Shown here: positions 1 through 42,880 of the stretch, in pieces | Layout of the letters: each line of letters opens with the position of its first letter | Numbering within the stretch: the stretch's first letter is position 1 | Source: a virus | Length of the DNA stretch: 42,880 nt | Strand: one strand, 5' to 3' | IMG/VR virus record: IMGVR_UViG_3300047362_000424 | Location: 1 to 42,880 of that record | Program-made: the position numbers and the translations under genes | Notes under the pieces: generated by a model | What the model saw: only the letters and a program-made list of their open reading frames with translations | Databases searched by the model: none | What the model was told of the DNA's origin: nothing

Positions 1-60
1 TTTTATACAATTAGCTACTCTTTTTTTATATAGCTGAATTGTTTCATTAGTTATTTCCAT
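1..60 (-). CDS. N-terminal fragment of a CDS cut by the window edge
   Basis: An ATG at 60-58 opens a frame that stays open for 20 codons to the left edge. A GGAG Shine-Dalgarno sequence lies at 68-71, seven bases upstream. The first residues read MEITNETIQLYKKR. The start lies inside the 3' end of the preceding 53-aa gene (14-nt overlap), as is common in this tightly packed operon. Too little is visible to assign a function. A competing ATG at 47-45 gives only 10 codons and was discarded. Confidence 0.5.
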   Translation of the reverse strand, partial: MEITNETIQLYKKRVANCIK

Positions 61-208
61 CTTCTTGCTCCTTAATATAATGATGTGGATATGCTTTTGG
101 TCTTTTTTCTTTAATCAATTCCATATAGGCTTCAGCTTCATTTTTGGTTGCAAATTGTGCTACTGCAACTTCATCATGAATACGTGGTATATAAATTATT
201 TGAAACAT
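47..208 (-). CDS. Small hypothetical protein (53 aa)
   Basis: Short ORF starting at the ATG at 208 with a clear AGGAG site 6 bases upstream, ending in TAA at 47-49. The product begins MFQIIYIPRIHDEVAVAQF and continues with a Glu/Lys-rich helix (AEAYMELIKEK) and a His-rich tail (AYPHHYIK). The pattern of a beta strand, a helix and a short basic tail resembles small phage proteins of unknown role. It lies 8 nt downstream of the 118-aa gene, has a possible promoter in that gene's last codons (226-254) and overlaps the next gene. No family recognised. Confidence 0.6.
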   Translation of the reverse strand: MFQIIYIPRIHDEVAVAQFATKNEAEAYMELIKEKRPKAYPHHYIKEQEDGNN

Positions 209-216
209 TTTTTCTC

Positions 217-573
217 CTATTTCCATTTATAATTTTCGTTAAAGTATTTGTCAACTTTGACCGGGTCTCCACCCTGCTCTTTACAAGACTTTATAAAATG
301 TTCTACTAGTTTACCTGCATATTCTCTATATGGAGGTATAGATTTATCCATAGCTTCTCGTACTACCGGTTGAGGTATATTTGCTATAATCATTGTAGGT
401 TGATCTAACAATCTCAAATAATCACCTGCCTTGCACATATCATTCTGTATCTTGTGTGCTTCAGGTGTAGGATCAAATTTCTTGTCATCTTCTTTTAGCA
501 ATCGCCTTGATTCATCTACTAAACGACACATTAATGTTCCAAAATAATTACCTGTTGTTATATCAAATTGCAT
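217..573 (-). CDS. Hypothetical protein (118 aa)
   Basis: Starts at the ATG at 573, which shares its A with the TAA stop of the preceding gene (TAATG coupling) and follows a purine-rich stretch. An ATG 18 nt further upstream is in frame but lacks a Shine-Dalgarno site. The product begins MQFDITTGNYFGTLMCRLVDESRRLL and is mixed helical, with no signal peptide or membrane segment. It ends VDKYFNENYKWK. No recognised domain. It is the penultimate complete gene of the ligase operon, so probably expressed early; that is inference from the promoter at 2555-2583. Confidence 0.75.
   Translation of the reverse strand: MQFDITTGNYFGTLMCRLVDESRRLLKEDDKKFDPTPEAHKIQNDMCKAGDYLRLLDQPTMIIANIPQPVVREAMDKSIPPYREYAGKLVEHFIKSCKEQGGDPVKVDKYFNENYKWK
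226..254 (-). promoter_or_regulatory. Possible early sigma70-type promoter in the end of the upstream gene
   Basis: On the minus strand: TTGACA at 254-249, a 17-bp spacer, TATAAA at 231-226. The predicted start is near 219, giving an 11-nt leader that still contains the AGGAG of the 53-aa gene. It overlaps the last codons of the 118-aa gene, so part of the match may be coding coincidence. The spacer length equals that of every other early promoter in the window. Confidence 0.5.
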
Positions 574-923
574 TAATCTTCTTTCTTCCATCTAAAGTCA
601 TCTGATGTCCATTCAGGGTCATCATAATATATTCCTTCGCTATCTTCATAAGGAACACATTCTTCTATTTTCTTTGTGCTATATAAATCTTGTGAATAGT
701 CTGTATTCCAATCATTAGCATATACTGATACTTCTTCGCCTTCATGGAATCCATCTTTCCATTCAATTTTTTCAATACCGCCTTCTTCTAATACAGCCTC
801 TTCAGCTTCATCTTTAGAATTAGCTACTACATCATACTCTACCCATATGTTATAGTTTTGTCTTATTCTATATTTCTTTTTACCAATATCCTGGTGTGGA
901 TTATCTTTGCTATAGTCTTTCAT
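573..923 (-). CDS. Acidic hypothetical protein (116 aa)
   Basis: ATG at 923 overlaps the TAA of the ligase gene (TAATG) and is preceded by a strong AGGGAGGA site. The protein is rich in Asp, Glu and Tyr, especially in its second half (EDSEGIYYDDPEW). The first 55 residues alternate in a strand-helix-strand manner: KKYRIRQNYNIWVEYDV, then a helix NSKDEAEEAVLEEG, then IEKIEW. That resembles small phage proteins with a DUF-type alpha/beta domain, but no family is recognised. Cytoplasmic, no signal peptide. Its position in the ligase operon suggests early expression. Confidence 0.8.
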   Translation of the reverse strand: MKDYSKDNPHQDIGKKKYRIRQNYNIWVEYDVVANSKDEAEEAVLEEGGIEKIEWKDGFHEGEEVSVYANDWNTDYSQDLYSTKKIEECVPYEDSEGIYYDDPEWTSDDFRWKKED

Positions 924-2035
924 TAGTCCTCCCTTTGTCCTTTTCCATAATCAACTATTACAGGAAATCTTGGAACACCATCTGGAGTATAATCAAAAAA
1001 TCTACAAGTAGCCCAGTCTGGAGCATCTTTAGATTCCCATAAAGCCTTTAATTGTGCTTGTTGTCCTCTTATACCACTTCCAAACTTTCTTCCATCTGGA
1101 AGTTCTAGCATAAACCTTTTTGCATATCCAGCCCAATTACCTGAGCCTTCTAACATTTCAACAACCTTATATTCTTCAGATTTGAACTCTTTTCTTTTTA
1201 GCAAGTTCTTACTTCTTTTGTTTTCATAAGGTGTATTATTTCTAACCATTTGTCCTTCGTAACCATTTTCCATATAATCACTATAACAAACATCAAGCTC
1301 TTCTTGTGTCTCACAAATATCTGTTCTTACAGGTCTAATAATATCTGATCTAAGAGACTTTAATACTTTAACTCTATCTACAAAATTAGCAGTAGGATTA
1401 TTACTATCAAAACAATCATATATATGATATTGTACCAACTCAGCACTTTCAGCAATCTCTTCTGGTCTACATTTTACTTTTCTAACAAGACTTGTAATTT
1501 TATTAAAATCTGCTTTTAATTCATGATTATAAAGTTCACCATCTATAATCATATTTGGATTATCTTCAATAAACTTTTTTAATGATTCAAGAATATGAGG
1601 ACAACTATTAATTGGCTTTCCAGCTCTAGTCCACATTCCATTTTTATCAACTACACATCTAATACCATCTAGCTTTGGCTGACTGTATCCACTACTTTGT
1701 GGTCTTTTAGTATAGTCATGTGCCAACATAGGCTTAAACTTTTCATAGCTATCAATTTTATTTACATCTGTAAAATATTCTTTTTCAGCTTTCTTATCCC
1801 ATAAAGCCTTTGCTTCTGCTTCTGCTTGTGTTAATGCAGTAGTGGCATTTACTTTGCCAACATTTTTAGGAGTGCTTAGGTTCCATTCACTGGTAACTTT
1901 TTGACCATCTTGTGTACCACTAATAGTTCTTGTACCAGCAGTATCACCTGTGTATCCATATTCAACTTCCCATATACGAACTTTACCTGTTGTATCTCTT
2001 TTATATAAAGTTTCTAGTTTTGTAATGTTTTCCAC
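923..2035 (-). CDS. ATP-dependent DNA ligase with N-terminal WGR-like domain
   Basis: Seals nicks in DNA using ATP through a covalent lysyl-AMP intermediate. Motif I is K121-L-D-G-I-R. Motif III reads IIDGELYNH at about 163-171. Motif IV is EGQMVRN near 261, and motif V is a basic stretch with EFKSEEYKVVE. A C-terminal OB-fold-like part follows (GSGIRGQQAQLKALW). The first 85 residues (KLETLYKRD, RIWEVEY, TISGTQDGQKVTSEW, STPKNVGKVNATT) look like the WGR domain seen in front of some phage ligases. At 370 aa it fits a small phage ligase. The start is GTG at 2035 with GGGGAG upstream and a TAGTG overlap with the previous gene. Likely role: joining Okazaki fragments and recombination nicks during phage replication. 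Confidence 0.95.
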   Translation of the reverse strand: MENITKLETLYKRDTTGKVRIWEVEYGYTGDTAGTRTISGTQDGQKVTSEWNLSTPKNVGKVNATTALTQAEAEAKALWDKKAEKEYFTDVNKIDSYEKFKPMLAHDYTKRPQSSGYSQPKLDGIRCVVDKNGMWTRAGKPINSCPHILESLKKFIEDNPNMIIDGELYNHELKADFNKITSLVRKVKCRPEEIAESAELVQYHIYDCFDSNNPTANFVDRVKVLKSLRSDIIRPVRTDICETQEELDVCYSDYMENGYEGQMVRNNTPYENKRSKNLLKRKEFKSEEYKVVEMLEGSGNWAGYAKRFMLELPDGRKFGSGIRGQQAQLKALWESKDAPDWATCRFFDYTPDGVPRFPVIVDYGKGQRED

Positions 2036-2298
2036 TAAACAATCTCCCCATAGTAATTTTTGTTATACCAAATATCTCCATTTGGTGTCTTAGCTGGACC
2101 GTGTACTGCATATTCCATTGGATCAGTATTAAATTTACTTTCCAGAATTTCGTGTGCTCTTTTAGCAGTCTTAAAAGGACCTGCTACAACATCACTTGAA
2201 ATAAGTTCAAATCCATCACCAGGTATATCTCCCCAATTCATTGAACTTACATAAAAACCTTTTTTAACCAAATATGGATTAATTTTAAAATGTCTCAT
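2035..2298 (-). CDS. Hypothetical protein (87 aa)
   Basis: ATG at 2298 overlaps the stop of the 75-aa gene (TAATG) with GGAGGC upstream, so the two genes are translationally coupled. The protein reads as an alpha/beta fold: FYVSSMNWGDIPGDGFELIS, then a helix GPFKTAKRAHEILESKF, then MEYAVHGPAKTPNGDIWYNKNYYG. That helix resembles the 'SNASKAAHEIL' kind of helix found in small T4-like phage proteins, but no named family is claimed. No membrane segment. Second gene of the ligase operon. Confidence 0.75.
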   Translation of the reverse strand: MRHFKINPYLVKKGFYVSSMNWGDIPGDGFELISSDVVAGPFKTAKRAHEILESKFNTDPMEYAVHGPAKTPNGDIWYNKNYYGEIV

Positions 2299-2525
2299 TA
2301 TTGTGCCTCCATATAAGTTTCAGTAATATCACCTTTTTCAATTAATTCATCTTGTATTTCTTGAGCAGTATAATCAGCAAATCCGCTTTCCTGTCTCCAA
2401 TCAATTTCATCTTCTATATTATGCATTCTCATAACGTCTTTTGTACCGATTCCACCTAAACCTAATTTAAGTTCGTTTAACTCTCCCCTTAAATCTTCCA
2501 TTTCCATTTGTTCTACTGTTTTCAT
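2298..2525 (-). CDS. Hypothetical protein (75 aa), first gene of the ligase operon
   Basis: ATG at 2525 with AAGGAGA upstream and a 23-nt leader from the promoter at 2555-2583. The protein is acidic and mostly helical (KTVEQMEMEDLRGELNELKLG), possibly a short coiled coil, ending DITETYMEAQ. No known domain. Its interest is positional. It is the first gene after a strong early-type promoter whose 45-bp sequence is repeated upstream of the AAA+ ATPase gene. Confidence 0.75.
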   Translation of the reverse strand: MKTVEQMEMEDLRGELNELKLGLGGIGTKDVMRMHNIEDEIDWRQESGFADYTAQEIQDELIEKGDITETYMEAQ

Positions 2526-2540
2526 ATATTCTCCTTTTTT

Positions 2541-2585
2541 CTAACTATACATATATAATAAGACATCTTGGTATAAAAGTCAACC
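2541..2585 (-). repeat. 45-bp dispersed repeat containing a promoter, copy 1
   Basis: Matches 37652-37696 at 43 of 45 positions. The only differences are C/T in the spacer (AGACATC against AGATATC on the plus strand) and T/G next to it. The -35, -10 and following bases are identical. It is the only long dispersed repeat noticed in the window. Confidence 0.9.
2555..2583 (-). promoter_or_regulatory. Early sigma70-type promoter (repeat copy 1)
   Basis: Minus strand: TTGACT at 2583-2578, 17-bp spacer, TATTAT at 2560-2555. Predicted +1 near 2548, 23 nt before the ATG at 2525. The surrounding 45 bp (2541-2585) are repeated at 37652-37696 with two differences. Confidence 0.85.
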
Positions 2586-2629
2586 AGAAAAAGAGAAAAA
2601 AATACCCTTATTTTATGCGATTTTTTGGA

Positions 2630-3733
2630 TTATTGCCAAGGAAATGTTTGAAATTTAGGTAGCATATCTTGTGGTTCAATATCATCTACCCATATTGGTT
2701 TTGGCTTGTATTGACCTTGTGGATCTACATATGCTATCATAACCTTTTTGCCAAGGTTATTTGTTTTTATTAAACTTATAAAATTATTCAATAATTGTAC
2801 TCTTGTTTTTAAACTGTAGTAAAACGCCGTAGCTTGATAATCAAATATATTGCTTAAATGTATATAAACGTTACCTACGTTATCAGCTATTGTTCTTACT
2901 AATTTTTCATTATCTTTAGTATTAAAGAAATCATGTTTGTAATAATTATATTCTATTCCAGGAAATTCAGAATCAAACCATAGATCAAAACCTTCTTGTT
3001 CATCTAGTAAGTATTGCATATCATTTTTCATCCTAGCACCACGTGTTATAAATGCTTCTTGATGTATACTAGGTGACATAGATTTAATTAATTTGTCTAC
3101 AAAACTTAAAACATCTTGTTGATGTCCATCCCATTCAGTAACCCAACGTTTTGCATTTATTAATGCTATGTTGCTTATATCTACAACATCTACATTTGTA
3201 CCTGCTCTAAAGTTTAAAGAAAATGGATACAGTATAGGATTTAATCCACCAGCACTTGTAATTAATTTTGTAAACTTAATATCTTTATCTGCTGACATAT
3301 AACGTCTAGCAAGATTTGCATTATCTGTATTTGCTACAAATGAAACTTGTAAATTTAACATATCAATTAATCTTGACATATTATTAGTATCTGGATTATT
3401 AAAGTCTAACACACCATCAAATGAACTAGGAAATATTACCGTACCAGTTTCTGCTTTTGATACCTCTGTCATAAACTGGCTAAAGTTAGGAAATACTTGT
3501 CCTTGCTTTATAACTAATACTCTTTTAAAACCATTTATGTCAGCTATATTTCTCAAGTCATCTACAGAGTCTCCAATGAATTGTTGTACTCCATAATCTT
3601 CTAATTGTTTATGATAATACTCAATTAAATTCTGAGAAAAGCCTTTCACAAAGCCATCTAGATCATCATGTAGGTGCCAACCTACACATATATCTAAACT
3701 GTGTGCTTTTAAATTTTTTAAATGTTCTCTCAT
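2630..3733 (-). CDS. Conserved-looking phage protein of unknown function (367 aa)
   Basis: The start is chosen as the ATG at 3733, which overlaps the TGA of the upstream gene (ATGA); the longer frame begins with TTG. No signal peptide or transmembrane segment. Readable blocks are VGWHLHDDLDGF near the N-terminus, then FKRVLVIKQGQVFPNF, then KLITSAGGLNPILYPFSLNF. These are followed by VDISNIALINAKRWVTEWDG (about 190-210) and GNVYIHLSNIFDYQATAFYY. The last two resemble a marine-phage family in which an aspartate-rich strand precedes a W-x-x-x-WDG helix, possibly a nucleotide- or SAM-binding fold. That is an impression, not a demonstrated domain. Last gene of the accessory cassette, followed by the promoter at 2555. 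Confidence 0.75.
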   Translation of the reverse strand: MREHLKNLKAHSLDICVGWHLHDDLDGFVKGFSQNLIEYYHKQLEDYGVQQFIGDSVDDLRNIADINGFKRVLVIKQGQVFPNFSQFMTEVSKAETGTVIFPSSFDGVLDFNNPDTNNMSRLIDMLNLQVSFVANTDNANLARRYMSADKDIKFTKLITSAGGLNPILYPFSLNFRAGTNVDVVDISNIALINAKRWVTEWDGHQQDVLSFVDKLIKSMSPSIHQEAFITRGARMKNDMQYLLDEQEGFDLWFDSEFPGIEYNYYKHDFFNTKDNEKLVRTIADNVGNVYIHLSNIFDYQATAFYYSLKTRVQLLNNFISLIKTNNLGKKVMIAYVDPQGQYKPKPIWVDDIEPQDMLPKFQTFPWQ

Positions 3734-4113
3734 TCGTCCCAATGCATTTTGTTATTTTTCTGCCTAGAATACTCTATTTTTAATTTTAACATTTCTGCTA
3801 CAGAAAATCTAAAGTTATATCTTTTAAAACTTACAGTTACATAACTTGCTGGTAAACGTGCTGGTCTAGGACCACAGTCATTGTAATACCACCAAATCTT
3901 ACCACAGTCTTTTGATTGCATACCTTGTATGCCATCTTCTGTTTTCCATTTAGCAAGTATTTCTTCAAATTGATCTTGTGTTACTGCAAAATTTGTAACT
4001 ATGTAATCAGTAATTTTAAAAGATACTTTTACTTTCTTTTCTTCTTTAAAAAGATATATTTTAATTAAATCAGAAAATAAAACTACGTTGTTATGATCTA
4101 AGATTGTATTCAT
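3730..4113 (-). CDS. Hypothetical protein (127 aa)
   Basis: The ATG at 4113 lies inside the end of the preceding gene (23-nt overlap) and the stop overlaps the next start by ATGA. The sequence alternates basic strands and aromatic segments: KVKVSFKITDYIVTNF, then KIWWYYNDCGPRPARLP, then YVTVSFKRYNFRF. It ends in a Lys/Asn-rich tail. It has two cysteines but no clear metal motif. No domain recognised. The tight overlaps on both sides suggest expression together with its neighbours. Confidence 0.7.
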   Translation of the reverse strand: MNTILDHNNVVLFSDLIKIYLFKEEKKVKVSFKITDYIVTNFAVTQDQFEEILAKWKTEDGIQGMQSKDCGKIWWYYNDCGPRPARLPASYVTVSFKRYNFRFSVAEMLKLKIEYSRQKNNKMHWDE

Positions 4114-4843
4114 TTGTTAACTCTGTTGCTACTGTTTCATCAATCTCTTGATGAGTTTGAAAATCTTCATAATATTGATTTATCCAATTTTGATCTGGTG
4201 CATCAATACCTATAGTTTTCCATAATGTATCTAAACCTTCTAGTGTTGTCCATTGACTTTGTTTAAGAATAATATCTCCTTCACACTCGTCAATAAGATT
4301 GTTATAAGCCTTTTTAGATTGAAACTTATCTACTACTTCTTTTACTCCAGGCCATGCATGACTATCTGTACTATTATTATTATTTTTTGAGTCTAACATA
4401 AGAGTATTATATTCTCTTGCCGCCCAATGTACTACGTTTCCATCCCATTCGTCTATAGCAGTTCTAATCATAATAACAGGAAGTTCTCTACTCCACTTCC
4501 AAATGTCTTTATAATTTTGGGCGTGTAATAGTACTGCAATACTTTTATTATTAATTAAGTTTAATAGTCCATCTAATTGTGGTACTGTAATTTCCATGGT
4601 GTTTCTTATGTTGTAATTGTAATATTGACTGTCACCTCCTTCTATATTCCAATAATCATCATGTACTCTTATTTTACCTAAGATACCAGGTTCGTGATCT
4701 ATAGATTTGCCGTCAAGTTCATATGAAGCCCAATGTTCTCCTGCTTGACTTGTGCCATGTAGATTTGGACTGTTGTTTAGCAAATAAGGTACTTCCATTT
4801 GACTAAGACAGCTATGACTGCATACTAGATATAATGTGTTCAT
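4091..4843 (-). CDS. Hypothetical protein (250 aa), possibly sulfotransferase-like
   Basis: ATG at 4843. The N-terminus LYLVCSHSCLSQMEVPYLLNN has the layout of a strand, a loop and a helix. Further on come ITVPQLDGLLNLI, then SIAVLLHAQNYKDIWKWSRELPVIMIRTAIDEWDGNVVHWAAREYN. The C-terminal part contains NLIDECEGDIILKQSQWTTL, then LDTLWKTIGI. The central 'V-I-M-I-R' strand followed by an acidic loop, and the C-terminal strand-helix unit, resemble the organisation of the two paralogues at 6881-8291. That similarity is by eye and weak. No signal peptide. Function unknown. Confidence 0.7.
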   Translation of the reverse strand: MNTLYLVCSHSCLSQMEVPYLLNNSPNLHGTSQAGEHWASYELDGKSIDHEPGILGKIRVHDDYWNIEGGDSQYYNYNIRNTMEITVPQLDGLLNLINNKSIAVLLHAQNYKDIWKWSRELPVIMIRTAIDEWDGNVVHWAAREYNTLMLDSKNNNNSTDSHAWPGVKEVVDKFQSKKAYNNLIDECEGDIILKQSQWTTLEGLDTLWKTIGIDAPDQNWINQYYEDFQTHQEIDETVATELTNEYNLRS

Positions 4844-4844
4844 T

Positions 4845-5096
4845 CTATTCCTTTGTTAATTTTCTTTTTTCTCTAATGGCTTCTTGTAAATCAAGTATTT
4901 GTTCGTTTTCTATTAGTCTGATAATAGTTTCAGTTACGCCAATGTCTTGTTGTATCATACCTAATTTAGCCATTAGTTTTTCAAGCTCTACAGTATAAAA
5001 CTTTAATTCTTTTTTCTTTCGGTCACGTTGATCATAGATATCGGTAATATCTATTATTAATTTAGTTGACTTTGAGTTGTGTCCTATTAAACTCAT
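4845..5096 (-). CDS. Small coiled-coil protein (83 aa)
   Basis: The start is placed at the ATG at 5096, six bases after a GGAG; a GTG 12 nt upstream is in frame but badly placed. After a short N-terminal MSLIGHNSK segment the protein is almost entirely helical. A heptad-like pattern (KKKELKFYTVELEKLMAKLGMIQQDIGVTE) suggests a coiled coil. Ends Lys-rich. No enzymatic motif. It is followed by a 1-nt gap to the next gene. Confidence 0.7.
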   Translation of the reverse strand: MSLIGHNSKSTKLIIDITDIYDQRDRKKKELKFYTVELEKLMAKLGMIQQDIGVTETIIRLIENEQILDLQEAIREKRKLTKE

Positions 5097-5106
5097 CTTA
5101 CTCTCC

Positions 5107-5185
5107 ACTAAATAGGTTTTTCCGATGGCTTTAGTCCTATAGGATTTTCAATCCCGGGCCAAGATAACCTACTATACTATTTAGT
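5107..5185. repeat. Inverted repeat enclosing the 5097-5180 gap
   Basis: ACTAAATAG at 5107-5115 is the reverse complement of CTATTTAGT at 5177-5185. Inside lies the palindrome TCCTATAGGA (5135-5144). The gap carries a minus-strand open stretch reading WPGIENPIGLKPSEKPI before a TAG, but with no start codon. Confidence 0.5.
5178..5185 (-). promoter_or_regulatory. Weak candidate late promoter (ACTAAATA variant)
   Basis: Minus strand ACTAAATA followed by GTATAG. It differs from the ATAAATA octamers elsewhere by one base and matches the variant on the plus strand at 32035-32042. It overlaps the stop codon of the 2OG-oxygenase gene and would serve the genes from 5096 leftward. Confidence 0.3.
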
Positions 5186-5900
5186 TAAACTCTTTAGCCG
5201 TAAATATACTATAACCTATCTTATGAGTTATACCTTCAGCTACAAAGTTTGATGCAGAATGTATTCTACCCATATCAAATATAATAGCATTTCCTGGTAC
5301 CCATGGAATTACTTTTTCTACAGTTAAACCATGTAATGACTCATAAGGTAAATGACTCAAGTACTTTTGATGTATTTCTTTGTCAAAAGGTTTATCAGTA
5401 TAATTAATGATATTTGAATAATCAGTTAAACTTTTATTGTAATAGCTTTCAGGTACCGGATCGTATCCTCTAAATAATTTAACAGGACCATCTAAATATG
5501 CTTGATCAAATGTTACAAAATTTGTTTGCTTACTTATTTCTAAAGGTAATACCAAAGTTTTATATATAGGATAAATTTTTTCTTCATAGTCGTCATTGTG
5601 TGCAATATGAGGTTTTTCAACTCTAAATATATTACTACCCCATACATAACAATTTGATCCTAAAATATCCCATACTAACTCTTGAACTGGATTAAACCAT
5701 TCTTGTTTCTCGTCTCTATCTGGACTATAATTCATTACAACAGGTCCTTGTGATCCTGATTGTTTATATTTTATAATTTTTTCAGATCCACGAAAATACT
5801 CTAACAAATATTCAATCATTGACGGTGTAACTGCACCAACTAGATACTTAGAAGGTTTATATCTGTCTAATATTTTTTCTTTATCTTCTTGCGTTCTCAT
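5181..5900 (-). CDS. 2-oxoglutarate/Fe(II)-dependent oxygenase-like protein
   Basis: Predicted double-stranded beta-helix dioxygenase of the prolyl-hydroxylase type. The iron-binding signature is visible. H101-N-D103 lies in KPHIAHNDDYEEK, and the distal histidine is H214 in AIIFDMGRIHSASNF. About 13 residues later GITHKIGYSIF supplies a basic residue that could bind 2-oxoglutarate. The 239-aa length fits phage members of this family. The start is the ATG at 5900 (TAATG overlap with the upstream gene, AGGAG seven bases before); an ATG two codons earlier is too close to the site. The substrate is unknown. Such enzymes are common in marine T4-like phages and are proposed to modify proteins, nucleotides or bases. 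Confidence 0.75.
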   Translation of the reverse strand: MRTQEDKEKILDRYKPSKYLVGAVTPSMIEYLLEYFRGSEKIIKYKQSGSQGPVVMNYSPDRDEKQEWFNPVQELVWDILGSNCYVWGSNIFRVEKPHIAHNDDYEEKIYPIYKTLVLPLEISKQTNFVTFDQAYLDGPVKLFRGYDPVPESYYNKSLTDYSNIINYTDKPFDKEIHQKYLSHLPYESLHGLTVEKVIPWVPGNAIIFDMGRIHSASNFVAEGITHKIGYSIFTAKEFN

Positions 5901-6109
5901 TACCATACTCCTAACACTTTACCATTACCTGCTATAATAAAAATACAAGTAACAATGTGTAGTACTATCCAAAACGTTCTTGCTATTAATGCTTTCTTTA
6001 CATCAGTTTGTCTAATAGGAAGGAACTCTGGCTTGTCTTCATCATTGAGCCCAATTGGCATACCAACTGTCCTTGCCCAAGTTTTAAGCCAACGTCGTTG
6101 CCCACTCAC
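5900..6109 (-). CDS. Small single-pass membrane protein (69 aa)
   Basis: The start is taken as GTG at 6109, overlapping the TGA of the reductase gene (GTGA). A longer frame runs back into the reductase gene and is Arg-rich shadow coding. An alternative start is the ATG 15 codons later, which has AAGGA upstream. The soluble N-terminal half (WLKTWARTVGMPIGLNDEDKPEFLPIRQ) is followed by one hydrophobic helix (FWIVLHIVTCIFIIAG). Its coupling to the flavin reductase suggests a membrane partner or anchor; this is inference only. Confidence 0.6.
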   Translation of the reverse strand: MSGQRRWLKTWARTVGMPIGLNDEDKPEFLPIRQTDVKKALIARTFWIVLHIVTCIFIIAGNGKVLGVW

Positions 6110-6888
6110 CCTACAAACGCCTTTTCTAGTACATAACTTCCTGGCTCCTTCATGGTGCCTTCTGTGAATCCTCGATCTTCTAAGAATTCTTTTAATTCTA
6201 AATTCATAGGCATTGAACCGCAAATCATGACTCTATCGTTTTCCGCATCTAACGGTTCTAGCCCTAGTTTCTTTTGAATCTTACCTTCGTATAGTGCGGT
6301 TGTAACTCGTCCTTCGTTTTCACTTTCCTCACGTGTAGTGGTCATATATGTACAAAGTTTGTTTTGTGTTATCTGTCCATATATTGGATCATCGTTCAAC
6401 CCTTCTAAATATTCTTTAAAAGGTAGTTCTTTTAAATTTCTTGCTCCCCATACTATAATAACCTTTTCATAATGTTTATAAGTATCTAATCCTCTAGCAA
6501 TACTCATAAATGGTGCTATACCAGTACCTGTAGCCATCAAGTATAAGTTACGTCCAGGTAACATATTTTGATTAATTAATGTTCCTGTACTTTTTGTATT
6601 TACTTCAATTTCGTCACCAATTTTAATATCTTTTAACTTACTAGTTAGTGGTCCATCTGGAATTTTAATACTATAAAACTCTAAATGCTCTTGATGATTA
6701 GGGCTTACTACACTATAAGCTCTCATGATGGGTTTATTTCTTTGTAATTTTTCTGACCAATTATCTAACCCTACCATCATAAACTCACCATCAATGAATC
6801 TAGTTCCTGGGTCTCTTGTAGTCTTAAAATAAAACAATGTGTCAGTATAATGTTTTACTTCTAATACTCTTTCTTTTATTTTAGCCAT
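6106..6888 (-). CDS. Ferredoxin/flavodoxin-NADP+ reductase-like flavoprotein
   Basis: Transfers electrons between NADPH and ferredoxin or flavodoxin using FAD. At 260 aa it matches the bacterial Fpr type. The FAD-binding R56-AYS motif is followed by VVSP. The NADP-binding GTGIAPF lies at 121-127. The C-terminal CGSMPMN (about 223-229) is the usual C-G-S/D motif, and the end YVLEKAFVG is typical of bacterial Fpr enzymes. ATG at 6888 overlaps the previous gene by 8 nt. No ferredoxin gene is visible in this window, so it may use a host partner. Possible roles are electron supply for the Fe(II) oxygenase next door or for maintaining the NrdB di-iron radical site; both are inference. Likely an auxiliary metabolic gene. 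Confidence 0.9.
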   Translation of the reverse strand: MAKIKERVLEVKHYTDTLFYFKTTRDPGTRFIDGEFMMVGLDNWSEKLQRNKPIMRAYSVVSPNHQEHLEFYSIKIPDGPLTSKLKDIKIGDEIEVNTKSTGTLINQNMLPGRNLYLMATGTGIAPFMSIARGLDTYKHYEKVIIVWGARNLKELPFKEYLEGLNDDPIYGQITQNKLCTYMTTTREESENEGRVTTALYEGKIQKKLGLEPLDAENDRVMICGSMPMNLELKEFLEDRGFTEGTMKEPGSYVLEKAFVG

Positions 6889-7609
6889 CGTATACGTCCA
6901 TTTTATCCTTAATTAATTCTTTCCAATTTCTTAATGGGGCTGAATTTAATGCTTTAGCAACTTTACTGTATTCTTCATCATCGTAATCAAACATTAATTT
7001 TCCTATGTCAACAGTACATACCGGACAATATTTTTTAATCATTTCAGTTTGAACCCGTTGCTCTTGTAGGTTGTCTTCTAATAATAATTTATTCTTTAAT
7101 TCACCGTACGGTCTTAATTTATTTGCTCTTTTAATTATCTTTCTAAAATGCTGAGGATCTCTAGCATCTAACAGATACAAACAATCTGGTCTTACTTTAT
7201 CTAATATTTGTTCAAAACCGCCTTCCTTAATAGCTTCTTTTACATTATGTAATAAGTTTGGTTTACAAGCAATCTTAGTAAAATTTGTTACATTTTTAAG
7301 TCTTCTTTTTTCTTTACTAGCAGTTATATATGAATGTATAACGTGTTGTTCCCAATCTCTGGTATCATCATTTGAATGTAAATGAGATGTATGCCTAGAT
7401 TTTCCTTTTATTACTTTCCAAAGATTATGTTGCTCTATTGAATAGTGTAGAGGCTTATCAGTTTTTTGCCCCCAAAATTTATCTATCATTCTATCTCTAC
7501 CCCAACATTGGGAATCTAAAAATCCATCATGTTGAGACATAAACCACAAAAACATATTACCACTCATACAGGCTGTATGCATAAGTAAATGACATTCTAC
7601 TTTATTCAC
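6881..7609 (-). CDS. Tandem paralogue A, possible sulfotransferase-like protein (242 aa)
   Basis: Starts at GTG 7609 (8-nt overlap with paralogue B, AGGA about nine bases upstream). N-terminus VECHLLMHTACMSGNMFLWF aligns with IECHLCVHSQGYYGNLFTWF of the next gene. The C-terminal DIGKLMFDYDDEEY and NSAPLRNWKELI align with DVDGLLFKYDIEQY and KSGPIDNWNYKL. The layout is a strand, a glycine loop and a helix at the start. A strand with CLYLLDARDPQHF lies in the middle, and an acidic LMFDYD element followed by a helix at the end. This recalls the sulfotransferase fold, but the P-loop lacks the usual SGTT. Function unproven. It sits directly upstream of the reductase gene. Confidence 0.75.
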   Translation of the reverse strand: MNKVECHLLMHTACMSGNMFLWFMSQHDGFLDSQCWGRDRMIDKFWGQKTDKPLHYSIEQHNLWKVIKGKSRHTSHLHSNDDTRDWEQHVIHSYITASKEKRRLKNVTNFTKIACKPNLLHNVKEAIKEGGFEQILDKVRPDCLYLLDARDPQHFRKIIKRANKLRPYGELKNKLLLEDNLQEQRVQTEMIKKYCPVCTVDIGKLMFDYDDEEYSKVAKALNSAPLRNWKELIKDKMDVYDG

Positions 7610-8291
7610 CTATTAATTCCTTTGCATATTTTAATTTGTAATTCCAGTTATCTATAGGTCCTGATTTTAAGTATCTTAAAACATTTCTATATTGTTCTAT
7701 ATCGTATTTAAATAAAAGACCATCAACATCTACATCACATATTGTATAATCTTTTCTAATATTATTTATAGCTTCACTTGCAATGTCGTGTTGCTCTAAA
7801 AGATAGTCAACACTAAACTCTTCATTATGTGTATTTAATAGTTTTAATCTAGCTACAAGTTTCTCAAAAAATTCTGTATTATTTCTATCAACTGTTAAAT
7901 TATATATAACTGTTGGATTAATTTTTTTATATAAATCTAATTTATATAATTTATGTGGTGCATGAATATGTGTTTTTAATACTATCTTACGAAAATTAAG
8001 TTCTGGCAACCAATCGTGTTCTTTTTGTCTTTTAATGATACTTTCTAAAAACTCTTCCCAAGTATTATCTTCTACAAACCATTTATGATAATCATCTGGT
8101 CTAAAATGAAAGTAACCTTTATCAAAGTTTTCTTTACTGTAGTCTCCTTGATCTTCAGTATTACTTTTTACTGTAAGTCTTGGACGTAAAGGGGCAGGTA
8201 AGCCTCCTTTATGTAGGTTAAAGAACCATGTAAATAAATTTCCATAATACCCTTGACTGTGTACACACAGATGGCATTCTATATTTTTCAT
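7602..8291 (-). CDS. Tandem paralogue B, possible sulfotransferase-like protein (229 aa)
   Basis: The start is set at the ATG at 8291, which overlaps the TGA of the membrane protein gene (ATGA) and aligns with the start of paralogue A; a GTG 12 codons upstream is in frame but reads an unrelated extension. It shares the N-terminal ECHL-x2-H...GN-x-F-x-WF and the C-terminal acidic LLFKYD blocks with paralogue A. Between these the two have diverged strongly. The middle strand reads TVIYNLTVDRNNTEFF, where sulfotransferases often have a substrate or PAPS-contacting arginine. A role in transferring a group to a phage or host molecule is only a guess. Confidence 0.75.
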   Translation of the reverse strand: MKNIECHLCVHSQGYYGNLFTWFFNLHKGGLPAPLRPRLTVKSNTEDQGDYSKENFDKGYFHFRPDDYHKWFVEDNTWEEFLESIIKRQKEHDWLPELNFRKIVLKTHIHAPHKLYKLDLYKKINPTVIYNLTVDRNNTEFFEKLVARLKLLNTHNEEFSVDYLLEQHDIASEAINNIRKDYTICDVDVDGLLFKYDIEQYRNVLRYLKSGPIDNWNYKLKYAKELIGE

Positions 8292-8533
8292 TGAATCCAG
8301 TTTATTATTCCTCTGATTGCAAGACACAAATACATAAGTTCCATTAGAGCTCTAGGTATGTCTTTATCTTTATATCCCATATAAACCCATATGCTACAAC
8401 TAAAACAGGCTATACCCCAACCAATCCATTGAACTTCTGCATTACCACCTGACAAAAGAAATGCACTTAACATAGCAAGAATAAATCCTACCCATCTCCA
8501 TCCATCAATTTTATGATAGTAACGTATCTTCAT
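8288..8533 (-). CDS. Small multi-pass membrane protein (81 aa)
   Basis: The ATG at 8533 is preferred over an in-frame TTG 18 nt upstream. Three hydrophobic segments can be read: WRWVGFILAMLSAFLLSG, then WIGWGIACFSCSIWVYMGY, then a C-terminal MELMYLCLAIRGIINW. The overall look resembles small phage integral membrane proteins related to PnuC or SemiSWEET-like bundles, but the similarity is loose. It is the first gene after the ATAAATA-type promoter at 8566-8573 and is coupled to paralogue B by an ATGA overlap. Confidence 0.65.
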   Translation of the reverse strand: MKIRYYHKIDGWRWVGFILAMLSAFLLSGGNAEVQWIGWGIACFSCSIWVYMGYKDKDIPRALMELMYLCLAIRGIINWIQ

Positions 8534-8565
8534 ATTTAGAATTTCTTTCAAAGTTAATTATATGT

Positions 8566-8573
8566 TATTTATG
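8566..8573 (-). promoter_or_regulatory. Candidate late promoter CATAAATA
   Basis: Minus strand CATAAATA followed by ACATAT, about 33 nt before the ATG at 8533. T4-like late promoters have the octamer TATAAATA. This copy lacks the downstream C/G-T/A-A seen at most other sites here, so confidence is moderate. It would transcribe the accessory cassette. Confidence 0.5.
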
Positions 8574-8586
8574 AAATTCTAAAGTT

Positions 8587-8662
8587 TGGTAGTCCGTAGG
8601 GGAATCGAACCCCTCTTTTCGCCGTGAAAGGGCGATGTCCTAAACCGATAGACGAACGGACC
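8587..8662 (-). tRNA. tRNA-Glu (anticodon TTC)
   Basis: A full cloverleaf of 76 nt reads on the minus strand. The acceptor is GGTCCGT/ACGGACT with a G-U first pair. The anticodon loop is CTTTCAC, with anticodon TTC between TCGCC and GGCGA. The T arm is AGGGGTTCGATTCCCCT. CCA is encoded. It lies five bases from the 171-aa gene and is probably processed from the same transcript as tRNA-Asp. Confidence 0.95.
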
Positions 8663-8667
8663 TTATA

Positions 8668-9183
8668 TTACTCGTGTTCACCTCCAGGATCATTTGGATC
8701 CAATGGAACTTTTTGTGCATTACCATGTTTATCTCTATAGATAGTATATGTTCTGCCTCGACCATATGAAGTATATCCACTAGCAAAATTTATTAATTTT
8801 GTAGGATTACGTTTTGCAGTTTCAAATGTTGCTACTGTAACTGCAATAGCACCTAACAATAGTGTATGTAATACCATGCTGAACACACCCATATACATAC
8901 TACCTACAATAATGCCAAATACTGTACACCACATCCATGCCAATACTTGCATAATCATATGTCGTGTACTAAAATCTGGAATATTACTTAATGGATTTCT
9001 CTTATCATCCATTACACTATTCCAACAATCATAAACCCATTCTCTCATATCTTTCACCTTTTCAAATTTTACTTTTTTAGGATAGTTAGCATCTGCACTA
9101 TCTCTAAAATCTATTGCATCATACAGATCGTGAAACTTTTCAACAACCTTGTGATCTCTAAAGTATGCTGATACTTTATACAT
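8668..9183 (-). CDS. Two-helix membrane protein between two tRNA genes (171 aa)
   Basis: ATG at 9183 with GGAG seven bases upstream. The N-terminal third is soluble (MYKVSAYFRDHK, an acidic helix, then VKFEKVKDMREWVYDCW). It is followed by two hydrophobic helices at roughly 80-120 (QVLAWMWCTVFGIIVGSMY and FSMVLHTLLLGAIAVTVAT). The tail is Gly/Arg/Tyr-rich (GYTSYGRGRTYTIYRDKHG), ending DPNDPGGEHE. No family recognised. Transcription probably starts at the promoter at 9292-9320, giving tRNA-Asp, this gene and tRNA-Glu on one RNA. Confidence 0.75.
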   Translation of the reverse strand: MYKVSAYFRDHKVVEKFHDLYDAIDFRDSADANYPKKVKFEKVKDMREWVYDCWNSVMDDKRNPLSNIPDFSTRHMIMQVLAWMWCTVFGIIVGSMYMGVFSMVLHTLLLGAIAVTVATFETAKRNPTKLINFASGYTSYGRGRTYTIYRDKHGNAQKVPLDPNDPGGEHE

Positions 9184-9201
9184 TACTTCTCCAATTCTTA
9201 A

Positions 9202-9278
9202 TGGCGAGAGTGAAGGGACTCGAACCCTCGGCCTTCTGCGTGACAGGCAGACGCTCTAACCAACTGAGCTACACCCCC
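9202..9278 (-). tRNA. tRNA-Asp (anticodon GTC)
   Basis: A 77-nt cloverleaf with anticodon loop CTGTCAC between CTGC and GCAG. The discriminator base is G73, as expected for tRNA-Asp, and CCA is encoded. Acceptor GGGGGTG pairs with CACTCTC, including two G-U pairs. It begins about seven bases after the predicted start of the promoter at 9292-9320. Confidence 0.95.
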
Positions 9279-9291
9279 AATTTAAGTTTTA

Positions 9292-9320
9292 ATTATACTA
9301 CTGTTTTACTGAAATGTCAA
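9292..9320 (-). promoter_or_regulatory. Consensus early promoter for the tRNA-Asp unit
   Basis: Minus strand TTGACA at 9320-9315, 17-bp spacer, TATAAT at 9297-9292: a perfect sigma70 consensus. Predicted +1 near 9285, seven bases before the 5' end of tRNA-Asp. It lies just past the stop of the nuclease gene. Confidence 0.9.
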
Positions 9321-9327
9321 GACTAGA

Positions 9328-9798
9328 TTATTTTCGTTTTGGTTTGCACCAAGTCTCTTTTTTGTCGCCATAATATTCTCTGGCAAAGCCGTTTTCAATA
9401 AGCATATGTCTAAGACTTTTACCATCAATAATAATGTCGCCTAACACTCTGCCACCAAATTTATCCCATTTAGCAATCGCTACTTGTAATTTTTTAGCAT
9501 TGTTTAATTGATCTTTGGTAAACTGTGATGCTTCTTCACCCCACTTGGCTTCTGATTCGCATTCAGCTCTCCAACCTTTTTCTGGCGTGTCAACTCCATA
9601 TACTCTTATACTTAATTCTTGTTTGAGTGGTGCCGGAAGAAATGGCGCCGCAAATGCTACTGTATCTCCATCAATCACTCTAGTAATTTCGTAATTGTAT
9701 ACTTTCATTTCAACTTCTTTTGCTACTGCTGGCCCAAATAATAATTGAGCTATTGTAAGTATTGTTGCCAATCCTAGTATAATATATACGTTTCTCAT
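9328..9798 (-). CDS. Secreted staphylococcal-nuclease-like (thermonuclease) protein
   Basis: Calcium-dependent phosphodiesterase fold of the SNase family, 156 aa. An N-terminal hydrophobic stretch (VYIILGLATILTIAQLL) followed by PAVAKEV looks like a signal peptide with an A-x-A-like cleavage site, so export is likely. Catalytic elements are visible. VIDGDT spans 41-46, and R65 precedes VYGVDTPE with D70 and E73. A DKFGGR arginine lies near 116, and GFAREYYG follows. Start: ATG at 9798 with AGGAAA upstream. It has its own late-type promoter (9823-9830). Possible roles are degradation of host or extracellular DNA around lysis, or exclusion of rivals; these are inferences. Confidence 0.88.
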   Translation of the reverse strand: MRNVYIILGLATILTIAQLLFGPAVAKEVEMKVYNYEITRVIDGDTVAFAAPFLPAPLKQELSIRVYGVDTPEKGWRAECESEAKWGEEASQFTKDQLNNAKKLQVAIAKWDKFGGRVLGDIIIDGKSLRHMLIENGFAREYYGDKKETWCKPKRK

Positions 9799-9822
9799 TT
9801 TAATGTTTTCCTATTCTATTAG

Positions 9823-9830
9823 TATTTATA
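9823..9830 (-). promoter_or_regulatory. Late promoter TATAAATA
   Basis: Minus strand TATAAATACTA, the exact T4 late octamer with the CTA extension found at several sites here. It lies 25 bases before the ATG of the SNase gene and overlaps the stop codon of the preceding gene. Confidence 0.8.
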
Positions 9831-10770
9831 GATATTGTGAAAATGTTTCTGTATATAACTGTTTTTTCTGTTTATATACTTTAATATAATCAATTAAATA
9901 TTTTTTTAGTCTAAAAGAATTAACTATTCCCAAATATGCCATAATGTCTTCTGTTTTAGTAAACCAGTCATCTCCAACAACAATATGATCTATTTCTTTA
10001 TTTGTATATGAGAAAAGTGTTTCTGTAAAATCTGCTTCTTGGCTTTTTACTTCAAATAGTCTTTTATGATCTTCTGCATCAATAAAATCAATATCATCTT
10101 TACCATTTTCTAATGCAGTTCTTAAATCGTTATGAGCAAAATTTAATTGCCACATATATTTTAAATCTCCATCTTTCCATCTACGTAACATAGCATCATG
10201 ATATTTTTTATACCAAACTTCTTTCCAATTTTCAACACTGGTATGTTCTTGTATCCATGATTCAGTTTGTTCAATAATATCATCTGGAGTTTCAATCCAA
10301 GCGAATGCATACTGGCTTATATAAAAAAACATCTGTTCTTCAACACTATTATCAACTAATAAAGTTTTGTCTGCTTTGATTATAGTTTCTGGATTAACTA
10401 AATTGCCGCCATAGTTACTCCAAACAAAATAATCAAATTTACTTTTATCTTTAATAAAAGGTTTTGTTACATCAATAGTTCCTTCATGGGCTGGATTGTG
10501 CTTAACTAGTTTTCCATTTACTACAACACTCTGCGGTACATTGCTAGGCTGTTGATTTGTTGTTTCTAGTAGTGTTAATGATTTTCTATGTTTTTCATGA
10601 TAAGGCGATTGACTATCTTCTATTAATACACCGCCTACGTGATGTCCTCTAGGTCTACAATACCCATCATTAAATGCATATAGTTCTGGACCTATGTTTA
10701 ATTCTTGTGATAACCACCAGTTAATTGCTGGTGCTGAACCTGTATTATTTTGGTATATAATTATATCCAT
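9826..10770 (-). CDS. Hypothetical protein (314 aa)
   Basis: The start is set at the ATG at 10770 (MDIIIYQNNTG) with an AAGAGA upstream. The longer frame that runs to 10848 translates tRNA-Ala and is not real. The protein begins with a strand (DIIIYQNN) and a helix (APAINWWLSQELN). The middle holds FDYFVWSNYGGNLVNPETI, then TLLVDNSVEEQMFFYISQYAFAW. The C-terminal half is helical and charged (ENWKEVWYKKYHDAMLRRWKDG, then a long Lys-rich end). It is reminiscent of the other cassette proteins in being alpha/beta with many aromatic residues, but no family is recognised. Confidence 0.75.
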   Translation of the reverse strand: MDIIIYQNNTGSAPAINWWLSQELNIGPELYAFNDGYCRPRGHHVGGVLIEDSQSPYHEKHRKSLTLLETTNQQPSNVPQSVVVNGKLVKHNPAHEGTIDVTKPFIKDKSKFDYFVWSNYGGNLVNPETIIKADKTLLVDNSVEEQMFFYISQYAFAWIETPDDIIEQTESWIQEHTSVENWKEVWYKKYHDAMLRRWKDGDLKYMWQLNFAHNDLRTALENGKDDIDFIDAEDHKRLFEVKSQEADFTETLFSYTNKEIDHIVVGDDWFTKTEDIMAYLGIVNSFRLKKYLIDYIKVYKQKKQLYTETFSQYL

Positions 10771-10787
10771 ATGAATCTCTTTTTTAA

Positions 10788-10863
10788 TGGTGGAGGATAC
10801 AGGAATCGAACCTGCGACCTCCTGAATGCAAATCAGGCGCTCTCCCAACTGAGCTAATCCCCC
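10788..10863 (-). tRNA. tRNA-Ala (anticodon TGC)
   Basis: A 76-nt cloverleaf with anticodon loop TTTGCAT between CTGA and TCAG. The acceptor contains a G3-U70 wobble pair, the classic alanine identity element. Discriminator A73 and an encoded CCA follow. It lies directly after an intrinsic terminator and 17 nt before the next gene. Confidence 0.95.
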
Positions 10864-10895
10864 AAAAAAAAGTTAACACACCTAAATGTGTTAAC
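10864..10895 (-). terminator. Intrinsic terminator after the 68-aa gene
   Basis: Minus strand stem GTTAACACA, 6-nt loop, TGTGTTAAC, followed by eight T (10871-10864). It ends one base before tRNA-Ala, so tRNA-Ala would need readthrough or a promoter not seen here. Confidence 0.85.
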
Positions 10896-10901
10896 TAAAG
10901 T

Positions 10902-11108
10902 TTAGTCTTTGAAATATTTGTTAAGCATTTCAAGTCTGTCATGTGCAGTAGCCATTTTATCTAGCTCTTTTTGGATCGTTTCAACGATGTCTGAATGTTC
11001 GCCAATACCTACTACTTGCCTCATATAAACCTCAATGTTAGCTTTATGAAGGTCAATTTCTGCTTCTGCGTGTTTCTTTGCCGCCGCTAAAATTATTTCT
11101 TTCAACAT
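10902..11108 (-). CDS. Small helical protein (68 aa)
   Basis: ATG at 11108 with AAAGGAA upstream. Almost wholly alpha-helical: an N-terminal helix LKEIILAAAKKHAEAEIDLHKA, a second helix around YMRQVVGIGEHSDI, and a third VETIQKELDKMATAHDRLEML. It is probably a three-helix bundle, cytoplasmic. No known domain. It is followed by a strong terminator and preceded by a 241-bp non-coding stretch, so it may be an independent unit, although no clear promoter was found. Confidence 0.7.
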   Translation of the reverse strand: MLKEIILAAAKKHAEAEIDLHKANIEVYMRQVVGIGEHSDIVETIQKELDKMATAHDRLEMLNKYFKD

Positions 11109-11349
11109 AAATTCCTTTCCTAGCTACACCGTCTATAAACCTACTTGAGTGCTTACTCCAATGTTATTCATTTACTTCTTGTAATTTTGTACTTCTTTAT
11201 ATTTAGTCTTTGTTTTGTATGTCCTGCGTTGGGCTTTGTTTCAAAAGGGCCCTGTCCTGTAATATCCTTTGTGTGTATTTTATTTTAGTTATATGTCCTT
11301 AACACTTAACCGTGAGTGTTAAACGTGTGTATTACGGCACAACCCGATT
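11109..11349. other. Non-coding stretch between the 68-aa gene and tRNA-Leu
   Basis: This 241-bp stretch has no ORF longer than about 12 codons with a plausible start. It holds an 8-bp hairpin (TTAACACT at 299-306 of the 11000s pairing with AGTGTTAA at 11315-11322, 8-nt loop) downstream of tRNA-Leu, without a T tract. The hairpin might mark the 3' end or processing of the tRNA transcript. No early or late promoter was recognised. Confidence 0.4.
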
Positions 11350-11434
11350 TGGTGCCCTCGGAGAGACTCGAACTCTCACGTCTTGCGACACAGGTTCCTA
11401 AGACCTGCGTGTCTACCAATTCCACCACAAGGGC
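11350..11434 (-). tRNA. tRNA-Leu (anticodon TAG)
   Basis: An 85-nt tRNA with a long variable arm, anticodon loop CTTAGGA between CAGGT and ACCTG, discriminator A and an encoded CCA. It lies 10 nt after tRNA-Thr, and the two are probably cotranscribed. Confidence 0.95.
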
Positions 11435-11444
11435 AAATACTTAA

Positions 11445-11520
11445 TGGTGCCGTTACACGGATTCGAACCGCGGACCTACTGATTACAAATCAGTTGCTCT
11501 ACCAGCTGAGCTATAACGGC
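11445..11520 (-). tRNA. tRNA-Thr (anticodon TGT)
   Basis: A 76-nt cloverleaf with anticodon loop TTTGTAA between ACTGA and TCAGT, and an encoded CCA. Acceptor GCCGTTA pairs perfectly with TAACGGC. It lies 15 nt after the stop of the 69-aa gene, so is likely on that transcript. Confidence 0.95.
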
Positions 11521-11535
11521 ATAATTTTATTTAGT

Positions 11536-11745
11536 TCAGTCTTGAACTTGTCTATTAACCTTTGCCACTTGCAGTAATATATCTACTCCAAGTACATCTT
11601 CTAACTTTGACCAGGGATCAATGAAGGTATCTCTTTCATCATCATAAGTGTAAGTTCCTATAAGATCTTCTGACTTCTGATATATATCATTAATATCATT
11701 AGCTAGTTTCTCATATCTGTTGATAAGATCTAAATCGTCGCCCAC
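11536..11745 (-). CDS. Small acidic hypothetical protein (69 aa)
   Basis: GTG start at 11745 overlapping the TAG of the upstream gene (TAGTG). The protein is Asp-rich (GDDLDLINRYEKLANDINDI, YTYDDERDTFIDPWSKLEDV) and helical, ending in DILLQVAKVNRQVQD. No known motif. Translational coupling to the 93-aa gene suggests the two act together. Its 3' neighbours are two tRNA genes. Confidence 0.65.
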   Translation of the reverse strand: MGDDLDLINRYEKLANDINDIYQKSEDLIGTYTYDDERDTFIDPWSKLEDVLGVDILLQVAKVNRQVQD

Positions 11746-12026
11746 TATTGTAACTCAGGAAACATCTGCTTTACATAGTTCTTTACTATGACTTTTGTAT
11801 CATTATCAACAGTTTCTATAGAAATTTTACCGGTACCCTTGTCTCTTACTTCGTCTTTTGCTAATTGCAATAATTCTCTTTTGTTTAGTTTCTGAATTTT
11901 TGCTAAATCAACAATATTACTAGTAAAAGCACTTAAGATATATGTGCTAACATCGTCAATACACATAGGTACTTCGATCTTAGCTTTTATCCTTTTGATC
12001 CCATCTTCATATTTTGTTGCTCTCAT
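11745..12026 (-). CDS. Hypothetical protein (93 aa)
   Basis: ATG at 12026, in an operon with the 69-aa gene and the late-type promoter at 12068-12075. Strand and helix pattern: IKRIKAKIEVPMCIDDVSTYILSAF, then LNKRELLQLAKDEVRD, then KISIETVDNDTKVIVKNYVKQMF. The middle segment has a helix-turn-like look but no firm DNA-binding motif. No membrane segment. Function unknown. Confidence 0.7.
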   Translation of the reverse strand: MRATKYEDGIKRIKAKIEVPMCIDDVSTYILSAFTSNIVDLAKIQKLNKRELLQLAKDEVRDKGTGKISIETVDNDTKVIVKNYVKQMFPELQ

Positions 12027-12066
12027 ATTATTTTACTCTATTAGCCTTTAATTGCCGTTCATACTT

Positions 12067-12489
12067 TTATTTATAAGGTGTATGACACTTACTTACAAGT
12101 ATACCTACTGTATTATTTGAAGTTGATGTAATAGTATGAATCATTGTAACAAAGTTCATTTCTGCTACAGTTTCTACACCATTTACATTTTTAACTCCAA
12201 TCCAAGTATGATCAGGACCGCCTACATCTTGTTTTACGTTATACTCGTTTGTGTACAACCAAATTGATGTTTCGTTGTTTGTAATACTTGCATTTAGTAT
12301 TTGTTTACTCATTTCTTCATTTATTACGCCATCTGTTGTAGCTGTCGCACTATCTGGCAAACATACCAAAGTATGTTGTAGATCATCTTGTGCAACATCT
12401 AGTGATGTTTGATGTTTTGCCTTTTGTCCTGCAAATACAGAACTTGACATTCCCATTATTAACGCCATTGTAAAGATTACTTTAATCAT
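12067..12489 (-). CDS. Secreted protein with signal peptide (140 aa), unknown function
   Basis: ATG at 12489 with AGAGGT upstream and a 24-nt leader from the promoter at 12520-12548. A typical signal peptide, IKVIFTMALIMGMSSSVFA, ends in an A-x-A-type site before GQKAKH. The mature part has two cysteines (LVCLPDS and VSKCHTPYK) that may form a disulfide. It has many Thr/Asn residues and beta-strand pattern (ETSIWLYTNEYNV, MNFVTMIHTITST). Export to the host periplasm during the early phase is predicted. Candidate roles such as superinfection exclusion or envelope modification are guesses. Confidence 0.75.
   Translation of the reverse strand: MIKVIFTMALIMGMSSSVFAGQKAKHQTSLDVAQDDLQHTLVCLPDSATATTDGVINEEMSKQILNASITNNETSIWLYTNEYNVKQDVGGPDHTWIGVKNVNGVETVAEMNFVTMIHTITSTSNNTVGILVSKCHTPYK
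12068..12075 (-). promoter_or_regulatory. Late promoter TATAAATA
   Basis: Minus strand TATAAATA followed by AAAGTATG. It overlaps the stop codon of the secreted protein gene and lies 42 nt before the ATG at 12026. The octamer is exact but the downstream trinucleotide differs from most others. Confidence 0.6.
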
Positions 12490-12519
12490 AATTACCTCTT
12501 TTGTTAGTTATTAAGTATT

Positions 12520-12548
12520 AATATACAGGCAAGAGCTTCTTTTGTCAA
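12520..12548 (-). promoter_or_regulatory. Early sigma70-type promoter
   Basis: Minus strand TTGACA at 12548-12543, 17-bp spacer, TATATT at 12525-12520. Predicted +1 near 12513. It lies in the gap between the protease and the secreted protein gene, making the latter an early gene embedded among late ones. Confidence 0.85.
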
Positions 12549-12601
12549 CCAAGAAATGTTATTTTTATTGGTTTTTTTAAACTTTTTTACTTTTATGTAC
12601 A

Positions 12602-14101
12602 TTAACTGGTCTTTATAGGATAACCACTGTTAAAAGGCGTATATAGCAGTTTATTCGCCGAATTTAGTATGGATCTACTGTTGGAATAATCGTCATCTAG
12701 TCCTGATGAATATATATTATCTTGGCTTGCCAAGTTTCTAATTTTTTGTTTCAATGATGCGGCGGTATGGTAAGGTTCTAACTGTAGTATACACGCACCT
12801 AGTCCACAAACCTGTGGACTTGCCATACTTGTACCAGTAATATTATTTTGTTTATAATTACTATTAGCATGATATGTACTTCCTCCGCTCTCATTTGTCC
12901 ATGCACTCATTATATTTGTTCCTGGTGCATATACTGTAATTCCTGGTCCTGTTTCGCTTGAACTTGCTTTTTGTTCTAGTCCACCACTGTGCAAGTTACT
13001 ATCTAAATTACCAATCATCATTGCGTTATTACCAAATGGTGATCCACCTCTGTGATAATAATTTTTTGTTCCGTTAGTATTAGTATAATAGTTATTATAA
13101 TCTATACCACCTGTTTCATCTATTTTTTGTCTTGAATTTCCTGCCGCTATACAAACGTGTATACCTTCATCGGCTAATTCCTGCACATCTGCATCTGTAC
13201 TAATTACTCTTATTGGATGTCTACTAAAAAATCCACCACCTATCATTCCATAGTCTGCTCTTTTACTAGTTCCTGTCCAATTTGTTCCTCTGTAATTACC
13301 ACCTGTAATATTAACAAACCCTGTACCTGTTCCCCAACTCATATTAACTATTGTTGGTCTTCTGTATCCTGTACTTGTAATTGGTTTATTTCTATGCCAT
13401 AGTTTAATGATATCAAATGCTCCTGAAACTGGAAAGCCTTGTGTATCACCTGACAAATTTACTCTAACACTATAGATATGTGCATTTTTAGCCCAGCCAT
13501 AATTTAGACCTGCTACTGTTCCTGCACAATGTGATCCATGTCCATTCCAATCTGAATAATGTCCAGAAGGCATTGAACCACTTATACCACTTTCAGCATA
13601 CCAATCAATTTGTTTTATTCTACTATTACCATCTGCATCATTAAACTCTGGGTGACCTATTTGTATACCTGTGTCTTGTATTACAACATCAACTCCTGTA
13701 CCGTCTAATGTATAAGCAAATTGATCATCACTTGGAGATGAGAATGTATAAGGATTATTTTGTTCTATGCATCTACGCATACCCCAATTCATATAATTGC
13801 CACTATCTGATGTTGTTTTTGAAAAATTTCCTGTTTGGATAGCAAGGGGTTCAATAATTAAATTGTCGTCTTGCTCTGGTGGTAGTTCTACTGCATCTAC
13901 TCTTGAATCTTTTCTTAATTTAATTACTTCTAATGCGTTCAAGGCATAGTGTGTATTTCTTTTACTACCTGGTCTAGCATTTGCTACATCTACAGTTCTA
14001 TTAGGAATATCACCTGCGCCAGTAGACGCAATCATTTCTTGATTAAACTGTGCATAATCAACGTCTGATTTTAATGTAACAATATATTCACGTTCTATCA
14101 A
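12602..14101 (-). CDS. Subtilisin-like (S8) serine protease, probably virion-associated
   Basis: Subtilase fold with the complete triad (numbering from the TTG start at 14101). Asp143 lies in VDVVIQDTGIQIGHPEF, His188 in DWNGHGSHCAGTVAG, and Ser425 in ITGTSMASPQVCGLGA. The oxyanion Asn is in VCIAAGNSRQ. The first 85 residues (REYIVTLKSDVDYAQF, RNTHYALNALEVIKL, RVDAVELPPEQ) resemble an inhibitor-I9-like propeptide, and similar N-terminal domains occur in marine T4-like virion proteins. The start is uncertain. TTG at 14101 overlaps the stop of the fibre gene (TTGA) and gives 499 aa; a GTG at 14116 gives 504 aa. It follows the tail-fibre gene, so it may process or be carried in the tail, or attack host surface proteins. 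No export signal. Confidence 0.88.
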   Translation of the reverse strand: MIEREYIVTLKSDVDYAQFNQEMIASTGAGDIPNRTVDVANARPGSKRNTHYALNALEVIKLRKDSRVDAVELPPEQDDNLIIEPLAIQTGNFSKTTSDSGNYMNWGMRRCIEQNNPYTFSSPSDDQFAYTLDGTGVDVVIQDTGIQIGHPEFNDADGNSRIKQIDWYAESGISGSMPSGHYSDWNGHGSHCAGTVAGLNYGWAKNAHIYSVRVNLSGDTQGFPVSGAFDIIKLWHRNKPITSTGYRRPTIVNMSWGTGTGFVNITGGNYRGTNWTGTSKRADYGMIGGGFFSRHPIRVISTDADVQELADEGIHVCIAAGNSRQKIDETGGIDYNNYYTNTNGTKNYYHRGGSPFGNNAMMIGNLDSNLHSGGLEQKASSSETGPGITVYAPGTNIMSAWTNESGGSTYHANSNYKQNNITGTSMASPQVCGLGACILQLEPYHTAASLKQKIRNLASQDNIYSSGLDDDYSNSRSILNSANKLLYTPFNSGYPIKTS

Positions 14102-15822
14102 TTTAAATCTACCCACGCATTATTGGCGTAACCTTGAAACTTGTTAATATCAGTATTATAAATCATATCGCCACTTTCAGGTGATGATATTTGATTTCTT
14201 TCTACTGTTGTCATTGTTGCAAGTTTCATTGGCACCTTTCCTGTTACTTCTACTCTTTGTGTTGCAGTTAGTGATAAGTTATTACCACTTGCGAGTACTA
14301 TGTTGCCTGTACCTGTGACTGTAAAATTATTTGTTGTTACACTTGTAAATGTTGGGTTTGTTGGATAACTTCCACCGCCACCACTTGACAGTAAATTATT
14401 ATTATCTGTTAGCTGGCTTAGGTCTGTTGGAATAGTTGGTAAGTTAGTTAGGCTATTATAGTTTCCATCAAATAAGTTTGGTTTATTTGTTAAATCTATA
14501 TAACTGCCTGAAAATAATTGTGTTTGTAAAGCATACGGAGTCAAATCTATCGAAGGTTGATAGTTTGCTAATTCTGTTTGTAATTGTGTGCTTGTTACAT
14601 AATTAGATAGTGTTGTTTGTAATTGTGTATTTGTTATTGCACCACTTGCTGAACTTGCTGACGAGCCTGAGCTTGTGCTACCGCCGCCACCTAAATTTGT
14701 TGTTGTAGCAGGTGATGATGTAACTACTGTACCACTTTCAGCTAATCCTGCCAATCCTGGTTGTGTATTAGTTTGTTCTGGATCACCTACACTTGTTTCT
14801 TGTACTGCTTGAATACTTCTTTGTGTATAGCCTGTTACTCTACCACAATGATCATATATTGGTTGTCTTTCTGCTAGTGCTACTGTAGGAGCACCGTCGT
14901 TTTCTAATTTTGCTAATAGTTCTGGTTCAAGTAGATATGCAAATATATTATTTCCTGCTTCATCTACTTCGTATGCTTTTAAACTGTTATACAATGATTG
15001 TAAATTACTAGCATATTGTTGACTTTTTGCTAGTGTCATATTTTCGTTATCTACTGCTACACCAACATTTGTGTTTACTCTATTTGTAGGAGCAAATATA
15101 CTTCCACCTGTTGAACTTGAACCTTTAAAATTATTTTCAAATTCAATTAAGTTTTCCATATCAGTTTTAAAAGCATTTAAATCATCAATTAATCCTTGTT
15201 GAATGTTAGCTGGTAAGTTAGCAAGATTGCCAACTTGATCACCTAGACGTTTTAAGATACCACTCGTAAATAAATTTGGATTAAATTTCCCATCAGTTCC
15301 TATACAGCCACCTATGTCACCGTCTGCCATAGTTCCTAGTGTGTCAAGTATATCTTTACCTGCTCCTACAAAACTACCCATTGCATCTCTAAGAACATTT
15401 GGAATAGCACGTGGAACAACTGGTGTACCACAGAAGTTAATCATATTTGCAATGGCCGCAAATTCAGCAACGGCAGAATTTAATCTACCTAATGCATTAT
15501 CAATATTTGTGTGTGCTATAAAATCATCAAGAGCTTTTTCAGCATCTTCTAATGCTCCTCTTAGATCTGCTAGTGCTTCTGGAATTTCTGGTATTAGTCT
15601 ACCAAGATTTACTTTTAAACATATTTGTAAATTAGGTAACTTAATTCCGTTACCTGCTAGTAAACTACAAATAATTTCTTTTAAACTGTATGCTTGAGTT
15701 TGTGCGGTGATTGTGCCATCATTAACATCTACATCAACTTGACCAGTTGGTATGTCAACTTTGGTTCCGTTGATATAATCATTAAAATCTTCTAAACCGT
15801 CTTTAAAATCACCTACACTCAT
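14098..15822 (-). CDS. Tail-fibre-like structural protein (574 aa)
   Basis: The N-terminal half contains helical segments (EALADLRGALEDAEKALDDF) and several cysteines. The centre has a Ser/Gly low-complexity linker near residues 365-395. The C-terminal third has typical fibre repeats (SGSYIDLTNKPNLFDGNYNS, LTNLPTIPTDLSQLTDNNN) and ends GDMIYNTDINKFQGYANNAW, an ending common in phage tail fibres and other trimeric adhesins. ATG at 15822, stop overlapping the protease start. It probably belongs to the host-recognition apparatus, downstream of the PAAR spike and small membrane protein under the late promoter at 16386-16393. Confidence 0.8.
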   Translation of the reverse strand: MSVGDFKDGLEDFNDYINGTKVDIPTGQVDVDVNDGTITAQTQAYSLKEIICSLLAGNGIKLPNLQICLKVNLGRLIPEIPEALADLRGALEDAEKALDDFIAHTNIDNALGRLNSAVAEFAAIANMINFCGTPVVPRAIPNVLRDAMGSFVGAGKDILDTLGTMADGDIGGCIGTDGKFNPNLFTSGILKRLGDQVGNLANLPANIQQGLIDDLNAFKTDMENLIEFENNFKGSSSTGGSIFAPTNRVNTNVGVAVDNENMTLAKSQQYASNLQSLYNSLKAYEVDEAGNNIFAYLLEPELLAKLENDGAPTVALAERQPIYDHCGRVTGYTQRSIQAVQETSVGDPEQTNTQPGLAGLAESGTVVTSSPATTTNLGGGGSTSSGSSASSASGAITNTQLQTTLSNYVTSTQLQTELANYQPSIDLTPYALQTQLFSGSYIDLTNKPNLFDGNYNSLTNLPTIPTDLSQLTDNNNLLSSGGGGSYPTNPTFTSVTTNNFTVTGTGNIVLASGNNLSLTATQRVEVTGKVPMKLATMTTVERNQISSPESGDMIYNTDINKFQGYANNAWVDLN

Positions 15823-15823
15823 T

Positions 15824-16021
15824 TTATTTTGATCCTATGTAGCCTGCAATAATTCCAATCATTCCTGTTAATGACATTTTCATTAAAGTAATTACTGATT
15901 CGTCTACTGGTCTATTTTCTTGCAAGGCAACATAATAGTCACCAATTATAATAACACCTAGTAATGTAAGTACCCCTACAGTTAGAGCTACTATAACTAG
16001 GTCTTTTAAATTCTTAATCAT
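15824..16021 (-). CDS. Small two-helix membrane protein (65 aa), possibly holin-like
   Basis: ATG at 16021 with AGGA upstream. Two hydrophobic helices are visible: LVIVALTVGVLTLLGVIIIG and MSLTGMIGIIAGYIG. They flank a short hydrophilic loop (ALQENRPVDESVITLMK). Small size, two helices and a charged N-terminus are compatible with a holin, but similar proteins in marine T4-like phages sit among structural genes and have no proven function. Confidence 0.7.
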   Translation of the reverse strand: MIKNLKDLVIVALTVGVLTLLGVIIIGDYYVALQENRPVDESVITLMKMSLTGMIGIIAGYIGSK

Positions 16022-16022
16022 G

Positions 16023-16307
16023 TTATTGTCCTATATAAACGTCAGGACTACCACTATCTGATTTTGGATTGCAATGTCCAGGTAATGGACAAAATCTATC
16101 TGCATCGGAATCGTTTGGAACGACAACAACTAATTTGTTGCCTACAAATACATTTTTGCATTGTGCGTTAAGAGCACCTCCGCCATGACTATTTGGATCT
16201 CTATCAACACTAATAGGTTGATTATTTACATGAACGTTACTATGTCCTTGTGCTTCTGTTGAGGCACCACATGAACGTTTATCTCCGTGTCTATGAACTG
16301 GTTGCAT
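16023..16307 (-). CDS. PAAR-like spike-tip protein (94 aa)
   Basis: Likely forms the metal-capped tip of the tail spike that contacts the host envelope. The His/Cys-rich start (VHRHGDKRSCGAST), the central HGGGALNAQCKNVFVGNKLV and the end CPLPGHCNPKSDSGSPDVYI follow the PAAR layout, with beta repeats and scattered His/Cys ligands. At 94 aa it is the usual size. ATG at 16307 lies within the 3' end of the Sm-like gene (17-nt overlap). It belongs to the late cluster with the fibre and protease. Confidence 0.75.
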   Translation of the reverse strand: MQPVHRHGDKRSCGASTEAQGHSNVHVNNQPISVDRDPNSHGGGALNAQCKNVFVGNKLVVVVPNDSDADRFCPLPGHCNPKSDSGSPDVYIGQ

Positions 16308-16596
16308 TTGCTACTGTTAATCCTGTACTTTGTTTGATATACATATCACTTGCGTCTTTAGCAGACTTAACTATGCATATAATACTATTTATCTTTAATT
16401 TGATCTTAGTATCTGGACTAACGGTAAACATATAAGGCGCTAAGGCCATGCCGTTTTGAGCGGCAACAAGTATGTAAGGTTTAGCTAACGTAACTGTTTC
16501 ATCAGTTTCTGTATCTAATCTTGCAATCATTTCTTCACCAGAAGAAAGTTTAATACTTACTACATCACCTACTTGGTATTGTGTTTCTATTAACAT
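16291..16596 (-). CDS. Sm/LSm-fold-like small protein (101 aa)
   Basis: ATG at 16596 with AGGA upstream. The first half, VGDVVSIKLSSGEEMIARLD, then ETVTLAKPYILVAAQ, has the strand order and 'GxxVxVxLxxGxxxxGxL'-like rhythm of Sm/Hfq proteins. A second part, MALAPYMFTVSPDTKIKLK, then INSIICIVKSAKDAS, also follows that pattern. Similar short proteins are common in marine T4-like phages; a role in RNA binding has not been shown. A late promoter (16386-16393) lies in its coding sequence. Confidence 0.7.
   Translation of the reverse strand: MLIETQYQVGDVVSIKLSSGEEMIARLDTETDETVTLAKPYILVAAQNGMALAPYMFTVSPDTKIKLKINSIICIVKSAKDASDMYIKQSTGLTVANATSS
16386..16393 (-). promoter_or_regulatory. Late promoter GATAAATA inside the Sm-like gene
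   Basis: Minus strand GATAAATAGTA, with the same octamer and G-T-A extension as other candidate late promoters. It lies about 79 nt before the PAAR ATG. It would separate the late PAAR, membrane, fibre and protease genes from the early nrd/glutaredoxin genes upstream. Confidence 0.6.
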
Positions 16597-16599
16597 ATA

Positions 16600-16854
16600 T
16601 TATCCTGTTGATTCACCAGTTCCATTAAAACCAGTGTCTTCAATGTATTTTAGAAACTGATCATATCCACCAACTACTTTACCATATACTTTAATTTGTG
16701 GAAATGTTCTAGCTTCAGGGAAGTTTTCAAAAACTTGCTCCCTATTGAAATCTACGCCTAACTGTTTATAGACGAATTCAAATTTTCTTGATTCACATAA
16801 TCTTTTTGCGGCATCGCAATAACCACATTGTGGTTTACCCCATATCTCTATCAT
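16600..16854 (-). CDS. Glutaredoxin
   Basis: Small dithiol oxidoreductase, 84 aa, with the active site C10-G-Y-C13 in GKPQCGYCDAAKRLC and the cis-proline region TFPQIKVYG followed by VGGYDQFLKYI (glutathione-binding). It reduces ribonucleotide reductase at the expense of glutathione. ATG at 16854 overlaps the nrdB stop (TAATG), so synthesis is coupled to the enzyme it serves. This is the T4 nrdC-like role, although T4 NrdC itself is differently placed. Confidence 0.92.
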   Translation of the reverse strand: MIEIWGKPQCGYCDAAKRLCESRKFEFVYKQLGVDFNREQVFENFPEARTFPQIKVYGKVVGGYDQFLKYIEDTGFNGTGESTG

Positions 16855-17981
16855 TATAAACTCATTCCTTCAAAGGTGTCTTCACCTACATCTTTTTTAA
16901 CACCACCAATAACGTAACTACTAATTTCTGTTTCTTGTGGTGCAACTTGAACCTCTGCTCCTGCTATCCATTTTTGTGTCCAAGGTAACGGGTTAGCTTG
17001 GCCAGGACTATAAGGACACTTCATACCTAAAGCTGTCATACGTTTACAACAAATCCATTCAATATAATCTTGTAATAATTTTGAATTAAGACCAATCATT
17101 GATCCATCTTTAAACAGATAATCTGCCCATGCTTTTTCTTGATCAACTGCGTCTATAAACATTTTTGTAACTTCATCTTCGCATTCTACTCTAATTTTTT
17201 CAAAGTCTGGATCTTCTTTTGGCAATACTTTTGTTAATGCATATTGCGTACTTGCTAGGTGAACATTCTCATCACGTGCAATAAACTTAATAATCTTTGC
17301 ATTACCTTCCATTTTCTTAAGCTCAGCAAACGCCCAACTACAAGCAAATGAAACATAGAATCTAACACCTTCTAAAATGTTAACACTATTTAAAGTTAAC
17401 CATAATTTTTTCTTTAAGTCATACAGATCAACATTAACTTCTTTTCCGTTTACTTTATGCTTACCTGTTCCTAACAAATTATAATAACTTGTTAGTTCAA
17501 TTAAATCATCATAGTATTTAGAAATATCACCTGCACAATCAACTATCTCTTTACTGTCAGTTAGCTCATCAAAAACTTTAGTAGGATCAGCATATACATT
17601 TCTAATAATATGAGTATAGCTTCTACTGTGAATTGTTTCTGAGAATGTCCAAGTAATAATCCAATTTTCTAATTCTGGTAAACTAACGATAGGACTAAAT
17701 GCTTCATTAGGAGCTCTACCTTGAACACTATCTAAAAGAATTTGACGTTTTAGATTACTTGTAAAAATATGTTGTTCATGCTCTGTAAGATCTTTAAAGT
17801 CTTTTGCATCTTTACTTACATCAACTTCTTCAGGTCTCCAAAAGAAACCTAATTGTTTATCAGTCAATTTATCAAACTGTTTATATTTTAAAGTATCGTA
17901 TCTTTGAAATCCTAAATCACCATCTAAAAAAGCATTTGCTTCTGTATGATATTTTTCATTCTTAATATTAATAACGCCCAT
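16854..17981 (-). CDS. nrdB: Ribonucleotide reductase class I, small (beta) subunit
   Basis: Provides the di-iron tyrosyl radical for NrdA. At 375 aa it is the expected length. Iron-ligand helices are readable. E-H-E lies in LTEHEQHIF (about 76-84), and FSETIHSRSYTHIIR carries a Glu and His. The later RDENVHLAS carries another Glu and His. ATG at 17981 follows AGAGGGA. The gene lies 13 nt after nrdA and is coupled to glutaredoxin. It allows dNTP synthesis from host ribonucleotides during replication. Confidence 0.96.
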   Translation of the reverse strand: MGVINIKNEKYHTEANAFLDGDLGFQRYDTLKYKQFDKLTDKQLGFFWRPEEVDVSKDAKDFKDLTEHEQHIFTSNLKRQILLDSVQGRAPNEAFSPIVSLPELENWIITWTFSETIHSRSYTHIIRNVYADPTKVFDELTDSKEIVDCAGDISKYYDDLIELTSYYNLLGTGKHKVNGKEVNVDLYDLKKKLWLTLNSVNILEGVRFYVSFACSWAFAELKKMEGNAKIIKFIARDENVHLASTQYALTKVLPKEDPDFEKIRVECEDEVTKMFIDAVDQEKAWADYLFKDGSMIGLNSKLLQDYIEWICCKRMTALGMKCPYSPGQANPLPWTQKWIAGAEVQVAPQETEISSYVIGGVKKDVGEDTFEGMSL

Positions 17982-17994
17982 TTTATTCCCTCTA

Positions 17995-20313
17995 CTAAAT
18001 TACGCAACTTTCACAATAGTCGTCGTACTGTTCATCTGATTCAAAGTCTTCACGGCCTTTAAGTGGTTTGCTTTTAAATTCAATCTCACCTTGACCATCA
18101 TATGTATTAAAATAATACAACTGTTTACCACCGTACTTGTAAAACATTACAAGATGTTGTAGCATAACACTTAATGGAATCTTCTCGTCTGGAAAAAACT
18201 CCGGGTTATAACTTGTATTTACCGATATGCCCTGATCAATATACTTCTGGAGAACGGCCATAATCTTTAAATAACCTTCTGGACTTTTTTGAGTCCATAG
18301 TAGATCATATTTATTCTTTAGACGTGCATATCCAGGTACAACCTGTTTCAAAACACCATGTTTTGATTGCTTTACACTTACAAATGCACGTGGTGGCTCA
18401 ATACCGTTAGTACTATTGCTTATTTGTGCTGACGTTTCAGCAGGCATAAGAGCCATTAATGTACTGTTACGAATACCACTATTTCTTAATCTTTCACGTA
18501 GTTCTTCCCAAGGCATACGTTCTTTATGTGGTACTAGTTCATCTAATTCTTTTTTGTATGTCATATTAGGTGTAATACCATCACCGTATCTTGTTTCACC
18601 TGTACCAGTTATTGGTCCATATTCTTCTGCAAGTTCTACACTTGCTTCTATTAAGTAATAACTCCAAGCTTCTGCCCATTCGTCTACTTTAGCTAATCCA
18701 CGTTTGCCAATATTCTGATATGTTAAATCATTTTTTGCTAACCAATATGCAAAGTTAATAATACCTATACCTAATGGTCTACGTTTCATTGTGCTTAATT
18801 CTGCCGCTAATACTGGATATTGTTGATAGTCTAATAATGCATCTAATCCACGTACTGCTAATTTACAAACTTTTTTAAACTTACTAGGTTCACTAATATT
18901 TCCCCAATTGATTGCACTTAACGTACATAAACTAATTTCACCTTCTTTGTCTCTAACACTATACAAAGGTTTAGTAGGTAAATTAATTTCACAACATAAG
19001 TTACTTTGTTTAATAGGTGCTAGTTCAGGCTTGAACGAACCATGCGAATTAGCATGATCTACATTCATCAAATAAACTCTTCCTGTATTTTTACGTTCTT
19101 CCATAAACATTCCAAATAACTCAGATGCTTTAAGAACTTTTTTTCTAATTCCAGTTTTCTTTTCAGCTTTCTCATATATTTCTTTAAACTTATCTTGATC
19201 AGCAAAAAATGCATCATATAAGCCTGGAACATCTGCAGGTGAGAAAAGTGTAATATTACCATTTGTAAGTAAACGTTCATACATTAATTTATTAAACTGT
19301 ACGCCATAATCCATATGTCTTACACGATTATCTTCTGTACCTTTATTATTTTTAAGTACAAGCAAGTCTTCAACTTCTAAGTGCCAAATAGGATAGTATA
19401 ACGTAGCCGCTCCACCACGAACACCACCTTGACTACATGACTTGACTGAACTTTGAAATAATTTATAAAAAGGAATAACACCTGTATGTGTTGCATCACC
19501 GTTTCTAATTTTTGAACCAATGGCACGAATAGAACCACCGCCAATACCAATACCTGCTTTCTGTGAAACATATTTTACAATAGCAGATGATGTAGCATTA
19601 ATACTATCTAAATCGTCATCAGTTTCTACTAGAACGCAAGAAGAGAATTGTCTTTGTGGTGTACGTACACCTGCCATTACTGGCGTAGGCAAACTAATAT
19701 CAAAATTACTAATTGCGTCATAGTAATCTTTAACCCATTTCATTCTTTCTTCTTTTGGATATTGACTAAACAATGTTGCTGAAATCATCATATAACATAC
19801 TTGTGGTGTTTCAAATATTTCACCTGTTGCTCTATTTTGTACTAGATACTTTCCACGAAATTGTTCCATGGCCGCATATGTCATATCTTCATCACGTTCA
19901 TGTTTAATAAACTCTTCCATTTGATTAATTTCATTTTCATCATAAGCAGAAAAAAATTCTGGATCATATAAACCACGATCAACATTCATACGAGCTATCT
20001 CTCGTAAATGTGGTGGTTCAAATTTATCATAAACTTGTTTACGTAAATGGTAGTTAATAAGTCTACCAGCTACCCATTGATAATTTGGTGTTTCTTCTGA
20101 TATAAGATCAGCCGCCGCTTTAATTAATGTTTCTTGAATATCTGCACTCTCAATTCCATTATAAAATTGTAAGTGACTTTTAATTTCTACTTCACTAGCA
20201 CTTACACCTGTAATATTTTCGCAGGCGTAAAATACAACCTTATGCATCTTCTCAAGGTCAAGTTCTTCTTCTGTACCATCTCTTTTTTTGATTATTGTTT
20301 TTATTGCTGTCAT
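17995..20313 (-). CDS. nrdA: Ribonucleotide reductase class I, large (alpha) subunit
   Basis: Reduces ribonucleoside diphosphates to deoxyribonucleotides. An N-terminal ATP-cone (TIIKKRDGTEEELDLEKMHKVV, 50-80 residues) indicates allosteric control. Active-site segments include SSCVLVE with the redox cysteine, LCCEINLPT with the radical cysteine, and NSTLMALMPAETSAQI. The C-terminal CESCVI carries the CxxC-type pair that glutaredoxin reduces. The start is placed at the ATG at 20313 (AGGA five bases upstream). Another ATG lies one codon before it, and a TTG at 20331 is unlikely. 772 aa is usual. Its promoter appears to be embedded in the upstream gene (20453-20481). Confidence 0.96.
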   Translation of the reverse strand: MTAIKTIIKKRDGTEEELDLEKMHKVVFYACENITGVSASEVEIKSHLQFYNGIESADIQETLIKAAADLISEETPNYQWVAGRLINYHLRKQVYDKFEPPHLREIARMNVDRGLYDPEFFSAYDENEINQMEEFIKHERDEDMTYAAMEQFRGKYLVQNRATGEIFETPQVCYMMISATLFSQYPKEERMKWVKDYYDAISNFDISLPTPVMAGVRTPQRQFSSCVLVETDDDLDSINATSSAIVKYVSQKAGIGIGGGSIRAIGSKIRNGDATHTGVIPFYKLFQSSVKSCSQGGVRGGAATLYYPIWHLEVEDLLVLKNNKGTEDNRVRHMDYGVQFNKLMYERLLTNGNITLFSPADVPGLYDAFFADQDKFKEIYEKAEKKTGIRKKVLKASELFGMFMEERKNTGRVYLMNVDHANSHGSFKPELAPIKQSNLCCEINLPTKPLYSVRDKEGEISLCTLSAINWGNISEPSKFKKVCKLAVRGLDALLDYQQYPVLAAELSTMKRRPLGIGIINFAYWLAKNDLTYQNIGKRGLAKVDEWAEAWSYYLIEASVELAEEYGPITGTGETRYGDGITPNMTYKKELDELVPHKERMPWEELRERLRNSGIRNSTLMALMPAETSAQISNSTNGIEPPRAFVSVKQSKHGVLKQVVPGYARLKNKYDLLWTQKSPEGYLKIMAVLQKYIDQGISVNTSYNPEFFPDEKIPLSVMLQHLVMFYKYGGKQLYYFNTYDGQGEIEFKSKPLKGREDFESDEQYDDYCESCVI

Positions 20314-20368
20314 CATTGTCCTAAATCTCAAATAGTCTTGTATTTACATCGGCTGTAGCTATAGATAA

Positions 20369-20806
20369 CTATTTGCTTAATGTACTAACATCAATATCTT
20401 TTAAAACTTCTAGTTCTTTGTCTATAATGTCAGTGGTGTCTATATTGTTATAATTATAGTTTAAAACGTACTTGTTGTCAACTAAAACTATTAACTTTAT
20501 ATCATTTTTTTCCACAGTTTGTACAAGCAATATTCTACAGGCTATATTACTATAGTGTAACGTGTATGCCATACCCAACGACACAACATTTTCGTCGTAA
20601 TCATTCTGATGTAGCATTTCCCAAGGTGTACTCCATGTTGACTCATCAAATGGATCAACTTTTCTAGTACCTACTGGTGTTGTATTCCAAAAGTCTAAAA
20701 CAACTTGTAATTGTTCTAAAATATTGGAAACACCACAAATCCGTTTCCTTAATTCACGCCACCTTTGAATTCTTTGTCTAGGAGGCAATTGCCATACTTC
20801 GTCCAT
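20369..20806 (-). CDS. Conserved-looking phage protein (145 aa)
   Basis: ATG at 20806, four nt after the structural gene upstream. N-terminal helix PPRQRIQRWRELRKRICGVS, a helix LEQLQVVLDFWN, then DPFDESTWSTPWEMLHQNDY. The Trp/Pro block resembles a block seen in unnamed marine T4-like proteins. The C-terminal part is beta (ACRILLVQTV, IKLIVLVDNKYVLNYNY). No enzyme motif. It carries a perfect sigma70-type promoter inside its 3' half. Confidence 0.75.
   Translation of the reverse strand: MDEVWQLPPRQRIQRWRELRKRICGVSNILEQLQVVLDFWNTTPVGTRKVDPFDESTWSTPWEMLHQNDYDENVVSLGMAYTLHYSNIACRILLVQTVEKNDIKLIVLVDNKYVLNYNYNNIDTTDIIDKELEVLKDIDVSTLSK
20453..20481 (-). promoter_or_regulatory. Consensus early promoter embedded in a gene, upstream of nrdA
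   Basis: Minus strand TTGACA at 20481-20476, 17-bp spacer, TATAAT at 20458-20453. Both hexamers are perfect. Predicted +1 near 20446, leader of about 133 nt to nrdA. It lies wholly within the coding sequence of the 145-aa protein. Confidence 0.85.
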
Positions 20807-20810
20807 TTAT

Positions 20811-21566
20811 TTAAAATGATTTTTGTACGTATTTTAATGTGTGTACGGTATCAAGATCTGTAGTATCAAACATTAAACTAAATTTGTCTGTACTATTATG
20901 TGAAAGACTAAAGACTAAAGGCATTGCGCCATTGCTGATGTCATATACGTCTTTGATTGAGCTTGTTGTAGGAACGCCAGCATTGTCATCAATTAGGATT
21001 GATAACTGTCCGTGTCTTGAAGCTGACGTTGTTGTTAAACTATAATCAATAGTAATCTTATCTTTATTTGCACAAATAAATTCAATTCCTGATTCTTTAG
21101 GTCCTGCAGAATCTGCTGTCAGTTTGTTTAGACTTTGAGACTGTACTGGATTTGGGAATGCTTCTGCATGGTAGCCAACTTCTTTATTATAGTAAAGTTC
21201 AAAAACTGTACTAGATGTAGGAGTTGAAGATAAGCCATGCGAGAATGATGCAACTGCATCCTTGAATGTTATGTTATTACCTGTTATAGAAATATTATCA
21301 CTTGCTGGGTTAACTGTGATTCCATAAGTATACTGATCTAAATTAGCGATTAAATCTAAATCAATAGGATCGCCGTTTGCTGAAGTAAATTCTACTTTAG
21401 CTGTCGTTGCATCACTATTACTTACTTGGCAAGTTCCATTTACTGAAGCTTGTCCTATGAATAATCTTTGAATGTCTTGTGCAAGTCCAAATTCACCTGG
21501 TAGTAATTTTGGCAAATCTGCCAAATTACCTTTTCTAACTGTCATTCTAGCTGTCGTTGTTGTCAT
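20811..21566 (-). CDS. Virion/fibre-type structural protein (251 aa)
   Basis: ATG at 21566 with AAGGAA upstream. The N-terminal VRKGNLADLPKLLPGEFGLA, then QRLFIGQASVNG, is the short domain that begins many phage fibre and tropism proteins (LPxLLPGEFGxxxDxxRLFIG). The rest is beta-rich with many Ser/Thr/Asn (NPASDNISITGNNITFKDAV, LSILIDDNAG, KFSLMFDTTDLDTVHTLKY). It probably forms a decoration of the tail or head. A GATAAATA late promoter lies 22 nt upstream. Confidence 0.75.
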   Translation of the reverse strand: MTTTTARMTVRKGNLADLPKLLPGEFGLAQDIQRLFIGQASVNGTCQVSNSDATTAKVEFTSANGDPIDLDLIANLDQYTYGITVNPASDNISITGNNITFKDAVASFSHGLSSTPTSSTVFELYYNKEVGYHAEAFPNPVQSQSLNKLTADSAGPKESGIEFICANKDKITIDYSLTTTSASRHGQLSILIDDNAGVPTTSSIKDVYDISNGAMPLVFSLSHNSTDKFSLMFDTTDLDTVHTLKYVQKSF

Positions 21567-21587
21567 TGTTTATTCCTTAATATAATG

Positions 21588-21595
21588 TATTTATC
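21588..21595 (-). promoter_or_regulatory. Late promoter GATAAATA
   Basis: Minus strand GATAAATACATT, 22 nt before the ATG at 21566. It lies in the gap after the nuclease gene, so late transcription of the structural protein starts here. Confidence 0.7.
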
Positions 21596-21596
21596 T

Positions 21597-22277
21597 TTAT
21601 AGATTATAAAATTGTTCTAAACGTTCGGCCCATTTAAGTTCCCATTGTTTAAATTCTGTACTATCTGCTTCAAATAATTGAAACTCACCTGCTCTACTGC
21701 ACATAAAAACAGCTATGTTTGATATGTTTGTTCCATACATTTCATTGTGGGCGTTTGCATAGGCCGCTCCTTGTAGGAAATAATCATCAATCCATTCACG
21801 TTTTTTAGGTTTATTGGTCTGTTTAAAGTCCATGATAGTTTGTTTACCTTTATATACTCCAACTAAATCTGTTGTACCTGCATATAAATCTTTTGCTACT
21901 AAATTAACCTCTGATCCCCACACTTCGCTAATATCAGGTTCCACATTGTCTATTACAACTTGTGCCATACCTTTTGCTTGTTTATGGACCATATTGTTTC
22001 CTGGATTGTATTCTTCATTTTTAAACCATTTTTCTAATATATTATGCATTACAGATCCAACATTAGATGCTTCAGTTACAATACGTTGTGCTTCAGCATC
22101 TCCTACACGTTTTTTCCATCTAGCCAATCCTGCTTTTTTATCTGCTGATTGGGTTGCACTTAAAATAGTGGTTACACTTGGAACAGGATCGCCCCAAGGA
22201 TTCTCATATAGACGTTTCCCGTCTACTGAGGTTCTTTTAAATTCTTTATAATCATAAGGGGATTTTATTTTTAACAT
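21597..22277 (-). CDS. PD-(D/E)XK (RecB/Cas4-like) nuclease
   Basis: Predicted DNA exonuclease of the RecB-like PD-(D/E)XK superfamily. Numbering from the ATG at 22277: H78 lies in GSVMHNILEKW, E123 in WGSEVNLVAKD, and D137 in YAGTTDLVGV. D150-F-K152 lies in QTIMDFKQT, and the Q-motif is LQGAAYANAH (about 168-177). All four core motifs are present, so it is probably active. 226 aa. The start is taken as the second ATG (22277), because the promoter at 22284-22312 puts +1 exactly there. The first ATG at 22283 overlaps the -10 element. No Shine-Dalgarno site precedes either ATG, so the mRNA is likely leaderless. Probable role in recombination or host DNA degradation. Confidence 0.85.
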   Translation of the reverse strand: MLKIKSPYDYKEFKRTSVDGKRLYENPWGDPVPSVTTILSATQSADKKAGLARWKKRVGDAEAQRIVTEASNVGSVMHNILEKWFKNEEYNPGNNMVHKQAKGMAQVVIDNVEPDISEVWGSEVNLVAKDLYAGTTDLVGVYKGKQTIMDFKQTNKPKKREWIDDYFLQGAAYANAHNEMYGTNISNIAVFMCSRAGEFQLFEADSTEFKQWELKWAERLEQFYNL

Positions 22278-22283
22278 ACTCAT

Positions 22284-22312
22284 AGTATATGTGCCTTCTA
22301 TAGAAATGTCAA
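22284..22312 (-). promoter_or_regulatory. Early promoter giving a predicted leaderless mRNA
   Basis: Minus strand TTGACA at 22312-22307, 17-bp spacer, TATACT at 22289-22284. The usual +1, seven bases past the -10, falls on 22277, the A of an in-frame ATG. No ribosome-binding site fits. Confidence 0.8.
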
Positions 22313-22335
22313 TGAGTTATTTGAGATTTTGTTGA

Positions 22336-22953
22336 TTACCAATATACATACCATTTAAAAGTTTTACTGGTATTAGTATTAGTTAGTCTTTCTATTTTGT
22401 ATCCTAGGTTTTGAAAATATTTAATTACTTGTTCCATTTGATTTGTTAGTCCACGATCAGTGGCAGTACCTTGCCAAATATTAAAATAATCAACACTTGT
22501 AGGATTAGATATACTGTATACACCTGCTACAAATCCTAGAGCTGTATTTGCAGTTCCTGCACCTATCTCATATGACCAAGTTGAACCTTGTGGCTCAGTT
22601 ATAGTAAGTATCAAGTAATTACTATCCTTTGAAGCCGTTAAACCTGCAACTCCTGCATCGTTGATATCTGCTACTATTGCGTTTAATGATGTTCCTGTGG
22701 TGCCTAATGTTATTGTATTATTATCAAAAATTAAAGTGTCACCTACTGTTATTGTTGGATTTAGTGCAGTTCCTATTTTTTGAACACTTGGCGTAGCTTC
22801 TGTCATTGTTGTAGTATCATCTACATATGCTTCAAAATTACCTAATGCACTCTGTGAAATAATTTCTTTCATTATTTCTTGTGTTTCAGTAAACACAATC
22901 ATATCTTGTGATGCTTTTGATCTAGCTTGTGCCGCGTTTAGTCCTACACTCAT
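22336..22953 (-). CDS. Virion-type protein, unknown (205 aa)
   Basis: ATG at 22953 overlapping the stop of the next gene upstream (ATGA). N-terminal helix GLNAAQARSKASQDMIVFTETQEIMKEI. Then a beta-rich domain with Thr/Gly/Asn (VGDTLIFDNNTITLGTTGTS, LTASKDSNYLILTI), and an alpha/beta end (YFQNLGYKIERLTN, TFKWYVYW). The beta-rich middle looks like a domain of fibre or baseplate proteins. No named family. Expressed with the preceding two genes from the late promoter at 24087-24094. Confidence 0.7.
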   Translation of the reverse strand: MSVGLNAAQARSKASQDMIVFTETQEIMKEIISQSALGNFEAYVDDTTTMTEATPSVQKIGTALNPTITVGDTLIFDNNTITLGTTGTSLNAIVADINDAGVAGLTASKDSNYLILTITEPQGSTWSYEIGAGTANTALGFVAGVYSISNPTSVDYFNIWQGTATDRGLTNQMEQVIKYFQNLGYKIERLTNTNTSKTFKWYVYW

Positions 22954-23279
22954 TTGTTTAACTCTTTTTTAACTTGCTTCTTAGCCATATTAGTTACGGT
23001 CTTATCTGCTTTTTCGGGGTCAACCTTGTTTAAATTACTAGCATCAAGACTTGAAGTATTAAAATAAACCATTCCATCTTTTATATTATTAACTATAGGT
23101 AAATTTGATATCTCATCAAATAATGATTCGTTATCAGCATCAACACCCATAGCTTTAAGTTCTTTAACTAAAGATTCTAGAGGAATACTATCTACACCTT
23201 CACTACTTAGAATTGAGAGTAGATCAATAACTTTTGAATCTACTTCAGAATTTAATTCGAAGAGTTGAGAGTACCTCAC
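22950..23279 (-). CDS. Hypothetical protein (109 aa)
   Basis: GTG start at 23279 with AGAGGT eight bases upstream. N-terminal helices (QLFELNSEVDSKVIDLLSIL, then SIPLESLVKELKAMG) with a winged-helix-like spacing, then NIKDGMVYFNTSSLD, and a Lys-rich C-terminus. It is too short for a firm domain call. A coupled stop/start with the 205-aa protein suggests joint assembly. Confidence 0.65.
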   Translation of the reverse strand: MRYSQLFELNSEVDSKVIDLLSILSSEGVDSIPLESLVKELKAMGVDADNESLFDEISNLPIVNNIKDGMVYFNTSSLDASNLNKVDPEKADKTVTNMAKKQVKKELNK

Positions 23280-23284
23280 GTTAA

Positions 23285-24052
23285 TTACCTCTTTAGTTCC
23301 GCAAATGCTTTTTTAAGAACGTCTTTGCTAATTTTACCTTCTGATTGTGCTTCTTTAACCATCTTGATTGCTTTTAGGTAAGGATCAACTGATTCTTCTT
23401 TCATCTCTCTACCTTCAGCATCTGACTCTGCACTAGCGGCATCAGCACCTTCAAAATCATCACCAGCTGGTTCTTCAGCAGGTGCATCAATTGCATCCAT
23501 ATCCATAGGTGCTTCAGGTGCAGGCTCCATACTCATATCTGTTGCTGGTGCTTGACCTTGTGCTACTAATACTGCGTTACTTACATCATCATTGGCTTTT
23601 TTAACTGCATCAAGAGCTGTACCAATTGCCATTTCAGCACTCTGTGAGAATGCTTCAGCTTCAGCAGTACCAACTTCTTCTTTCATTGCGTTAGTAATAC
23701 TCATTAGTTCTTCTACTTGCATACTTGCTAAATTTTCAGCCATTTTTTGTAAGTCGTCAGCCATTTGTTTTGCGGCTAGAAGTACTTCAGCTTGGTCCAA
23801 TTCGCTTTCCATTACTGGTTTATTTGACATAGCTTCTTTTATACCTTCTAATACTAACAATAACTTCTGATATTGTTTGTCATTTACTGCGATACCATTA
23901 TCACGTAATGACTTGATTTTAGATTCTGTAAATGTCTTAACTTTTTGTAGTTTGGCACCGTCTGCACCAAAGTTAAAGTTAACACCAAATACTTCTTTTA
24001 GAACTGAATCTAATTTCGTTATTTTGTTTACTTCTAAATTTTTTAAATCCAT
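23285..24052 (-). CDS. Helical phage protein with acidic Ala/Pro/Met linker (255 aa)
   Basis: ATG at 24052. Residues 1-160 are helical (LDSVLKEVFGVNFNFGADGA, AEVLLAAKQMADDLQKMAEN, MAIGTALDAVKKANDDVS). Then comes a low-complexity acidic linker (EPAPEAPMDMDAIDAPAEEP) and a C-terminal helix (DPYLKAIKMVKEA, ISKDVLKKAFAELKR). Similar proteins occur in marine T4-like phages near head genes, where a scaffold or internal core role is conceivable. That is inference. Confidence 0.75.
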   Translation of the reverse strand: MDLKNLEVNKITKLDSVLKEVFGVNFNFGADGAKLQKVKTFTESKIKSLRDNGIAVNDKQYQKLLLVLEGIKEAMSNKPVMESELDQAEVLLAAKQMADDLQKMAENLASMQVEELMSITNAMKEEVGTAEAEAFSQSAEMAIGTALDAVKKANDDVSNAVLVAQGQAPATDMSMEPAPEAPMDMDAIDAPAEEPAGDDFEGADAASAESDAEGREMKEESVDPYLKAIKMVKEAQSEGKISKDVLKKAFAELKR

Positions 24053-24086
24053 AATTTGACCCCTTCAGGTTTTTCTTAATATATTG

Positions 24087-24094
24087 TATTTATG
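24087..24094 (-). promoter_or_regulatory. Late promoter CATAAATA
   Basis: Minus strand CATAAATACAATA, 35 nt before the ATG at 24052, in the gap after the 202-aa gene. Confidence 0.65.
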
Positions 24095-24095
24095 C

Positions 24096-24704
24096 TTATA
24101 GGCAGGATTTGATCTGTTTTTTGGCTTCGTTCATCTTCTGAACCGCTTGACCTTGCTTGGCCATTGCTAAATCTAGCTTAAATCCTTCACTTACTTTGGA
24201 TTTTTGCTTGTAAAACGCCGCTTCAGCTAGTTGACTACCATAACGTACATCTAAATCAAGTAATTGTTTAATATTACTTGTCTTGCCATGCATCATACCT
24301 TTTACTATTCCCATTGCCGTTTCAAATAATGCAATTTGTTCGTGCAATACTTTACCATCTTCCTTGATAGTATAAAACATCTTTTTAATACCTGGAACAA
24401 CTTGTTCTTTGTCCATAGTGATCTCATATTCTGCAATCTTTACACTATTTCCTTGCTTTGTTGCTACAGCCATTGTAGGATCTTCATATGTTTCTTCTAC
24501 TGCTTCTTTAGCCACTTGTGTTGTAGCTTCGTCTAGTTTTTGCAGTATGTCATACATACCTTTAGCATTTTTGCTAACACTATTCAACAAATTTGCTTTT
24601 AATTCTGGATTGCTTTTTTGTTCAGTTTCTGTAGGAACTTTTGAACTCTCATTTAACTTTTGAATAAGTTCTTTCATTCCTTTTGTTTCTTCGTGTGTTG
24701 GCAT
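24096..24704 (-). CDS. Helical hypothetical protein (202 aa)
   Basis: ATG at 24704 with GGGAGCC upstream. The sequence is charged and helical (MKELIQKLNESSK, LLNSVSKNAKGMYDILQKLD), with a central beta section (VKIAEYEITMDKEQVVPGIK) and a C-terminal helical end (KLDLAMAKQGQAVQKMNEAK). It ends in KSCL. No domain recognised. Its neighbours are coupled by overlaps, and it is probably part of the late structural block. Confidence 0.7.
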   Translation of the reverse strand: MPTHEETKGMKELIQKLNESSKVPTETEQKSNPELKANLLNSVSKNAKGMYDILQKLDEATTQVAKEAVEETYEDPTMAVATKQGNSVKIAEYEITMDKEQVVPGIKKMFYTIKEDGKVLHEQIALFETAMGIVKGMMHGKTSNIKQLLDLDVRYGSQLAEAAFYKQKSKVSEGFKLDLAMAKQGQAVQKMNEAKKQIKSCL

Positions 24705-24913
24705 TATAGGCTCCCTTTCATTCTTTCATAGAATACTTTATTATTCTCAACTATTTTTTTAACAACATTTTTGTTAACCAAGTTTTGAATTAAAATTAAA
24801 TCTCGTTCGTTTAGATCGTCTTTGCATTTACGTTCTAACAAATTCTCATAACATTCACTTTCGTGAACTGAGATGAATACTGGAATGCCTCCGGGTTGTT
24901 CAATCGTTTTCAT
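24704..24913 (-). CDS. Small hypothetical protein (69 aa)
   Basis: ATG at 24913 overlaps the TAA of the preceding gene (TAATG) with GGGAGG upstream. Reads KTIEQPGGIPVFISVHESEC, then a helical LLERKCKDDLNERDLILIQNL and VKKIVENNKVFYERMKGSL. It looks like a compact winged-helix-like fold but with no certain DNA-contact motif. Confidence 0.65.
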   Translation of the reverse strand: MKTIEQPGGIPVFISVHESECYENLLERKCKDDLNERDLILIQNLVNKNVVKKIVENNKVFYERMKGSL

Positions 24914-25425
24914 TAACGACCTCCCATTGCCAATTGTTTAAGTCTTTCAATTTCTTGTGCATTTATATTTGATTGTTGCTGGTTTGCATCTGATTTATAT
25001 TTGTTTTCAGCTCTTTCAATATCATCTGGATCTGCACTACCTGCTCTTACTGCTCCTTGACCAGTTGGTTGTTTATTTGAACCCGCTACATATCTTTGTG
25101 GGTTACTTGAATCTCTTTTTGCATCTTGTTGTGCATTAGTAAAGTCTCTTTGATCATTGCCGTTGTTTGATGCTCTAATTGTAGCATTACTTGGCTTGGC
25201 TGTTTGTATTGTTCCATACCCAGCTTCATTGACTCTACTTAAATCTATAATTGATGAAAATTTATCATTGTCTTCATTTTTAATTGAATCTAATAAGTTA
25301 AGTGTATCGCCAAAAGATAACCCTTTTAATTGTTCCATGATGTCATCTTTTTTAAGTTCTAATCCGAACTTAACGTTAGCATAATCTATTACACTATCTA
25401 CTGTACTATTATTTACTATTTCCAT
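24913..25425 (-). CDS. Hypothetical protein with Gln/Asn-rich tail (170 aa)
   Basis: ATG at 25425 with AGAGGT upstream. The N-terminal 70 residues are helical (VDSVIDYANVKFGLELKKDD, FGDTLNLLDSIKN). After residue 75 it is low in complexity, with many Asn, Gln, Arg and Ser (TNAQQDAKRDSSNPQR, KYKSDANQQQSNINAQEI). The tail is likely disordered. No enzyme motif. Position suggests a minor virion or assembly protein. Confidence 0.65.
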   Translation of the reverse strand: MEIVNNSTVDSVIDYANVKFGLELKKDDIMEQLKGLSFGDTLNLLDSIKNEDNDKFSSIIDLSRVNEAGYGTIQTAKPSNATIRASNNGNDQRDFTNAQQDAKRDSSNPQRYVAGSNKQPTGQGAVRAGSADPDDIERAENKYKSDANQQQSNINAQEIERLKQLAMGGR

Positions 25426-25426
25426 C

Positions 25427-25714
25427 TTAACCTCTAGCTTTGTTTAATCTAGCAACAATACGACTTGCAGGATTTAACCTTTTAGAACGTACTGCCGCCT
25501 TTTGCATACGAGCACCTTTTTGTGCTCTTGTTTTTCTCATTACGAATCTCTTTTTGAGATCCATAGGTGCCGCACATTGACTAGGATTTGCTACAATTCT
25601 ATTCTTACGAATACCAACTGTGCAACGAAACTTCCTAGTTACAGCTTTACCTCTTCTAGCAAAAATTAATTTTGCTTCAGAAATTACTGTATTGTACGAC
25701 TCATTTAATAACAT
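25427..25714 (-). CDS. Very basic small protein (95 aa)
   Basis: ATG at 25714 (TAATG overlap). High content of Arg and Lys (LIFARRGKAVTRKFRCTVG, IRKNRIVANPSQC, KKRFVMRKTRAQKG), ending ARMQKAAVRSKRLNPASRI, then ARLNKARG. Two Cys (CTVG and QCAAP) could bind a metal or stay free. Such basic proteins in marine T4-like phages may bind DNA or RNA or lie in the capsid; no proof. Confidence 0.7.
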   Translation of the reverse strand: MLLNESYNTVISEAKLIFARRGKAVTRKFRCTVGIRKNRIVANPSQCAAPMDLKKRFVMRKTRAQKGARMQKAAVRSKRLNPASRIVARLNKARG

Positions 25715-26001
25715 TAACCTGCACCCAATAACGGAGTTACTGTATTTAAATTTAGTAACAACAATACTATTGTTGAGAGCAATCCTGCAATAACCGTTGC
25801 CGCGGCTCCAATGATTAGCTTGTTACTAGACATACTTGCTGATGTTTGCTTTTCTGCTACTTTACTCATAGCCGTAGTTAAGCCATCCACTTTAGTTTCT
25901 AATCTATTTAATTTTTCTTCCAACACGCGATACCTTTCCGCACACAGATCAACGTGTGCCTCTAGATTTTCACGCTCAAGCCTTGACTGATTCATTGCCA
26001 T
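25714..26001 (-). CDS. Coiled coil with C-terminal membrane anchor (95 aa)
   Basis: ATG at 26001. A helical, heptad-like first part (NLEAHVDLCAERYRVLEEKL, RLETKVDGLTTAMSKVAEKQ) is followed by a C-terminal hydrophobic helix (LIIGAAATVIAGLLSTIVLL). The organisation resembles the XhlA/hemolysin-like phage membrane proteins that help holins. The role here is not proven. The long leader contains a hairpin (GAGTAC/GTACTC). Confidence 0.7.
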   Translation of the reverse strand: MAMNQSRLERENLEAHVDLCAERYRVLEEKLNRLETKVDGLTTAMSKVAEKQTSASMSSNKLIIGAAATVIAGLLSTIVLLLLNLNTVTPLLGAG

Positions 26002-26077
26002 ATTATGTTCTCACATTCTTTGACAGCGTCTTATTAAGAGCTGATTTGTATGAGTACAATCATTCGTACTCTACTAC

Positions 26078-26085
26078 TATTTATA
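26078..26085 (-). promoter_or_regulatory. Late promoter TATAAATA
   Basis: Minus strand TATAAATAGTAGT. It lies 77 nt before the ATG at 26001 and overlaps the end of the 152-aa gene. The leader holds a 6-bp hairpin at 26052-26071. Confidence 0.75.
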
Positions 26086-26539
26086 TGTTTTCACTATATT
26101 TAAAGTAAGTATTTTTCTTATTCACTGTATTTGTGTCAATTATCTCTGGATCAATGCTTATTGTTTCGTTTAAATCTTCGTGTATTGGCATTTTATCAAA
26201 GTCTTCTTTTAACATATAAACGTCATTATTATCTTTTTTCCATGCATCTGCTGTCTCACTAGCAAATTTTAACACCCATACGGTATGAGTGCCTGTAAAA
26301 TTTGTGCCAAATTCATATTTGCTTATATCTTGCGAATCTAAAATTTGTACACTACTTAAAACTGGTTGAGATCTTAGACTAATACTTTGGATAAATGTAT
26401 TCAAGTTCTGTGCTTGGAAATACCCACTTGCACTTGTTTTTGGACTTACTACACCAGAATCTGTTATATCAATCAAGGTGTAAACCGTATAAAAATCAGT
26501 TGAGCCTGTTAATACTTCAACTGGCCTTGAAACTGCCAT
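26081..26539 (-). CDS. Conserved marine T4-like protein of unknown function (152 aa)
   Basis: ATG at 26539. N-terminus VSRPVEVLTGSTDFYTVYTL, then DSGVVSPKTSASGYFQAQNL, then QSISLRSQPVLSSVQIL. The TxFYTxxTLxDIT and QAQNLNTxIQSIxLRxQPVLS blocks are recalled from marine T4-like phages. The C-terminal part is acidic (NNDVYMLKEDFDKMPIHEDL). Probably a virion or tail-assembly component, without evidence for a precise role. Confidence 0.75.
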   Translation of the reverse strand: MAVSRPVEVLTGSTDFYTVYTLIDITDSGVVSPKTSASGYFQAQNLNTFIQSISLRSQPVLSSVQILDSQDISKYEFGTNFTGTHTVWVLKFASETADAWKKDNNDVYMLKEDFDKMPIHEDLNETISIDPEIIDTNTVNKKNTYFKYSENI

Positions 26540-26540
26540 A

Positions 26541-27305
26541 TTACATACCTGTCATTTTACCAGCAGTATATCCAGCCGCAAATGCCGCCGCTCCACGTGC
26601 AATACGTTTACCTATACTACCTTTTTTCTTATTGTCTATCTCTAATCCTGCTTCGTTTGCATACTTTGTAAATATTGGATTTAAATCACTTCTTCTAGCA
26701 TTTAATCTAAAATATTTTGTTAATTGTGTAGCCGCTAATTGTCTTTGAGTAGTATTTAAAGTATCCCACTCACCTACTAGTCTTCTAGCCGCTTTTAGTT
26801 TTGGATCTTGTATTGCTAAATTTTTTTCTAATCTATAAAAGAAAGCCTGTGCTTGTCCTGTGTTTATCTTTCCTGATTCAATTTGTTTTAAAAAGTTTCT
26901 AATTCTTTTTTGTTCTACATTAACTTTAGCAAGTAATAACTTATCTGCTTCTGAATCAGCTAATCCTGTGGGTTTTAATGTAGAGTGTATTGTTTGATAT
27001 AAATCTGTTCCACTAGGACTAGGTTTATTCCAATTTGAAAACATACTTGTTCTACGTGCATATTCTTTTGCTACTGGTGCATATTTGTAATCATTTGCCA
27101 TTGCGTATAAACTCATCATACTTACAAAAACATGATCTGTTAATGATCTAGCACCTTGAGCTTTAATCATATCACGAGTTCGAAACATTCTAGCTTCGCC
27201 TAATGAATTAATAAATTCTAAATACGGCTCTTCGCTATCTTTGGGCATTTCGTGTCCGCCTTGCATTGCCGAATATTGTTCTAATGTATATTTTTCTTTG
27301 CTCAT
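26541..27305 (-). CDS. Hypothetical helical protein (254 aa)
   Basis: ATG at 27305 overlapping the stop of the DUF6267-like gene by four bases. The N-terminal region (TLEQYSAMQGGHE, LEFINSLGEARMFRTRDMIK) is followed by a long helical core (KLLLAKVNVEQKRIRNFLKQ, FFYRLEKNLAIQDPKLKAAR). It ends in a Gly/Ala-rich segment (GKRIARGAAAFAAGYTAGKM) that may be membrane-active or flexible. No known motif. Likely part of the late structural block. Confidence 0.7.
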   Translation of the reverse strand: MSKEKYTLEQYSAMQGGHEMPKDSEEPYLEFINSLGEARMFRTRDMIKAQGARSLTDHVFVSMMSLYAMANDYKYAPVAKEYARRTSMFSNWNKPSPSGTDLYQTIHSTLKPTGLADSEADKLLLAKVNVEQKRIRNFLKQIESGKINTGQAQAFFYRLEKNLAIQDPKLKAARRLVGEWDTLNTTQRQLAATQLTKYFRLNARRSDLNPIFTKYANEAGLEIDNKKKGSIGKRIARGAAAFAAGYTAGKMTGM

Positions 27306-28453
27306 GGATTATTCCTTGCAAAATTTGCTTGTGAGAATGTTGATCTATTAACCAACTTAACATCTTTATCTACTACATAACCTTCGCCATCTTTTACTGC
27401 TTGTATATCAGCTTTTTGATTATCTAATAATTCAATTACTTTATTTTTTACAGTCTTAATTCCCTTAATAAAACTAAATGTAGCATTAAAGCCTTTTGCT
27501 TTAGTATTTACATAATCTAATAATCTCTCTTTTTTAGGTTCAGATAAATTACTACTTTGTACCCATTGTACAAAATTTGCTCCTAGATTATCTAGTGATT
27601 TATTTTTTACACTAGCATTTATATATTGATAAAGTATCTCACCAAAATTTTTCATTTTAAGTTCTGCTGGTACATTGAATAAATCATCTATTGCTTTTGC
27701 ATTCTTATTTAAATAATTTTCTAATTCATCTACTTGAGGTAGATCTACTCCAGGTGATTTTTGCATTGTAACTGGTGGCATAATCATTGTTGCTCCTTGT
27801 TGGAACTGTCCCATATCAACATTGCTAGTAGTACCATCTAATCCTATAGCTTTATGTATTACAACTCCTACTTCACTTGCGAGTATCTTTTTGCCAATAT
27901 CACTATTAGCAACAACTTCATACTTTGTAGTATTTGGCATAAGAGTAATTTTATTATTTTCTTCAGTAGGCTTGTTCATCCATAATAGGTCACCTATAAC
28001 GTAACCTCTGAATCCTTCTGGAACTGTGCTTTCTACTTTATCCCATATACCACCCATTGTTTTTGCAAAGTCTGCATTATCTGGGTTTCTGTTAACTATC
28101 ATATCTTCTAGTCCTTTAGAACTAGTTACTCTACCATTATATTTTACTGCACCAAATCCTGATTTATCAGTTAAAACAAATTCACCTTTTTCATTACGCC
28201 CAAATACTATTGCTGGTCTTCCGTCCCATTTAATAGTAACTGAACCAGGATTTTGTTCAACTTGATGTAGTGTACTGATTGCTTTTTTACCGCCTGCTAC
28301 CCCATCACGAAGAATTAAATCTTCAAGATGTTGTATTCTTGCGTTTTCTTTAAGATTTGCTTTGTACAAATCTTTTTGAATAATTCTGTGTTTTCTGTTA
28401 TCTCTGGATTTACGTTTCTTAGACCCAACAAATAGTATTTCTTTTATTTTCAT
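27302..28453 (-). CDS. DUF6267-like protein with nucleotidyltransferase/ligase-fold motifs
   Basis: At 383 aa it resembles the phage family DUF6267. A K75-W-D-G motif within VTIKWDGRPAIVFGRNEKGE matches motif I of DNA/RNA ligases and capping enzymes, where the lysine takes AMP. A later GYVIGDLLWM (about 150) could be motif III/IIIa. The C-terminal DGEGYVVDKDVKLV (about 355-368) looks like motifs IV (EGYVV) and V (VKLV). N-terminal 45 residues are basic. Whether it is active is unknown. It could seal or adenylylate RNA or DNA, or be a structural protein built on that fold. ATG at 28453 overlaps the preceding stop (ATGA); it sits in a late cluster. Confidence 0.7.
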   Translation of the reverse strand: MKIKEILFVGSKKRKSRDNRKHRIIQKDLYKANLKENARIQHLEDLILRDGVAGGKKAISTLHQVEQNPGSVTIKWDGRPAIVFGRNEKGEFVLTDKSGFGAVKYNGRVTSSKGLEDMIVNRNPDNADFAKTMGGIWDKVESTVPEGFRGYVIGDLLWMNKPTEENNKITLMPNTTKYEVVANSDIGKKILASEVGVVIHKAIGLDGTTSNVDMGQFQQGATMIMPPVTMQKSPGVDLPQVDELENYLNKNAKAIDDLFNVPAELKMKNFGEILYQYINASVKNKSLDNLGANFVQWVQSSNLSEPKKERLLDYVNTKAKGFNATFSFIKGIKTVKNKVIELLDNQKADIQAVKDGEGYVVDKDVKLVNRSTFSQANFARNNP

Positions 28454-28698
28454 CTTGATGTCCTGATTTTTTTGATACCTCGATTAAAACGTTCGGGATC
28501 TCTATTTTTAATACTTAACATAATCCTTTTGTTTAAATCTTGAGCTGTTTCAGAATCAAAATTTGCATCAATCATTTCAAGAATATTGATAATACTACTG
28601 ATAGCATTGGTACCTCTACTCTCAAGGATTGCGTTTTTATCTTTCTTAGGTGCTAAAGAGTTTATTTCCTCTAACAAGCTACGAGTGCGTTTTTTCAT
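28450..28698 (-). CDS. Small hypothetical protein (82 aa)
   Basis: ATG at 28698 with GGAGAG upstream. Basic and helical: KKRTRSLLEEINSLAPKKDK, a Thr/Asn turn, IINILEMIDANFDSETAQDL, then ISIKNRDPERFNRGIKKIR-like Arg/Lys-rich end. It could bind nucleic acid or its coupled partner, the DUF6267-like protein. First gene after a late promoter. Confidence 0.65.
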   Translation of the reverse strand: MKKRTRSLLEEINSLAPKKDKNAILESRGTNAISSIINILEMIDANFDSETAQDLNKRIMLSIKNRDPERFNRGIKKIRTSR

Positions 28699-28731
28699 TG
28701 TATCTCTCCAGTAATAATTTACTTATAACTG

Positions 28732-28739
28732 TATTTATC
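28732..28739 (-). promoter_or_regulatory. Late promoter GATAAATA
   Basis: Minus strand GATAAATACAG, about 34 nt before the ATG at 28698. It overlaps the stop of the helicase gene. Confidence 0.7.
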
Positions 28740-30139
28740 TAATTATTACTTCTTTTCAGCATACTTCGAAGTTTGTCGTGTCCAGATAATGTGTTCTCTA
28801 CTACACTATTTTCAGCTATACTCTTCTCTTGATGGGTTACTTTGTTCTGTGCTTTAATTTTTTCAAACATAGCACTAGGTTGATTAGCTACAGATCCTTG
28901 CTCTTCTTCTGCTAAATCGCTAATACGAAGCCCAGATACGTCAAATGCTAGGTCTACTTTTTGCCCCACTCCACTACTACTTCTAGTCTTCATAAACTGT
29001 ATTTGATATCTGCCTCTTTCACGCATTGCTTGGCTACTAAAAATACCAATAACGTTATCTGCTGTCTGAATTTTACTTAAACCACCAGCAATATGAGAGT
29101 GATCAAATTCTACTTCTTCTACTGCACTTCTGTTTAACTGAGATGCTGTCGCTAGTAATATATCATTTTCTACTGCAAAATTACGCAATTCTTCTGATAC
29201 AAACTTGTCTTTAATAAACAGATCACTTGGACTTACTTTGCTCTGTGCTGGCATCATTAAGTCTAAGTAATCAACACATACTCCATCAATTTTTATATTG
29301 TTTTTTACTTCATACTCTTTAATAAAACTTGTAATAGTGTTAACTGTAATACCATTAGGTAATTGTACAATTTGCAATTTACCCGCATCTTTACCTTGCA
29401 TACGAACTTTTAAATCTACATCATCTGCATTTTTAAATACTTCTCTGGTATTCATTCCTGTTAGCATACTATCTAATCGCATACTACATAGTTCTTCACT
29501 TAATTCTAAACTAATATAAATTACATTTTGCCCTGCTAGTGCCCAGTTCAATGCCAAATTCTGTAAGAACAAACTTTTACCACCACCTGACGGTGCGGCA
29601 AATATATTTAATTCTCCTCTGTTAAATCCACCATATAGTTTTTTATCTACTTCAGCCCAACCTGTGCTAATACCACCTCTTTGATTTCTTATACGTTCAA
29701 TACGTTCAGCTGGACTTTTCCAATAATCTGTACCCATATGTTTTGCTAAACCTAATTGTACTGCTTCTTTTACCATTCTTTCTACAGGACCATATTCGCC
29801 CTTTTCTAAAAGATCAGCACTTTTTAAAATTGCACTTTCTAATGCTTTATGTCTACAAAATATTTCAAACTCATCTATAAACCATTTCTTATGTCTATCA
29901 TCAACATCTTTTAATGGCTGTAGTTCTAAATTTGAGATTGCTTTAATTTGATCTAGTGTAGGCAATGCTTGATATTCTGTTGCATGACTTTGTACAAATT
30001 CGACGGTTTTACGTAGCTCTCTGTCAAAGAATTCAGGATTTAATATTGCATTTACTCTAACAAATAAATCTTGATCTTGTGACAAGAATTCTACAAACAA
30101 TCTTTGTAGATCTACTGAATATTCTTTACCTTCGTTCAT
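28739..30139 (-). CDS. 41: Replicative DNA helicase (DnaB/gp41-like)
   Basis: Hexameric 5'-3' helicase that unwinds the phage fork and partners the primase. 466 aa. N-terminal domain residues 1-140 are helical (ELRKTVEFVQSHATEYQALP). The linker is followed by the RecA-type core. The Walker A is SGGGKS at 184-189, and the Walker B strand is GVCVDYLDLMMP. DnaB-type motifs follow with ATASQLNRSAVE and HIAGGLSKIQTADNVIGI. The start is the ATG at 30139, overlapping the primase stop (ATGA); a TTG two codons upstream is not needed. Both an early (30209-30237) and a late (30192-30199) promoter are embedded in the end of the primase gene. Confidence 0.95.
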   Translation of the reverse strand: MNEGKEYSVDLQRLFVEFLSQDQDLFVRVNAILNPEFFDRELRKTVEFVQSHATEYQALPTLDQIKAISNLELQPLKDVDDRHKKWFIDEFEIFCRHKALESAILKSADLLEKGEYGPVERMVKEAVQLGLAKHMGTDYWKSPAERIERIRNQRGGISTGWAEVDKKLYGGFNRGELNIFAAPSGGGKSLFLQNLALNWALAGQNVIYISLELSEELCSMRLDSMLTGMNTREVFKNADDVDLKVRMQGKDAGKLQIVQLPNGITVNTITSFIKEYEVKNNIKIDGVCVDYLDLMMPAQSKVSPSDLFIKDKFVSEELRNFAVENDILLATASQLNRSAVEEVEFDHSHIAGGLSKIQTADNVIGIFSSQAMRERGRYQIQFMKTRSSSGVGQKVDLAFDVSGLRISDLAEEEQGSVANQPSAMFEKIKAQNKVTHQEKSIAENSVVENTLSGHDKLRSMLKRSNN

Positions 30140-31146
30140 TTGCAAACCTTCCTCATTAATAGTTCAATTTTTGTTGGATTTTTGTGCCTACTATTTATAA
30201 TACTTCTTATTGTATACAATCTTCCGTATTTTGTCAAGGCATCACTTGCATCTTTACAATCTTTCCATTCTGGAAAGGATACACTGAAACCATGTTTTAT
30301 AGCAGACTTACACATCATTTTACCAGGTTCATCTAAATCTGGTAATACTATAATTTCTTTATCAAGGCTTTTTAATATCTCAGCCTGTTCTTCGTTTATA
30401 TTATTTCTACCTGTAGCACAACCATCTGTTACTATAGCATCAAGTTGACCTTCTGTAACTATAACCATTTCTCTATTTCTTGTTTGCCTATCAAGCCCAT
30501 ATACAAAATCTGCTTTAGGTTGTTGATTATAATATTTTGCTACTTCCTTAGGTGGAGTTCCTATCCATCTAGCAGTATAGCCTACTATATCATTCTTATA
30601 CGTAAATGGTATAATAAATCTTCTGTTCATTCTACCAAATTGTTTACTAGGGCTATACATAAGTCTAGAGTCAGTTACATCAAATCCTCTACTAGTTAAA
30701 TATGATACTGCATCAATCCAATTTTGATCAGGATCTTTAAATTCCATAAACGGCTTTGCACCCTCTGGTAAATCTTTTTTATCCCAACCAATATTTAATT
30801 GCTTTGGTTTTTCTTTTTTAATTAATAACGTAGCAACATCTTGCTCACGTAATAACTCTAGTTGAATACGATGTATATCGTTTTCATCTGCACCTAATAT
30901 AGTTAATAATTTTTTTAATTTGTTTGTTATTCTATTATGTTGTGTATACCCTGTTTTATAATTGCAATTAAAACAATTATATTGAAAATGATCTTCTTCA
31001 AAATAAAAACCACCTCTGCCTTTTGTATCTGGCCTGCTTTCACCGTTTCTTACACACATAGGACAATTACCAGAAACCCACCCATTGGGGTTACTTCGCC
31101 AGTTAGTAGGTATCAGAGTTCGAACGTAGTCATTCATTAAAGTCAT
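30136..31146 (-). CDS. 61: DNA primase (gp61-like)
   Basis: Synthesises RNA primers at the fork. 336 aa. The N-terminal zinc-binding domain has C28-P-M-C31 and C58-F-N-C61. The TOPRIM domain has IVTEGQLDAI with the catalytic Glu and LPDLDEPGK with the D-x-D-like residues. Basic segments FGRMNRRFIIPF and VGYTARWIG fit the RNA-polymerase core. The start is the ATG at 31146, which is exactly the +1 predicted from the promoter at 31153-31181. No Shine-Dalgarno site precedes it, so a leaderless mRNA is predicted. A second ATG lies three codons in. Coupled to the helicase downstream. Confidence 0.94.
   Translation of the reverse strand: MTLMNDYVRTLIPTNWRSNPNGWVSGNCPMCVRNGESRPDTKGRGGFYFEEDHFQYNCFNCNYKTGYTQHNRITNKLKKLLTILGADENDIHRIQLELLREQDVATLLIKKEKPKQLNIGWDKKDLPEGAKPFMEFKDPDQNWIDAVSYLTSRGFDVTDSRLMYSPSKQFGRMNRRFIIPFTYKNDIVGYTARWIGTPPKEVAKYYNQQPKADFVYGLDRQTRNREMVIVTEGQLDAIVTDGCATGRNNINEEQAEILKSLDKEIIVLPDLDEPGKMMCKSAIKHGFSVSFPEWKDCKDASDALTKYGRLYTIRSIINSRHKNPTKIELLMRKVCK
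30192..30199 (-). promoter_or_regulatory. Late promoter TATAAATA inside the primase gene
   Basis: Minus strand TATAAATAGTAG, matching the best late sites in the window. It would allow late transcription of the helicase and lies just below an early promoter. Confidence 0.6.
30209..30237 (-). promoter_or_regulatory. Early promoter embedded in the primase gene, upstream of the helicase
   Basis: Minus strand TTGACA at 30237-30232, 17-bp spacer, TACAAT at 30214-30209. Predicted +1 near 30202, leader of 63 nt to the helicase ATG. Confidence 0.65.
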
Positions 31147-31152
31147 AAGTGT

Positions 31153-31181
31153 ATATTACACTCTAATTACGACTTTGTCAA
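31153..31181 (-). promoter_or_regulatory. Early promoter giving a predicted leaderless primase mRNA
   Basis: Minus strand TTGACA at 31181-31176, 17-bp spacer, TAATAT at 31158-31153. The expected +1 falls on 31146, the A of the primase ATG. It overlaps the 3' end of the upstream gene. Confidence 0.8.
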
Positions 31182-31989
31182 GTGTTCCTGCTGATTGAGT
31201 AAATTTTGCTCTTAGATATTTAACGTTTGTTCGAAAAGTCCAAGGATCTATACCTGTATGGTTTAAATATGGAAAATATGTTTGAGTATTTGTACCAAGT
31301 GTGATATCAAACCAATCTGGTTCTGTAGGGTTATCACTTAAAGTACCTTGCATATAAAAATTACCAGTATAACCTGTACCATATACTCCTATTGTTACTA
31401 ATCCATTTGGTTTATCATAATAACCTGTTGCTTTTAATGAACTACTGTAATAGAATGTTTGATTGTTTACTGTTTGTTGTTGAAAGTTCTCATCTGCTTG
31501 TGTAGTAAGTGGTAATGCGTCACCTTCTTCACTTACATCTACAGTAAAGTTAGGTCTCATATTTAAATCACAAAATAATGGAACTGTTAGTCCTGTATCC
31601 GTAGTATAACTAAACACTAAATCATAATGTCCTTGTGAAAATCTTCCACTTTCACCTACTGTTATTATTACTTTAATACCACCTTGTATATAATCTGTGA
31701 TAATTGCTTTCTTACTTATTGTAGTTGACCTATCGTCTCTATCAATAAAAGAACAATATACTGTTGTACCTTGTAACATTACTGGTTTTCTATCTTGATT
31801 TTTAATAAAAAAGAAAAACTCATTATCAAATCCACGAAACAGTTTTAAGAATCTATAATTCATAGGACTATTAACTGCGGTACCTTTTGCACCTGCGTAT
31901 TTTGCTTGTCCTGCTGGTGTTCCGTGATCTTCTAATGTATAAAGATCGCCTTCTTGATTAACTTGGTATGTAGTTCCGTAATTTGACAT
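31156..31989 (-). CDS. Virion-type structural protein (277 aa)
   Basis: ATG at 31989 with AGGAG upstream. N-terminal GTTYQVNQEGDLYTLEDHGT, a conserved-looking block YRFLKLFRGFDNEFFFFIK, then MLQGTTVYCSFIDRDDRSTT. This is followed by beta-rich repeats of Thr/Asn/Gly (GTGYTGNFYMQGTLSDNPTE, WTFRTNVKYLRAKFTQ). The overall beta composition resembles baseplate or neck proteins of marine T4-like phages. Its own late promoter (32007-32014) fits that role. Confidence 0.72.
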   Translation of the reverse strand: MSNYGTTYQVNQEGDLYTLEDHGTPAGQAKYAGAKGTAVNSPMNYRFLKLFRGFDNEFFFFIKNQDRKPVMLQGTTVYCSFIDRDDRSTTISKKAIITDYIQGGIKVIITVGESGRFSQGHYDLVFSYTTDTGLTVPLFCDLNMRPNFTVDVSEEGDALPLTTQADENFQQQTVNNQTFYYSSSLKATGYYDKPNGLVTIGVYGTGYTGNFYMQGTLSDNPTEPDWFDITLGTNTQTYFPYLNHTGIDPWTFRTNVKYLRAKFTQSAGTLDKVVIRV

Positions 31990-32006
31990 ATATTGCTCCT
32001 ATGTAG

Positions 32007-32014
32007 TATTTATC
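32007..32014 (-). promoter_or_regulatory. Late promoter GATAAATA
   Basis: Minus strand GATAAATACTA, 18 nt before the ATG at 31989. It is divergent to the plus-strand gene at 32051, whose own octamer-like site lies at 32035-32042. Confidence 0.75.
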
Positions 32015-32034
32015 CAAAGTGGAGATTTCAAAAG

Positions 32035-32042
32035 GCTAAATA
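32035..32042 (+). promoter_or_regulatory. Candidate plus-strand late promoter GCTAAATA
   Basis: Plus strand GCTAAATACC, eight bases before the ATG at 32051. It differs from GATAAATA by one base. Only about 20 bp separate it from the divergent minus-strand late promoter. The predicted +1 would lie at the ATG or one base before, with no Shine-Dalgarno site. Confidence 0.45.
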
Positions 32043-32050
32043 CCTATAGA

Positions 32051-32422
32051 ATGCAAACCAAACATCAGAAACTCTTAGAGCAATATCCATTCTTAACCGT
32101 CATTGAGTATGCCAACAACGAATACCTGGGTATAATGCAGAATATAGATAGTCACGTGGCTAGTATGTACATCTACGATCGTCTTAGCGAAGAGTATGAA
32201 AAAATGAAATTTTTAGAATTAGGTGAAGAATGGTGGTGGGAAACTAATAGAAAACTTCCAATAAACATTGCATTACTTAATAGATGGAACTTTGCCCATT
32301 GTGTACAAAGTTTTAATGTTAAACAAATGGAAGTAATTGCTGGGCCCGAAGTTAGATTAAGTAATAGTATTACTAAACGTATAAAACGTAGAAGTATTAA
32401 TCTTGTAAAGAAAGGCCCGTAG
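32051..32422 (+). CDS. Only plus-strand gene: conserved marine T4-like protein (123 aa)
   Basis: ATG at 32051. Reads QTKHQKLLEQYPFLTVIEYA, then NEYLGIMQNIDSHVASMYIY, then LELGEEWWWETNRKLPINIA. The last part contains FNVKQMEVIAGPEVRLSNSI and a basic tail KRIKRRSINLVKKGP. The block of three Trp after an acidic pair, and the overall layout, are recalled from marine T4-like phages, where function is unknown. No membrane segment. It ends 26 nt inside the convergent minus-strand gene, so the two mRNAs overlap at their 3' ends. Confidence 0.82.
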   Translation: MQTKHQKLLEQYPFLTVIEYANNEYLGIMQNIDSHVASMYIYDRLSEEYEKMKFLELGEEWWWETNRKLPINIALLNRWNFAHCVQSFNVKQMEVIAGPEVRLSNSITKRIKRRSINLVKKGP

Positions 32423-32981
32423 CCATCATATTTAATTGTAAGACAATAGCTAATGCATATGCATGAGCATGAGCTTTTTTAAAAAAGTATTCATCGCCTG
32501 ATGGCTTTTTCCAAACATTTTCATTTATATTATTCCAATTTTGTTTTAACAAATGACGTTTAGCAGGTCTTATTACTGCTAGTACTGCCGCTAATTGTTC
32601 AACACTTTTAGGTTTTAAAGTGTTAACTATATCAAAATGTTTATGTATATGAAAGCATTTTTCTACTACCTCTTTATGCTCTAACAACTCCCACATTGGC
32701 TCCATTGCTAACAGTTGATTAAGATGTTCTTTTGATTTTATATCTTTATACAAGCCAACATTAAGTACATCAATTTTAAAGTAACCCATATCTTCTGCTT
32801 CTTTGTAGTCTACACTAGATAGTCCTGTAAATGGATTACTAGGCATATCATGAAAGTATACGCCTGTATTATGTTTTGTTTGTTTGTTTTCTTTTAATAT
32901 CATAGCAGTAGTACCTTTAATTAATTTTAAAAGTCTGTTTCTATCTGCTACATCAATATCAATATCTGTATTAACTATCAT
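32397..32981 (-). CDS. DnaE-like (C-family polymerase) fingers fragment, stand-alone
   Basis: 194 aa. Two blocks look like parts of bacterial DNA polymerase III alpha. The first is YFKIDVLNVGLYKDI (about 69-83), like the F-KxDxLGL block. The second pair is LKPKSVEQLAAVLAVIRPAK, like the KPxSxEDLAAxxALxRPG block, and FKKAHAHAYALAIVLQLN, like FNKSHAAAYAxxxYQ. The catalytic palm is missing, so it cannot be a polymerase by itself. Short proteins with this make-up are recalled in marine T4-like phages. They could act as a regulator or decoy of host DnaE, but that is conjecture. ATG at 32981 with AAAGAGGA upstream; overlaps the 30-aa gene. Confidence 0.75.
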   Translation of the reverse strand: MIVNTDIDIDVADRNRLLKLIKGTTAMILKENKQTKHNTGVYFHDMPSNPFTGLSSVDYKEAEDMGYFKIDVLNVGLYKDIKSKEHLNQLLAMEPMWELLEHKEVVEKCFHIHKHFDIVNTLKPKSVEQLAAVLAVIRPAKRHLLKQNWNNINENVWKKPSGDEYFFKKAHAHAYALAIVLQLNMMATGLSLQD

Positions 32982-33063
32982 TTGGATCCTCTTTATTCAT
33001 TTTGTATAACAAGTATACAGGAATTATAAAACAACACAATATACAAAGTATTGGTATTATCAT
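32971..33063 (-). CDS. 30-aa membrane peptide
   Basis: Short frame with ATG at 33063 overlapping the TGA of the preceding gene (ATGA), ending 11 nt inside the next gene. It reads IIPILCILCCFIIPVYLLYK then MNKEDPNDS: one hydrophobic helix with three Cys, then a hydrophilic C-terminus. The helix explains the otherwise empty 78-bp gap and the coupling suggests real translation, but with no homologue known to me the call is tentative. Confidence 0.5.
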   Translation of the reverse strand: MIIPILCILCCFIIPVYLLYKMNKEDPNDS

Positions 33064-33731
33064 AATTCTGCTTTTTGCAATATCTCCGTAACCCATCTAC
33101 TATCTTGTGGGTTTACACTCATGGCTCTTTGCCAATAGTCTATTTCTAAAAATTCATTAACCATTTTTAATTGTTCTGTACTAAAATTATCAATCATAAC
33201 TTGTGCTTCGCTACTATGAAACAATACCCAAGGAGATATCTTTCCACTACAAATATGAAATACGGCTAAATTTGTAGATATTTTTGTAAAATATTTGTTA
33301 TAGGTTGTATCGTTTTCTTTTGCCCATTCTTGTAAAAATAATATAGTACGTTCTACACCTCTATCTACACTTTCTGTTTTTAAACGTTCTTTCATCCACT
33401 TCTTAAATTGTGAATCTCTATTCCAATGATCTAGCCTTACTGAATTCCTAACTAGCCATTCTGTAAATGCTGGAACATCATCTATTCCAATATCTCTACA
33501 ATAATAACCAAATTTTACAAATGCAGTATAATATGGACTTGTTGCAAATTCATCATATGTCTTTTCATTTTTAGAATTAGTACCTATTCTATAAAATAAT
33601 TGATAAGACCTAAATCCTAATTGTACGTGCTTTTCATCTTTTTGCATGAACCTACGTTTTTGTTCACACATATGTACTGATAGTGTGCTTTCTTTTGCAA
33701 ATGATTTTCCACAATAGTTACACTTAAACAT
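33060..33731 (-). CDS. Zinc-finger-containing phage protein (223 aa)
   Basis: Starts with a C2H2-like finger: C4-N-Y-C7 then H20 and C22 (FKCNYCGKSFAKESTLSVHM), a C2HC-type arrangement. The rest is helical and aromatic (LGFRSYQLFYRIGTNSK, FVKFGYYCRDIGIDDVPAFT, RTILFLQEWAKEN). ATG at 33731 overlaps the stop of the cupin gene (TAATG) and has AAAGGA upstream. Resembles unnamed marine phage proteins; nucleic-acid binding is likely but unproven. Confidence 0.78.
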   Translation of the reverse strand: MFKCNYCGKSFAKESTLSVHMCEQKRRFMQKDEKHVQLGFRSYQLFYRIGTNSKNEKTYDEFATSPYYTAFVKFGYYCRDIGIDDVPAFTEWLVRNSVRLDHWNRDSQFKKWMKERLKTESVDRGVERTILFLQEWAKENDTTYNKYFTKISTNLAVFHICSGKISPWVLFHSSEAQVMIDNFSTEQLKMVNEFLEIDYWQRAMSVNPQDSRWVTEILQKAEL

Positions 33732-34057
33732 TAATGATTCCTTTTGCCATCAAATACACAAACAAAATATAAACCTTGTGGTCCACATTTGACTCTATGA
33801 TGCACTCCATCTTCAATTAACACAACATCACCAGCTTGTACAAACATCTCTTTATCATCTAGCCACATAGTACCAGCTCCTTTAACAAAGTAATATACTT
33901 CTTCTTGTCCACTATGGTTATGCCCACGTGTTGACTTATATGGGTGTAATTCTGTACTGCTTAATACTAGGTTGTTTAATAACTTGTTATCTTTTAATAT
34001 GTAAGTTTCGTTATCTTTAATAACTTCTCCACCAATATCCATTATATTGTATTTCAT
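33731..34057 (-). CDS. Cupin-domain protein (108 aa)
   Basis: Single-domain cupin. Motif 1, G-H46-N-H48 ... E52 with GQEEVYYFVKGAGTMWLD, and motif 2, AGDVVLIEDGVHHRV with H86, supply a full set of metal ligands. Such small cupins are often sugar-phosphate isomerases or dioxygenases, but the substrate cannot be read from the sequence. Possible auxiliary metabolic gene. ATG at 34057 overlaps the stop of the preceding gene by ATGA. It lies in the UvsW operon. Confidence 0.85.
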   Translation of the reverse strand: MKYNIMDIGGEVIKDNETYILKDNKLLNNLVLSSTELHPYKSTRGHNHSGQEEVYYFVKGAGTMWLDDKEMFVQAGDVVLIEDGVHHRVKCGPQGLYFVCVFDGKRNH

Positions 34058-34512
34058 TTTAATAACTCTTTTATTTCTTTTTTAGTCATTCCGTATTCCT
34101 CAAATAACTCAATAAAGTCTTCTTTAGTTTTATTGCTTATAAAAATATCAACTTCGTCATCATTTAATTGACTGTAGTTTTTAACTACCCACTCTTGTAT
34201 CTTATTTTTCTTACCTCGTTTACCCGGTGCTATCCAAGGATGAAATGTAGGTTTGCCAAGTCCTACTAATTGTAATAGTTTAAACTGTAATTCAGGATGT
34301 TGTCGTAATTTATTAAAATGAACATTGACTACTTCATTAGTCCATTCTAAGTAATGCTCTGTAAAGTTTTTATCACCTGCACTACTTGTATATCTCATTA
34401 ACGGCCAAAGACTTAATTTACCTTTTTCTTCATCTGTAAGACTATTGTACCATTTTCTATCTTTGGTATCAATTGCTCTCATTTCACTCTTAATATCTAG
34501 CTTACTCATCAT
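34054..34512 (-). CDS. Conserved marine T4-like protein of unknown function (152 aa)
   Basis: ATG at 34512 (MMSKLD; a second ATG follows at once), with AAAGG upstream. Blocks: TKDRKWYNSLTDEEKGKLSL, WPLMRYTSSAGDKNFTEHYL, then ELQFKLLQLVGLGKPTFHPW and a Lys-rich GKRGKKNKIQEWV. The LSLWPLMRY and HPW(I)xPGKRGKKNK blocks are recalled from marine T4-like phages. Position between a zinc-ribbon protein and a cupin in the UvsW operon suggests a replication or recombination role, by context only. Confidence 0.75.
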   Translation of the reverse strand: MMSKLDIKSEMRAIDTKDRKWYNSLTDEEKGKLSLWPLMRYTSSAGDKNFTEHYLEWTNEVVNVHFNKLRQHPELQFKLLQLVGLGKPTFHPWIAPGKRGKKNKIQEWVVKNYSQLNDDEVDIFISNKTKEDFIELFEEYGMTKKEIKELLK

Positions 34513-34705
34513 TTGCCTTTATGTCTTGTGCTATCATATCGTATATGCTACTGTAACACCATTCACAAAATGTAACTGGTAATATACCAAAGTGTCCTTG
34601 TATTCCACCTGCATCTTCATTGTACTTACTATCACATATGCTACAAGTATCTTTTGGTTTAAATGGATCTTCTTGTTGTTTCTTCATAATACTACCAAAG
34701 TTCAC
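34502..34705 (-). CDS. Small zinc-ribbon-like protein (61-67 aa)
   Basis: Two CxxC pairs are readable: C-S-I-C in KDTCSICDSKYN and C-E-W-C in VTFCEWCYSSIYDM, separated by about 25 residues, as in a zinc ribbon. The start is uncertain. GTG at 34705 overlaps the preceding stop, and ATG at 34687 gives 61 aa. Neither has a good Shine-Dalgarno site. The stop overlaps the next gene. Confidence 0.72.
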   Translation of the reverse strand: MNFGSIMKKQQEDPFKPKDTCSICDSKYNEDAGGIQGHFGILPVTFCEWCYSSIYDMIAQDIKANDE

Positions 34706-34714
34706 TTATGTCAA
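34686..34714 (-). promoter_or_regulatory. Possible early promoter at the start of the zinc-ribbon gene
   Basis: Minus strand TTGACA at 34714-34709, 17-bp spacer, TATTAT at 34691-34686. The predicted +1 (34679) lies just inside the zinc-ribbon coding sequence, so it would serve the following genes. It could be chance within coding sequence. Confidence 0.4.
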
Positions 34715-35192
34715 GTACCTCCGGTAGTTTATTTGCTTCTTTAACAAATAATACACATGGTGCATTTGGTTTATCACTTAATGGAACATTTAGTAAATGT
34801 CCAAATTTTAATTTAGGTGCATACCATTTTACGTCAGTATAAATATTGGTAATTTGAATATCCATAAACTTGGGTGTATATCCTGTAATAGGATTAAATG
34901 CAAATACACTAAATCCTCTATCGTTTAAGCTCATTAAACTTACTACTTCTGGATCTCCAACACTTGGATCGCATATTACTACACTCCAGTCTAATGGCAT
35001 AGTAATTTGGTATTCACCAATTTTAAGTACTGCCGCTGGTGCATAAAAACTTTCTAAGAATACAAGTGGTATAAAATAATAATCTATATGACTAGGATTA
35101 CTATAATCTAAAATACTGTATCTTAAATCTTCTATTGTATCTGGTATGTCGTCAAGTTCATACGTATTGTTGTCTACTGTTAATATTTTCAT
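34692..35192 (-). CDS. Conserved marine T4-like protein of unknown function (166 aa)
   Basis: ATG at 35192 with AAGGAA upstream. Reads HIDYYFIPLVFLESFYAPAA, then GEYQITMPLDWSVVICDP, then VSLMSLNDRGFSVFAFNPIT, and KLKFGHLLNVPLSDKPNAPC. The LNDRGFxxFxFNP block is recalled from marine T4-like phages. Beta-rich, no catalytic motif. It is directly downstream of UvsW. Confidence 0.75.
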   Translation of the reverse strand: MKILTVDNNTYELDDIPDTIEDLRYSILDYSNPSHIDYYFIPLVFLESFYAPAAVLKIGEYQITMPLDWSVVICDPSVGDPEVVSLMSLNDRGFSVFAFNPITGYTPKFMDIQITNIYTDVKWYAPKLKFGHLLNVPLSDKPNAPCVLFVKEANKLPEVLDISELW

Positions 35193-35201
35193 TTTTATTC
35201 C

Positions 35202-36653
35202 TTAAAGCCAATTTACTTTTTCAATAGTAAATGGATAATTTGCTTCTTTGTAAAATTTCTTACGTTCTGTAAGATGTCTTTTACTAAATTTAGCTGAACT
35301 TGTAATATCCCATATCTGCACATTATCTTTGTCTTCTGCTTTTCTAATACCACGTCCAATACTTTGTATTACTCTAACAAAGCTCTTTCCTGGTTCTATT
35401 AAAACAAGATTAAATATACGTGGAATATTAATACCTACTGCCGCAACACCATATGTTGCTACAACAATTTGATTAGTTCCCTCATTAATGTCGTCATAAT
35501 GATCTTTACGTGTAGTAGTTTTCATCTCACCACTAACAAAGTTAGCTTCAGCTATATTATCGCATATTAGCTGACCTGCTTTGATTCTATCTACTAATAC
35601 AAGAGTATTACCAGAAGCAGATACTTTTTTAATTAAACCACTTATATACTTCATACGTGAAGCATTAGTAGTTAGGTAAGTTAGTTCGCTTTGATAATTG
35701 TTGTATTCTGATACTTCTTTTAATTGCACTACATTAACATGACATTGACTTAGAACTTCTTTTTCTTGTAGTTCACTTGCCGCCAGTTTGTGTGTAACTT
35801 CTCCTAAACAAGCCTGTAAACTAACCTTCTCATGATCAGCTTTTGGTATAGTGCCTGTTAAACCCCATCTTAGTGGAATGTTTGAAAAATCTTTTGTTAG
35901 TAATTCTTTTAATACTTCTGCTTTTGCTTGATGTACTTCGTCAACTATTACACATACTACATCTTCTGCAAAATCTACTAAACTTAAATCTGATTCTCCT
36001 TCTTTAAATCTTTTTCTTATACTGTTTAAACTCTGCCAAGTACAAATAGTATGGGTGTGTCCTAATTCTTTTTTGTCGCCATAATAAACGCCAACATCTA
36101 ATCCTAAATTTGCATAATCAGCATATGTTTGTGTAACTAAATCTTTATTAGGTACAATAACAATGCTCCTTCCATACTTTTCTACTTTGTTGCTTAATGC
36201 CGCGGTTATTAACGTCTTACCGGCACCTGTAGCTATCTCCTGTAGACAATGTGGTGTTGCTAGATACTTGTTAATAATTTCTACTTGATAGTCTCTTAAA
36301 ATTACAGGCTCGCCTGCAACAACATGACCTTCTGGCCACACTTTGTTTTCAAATGTGTTTTCATCTACAGGATCAAATTGAAAGTCATATTTAAAACGTA
36401 AGTCATTTAGATCTATTTCATAACCCTGTCCCATAATAATAGGCAATACTTTATCTAATAGGTTAGTATACGTAATTCCACCTATAGTGAAATAAGACGT
36501 ACATCCATCCCATCTACCTAGCTTAAAAGCTGGTACGTGATATGCATAAGGAAGAAAAAACTTTAATTCTTTTTCACACTTTCTACGTGTGTCTATATCT
36601 AAGCCTTCTACTTTGCAATTCACTTCATCTTTCAGAGTTATCTTACATTTCAT
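35202..36653 (-). CDS. uvsW: UvsW-like SF2 DNA helicase
   Basis: ATP-dependent helicase that processes recombination intermediates and unwinds R-loops in T4. 483 aa. N-terminal 110 residues are the UvsW-type DNA-binding domain (HVPAFKLGRWDGCTSYFT). Walker A is ATGAGKT (141-147). The DEVH box is D238-E-V-H. Motif III-like WGLTGTIP and a C-terminal VIQSIGRGIRKAED (motif VI) are present. ATG at 36653 coincides with the +1 of the promoter at 36660-36688, and no ribosome-binding site precedes it. The mRNA is therefore predicted to be leaderless. In T4, uvsW is a late gene; here a TATAAATA octamer also overlaps the start region, but its +1 would lie inside the gene. Confidence 0.94.
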   Translation of the reverse strand: MKCKITLKDEVNCKVEGLDIDTRRKCEKELKFFLPYAYHVPAFKLGRWDGCTSYFTIGGITYTNLLDKVLPIIMGQGYEIDLNDLRFKYDFQFDPVDENTFENKVWPEGHVVAGEPVILRDYQVEIINKYLATPHCLQEIATGAGKTLITAALSNKVEKYGRSIVIVPNKDLVTQTYADYANLGLDVGVYYGDKKELGHTHTICTWQSLNSIRKRFKEGESDLSLVDFAEDVVCVIVDEVHQAKAEVLKELLTKDFSNIPLRWGLTGTIPKADHEKVSLQACLGEVTHKLAASELQEKEVLSQCHVNVVQLKEVSEYNNYQSELTYLTTNASRMKYISGLIKKVSASGNTLVLVDRIKAGQLICDNIAEANFVSGEMKTTTRKDHYDDINEGTNQIVVATYGVAAVGINIPRIFNLVLIEPGKSFVRVIQSIGRGIRKAEDKDNVQIWDITSSAKFSKRHLTERKKFYKEANYPFTIEKVNWL

Positions 36654-36659
36654 ATTTAT

Positions 36660-36688
36660 ATATTACAGTACTTATGTTGAATTGTCAA
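36660..36688 (-). promoter_or_regulatory. Early promoter giving a predicted leaderless uvsW mRNA
   Basis: Minus strand TTGACA at 36688-36683, 17-bp spacer, TAATAT at 36665-36660. The expected +1 falls exactly on 36653, the A of the uvsW ATG. A TATAAATA octamer (36660-36653) overlaps the -10 and the first base of the start codon. It may be accidental or a second, late control. Confidence 0.8.
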
Positions 36689-36710
36689 TGAATTTGAGAA
36701 AAAACATTGA

Positions 36711-36740
36711 AAAGCGAAGAGGGGAATTTCACCCCTCTTC
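36711..36740 (-). terminator. Intrinsic terminator after the AAA+ ATPase gene
   Basis: Minus strand stem GAAGAGGGG, 7-nt loop, CCCCTCTTC (36740-36716), then GCTTTTC. A second, smaller hairpin (AACTGTTT/AAACAGTT, 36752-36771) overlaps the ATPase stop codon. Together they separate the ATPase unit from uvsW. Confidence 0.85.
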
Positions 36741-36758
36741 TATAGTTAGAAAACTGTT

Positions 36759-37622
36759 TTAAGAAACAGTTCGCCTCATACAAGTAACTTCAGCGGTTCT
36801 TTTCCACTTGTCACCCATAGACTTTTTAAGATCTGCAAGTTTGGTAACCATTCTCAAACTTATTTCTCTCATCTTATCTTTGTTATCGATCATGAAATTC
36901 ATTACATCATCTTTTTCAGCTTCGCTGAACATATACTCGTTAAGCATACCGTCTTTAACTATTTGCTTACATCTAAGAACTTTCTCCCTAGTTGTATCCA
37001 TAGTAAGATCTAAGTAATGACATCTTGACATTATAGCATCAAGGTGATCTTTAATTTTACCTCTTACATTATCAAACTTAAGGTTAGTGATGAATATAAC
37101 TGAACCATTAAATTCAAATGTATCAGGTATACCTTCACGTCTTAATAGAGCTGAATCTGTATTCCAACATAGCTTTCTTTTCTTACTAGAATCCAAAGCC
37201 GCTTTCAACAAGTTCAAACTAGTTTCATCATATAGTACTGTATCACAGTCATCAAGTACTAATACGTTTGATTTGTCTGCATTATTGTAAAGAACTTTGT
37301 ACAAACCTATTGCACTAGAAGCACCCTTTACAGTTTCAAATTTTGCTTTATTACCACCTAGTACATCAAACAATGAATTCTTTTCTAGAACTTGTTCAAC
37401 ACCAAATGATTTACCTACGCCTGGAGGGCCTGTTACTACCATACCTCTAACAACACCATCTATTGAAGCTTGTGTCATATCATCAAGTATAGAGAACCTT
37501 TCTCTCATACGTTCTATGATTTGCTCATCAGTCTCGTTAGGATTGTCTTTTACTTTAGTAGGAAGAACTTCAACGATTGTCTCGCCTTTTTTGTTTTTTC
37601 TTTGTCTTTTTAATTGTGCCAT
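36759..37622 (-). CDS. AAA+ ATPase, unknown role
   Basis: 287 aa. Walker A G65-PPGVGKS72, Walker B VLVLDDCDTVL (about 120-130), and a sensor-1-like IFITNLKFDNVRG. The rest is helical, with an arginine-containing sensor-2 region (SLRMVTKLADLKKSMG). N-terminal 30 residues are basic. No extra domain shows whether it loads a protein or remodels DNA. ATG at 37622 with AGGAG upstream and a 37-nt leader. It is a single-gene unit with its own promoter (repeat copy 2) and terminator, which suggests strong, separate early expression. Confidence 0.88.
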   Translation of the reverse strand: MAQLKRQRKNKKGETIVEVLPTKVKDNPNETDEQIIERMRERFSILDDMTQASIDGVVRGMVVTGPPGVGKSFGVEQVLEKNSLFDVLGGNKAKFETVKGASSAIGLYKVLYNNADKSNVLVLDDCDTVLYDETSLNLLKAALDSSKKRKLCWNTDSALLRREGIPDTFEFNGSVIFITNLKFDNVRGKIKDHLDAIMSRCHYLDLTMDTTREKVLRCKQIVKDGMLNEYMFSEAEKDDVMNFMIDNKDKMREISLRMVTKLADLKKSMGDKWKRTAEVTCMRRTVS

Positions 37623-37651
37623 TTACGACTCCTATTTCTTAATGTTTATTT

Positions 37652-37696
37652 CTAACTATACATATATAATAAGATATCTTGGTAGAAAAGTCAACC
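37652..37696 (-). repeat. 45-bp dispersed repeat containing a promoter, copy 2
   Basis: Matches 2541-2585 at 43 of 45 positions. Same orientation, same position relative to a leftward early gene. Confidence 0.9.
37666..37694 (-). promoter_or_regulatory. Early sigma70-type promoter (repeat copy 2)
   Basis: Minus strand TTGACT at 37694-37689, 17-bp spacer, TATTAT at 37671-37666. Predicted +1 near 37659. Nearly identical to the promoter at 2555-2583. Confidence 0.85.
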
Positions 37697-37769
37697 TTTT
37701 TATGCACTTTTTTTTAATTTTTTTTGGAGTGTAAACCCTTGATTTTATTGGGTTTTTTGTTTTTCATAG

Positions 37770-37798
37770 AAAAAGGCCCAAAAAAAATGGGCCTTTTT
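37770..37798 (-). terminator. Intrinsic terminator after the winged-helix gene
   Basis: An 11-bp stem: AAAAAGGCCCA (37770-37780) pairs with TGGGCCTTTTT (37788-37798) around a 7-nt loop. Read from the minus strand it follows the winged-helix gene stop by 17 nt and ends in TTTTT. It could also work on the plus strand. Confidence 0.88.
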
Positions 37799-37814
37799 TC
37801 TGTTAGTAACTTAA

Positions 37815-38075
37815 TTATGCTACTACTCTTCTTCTTGGAATTGAATATTCCATCTCAGGTCTGCCTACTGCGCCTGAATCAACTGCTTTAGCTTTTACGT
37901 TAAAGCCAGCTTCTTTTAGCTCAAGTAACCTTGCCGCTGGAGAAGCAATATCTAAGTCATTTCTTAGATCGTTCATTGTGAACGTACTTCCTGTACCCCA
38001 GAAATTAGCTAGGATTCTTTGATTTTGTGTACCTTCTGAAAAGAAAGTAGCACCTTTTGCATTTGATCTTGCCAT
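37815..38075 (-). CDS. Winged-helix DNA-binding protein (86 aa)
   Basis: Probable transcription regulator. ILANFWGTGSTFTMNDLRND, then IASPAARLLELKEAGFNVKA, has the helix-turn-helix and wing order. The wing continues as GRPEMEYSIPRRR. The R-x-x-E-L-x-x-x-G-(F/Y)-x-(V/I) block is typical of small phage HTH proteins. ATG at 38075 with AAGGGAGA upstream and a 47-nt leader. It has its own promoter (38129-38157) and a strong terminator, so is probably made in quantity and early. Its target is unknown. Confidence 0.82.
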   Translation of the reverse strand: MARSNAKGATFFSEGTQNQRILANFWGTGSTFTMNDLRNDLDIASPAARLLELKEAGFNVKAKAVDSGAVGRPEMEYSIPRRRVVA

Positions 38076-38128
38076 TTTATTTCTCCCTTGTTTTTATTAA
38101 ATTAATTTAATAAATTAAATTAACTATT

Positions 38129-38157
38129 ACTATATAATAAAATGCGAAATATGTCAA
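38129..38157 (-). promoter_or_regulatory. Early promoter of the winged-helix gene
   Basis: Minus strand TTGACA at 38157-38152, 17-bp spacer, TATAGT at 38134-38129. Predicted +1 near 38122. The downstream leader is an AT-only run with self-complementary TTAATTTAA-type sequence, which might be an operator or leader hairpin. Confidence 0.75.
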
Positions 38158-38480
38158 GCAATTATTTTTGCTAGGATTGCCATCATTATACCAACACCTG
38201 TTGCACTAGAAATAAGTGCTACCCAAAATCCACCTGGATAAAACCAAATGAATAAAGGAAAGAAAACTAGGCTTACCAATACAAAGTATACGGTTTGATA
38301 ACTAAATGTTTTTAAAGTTTGAAAATCTACTCCACTATAATGCATAATTACCAATGTAATAAAACTTACCAATGGTATTCCCATTATAAATGCACCGGCT
38401 GTTGGATTCTTTTGTGCTAATGTACTTACTATACCAATTAGTAATCCACCTACAACAGATTTTATAAGTATATCAACCAT
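38154..38480 (-). CDS. GlpM/DUF3147-like integral membrane protein (108 aa)
   Basis: Four hydrophobic helices: LIKSVVGGLLIGIVSTLA, then GAFIMGIPLVSFITLVIM, then TVYFVLVSLVFFPLFIWF, then WVALISSATGVGIMMAIL. The start LIKSxxGGLLxxxxSxLAxxxPxxGxxxxGIPLVS follows the layout of bacterial GlpM/DUF3147 proteins, whose role is unclear. Unusual in a phage. ATG at 38480 overlaps the stop of the preceding gene (TAATG), so both are made from the early promoter at 39250-39278. Confidence 0.75.
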   Translation of the reverse strand: MVDILIKSVVGGLLIGIVSTLAQKNPTAGAFIMGIPLVSFITLVIMHYSGVDFQTLKTFSYQTVYFVLVSLVFFPLFIWFYPGGFWVALISSATGVGIMMAILAKIIA

Positions 38481-39193
38481 TATGCAATACTTAAAATTTT
38501 AACACGGTTTACCATAGTTTCTTTAGCACCTGTATATTTAGATAGTTCATGCTTGTTAACTGTAGCACGAATCTTAATAGTTTTGTTAGCAATAATATCA
38601 CTAATATCTGGTTGATCTCTCCACCAAAACTTAACAATATCTTTTTCTGCATAACAAGTAGAAATCATATAGACATTACTAGTTTGAATAAATTTAACAT
38701 CAAGTACTTCTACATCAATATCAAAACGTTTACCTTTTTCACCAAAATATTGGCTACTGTGTTTTAGACCTGACATACGATCTGCAATAACTTCACGTTT
38801 TTTGTCAATACTAACACTATGTGGTAAACTTGCAATAATGCTTATTGAAAACTTATTCACGTCAGCTTCTGATAATGCTTTAACAACATTGCTCTCAAAA
38901 TTGTTAAGAGTATTTGTCATCTTTTTTAGCATTAATTTACCATTAATACTATTAATTAGATTATTAGCTTCTTCTACAGTTTCTGTTGTGAAATTTGTTT
39001 TACCAGCATCTTTTGCTTTTAATAGAGATAACATCATAGTTTTATTATCATCTATTTTTACTGGTTCACCACTCGCATGATCAGTATCTGTATAACCATG
39101 TCCACTTTTAATGAATCCTTGTGACTTGTATACTTCAACAGAAGCACACATCACATCTAATGTAGTGATATTATTAAATAAATTTTTTGGCAT
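38480..39193 (-). CDS. Probable OB-fold-like phage protein (237 aa)
   Basis: ATG at 39193 with AGGAG upstream. The first half is mixed (LDVMCASVEVYKSQGFIKSG, then helices NLINSINGKLMLKKMTNTLN). The second half is beta-rich: FDIDVEVLDVKFIQTSNVYM, then STCYAEKDIVKFWWRD, then IKIRATVNKHELSKYTGAKE, then VNRVKIL. That rhythm is that of an OB-fold or ssDNA-binding protein. Its promoter is a perfect consensus, so it is probably abundant and early. Function not established. Confidence 0.75.
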   Translation of the reverse strand: MPKNLFNNITTLDVMCASVEVYKSQGFIKSGHGYTDTDHASGEPVKIDDNKTMMLSLLKAKDAGKTNFTTETVEEANNLINSINGKLMLKKMTNTLNNFESNVVKALSEADVNKFSISIIASLPHSVSIDKKREVIADRMSGLKHSSQYFGEKGKRFDIDVEVLDVKFIQTSNVYMISTCYAEKDIVKFWWRDQPDISDIIANKTIKIRATVNKHELSKYTGAKETMVNRVKILSIA

Positions 39194-39249
39194 AGTTTGC
39201 TCCTGTGTTTGGGATGTCCGCCCTGTTGGTTTTTACAATCTATACGTTA

Positions 39250-39278
39250 ATTATACGGCTTAAAAAAATTTTTGTCAA
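39250..39278 (-). promoter_or_regulatory. Perfect consensus early promoter
   Basis: Minus strand TTGACA at 39278-39273, 17-bp spacer with an A/T tract, TATAAT at 39255-39250. Predicted +1 near 39243, 50-nt leader. It lies in the gap after uvsY. Confidence 0.9.
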
Positions 39279-39292
39279 CCAATAATATGGCG

Positions 39293-39751
39293 TTATAACG
39301 AAATATCTTCTAAACCAGCCGCTCTTAGCTTAACTATGTTGTTTATTTGAAATCCTTTAGCTTCTAAAGCCTTAATAATTCCTATGTATCGATTACGTAC
39401 TAAACTAAAATCATTGATTAGGTACTGCAAATCAACCACTTCTTGTTCTCCATCCACATACTTTTCTGCATCTCTACTGCTTAATGCTTTATTATAATTT
39501 TCCAAGTATTTTCTGAACGTTTTAGCACGTAGTTTTCTCATTTCAGTATTGAGAAACTCTAGTATTGCTTCTACTTCCTGTAACTGATTAAATCTATGCT
39601 CCACAACACCAGGCATCTCTCTACTATGCTTTTCGAGATTGCCTTTCATTCCACATTCAAAACGAGCTTGATCAATTTCTTTCTCAAAATGAGAAATAGT
39701 TTCAACTATCTCGCTTAAATTTGCAGTTACTTTACGATACCATACACTCAT
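39293..39751 (-). CDS. uvsY: UvsY-like recombination mediator
   Basis: Loads UvsX on gp32-coated ssDNA. 152 aa, helical. The conserved part, LEFLNTEMRKLRAKTFRKYL, then NKALSSRDAEKYVDGEQEVV, then RYIGIIKALEAKGFQINNIV, ending LRAAGLEDISL, agrees with UvsY of marine T4-like phages. ATG at 39751, two nt after the acidic protein gene; only a weak ribosome-binding site. It is cotranscribed with uvsX. Confidence 0.88.
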   Translation of the reverse strand: MSVWYRKVTANLSEIVETISHFEKEIDQARFECGMKGNLEKHSREMPGVVEHRFNQLQEVEAILEFLNTEMRKLRAKTFRKYLENYNKALSSRDAEKYVDGEQEVVDLQYLINDFSLVRNRYIGIIKALEAKGFQINNIVKLRAAGLEDISL

Positions 39752-39753
39752 AA

Positions 39754-40032
39754 TTAATATTGCTCATCGTCATCATCACTATAGCCTTCACTATAGTCAT
39801 CATACGGATCTTCATCATCATCGTTGTTTTCTATATATTCGTCCATTGCATCTGCAAGGTAATCACAATGATCAGCTATTTCTTTTGCCGCAGTTTTAAT
39901 TTCAAAACCATAGTCAGCTAGATGATAAACGAATTTATTAGCAAATTCAGGTTTATCCTTTTCACTAATAAATTCTTTAGCTTCATCATACAGATTAAAC
40001 AATAATTCAAAGTCTCCATCTGTTATATTCAT
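39754..40032 (-). CDS. Acidic small protein between uvsX and uvsY (92 aa)
   Basis: ATG at 40032 with AGGAG upstream. Helical first part (FELLFNLYDEAKEFISEKDK, then FEIKTAAKEIADHC) and a very acidic tail (YIENNDDDEDPYDDYSEGYS, then DDDDEQY). Such an acid tail resembles that of DNA-mimicking or protein-binding tails. Its place between uvsX and uvsY suggests a helper in recombination. No homologue named. Confidence 0.75.
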   Translation of the reverse strand: MNITDGDFELLFNLYDEAKEFISEKDKPEFANKFVYHLADYGFEIKTAAKEIADHCDYLADAMDEYIENNDDDEDPYDDYSEGYSDDDDEQY

Positions 40033-40034
40033 CT

Positions 40035-41126
40035 TTACTCCTCTGTTACTTCAGGTGCTTCTTGTTCTGGAAGTGCATCTTGCACATCTTGAGGTTGCTT
40101 ATCCCATTCCGACATAACTAGATCCAAGTGATCTGCTTCATTACTTGCCCAAGCCTTACGGAACTTTGTTACTACTTCTCCTGTAACAGGACTAGTATAT
40201 TCTAATCTGTTTCCAGTTTTTTTGAGGGCACCTTTACCTTCAAAGAAGTCTACTAAACCACTGTGTGGACTCATTCCTGTTTCATAAGGAATTTCAACTT
40301 GTACACTTTCAAATGGTTTACTATATCTTGTTTTCATTACTTTACAGGCCGCTCTAATACCATGTACTTCACTGGTCTTATTACCGTCTGCATCAACTTT
40401 TAATTTGAGTTTACGCATTGCAATAACAATACTACTTGCATAGATAAAGCCTTGTCCACCTGATATTTTATCATCTGGATCAAACATATCTTGCGATGCA
40501 TATGTATGGTTAGTACACAACATACCAACATTATATTCACCAAACATATTAACAGTATTTCTAACAAGTGATGTTAGTGCTTTAGGCTTACGACCCATGT
40601 CACCTTTCATATCACCTTTTTGAAACTGATCAACATCTGTTGGTGTTAACAACATACCCAAACTATCTACAACAAACAACACCTTAGGTCTTTCTTCTTT
40701 TTCTTTTTCAGCATATTCTGCTTTGTAATCTCTCATAAAGTCACTAACTGTTTTAGCAACATCATCAATCATACTCATGTTTAGTTTTAGTAGTTTATCT
40801 GGATCTGTATTTACGTCCAAGGCGTGTAGCCATTTCTCATCTAGTGCATTCTCACTATCAATTAGAATAACAAATATGCCTTGGTCTTGTGCATTTTTTA
40901 CAACATTTCCTGCCGCAATAAATGATTTACCAGCACCTGATTCTCCTGCAAGTACTGTTACCTTACCAAGTGGAATACCTTTATGAAAGTCATCACTGAT
41001 AAGTTTATTTAATGTATAATTTCCTGTAGATATCCAAGTGTCAGGATCATTAAAGCCTACTGAAAGACCTGGAACTGACTTTGTAATACTCTTACGGAAT
41101 TTACTTACGTCAAATGGTTTTGCCAT
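40035..41126 (-). CDS. uvsX: UvsX-like RecA-family recombinase
   Basis: Forms filaments on ssDNA and drives strand exchange in recombination-dependent replication. 363 aa. Walker A G61-ESGAGKS68, Walker B VLFVVDSLGML (about 149-159), and the L2-region NHTYASQDMF followed by KISGGQGFIYASSIVI. The acidic C-terminus (EQEAPEVTEE) is typical. ATG at 41126 with AAGGAG upstream. No promoter was found for it. A terminator sits between gp32 and uvsX, so its level would depend on readthrough. Confidence 0.95.
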   Translation of the reverse strand: MAKPFDVSKFRKSITKSVPGLSVGFNDPDTWISTGNYTLNKLISDDFHKGIPLGKVTVLAGESGAGKSFIAAGNVVKNAQDQGIFVILIDSENALDEKWLHALDVNTDPDKLLKLNMSMIDDVAKTVSDFMRDYKAEYAEKEKEERPKVLFVVDSLGMLLTPTDVDQFQKGDMKGDMGRKPKALTSLVRNTVNMFGEYNVGMLCTNHTYASQDMFDPDDKISGGQGFIYASSIVIAMRKLKLKVDADGNKTSEVHGIRAACKVMKTRYSKPFESVQVEIPYETGMSPHSGLVDFFEGKGALKKTGNRLEYTSPVTGEVVTKFRKAWASNEADHLDLVMSEWDKQPQDVQDALPEQEAPEVTEE

Positions 41127-41147
41127 ATGTTTTTTCTCCTTGTTAAA

Positions 41148-41171
41148 AGAGTGTAGCCGAAGCTACACTCT
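41148..41171 (-). terminator. Intrinsic terminator between gp32 and uvsX
   Basis: Minus strand stem AGAGTGTAGC, loop TTCG, GCTACACTCT, then TTTAAC. The C(UUCG)G tetraloop is exceptionally stable. It lies nine bases after the gp32 stop and about 22 nt before the uvsX start, with the uvsX ribosome-binding site just downstream. Confidence 0.88.
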
Positions 41172-41179
41172 AGATTTAA

Positions 41180-42196
41180 TTACTGCTTTCTATTTCTAAT
41201 AGCCGCTAAAATGTCTTGAGCACTCGGTGCATCACCTGCTGGTGCCGCAGTAGCAGTTGCCATTTCTGGTTCCTTGTTAACTACTGGTGCCGCTGGTGCT
41301 GGCGTTGGAGCAACGGGTGCTACTGGCGCCGGTTGCGGTGCTGGTTGCGGTGTACTAGCAGTAGTTTCAACTACCTTAGCTTCTGGCTTAGGTGAACTAC
41401 CACTTGGTGCATCTACACCATATGGACGATAATAAGAACCAAAACGTTCTGGATCATATAGTTGTCCATCTACACTCGCTTCAAACATTTCAAAAATTGC
41501 ATTTAGCGATTCTGCATCTGGCTTCTTAGGAAGGAAGTCATTTAGATTAAACAAACCGTGTTTTGCAATAGCATCACGTTCTGCTTGATCTAGACTACGT
41601 TCTCTACGAGCCCAATTAGATGTTGAATAATCAGCATACTGACCTTTGGTAGATTTCTTAACTGTGAAATCAGTACCTGCTTCGTAATCAGTTGGTATCT
41701 CCTGAAATTCAGGATCCATTAATGCTGAGCTGATAATTTTATAAATCTGAGGTGAAATAACAAATCGTCTGATTGGATTTTCTGGAAGACTGTCTTCCTG
41801 CATATCACTTGCAGTTACAAAACCTTGGAAAATGTATGAACGTTTTTTCCAATATTTACGACCCATATCTTCCATAGTCGTATCTTTAAACCAAGGACGG
41901 ATTTCTGCATGAACTGGGCATTGTTCTCCCCACATTTCCACACACGGAACCTGTACTGTTACTGGTTTAGTTTCGTCTTGACCCTTTACACCAGGAAAAC
42001 TCAAACGAATCATTTGTCTTTCTTTCCAAAAGAAAGTATTGTTCTCGTCTGCGTCTGGTAAGAATCTAAGTGTTGCTGATGTGCCCTCTGGTATGTTCCA
42101 GTGAGCGAAGATGGCGTTATCTGACGCCATGTTAGAGCTTGTGCTCTTTGTTTCTTGTGCCTGTAATTTAGCACGGATATCTGCTAAAGATGCCAT
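41180..42196 (-). CDS. 32: ssDNA-binding protein gp32-like
   Basis: Coats ssDNA during replication, repair and recombination. 338 aa. N-terminal basic segment (SLADIRAKLQAQETKSTSSN). The core includes WNIPEGTSATLRFLPD, the metal site region VQVPCVEMWGEQCPVHAEIR, and FQGFVTASDMQED. A Pro/Ala-rich linker of about 55 residues (PQPAPQPAPVAPVAP) precedes a short C-terminal SAQDILAAIRNRKQ. T4 gp32 has a very acidic tail; here the end is less acidic. ATG at 42196 with AAAGGAG upstream. An 89-nt leader with two hairpins follows the early promoter at 42292-42320. Confidence 0.93.
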   Translation of the reverse strand: MASLADIRAKLQAQETKSTSSNMASDNAIFAHWNIPEGTSATLRFLPDADENNTFFWKERQMIRLSFPGVKGQDETKPVTVQVPCVEMWGEQCPVHAEIRPWFKDTTMEDMGRKYWKKRSYIFQGFVTASDMQEDSLPENPIRRFVISPQIYKIISSALMDPEFQEIPTDYEAGTDFTVKKSTKGQYADYSTSNWARRERSLDQAERDAIAKHGLFNLNDFLPKKPDAESLNAIFEMFEASVDGQLYDPERFGSYYRPYGVDAPSGSSPKPEAKVVETTASTPQPAPQPAPVAPVAPTPAPAAPVVNKEPEMATATAAPAGDAPSAQDILAAIRNRKQ

Positions 42197-42226
42197 AATG
42201 TATCTCCTTTATTAGCCTATAATAGT

Positions 42227-42269
42227 AAGTTAACTCTGTGTTAACTTTTTAGTGTAATCTATTGATTAC
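42227..42269 (-). promoter_or_regulatory. Two-hairpin leader of the gp32 gene
   Basis: Two stems in the minus-strand RNA. GTAATC/GATTAC with an AATA loop lies at 42269-42254, and AAGTTAAC/GTTAACTT with a 5-nt loop at 42247-42227. They end about 20 nt before the ribosome-binding site. T4 gene 32 is autoregulated through a structured leader; here an analogous control is inferred. Confidence 0.5.
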
Positions 42270-42291
42270 GTTTGCCTTTGTTAGCCTGTAC

Positions 42292-42320
42292 AGTATACAG
42301 TTTATAGTACTTACTGTCAA
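42292..42320 (-). promoter_or_regulatory. Early promoter of the gp32 unit
   Basis: Minus strand TTGACA at 42320-42315, 17-bp spacer, TATACT at 42297-42292. Predicted +1 near 42285. It overlaps the end of the upstream gene only in its flanks. Confidence 0.88.
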
Positions 42321-42327
42321 GTACTTT

Positions 42328-42880
42328 TTACGCAACTTTTCTACGTAAACTTTTTACCGATGATTCTACTATGCTTTCAGCTGGTGCTTGTTCTTTAGAC
42401 GGTGCTTTATAATGCTTGTCTAAGAATATAGCCATTTTGTTTACCAGACTAAGTTTTTGTTGTGGTAAACGATGTAATTCGCTACCAATTAAACTTAAAT
42501 GGTTAAATGCTTCATCATTCTTACTGTTCATAGCAAGGTAAGATAGTAAACTACTTAATTTTGCTTGAGCACCCATTCCACCTGAGTATTTAATAGGATC
42601 TTCGTTATCTGGATGATCCGGATCTGCTGGATCAATATTAAGTTTAAAATCAACTTTATCTTTGATCATTCCGTATAACTTCATAATTGCGTCATTAACC
42701 ATATCATCCATAGAATCTGCTTCCTTTACTATACGAGCTATTGTTTCAAGAACTGCATTCATATCTGCATTCTTAAACGTATTGTACATGAATTTATCCG
42801 CAATGTCAACCGGTTTATCTGAATTTTCAACGATTGGAGTTTTAGCTTCAAAATTACTGTAACCTTTTGATGTTTGTAAA
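42328..42880 (-). CDS. Hypothetical protein, 5' end outside the window
   Basis: The frame is open from the right edge to a stop at 42328, so the gene is cut. Before the first ATG (42789) thirty more codons are open and read like protein (KGYSNFEAKTPIVENSDKPV, then DIADKF). The real start is therefore probably beyond 42880. The visible C-terminal 184 residues contain NAVLETIARIVKEADSMDDM, then LYGMIKDKVDFKLNIDPADP, then KMAIFLDKHYKAPSKEQAP. Mostly helical, no motif recognised. Upstream neighbour of gp32. Confidence 0.7.
   Translation of the reverse strand, partial: LQTSKGYSNFEAKTPIVENSDKPVDIADKFMYNTFKNADMNAVLETIARIVKEADSMDDMVNDAIMKLYGMIKDKVDFKLNIDPADPDHPDNEDPIKYSGGMGAQAKLSSLLSYLAMNSKNDEAFNHLSLIGSELHRLPQQKLSLVNKMAIFLDKHYKAPSKEQAPAESIVESSVKSLRRKVA
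42781..42809 (-). promoter_or_regulatory. Weak candidate early promoter inside the truncated gene
   Basis: Minus strand TTGACA at 42809-42804, 17-bp spacer, TACAAT at 42786-42781. It lies within coding sequence and no gene start follows closely, so it may be chance. Confidence 0.3.

Follow-up and report, generated by a model that had tools for sequence, protein, structure and literature searches.

Conserved promoters abutting the start codons of DNA-metabolism genes predict leaderless mRNAs in a group of phages

Three promoter-start sites in a viral sequence

The whole stretch of viral DNA analysed here (IMG/VR record IMGVR_UViG_3300047362_000424; 42,880 nucleotides), referred to below as the window, contains three matches to the pattern TTGACA-17-TANNNT-6-ATG, all on the minus strand. 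Among 100 dinucleotide shuffles of the window, the mean number of full-pattern matches was 0.02, and three were never found. Checked letter by letter, the boxes, 17-nt spacers, 6-nt gaps and ATGs were as originally described, and no Shine-Dalgarno site precedes any of the three ATGs, which had also been claimed. All three have the form of a sigma70-type promoter (TTGACA, 16-18 nt, TATAAT-like box). Four other exact-consensus promoters in the window have -10-to-ATG distances of 30, 53, 56 and 95, corresponding to leaders of about 24, 47, 50 and 89 nt. The remaining exact-consensus promoters are internal or lie before a tRNA.

The first site (22284..22312, minus strand; TTGACA-17-TATACT, then ATGAGT and ATG), which is kept in relatives, precedes an exonuclease gene (21597..22277, minus strand). 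Its product matches the exonuclease family phrog_298 (E 5e-56) and is taken, as originally described, to be of the PD-(D/E)XK type; the PD-(D/E)XK match in Pfam (PF12705) was below the cut-off (E 0.0024). The reading frame is open from 22283, where a second in-frame ATG directly follows the -10 box and was chosen by the ORF caller. This ATG would precede the transcript, and it is missing from many relatives that nevertheless keep the ATG six bases on. Therefore, 22277 is the likelier start, and it is the one predicted to be leaderless.

The second site (31153..31181, minus strand; TTGACA-17-TAATAT, then ACACTT and ATG) precedes a T4 gp61-like DNA primase gene (30136..31146, minus strand; phrog_47, E 9.5e-31, plus Toprim_2), for which a leaderless start is predicted at 31146. 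It overlaps the end of an upstream virion-structural-like gene (31156..31989, minus strand; phrog_14467). The stop codon TAA of that gene is part of the -10 box TAATAT, and the primase ATG lies 9 nt past the stop. As the -35 box and spacer lie within the end of the upstream ORF, part of the conservation of this promoter may be coding. We rejected a purely coding explanation; by reading, four relatives (L108, L109, L120 and L129) keep the arrangement though their upstream frame stops before the -35 box.

The third site (36660..36688, minus strand; TTGACA-17-TAATAT, then ATAAAT and ATG), also kept in relatives, precedes a gene for a UvsW-type helicase (35202..36653, minus strand; phrog_16, E 3.9e-75; ResIII and Helicase_C), again predicted to be leaderless. 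An intrinsic-terminator-like hairpin (36716..36740, minus strand) is situated just upstream of this promoter. Such hairpins precede the uvsW promoters of 12 of 44 unique relatives, compared with 0.2 in shuffles; none was found before the promoters of primase (0/31), exonuclease (0/30) or dNMP kinase (0/35), the last being a gene outside the window that is described below. We also considered TATAAATA, which we take to be a T4-type late promoter motif. It overlaps the window's uvsW ATG, but most relatives lack it by reading, and this candidate was rejected.

Conservation among related phages

The original prediction proposed that the TTGACA-17-TANNNT-6-ATG spacing should be conserved in related phages. 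This held in both nearer and wider sets of relatives. Primase had the arrangement in all 53 usable loci of the 55 nearer relatives (L102 and L119 were left out, their matches having no gene start). For exonuclease, it was present in 53 of 55 loci, including 10 with an extra in-frame ATG after the box, whereas two (L183 and L184) were leadered or without their own promoter; 55 of 60 relatives were used, L186, L189, L192, L194 and L195 being omitted on the same ground. For UvsW, the best 80 of 192 relatives were taken and 78 used (L006 and L046 likewise omitted): the -10-to-ATG distance was 6 in 70/78 and 7 in 3/78, and five loci (L016, L017, L021, L027 and L052) were leadered or lacked their own promoter. 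Taken together, exact spacing of 6 was observed in 176 of 186 loci of these three genes (uvsW again from the best 80 of 192). For the fourth gene, dNMP kinase, all of the best 80 of 184 relatives could be used, and the arrangement was found in 50; 27 were leadered or without their own promoter, and 22 of the 80 had no strong promoter. Loci without a strong promoter of their own had GAGG in 8 of 9 unique upstreams. As a matched control, we scored the DnaB-like helicase gene beside the primase, in which 12 of 84 loci scored, a low rate for a gene outside the set.

The chosen start codon was ATG in all 266 nearer loci of the four genes (best 80 each for UvsW and dNMP kinase). The first methionine did not vary in either the exonuclease or the UvsW alignment, and most of the aligned primases started together at the first residue. 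The arrangement at the three genes of the window thus recurs in a large number of related phages, which marks it as a real and probably functional feature and not a coincidence.

For the wider sets the box score was relaxed and distances of 5-9 were allowed; two primases that also had a Shine-Dalgarno word were counted. Each primase set and the UvsW set contained one unusable match among its 80. Qualifying loci made up 74/79 and 69/79 in two primase scans (best 80 of at least 554 and best 80 of at least 568), 54/80 for exonuclease and 28/79 for UvsW (each best 80 of at least 589). Shuffled upstreams qualified in 0.6-1% of cases. At distances of 5-8, 68/80 of the first primase set qualified, and six more did at 9. 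Primases kept the arrangement down to 35% identity to that of the window in this set, and down to 29% identity to the query in the second scan, which was centred on phage 121Q. GTG replaced ATG in a few distant primases (L400, L401, L504 and PA5oct). As the two primase scans shared contigs, we also counted unique proteins, dropping duplicate and short rows and those in which the start or the upstream could not be used; 145 of 225 rows were retained for primase, 110 of 162 for UvsW and 90 of 144 for exonuclease. Among the matches listed, 128/145 unique primases, 64/90 exonucleases and 69/110 UvsW proteins qualified.

A strong promoter was found for 264 of these 345 unique proteins, and the other 81 had none within 80 nt. 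The distances from -10 to start were bimodal, with nine at 0-4, 234 at 5-9, only two at 10-20 and 19 at 21-80. In the part of the source available, mapped leaders of Lactococcus cremoris also have a gap, at 4-14 nt (PMC10986495).

Relatives with longer leaders and ribosome-binding sites, which the original prediction named as evidence against it, do exist as a minority. Where the arrangement was missing, 12 of 14 unique upstreams had a Shine-Dalgarno word; where it was present, none of 112 did, the latter count being partly forced because the -10 box fills part of the Shine-Dalgarno zone. After correction for the tree, this trade of the arrangement for a Shine-Dalgarno word had the expected direction but was not significant in any of the three genes; among 11 UvsW tree pairs, 3.9 were opposite, 0.0 were the same and 7.1 showed no difference (median p 0.125). 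The mean folding energies of the first 30 nt were weaker than the background (-1.19 kcal/mol) for UvsW (-0.38) and exonuclease (-0.03), and not clearly so for primase (-1.11) and dNMP kinase (-1.41). Since the mRNA 5′ ends were not consistently less structured than those of other genes, we rejected unstructured 5′ ends as a general trait.

A restricted gene set and its occurrence in isolates

Four long relatives were screened across 99 ortholog groups, each gene being judged by its best-scoring promoter only. In four groups this promoter lay 5-8 nt before the ATG in 15 of 16 members, and in the other 95 groups it did so in no member. The four groups were primase, exonuclease, UvsW and dNMP kinase. 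The three genes had originally been described as a set of DNA-processing functions; the description holds as a set of DNA-metabolism genes and gains dNMP kinase. Nine other promoter-led groups had distances of 14-147 nt, and their distances differed among the four genomes (e.g. 95/111/96/75).

Strong promoters 5-9 nt before an ATG were also seen in single genomes, at 192594, 212322 and 220701 of G001 and at 42926, 51647 and 33378 of G002; none was conserved in the ortholog screen. The clamp-loader small subunit was of the leaderless type in seven loci, all in one subclade (L068-L070 and L072-L075).

No near DNA match to the window was found. Among the matches listed, the best isolates were jumbo phages of rhizobia and Pseudomonas. 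Two relatives carry alpha_tmRNA, an alphaproteobacterial tmRNA, and alphaproteobacteria are therefore a plausible host class. A 58-nt part of the window's tRNA-Thr has exact matches in three contigs, one from Rhodobacteraceae, one from Micavibrio and one from a Gammaproteobacteria MAG, which is weak evidence of a host. The original labels 'early' and 'pelagiphage' were assumptions.

Two isolates share the primase layout, SCTP-2 and, with GTG, PA5oct. The annotated SCTP-2 primase is 96 nt short and misses conserved cysteine-motif residues, and that of PA5oct is probably two codons too long. In GAP32, RaK2, 121Q, Munch and XaC1, the primase ATG is preceded by an AGGA-type site and, at a distance of 24-32 nt, by a -10-like box. 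The leaderless layout is also absent from the primases of Phosso, Atu_ph07 and Vibrio 2.275.O.

Interpretation and relation to known leaderless genes

The mRNAs of these genes are very likely leaderless, as suggested by the promoter boxes, the exact spacing, its wide conservation, the restriction to four of 99 ortholog groups and the scarcity of intermediate distances. We estimate a probability of about 0.85 that at each site promoter and start codon are fused into one module, yielding a directly translated 5′-AUG message. Host-type sigma70 RNA polymerase would recognise the -35 and -10 boxes and start the RNA, as is usual, seven bases past the -10 box, and this base is the A of the ATG. Such an mRNA would have a 5′-terminal AUG and no Shine-Dalgarno site, and a ribosome (70S, or 30S with initiator tRNA) would presumably bind this AUG directly. 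Promoters of this kind could adjoin or lie within an adjacent gene, or directly follow a terminator. Most likely, they would serve to express independently those enzymes that are required in limited quantity. Against the model, transcripts from upstream could also cover primase, exonuclease and dNMP kinase. At its core, the prediction of leaderless mRNAs passed on spacing conservation, the ortholog screen and the bimodal distances; it does not extend to a minority of relatives, which are leadered or without their own promoter, or to the leadered primases of several isolates.

It is possible, though doubtful, that leaderlessness is a specific control, with 70S-type initiation letting replication genes be translated when initiation factors, S1 or the state of the ribosome are changed by phage or host. 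The arrangement is conserved and restricted to DNA-metabolism genes in the clade of the window, and, according to the available part of a review (PMC9031893), IF3, initiator tRNA and stress all affect leaderless translation. However, the gene set also fits low dosage or compactness, and several related phages do without the arrangement.

Lack of room might instead have pushed the promoters against the ATG, with the loss of the leader as a neutral by-product. The primase promoter and, by reading, some exonuclease promoters do overlap the end of an upstream ORF. Yet in the window a stretch of about 100 bases with a terminator lies upstream of uvsW, and the uvsW promoter still abuts the ATG; the nine other promoter-led groups keep distances of 14-147 nt, and distances of 10-20 nt, which would save almost as much room, are nearly absent. 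Compactness alone is thus insufficient, and we consider it unlikely as the whole explanation.

It is similarly improbable that the promoters are real but most translation takes place on longer transcripts that read through from upstream, in coupling with the preceding gene, the transcript start at the ATG being incidental. The closeness of the primase ATG to the upstream stop, the lack of terminator-like hairpins before three of the four promoters, and the dNMP kinase loci that have GAGG in place of a strong promoter would all agree with read-through. Against this, incidental starts would not stay at about 6 nt in such distant primases nor avoid 10-20 nt, a terminator precedes some uvsW promoters, and no Shine-Dalgarno word is kept for such a message. 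Single -10-like boxes are common in an AT-rich genome, but chance boxes or misassigned starts are hardly credible given the shuffled expectation, the conservation of the arrangement and the invariant first methionines of exonuclease and UvsW.

Leaderless phage mRNAs are usually cited via single genes such as lambda cI. In the cI promoter, the -10 box lies a few bases before the AUG that becomes the mRNA 5′ end, and no Shine-Dalgarno site is present. The genes studied here share this layout, but their leaderless state is a prediction, and unlike cI, a single repressor gene from a temperate phage, they form a widely conserved set for replication, recombination and nucleotide metabolism in phages with a T4-type replisome. 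The leaderless cI mRNA is named in PMC9031893, and lambda in PMC3160421, both available in part. The following comparisons likewise draw on the available parts of their sources. Predicted leaderless promoters occur in cluster O mycobacteriophages, whose hosts are Actinobacteria and in which leaderlessness is tied to no conserved replication gene set (PMC4351075). Over 20% of actinobacterial genes are leaderless (PMC3160421). A TANNNT -10 motif about 6-7 bp before the ORF, as found here, is known from Deinococcus-Thermus, with experiments tying it to leaderless transcription in Deinococcus (PMC12340547), and from the TA-led genes of Zheng et al. 2011 (PMC3160421). In Deinococcus, however, it is genome-wide in the host, with nearly a third of D. 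radiodurans genes, whereas here it concerns four of 99 ortholog groups and comes with a near-consensus -35 box. Sinorhizobium meliloti has 171 leaderless transcript start sites (PMC3616915); as predicted here, such alphaproteobacterial transcripts start at the first base of the AUG, but they belong to cellular genes and ours to phages. Mapped UTRs of the jumbo phage AR9 measure 26-491 nt (PMC5312081). Single leaderless phage genes are therefore known already, and no report of a conserved leaderless replication gene set in jumbo phages was found in the literature searched, which lay outside subscription papers and preprints and was available in part.

If the prediction is true, leaderlessness in primase would be conserved to an unusual depth, and the primase data set would be comparative material on why a gene avoids a leader. 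The arrangement also bears on the annotation of phage primase starts, as in SCTP-2 and PA5oct. More tentatively, large phages with T4-type replisomes might keep an ancient translational class, primase foremost, followed by exonuclease, UvsW and dNMP kinase, whose AUG-first messages would take a route separate from that of Shine-Dalgarno messages and be usable when canonical initiation changes during infection.

Architecture, conservation and specificity of the promoter-ATG sites

The window is one complete virus record of 42,880 bases, in which TTGACA-N17-TANNNT-N6-ATG was matched three times, versus a mean of 0.02 in dinucleotide shuffles. All three minus-strand sites of the original prediction were found exactly as described, abutting the ATGs of an exonuclease (phrog_298), a T4 gp61-like primase (phrog_47, Toprim_2) and a UvsW-type helicase (phrog_16; ResIII, Helicase_C). 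From what is established for sigma70 promoters, the RNA would begin on the A of the ATG here; translation from a 5'-terminal AUG is inferred.

In near IMG/VR loci, the bases flanking the promoters varied while boxes and spacing were constant. The -10-to-ATG distance was 6 nt in all 53 primase loci used, in 70 of 78 uvsW loci (used from the best 80 of 192 matches; 7 in three, 23-26 in five) and in 43 of 55 exonuclease loci (39 in two). In the other ten exonuclease loci, as in the window, one ATG directly follows the box and another lies in frame at 6. The predicted spacing is therefore retained in most near loci of the three genes; relatives with longer leaders, named beforehand as counterevidence, occur as the small minorities at 23-26 and 39. 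Sequences 5' of the exonuclease promoter were dissimilar between groups of relatives, and terminator-like hairpins preceded 12 of 44 unique uvsW promoters, yet the promoter-ATG unit was identical.

Wider alignment-based scans took the best 80 of at least 554 (window primase), 568 (phage 121Q primase), 589 (UvsW) and 589 (exonuclease) matches. The primases listed reached down to 35% identity with that of the window and 29% with that of 121Q; the UvsWs were 49-60% identical to that of PA5oct and the exonucleases 45-53% to that of Atu_ph07. Under one rule, 74 of 79 and 69 of 79 primases, 54 of 80 exonucleases and 28 of 79 UvsWs usable among each best 80 qualified, against 0.6-1% of shuffled controls; the helicase adjoining the primase scored in 12 of 84. 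Near and wide sets pooled, 128 of 145 unique primases, 64 of 90 exonucleases and 69 of 110 UvsWs qualified, with at least nine, six and 13 state changes, respectively, on FastTree trees.

A strong promoter lay within 80 nt upstream in 264 of 345 unique proteins: at 5-9 nt in 234, at 21-80 in 19, at 10-20 in two (both exonucleases at 13) and at 0-4 in nine. All nine were exonucleases; six had a distance of zero and presumably belong to the class carrying two ATGs in frame. The near-empty 10-20 class equals leaders of about 4-14 nt, the same length at which a gap is reported for mapped leaders of Lactococcus cremoris (PMC10986495). In our view, the bimodality of the distances, together with conservation that is specific to certain genes, is the best evidence from sequence that the messages are leaderless.

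In five long relatives, the histogram of promoter-ATG distances peaked at exactly 6, and all five carried the arrangement at a fourth gene, a dNMP kinase (phrog_139, PF21448; TTGACA-17-TATAAT-6-ATG). Among the best 80 of 184 IMG/VR matches to this gene, the distance was 6 in 50 and 7 in three; of the remaining 27, five had it at 23 and 22 lacked a strong promoter. An ortholog screen, judging each gene by its best promoter (at most two mismatches), covered 99 groups found in at least three of four genomes. Of the 16 members of the UvsW, primase, exonuclease and dNMP kinase groups, 15 showed the arrangement, the exception being a leadered UvsW (genome G004), and no member of the other 95 groups did. 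In nine other groups, three or more members had strong promoters, at distances that varied between genomes; the exception was one group with a distance of 63 in three genomes, its promoter being located within the primase gene. The sequences thus show the layout of the sites, their conservation and their restriction to particular genes.

Several other promoters were observed. A 170-aa gene of unassigned function in two long relatives (G002:C1:42926-43438, G001:C1:220189-220701) has consensus boxes with spacer 16 at 6 or 9 nt from its ATG and is possibly a further leaderless gene. In the window, a strong promoter (34686-34714) encoded within the 3' end of the upstream ORF precedes a short ORF (34502-34705), its product zinc-ribbon-like by eye, and a clamp-loader-like gene (34054-34512 region); in relative loci L068-L070 and L072-L075 the clamp-loader gene directly follows the promoter, in the leaderless type. 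Two almost identical promoter-like sequences 35 kb apart (2555-2583, 37666-37694) may be duplicates of a single regulated promoter. Between 8587 and 11520 lie five tRNA genes (Glu, Asp, Ala, Leu, Thr), and a consensus promoter (9292-9320) immediately precedes tRNA-Asp.

Possible Shine-Dalgarno exchange and isolate phages

GGAG, GAGG and AGGA were scored in the usual zone of unique upstreams of the four genes. No Shine-Dalgarno word occurred in the 112 with the arrangement, a zero partly forced because the -10 box takes up this zone, versus 12 of 14 without it; the 27 exceptional dNMP kinase loci had one in 10 of 11 unique upstreams, and random ATGs in 4-8%. A tree-based test of the contrast pointed in the expected direction and was not significant. 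The exchange is taken to support leaderlessness without proving it.

Among isolates, the SCTP-2 primase carries TTGACA-16-TAGCAT-6-ATG, whose ATG lies 96 nt upstream of the annotated start; the residues gained include the conserved NCPxC motif. The PA5oct primase has TTGACA-17-TATAAT-6-GTG two codons within its annotated start. The database starts look wrong, that of SCTP-2 (L252:601-1635) being too far downstream and that of PA5oct (L249:529-1557) probably too far upstream; gene callers seeking a Shine-Dalgarno site may be a source of such errors. Read by eye, the primases of GAP32, RaK2, 121Q, Munch and XaC1 are preceded by an AGGA-type site, and a -10-like box lies 24-32 nt upstream of their ATG. 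The leaderless type was absent from the inspected primases of Phosso, Atu_ph07 and Vibrio phage 2.275.O, the UvsWs of Phosso and PA5oct, and the exonucleases of Phosso, Atu_ph07, Vibrio 2.275.O and 023Pt. The leaderless state is thus widespread in environmental relatives and scarce in the isolates that were inspected.

Affiliation, expression and possible role

A search with 20 kb of the window found no close phage record at the DNA level. Its best protein relatives are jumbo phages: Sinorhizobium phage Phosso for UvsW (56%), Agrobacterium phage Atu_ph07 for the exonuclease (48%) and PA5oct-group Pseudomonas phages for the primase (39%). Because two long relatives, contigs of 221 and 205 kb, carry an alphaproteobacterial-type permuted tmRNA (RF01849; L210:6260-6602, L219:7133-7479), the host is likely alphaproteobacterial at class level.

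Leaderless genes as such are known: lambda cI is a phage case (PMC9031893), leaderless promoters were predicted in cluster O mycobacteriophages (PMC4351075), ORFs with a -10 box 6-7 bp upstream occur in host genomes (PMC12340547, PMC3160421), and leaderless transcripts are described in alphaproteobacteria (PMC3616915). Our literature searches turned up no description of such a conserved leaderless replication set for large phages.

Messages of the primase, exonuclease and dNMP kinase could possibly come by read-through from upstream. For uvsW in the window, the local promoter is likely the main source, because a terminator (36740-36716) precedes it. The arrangement might provide dedicated control through ribosome state. 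The most economical reading of its purpose is independent expression of enzymes required in modest amounts.
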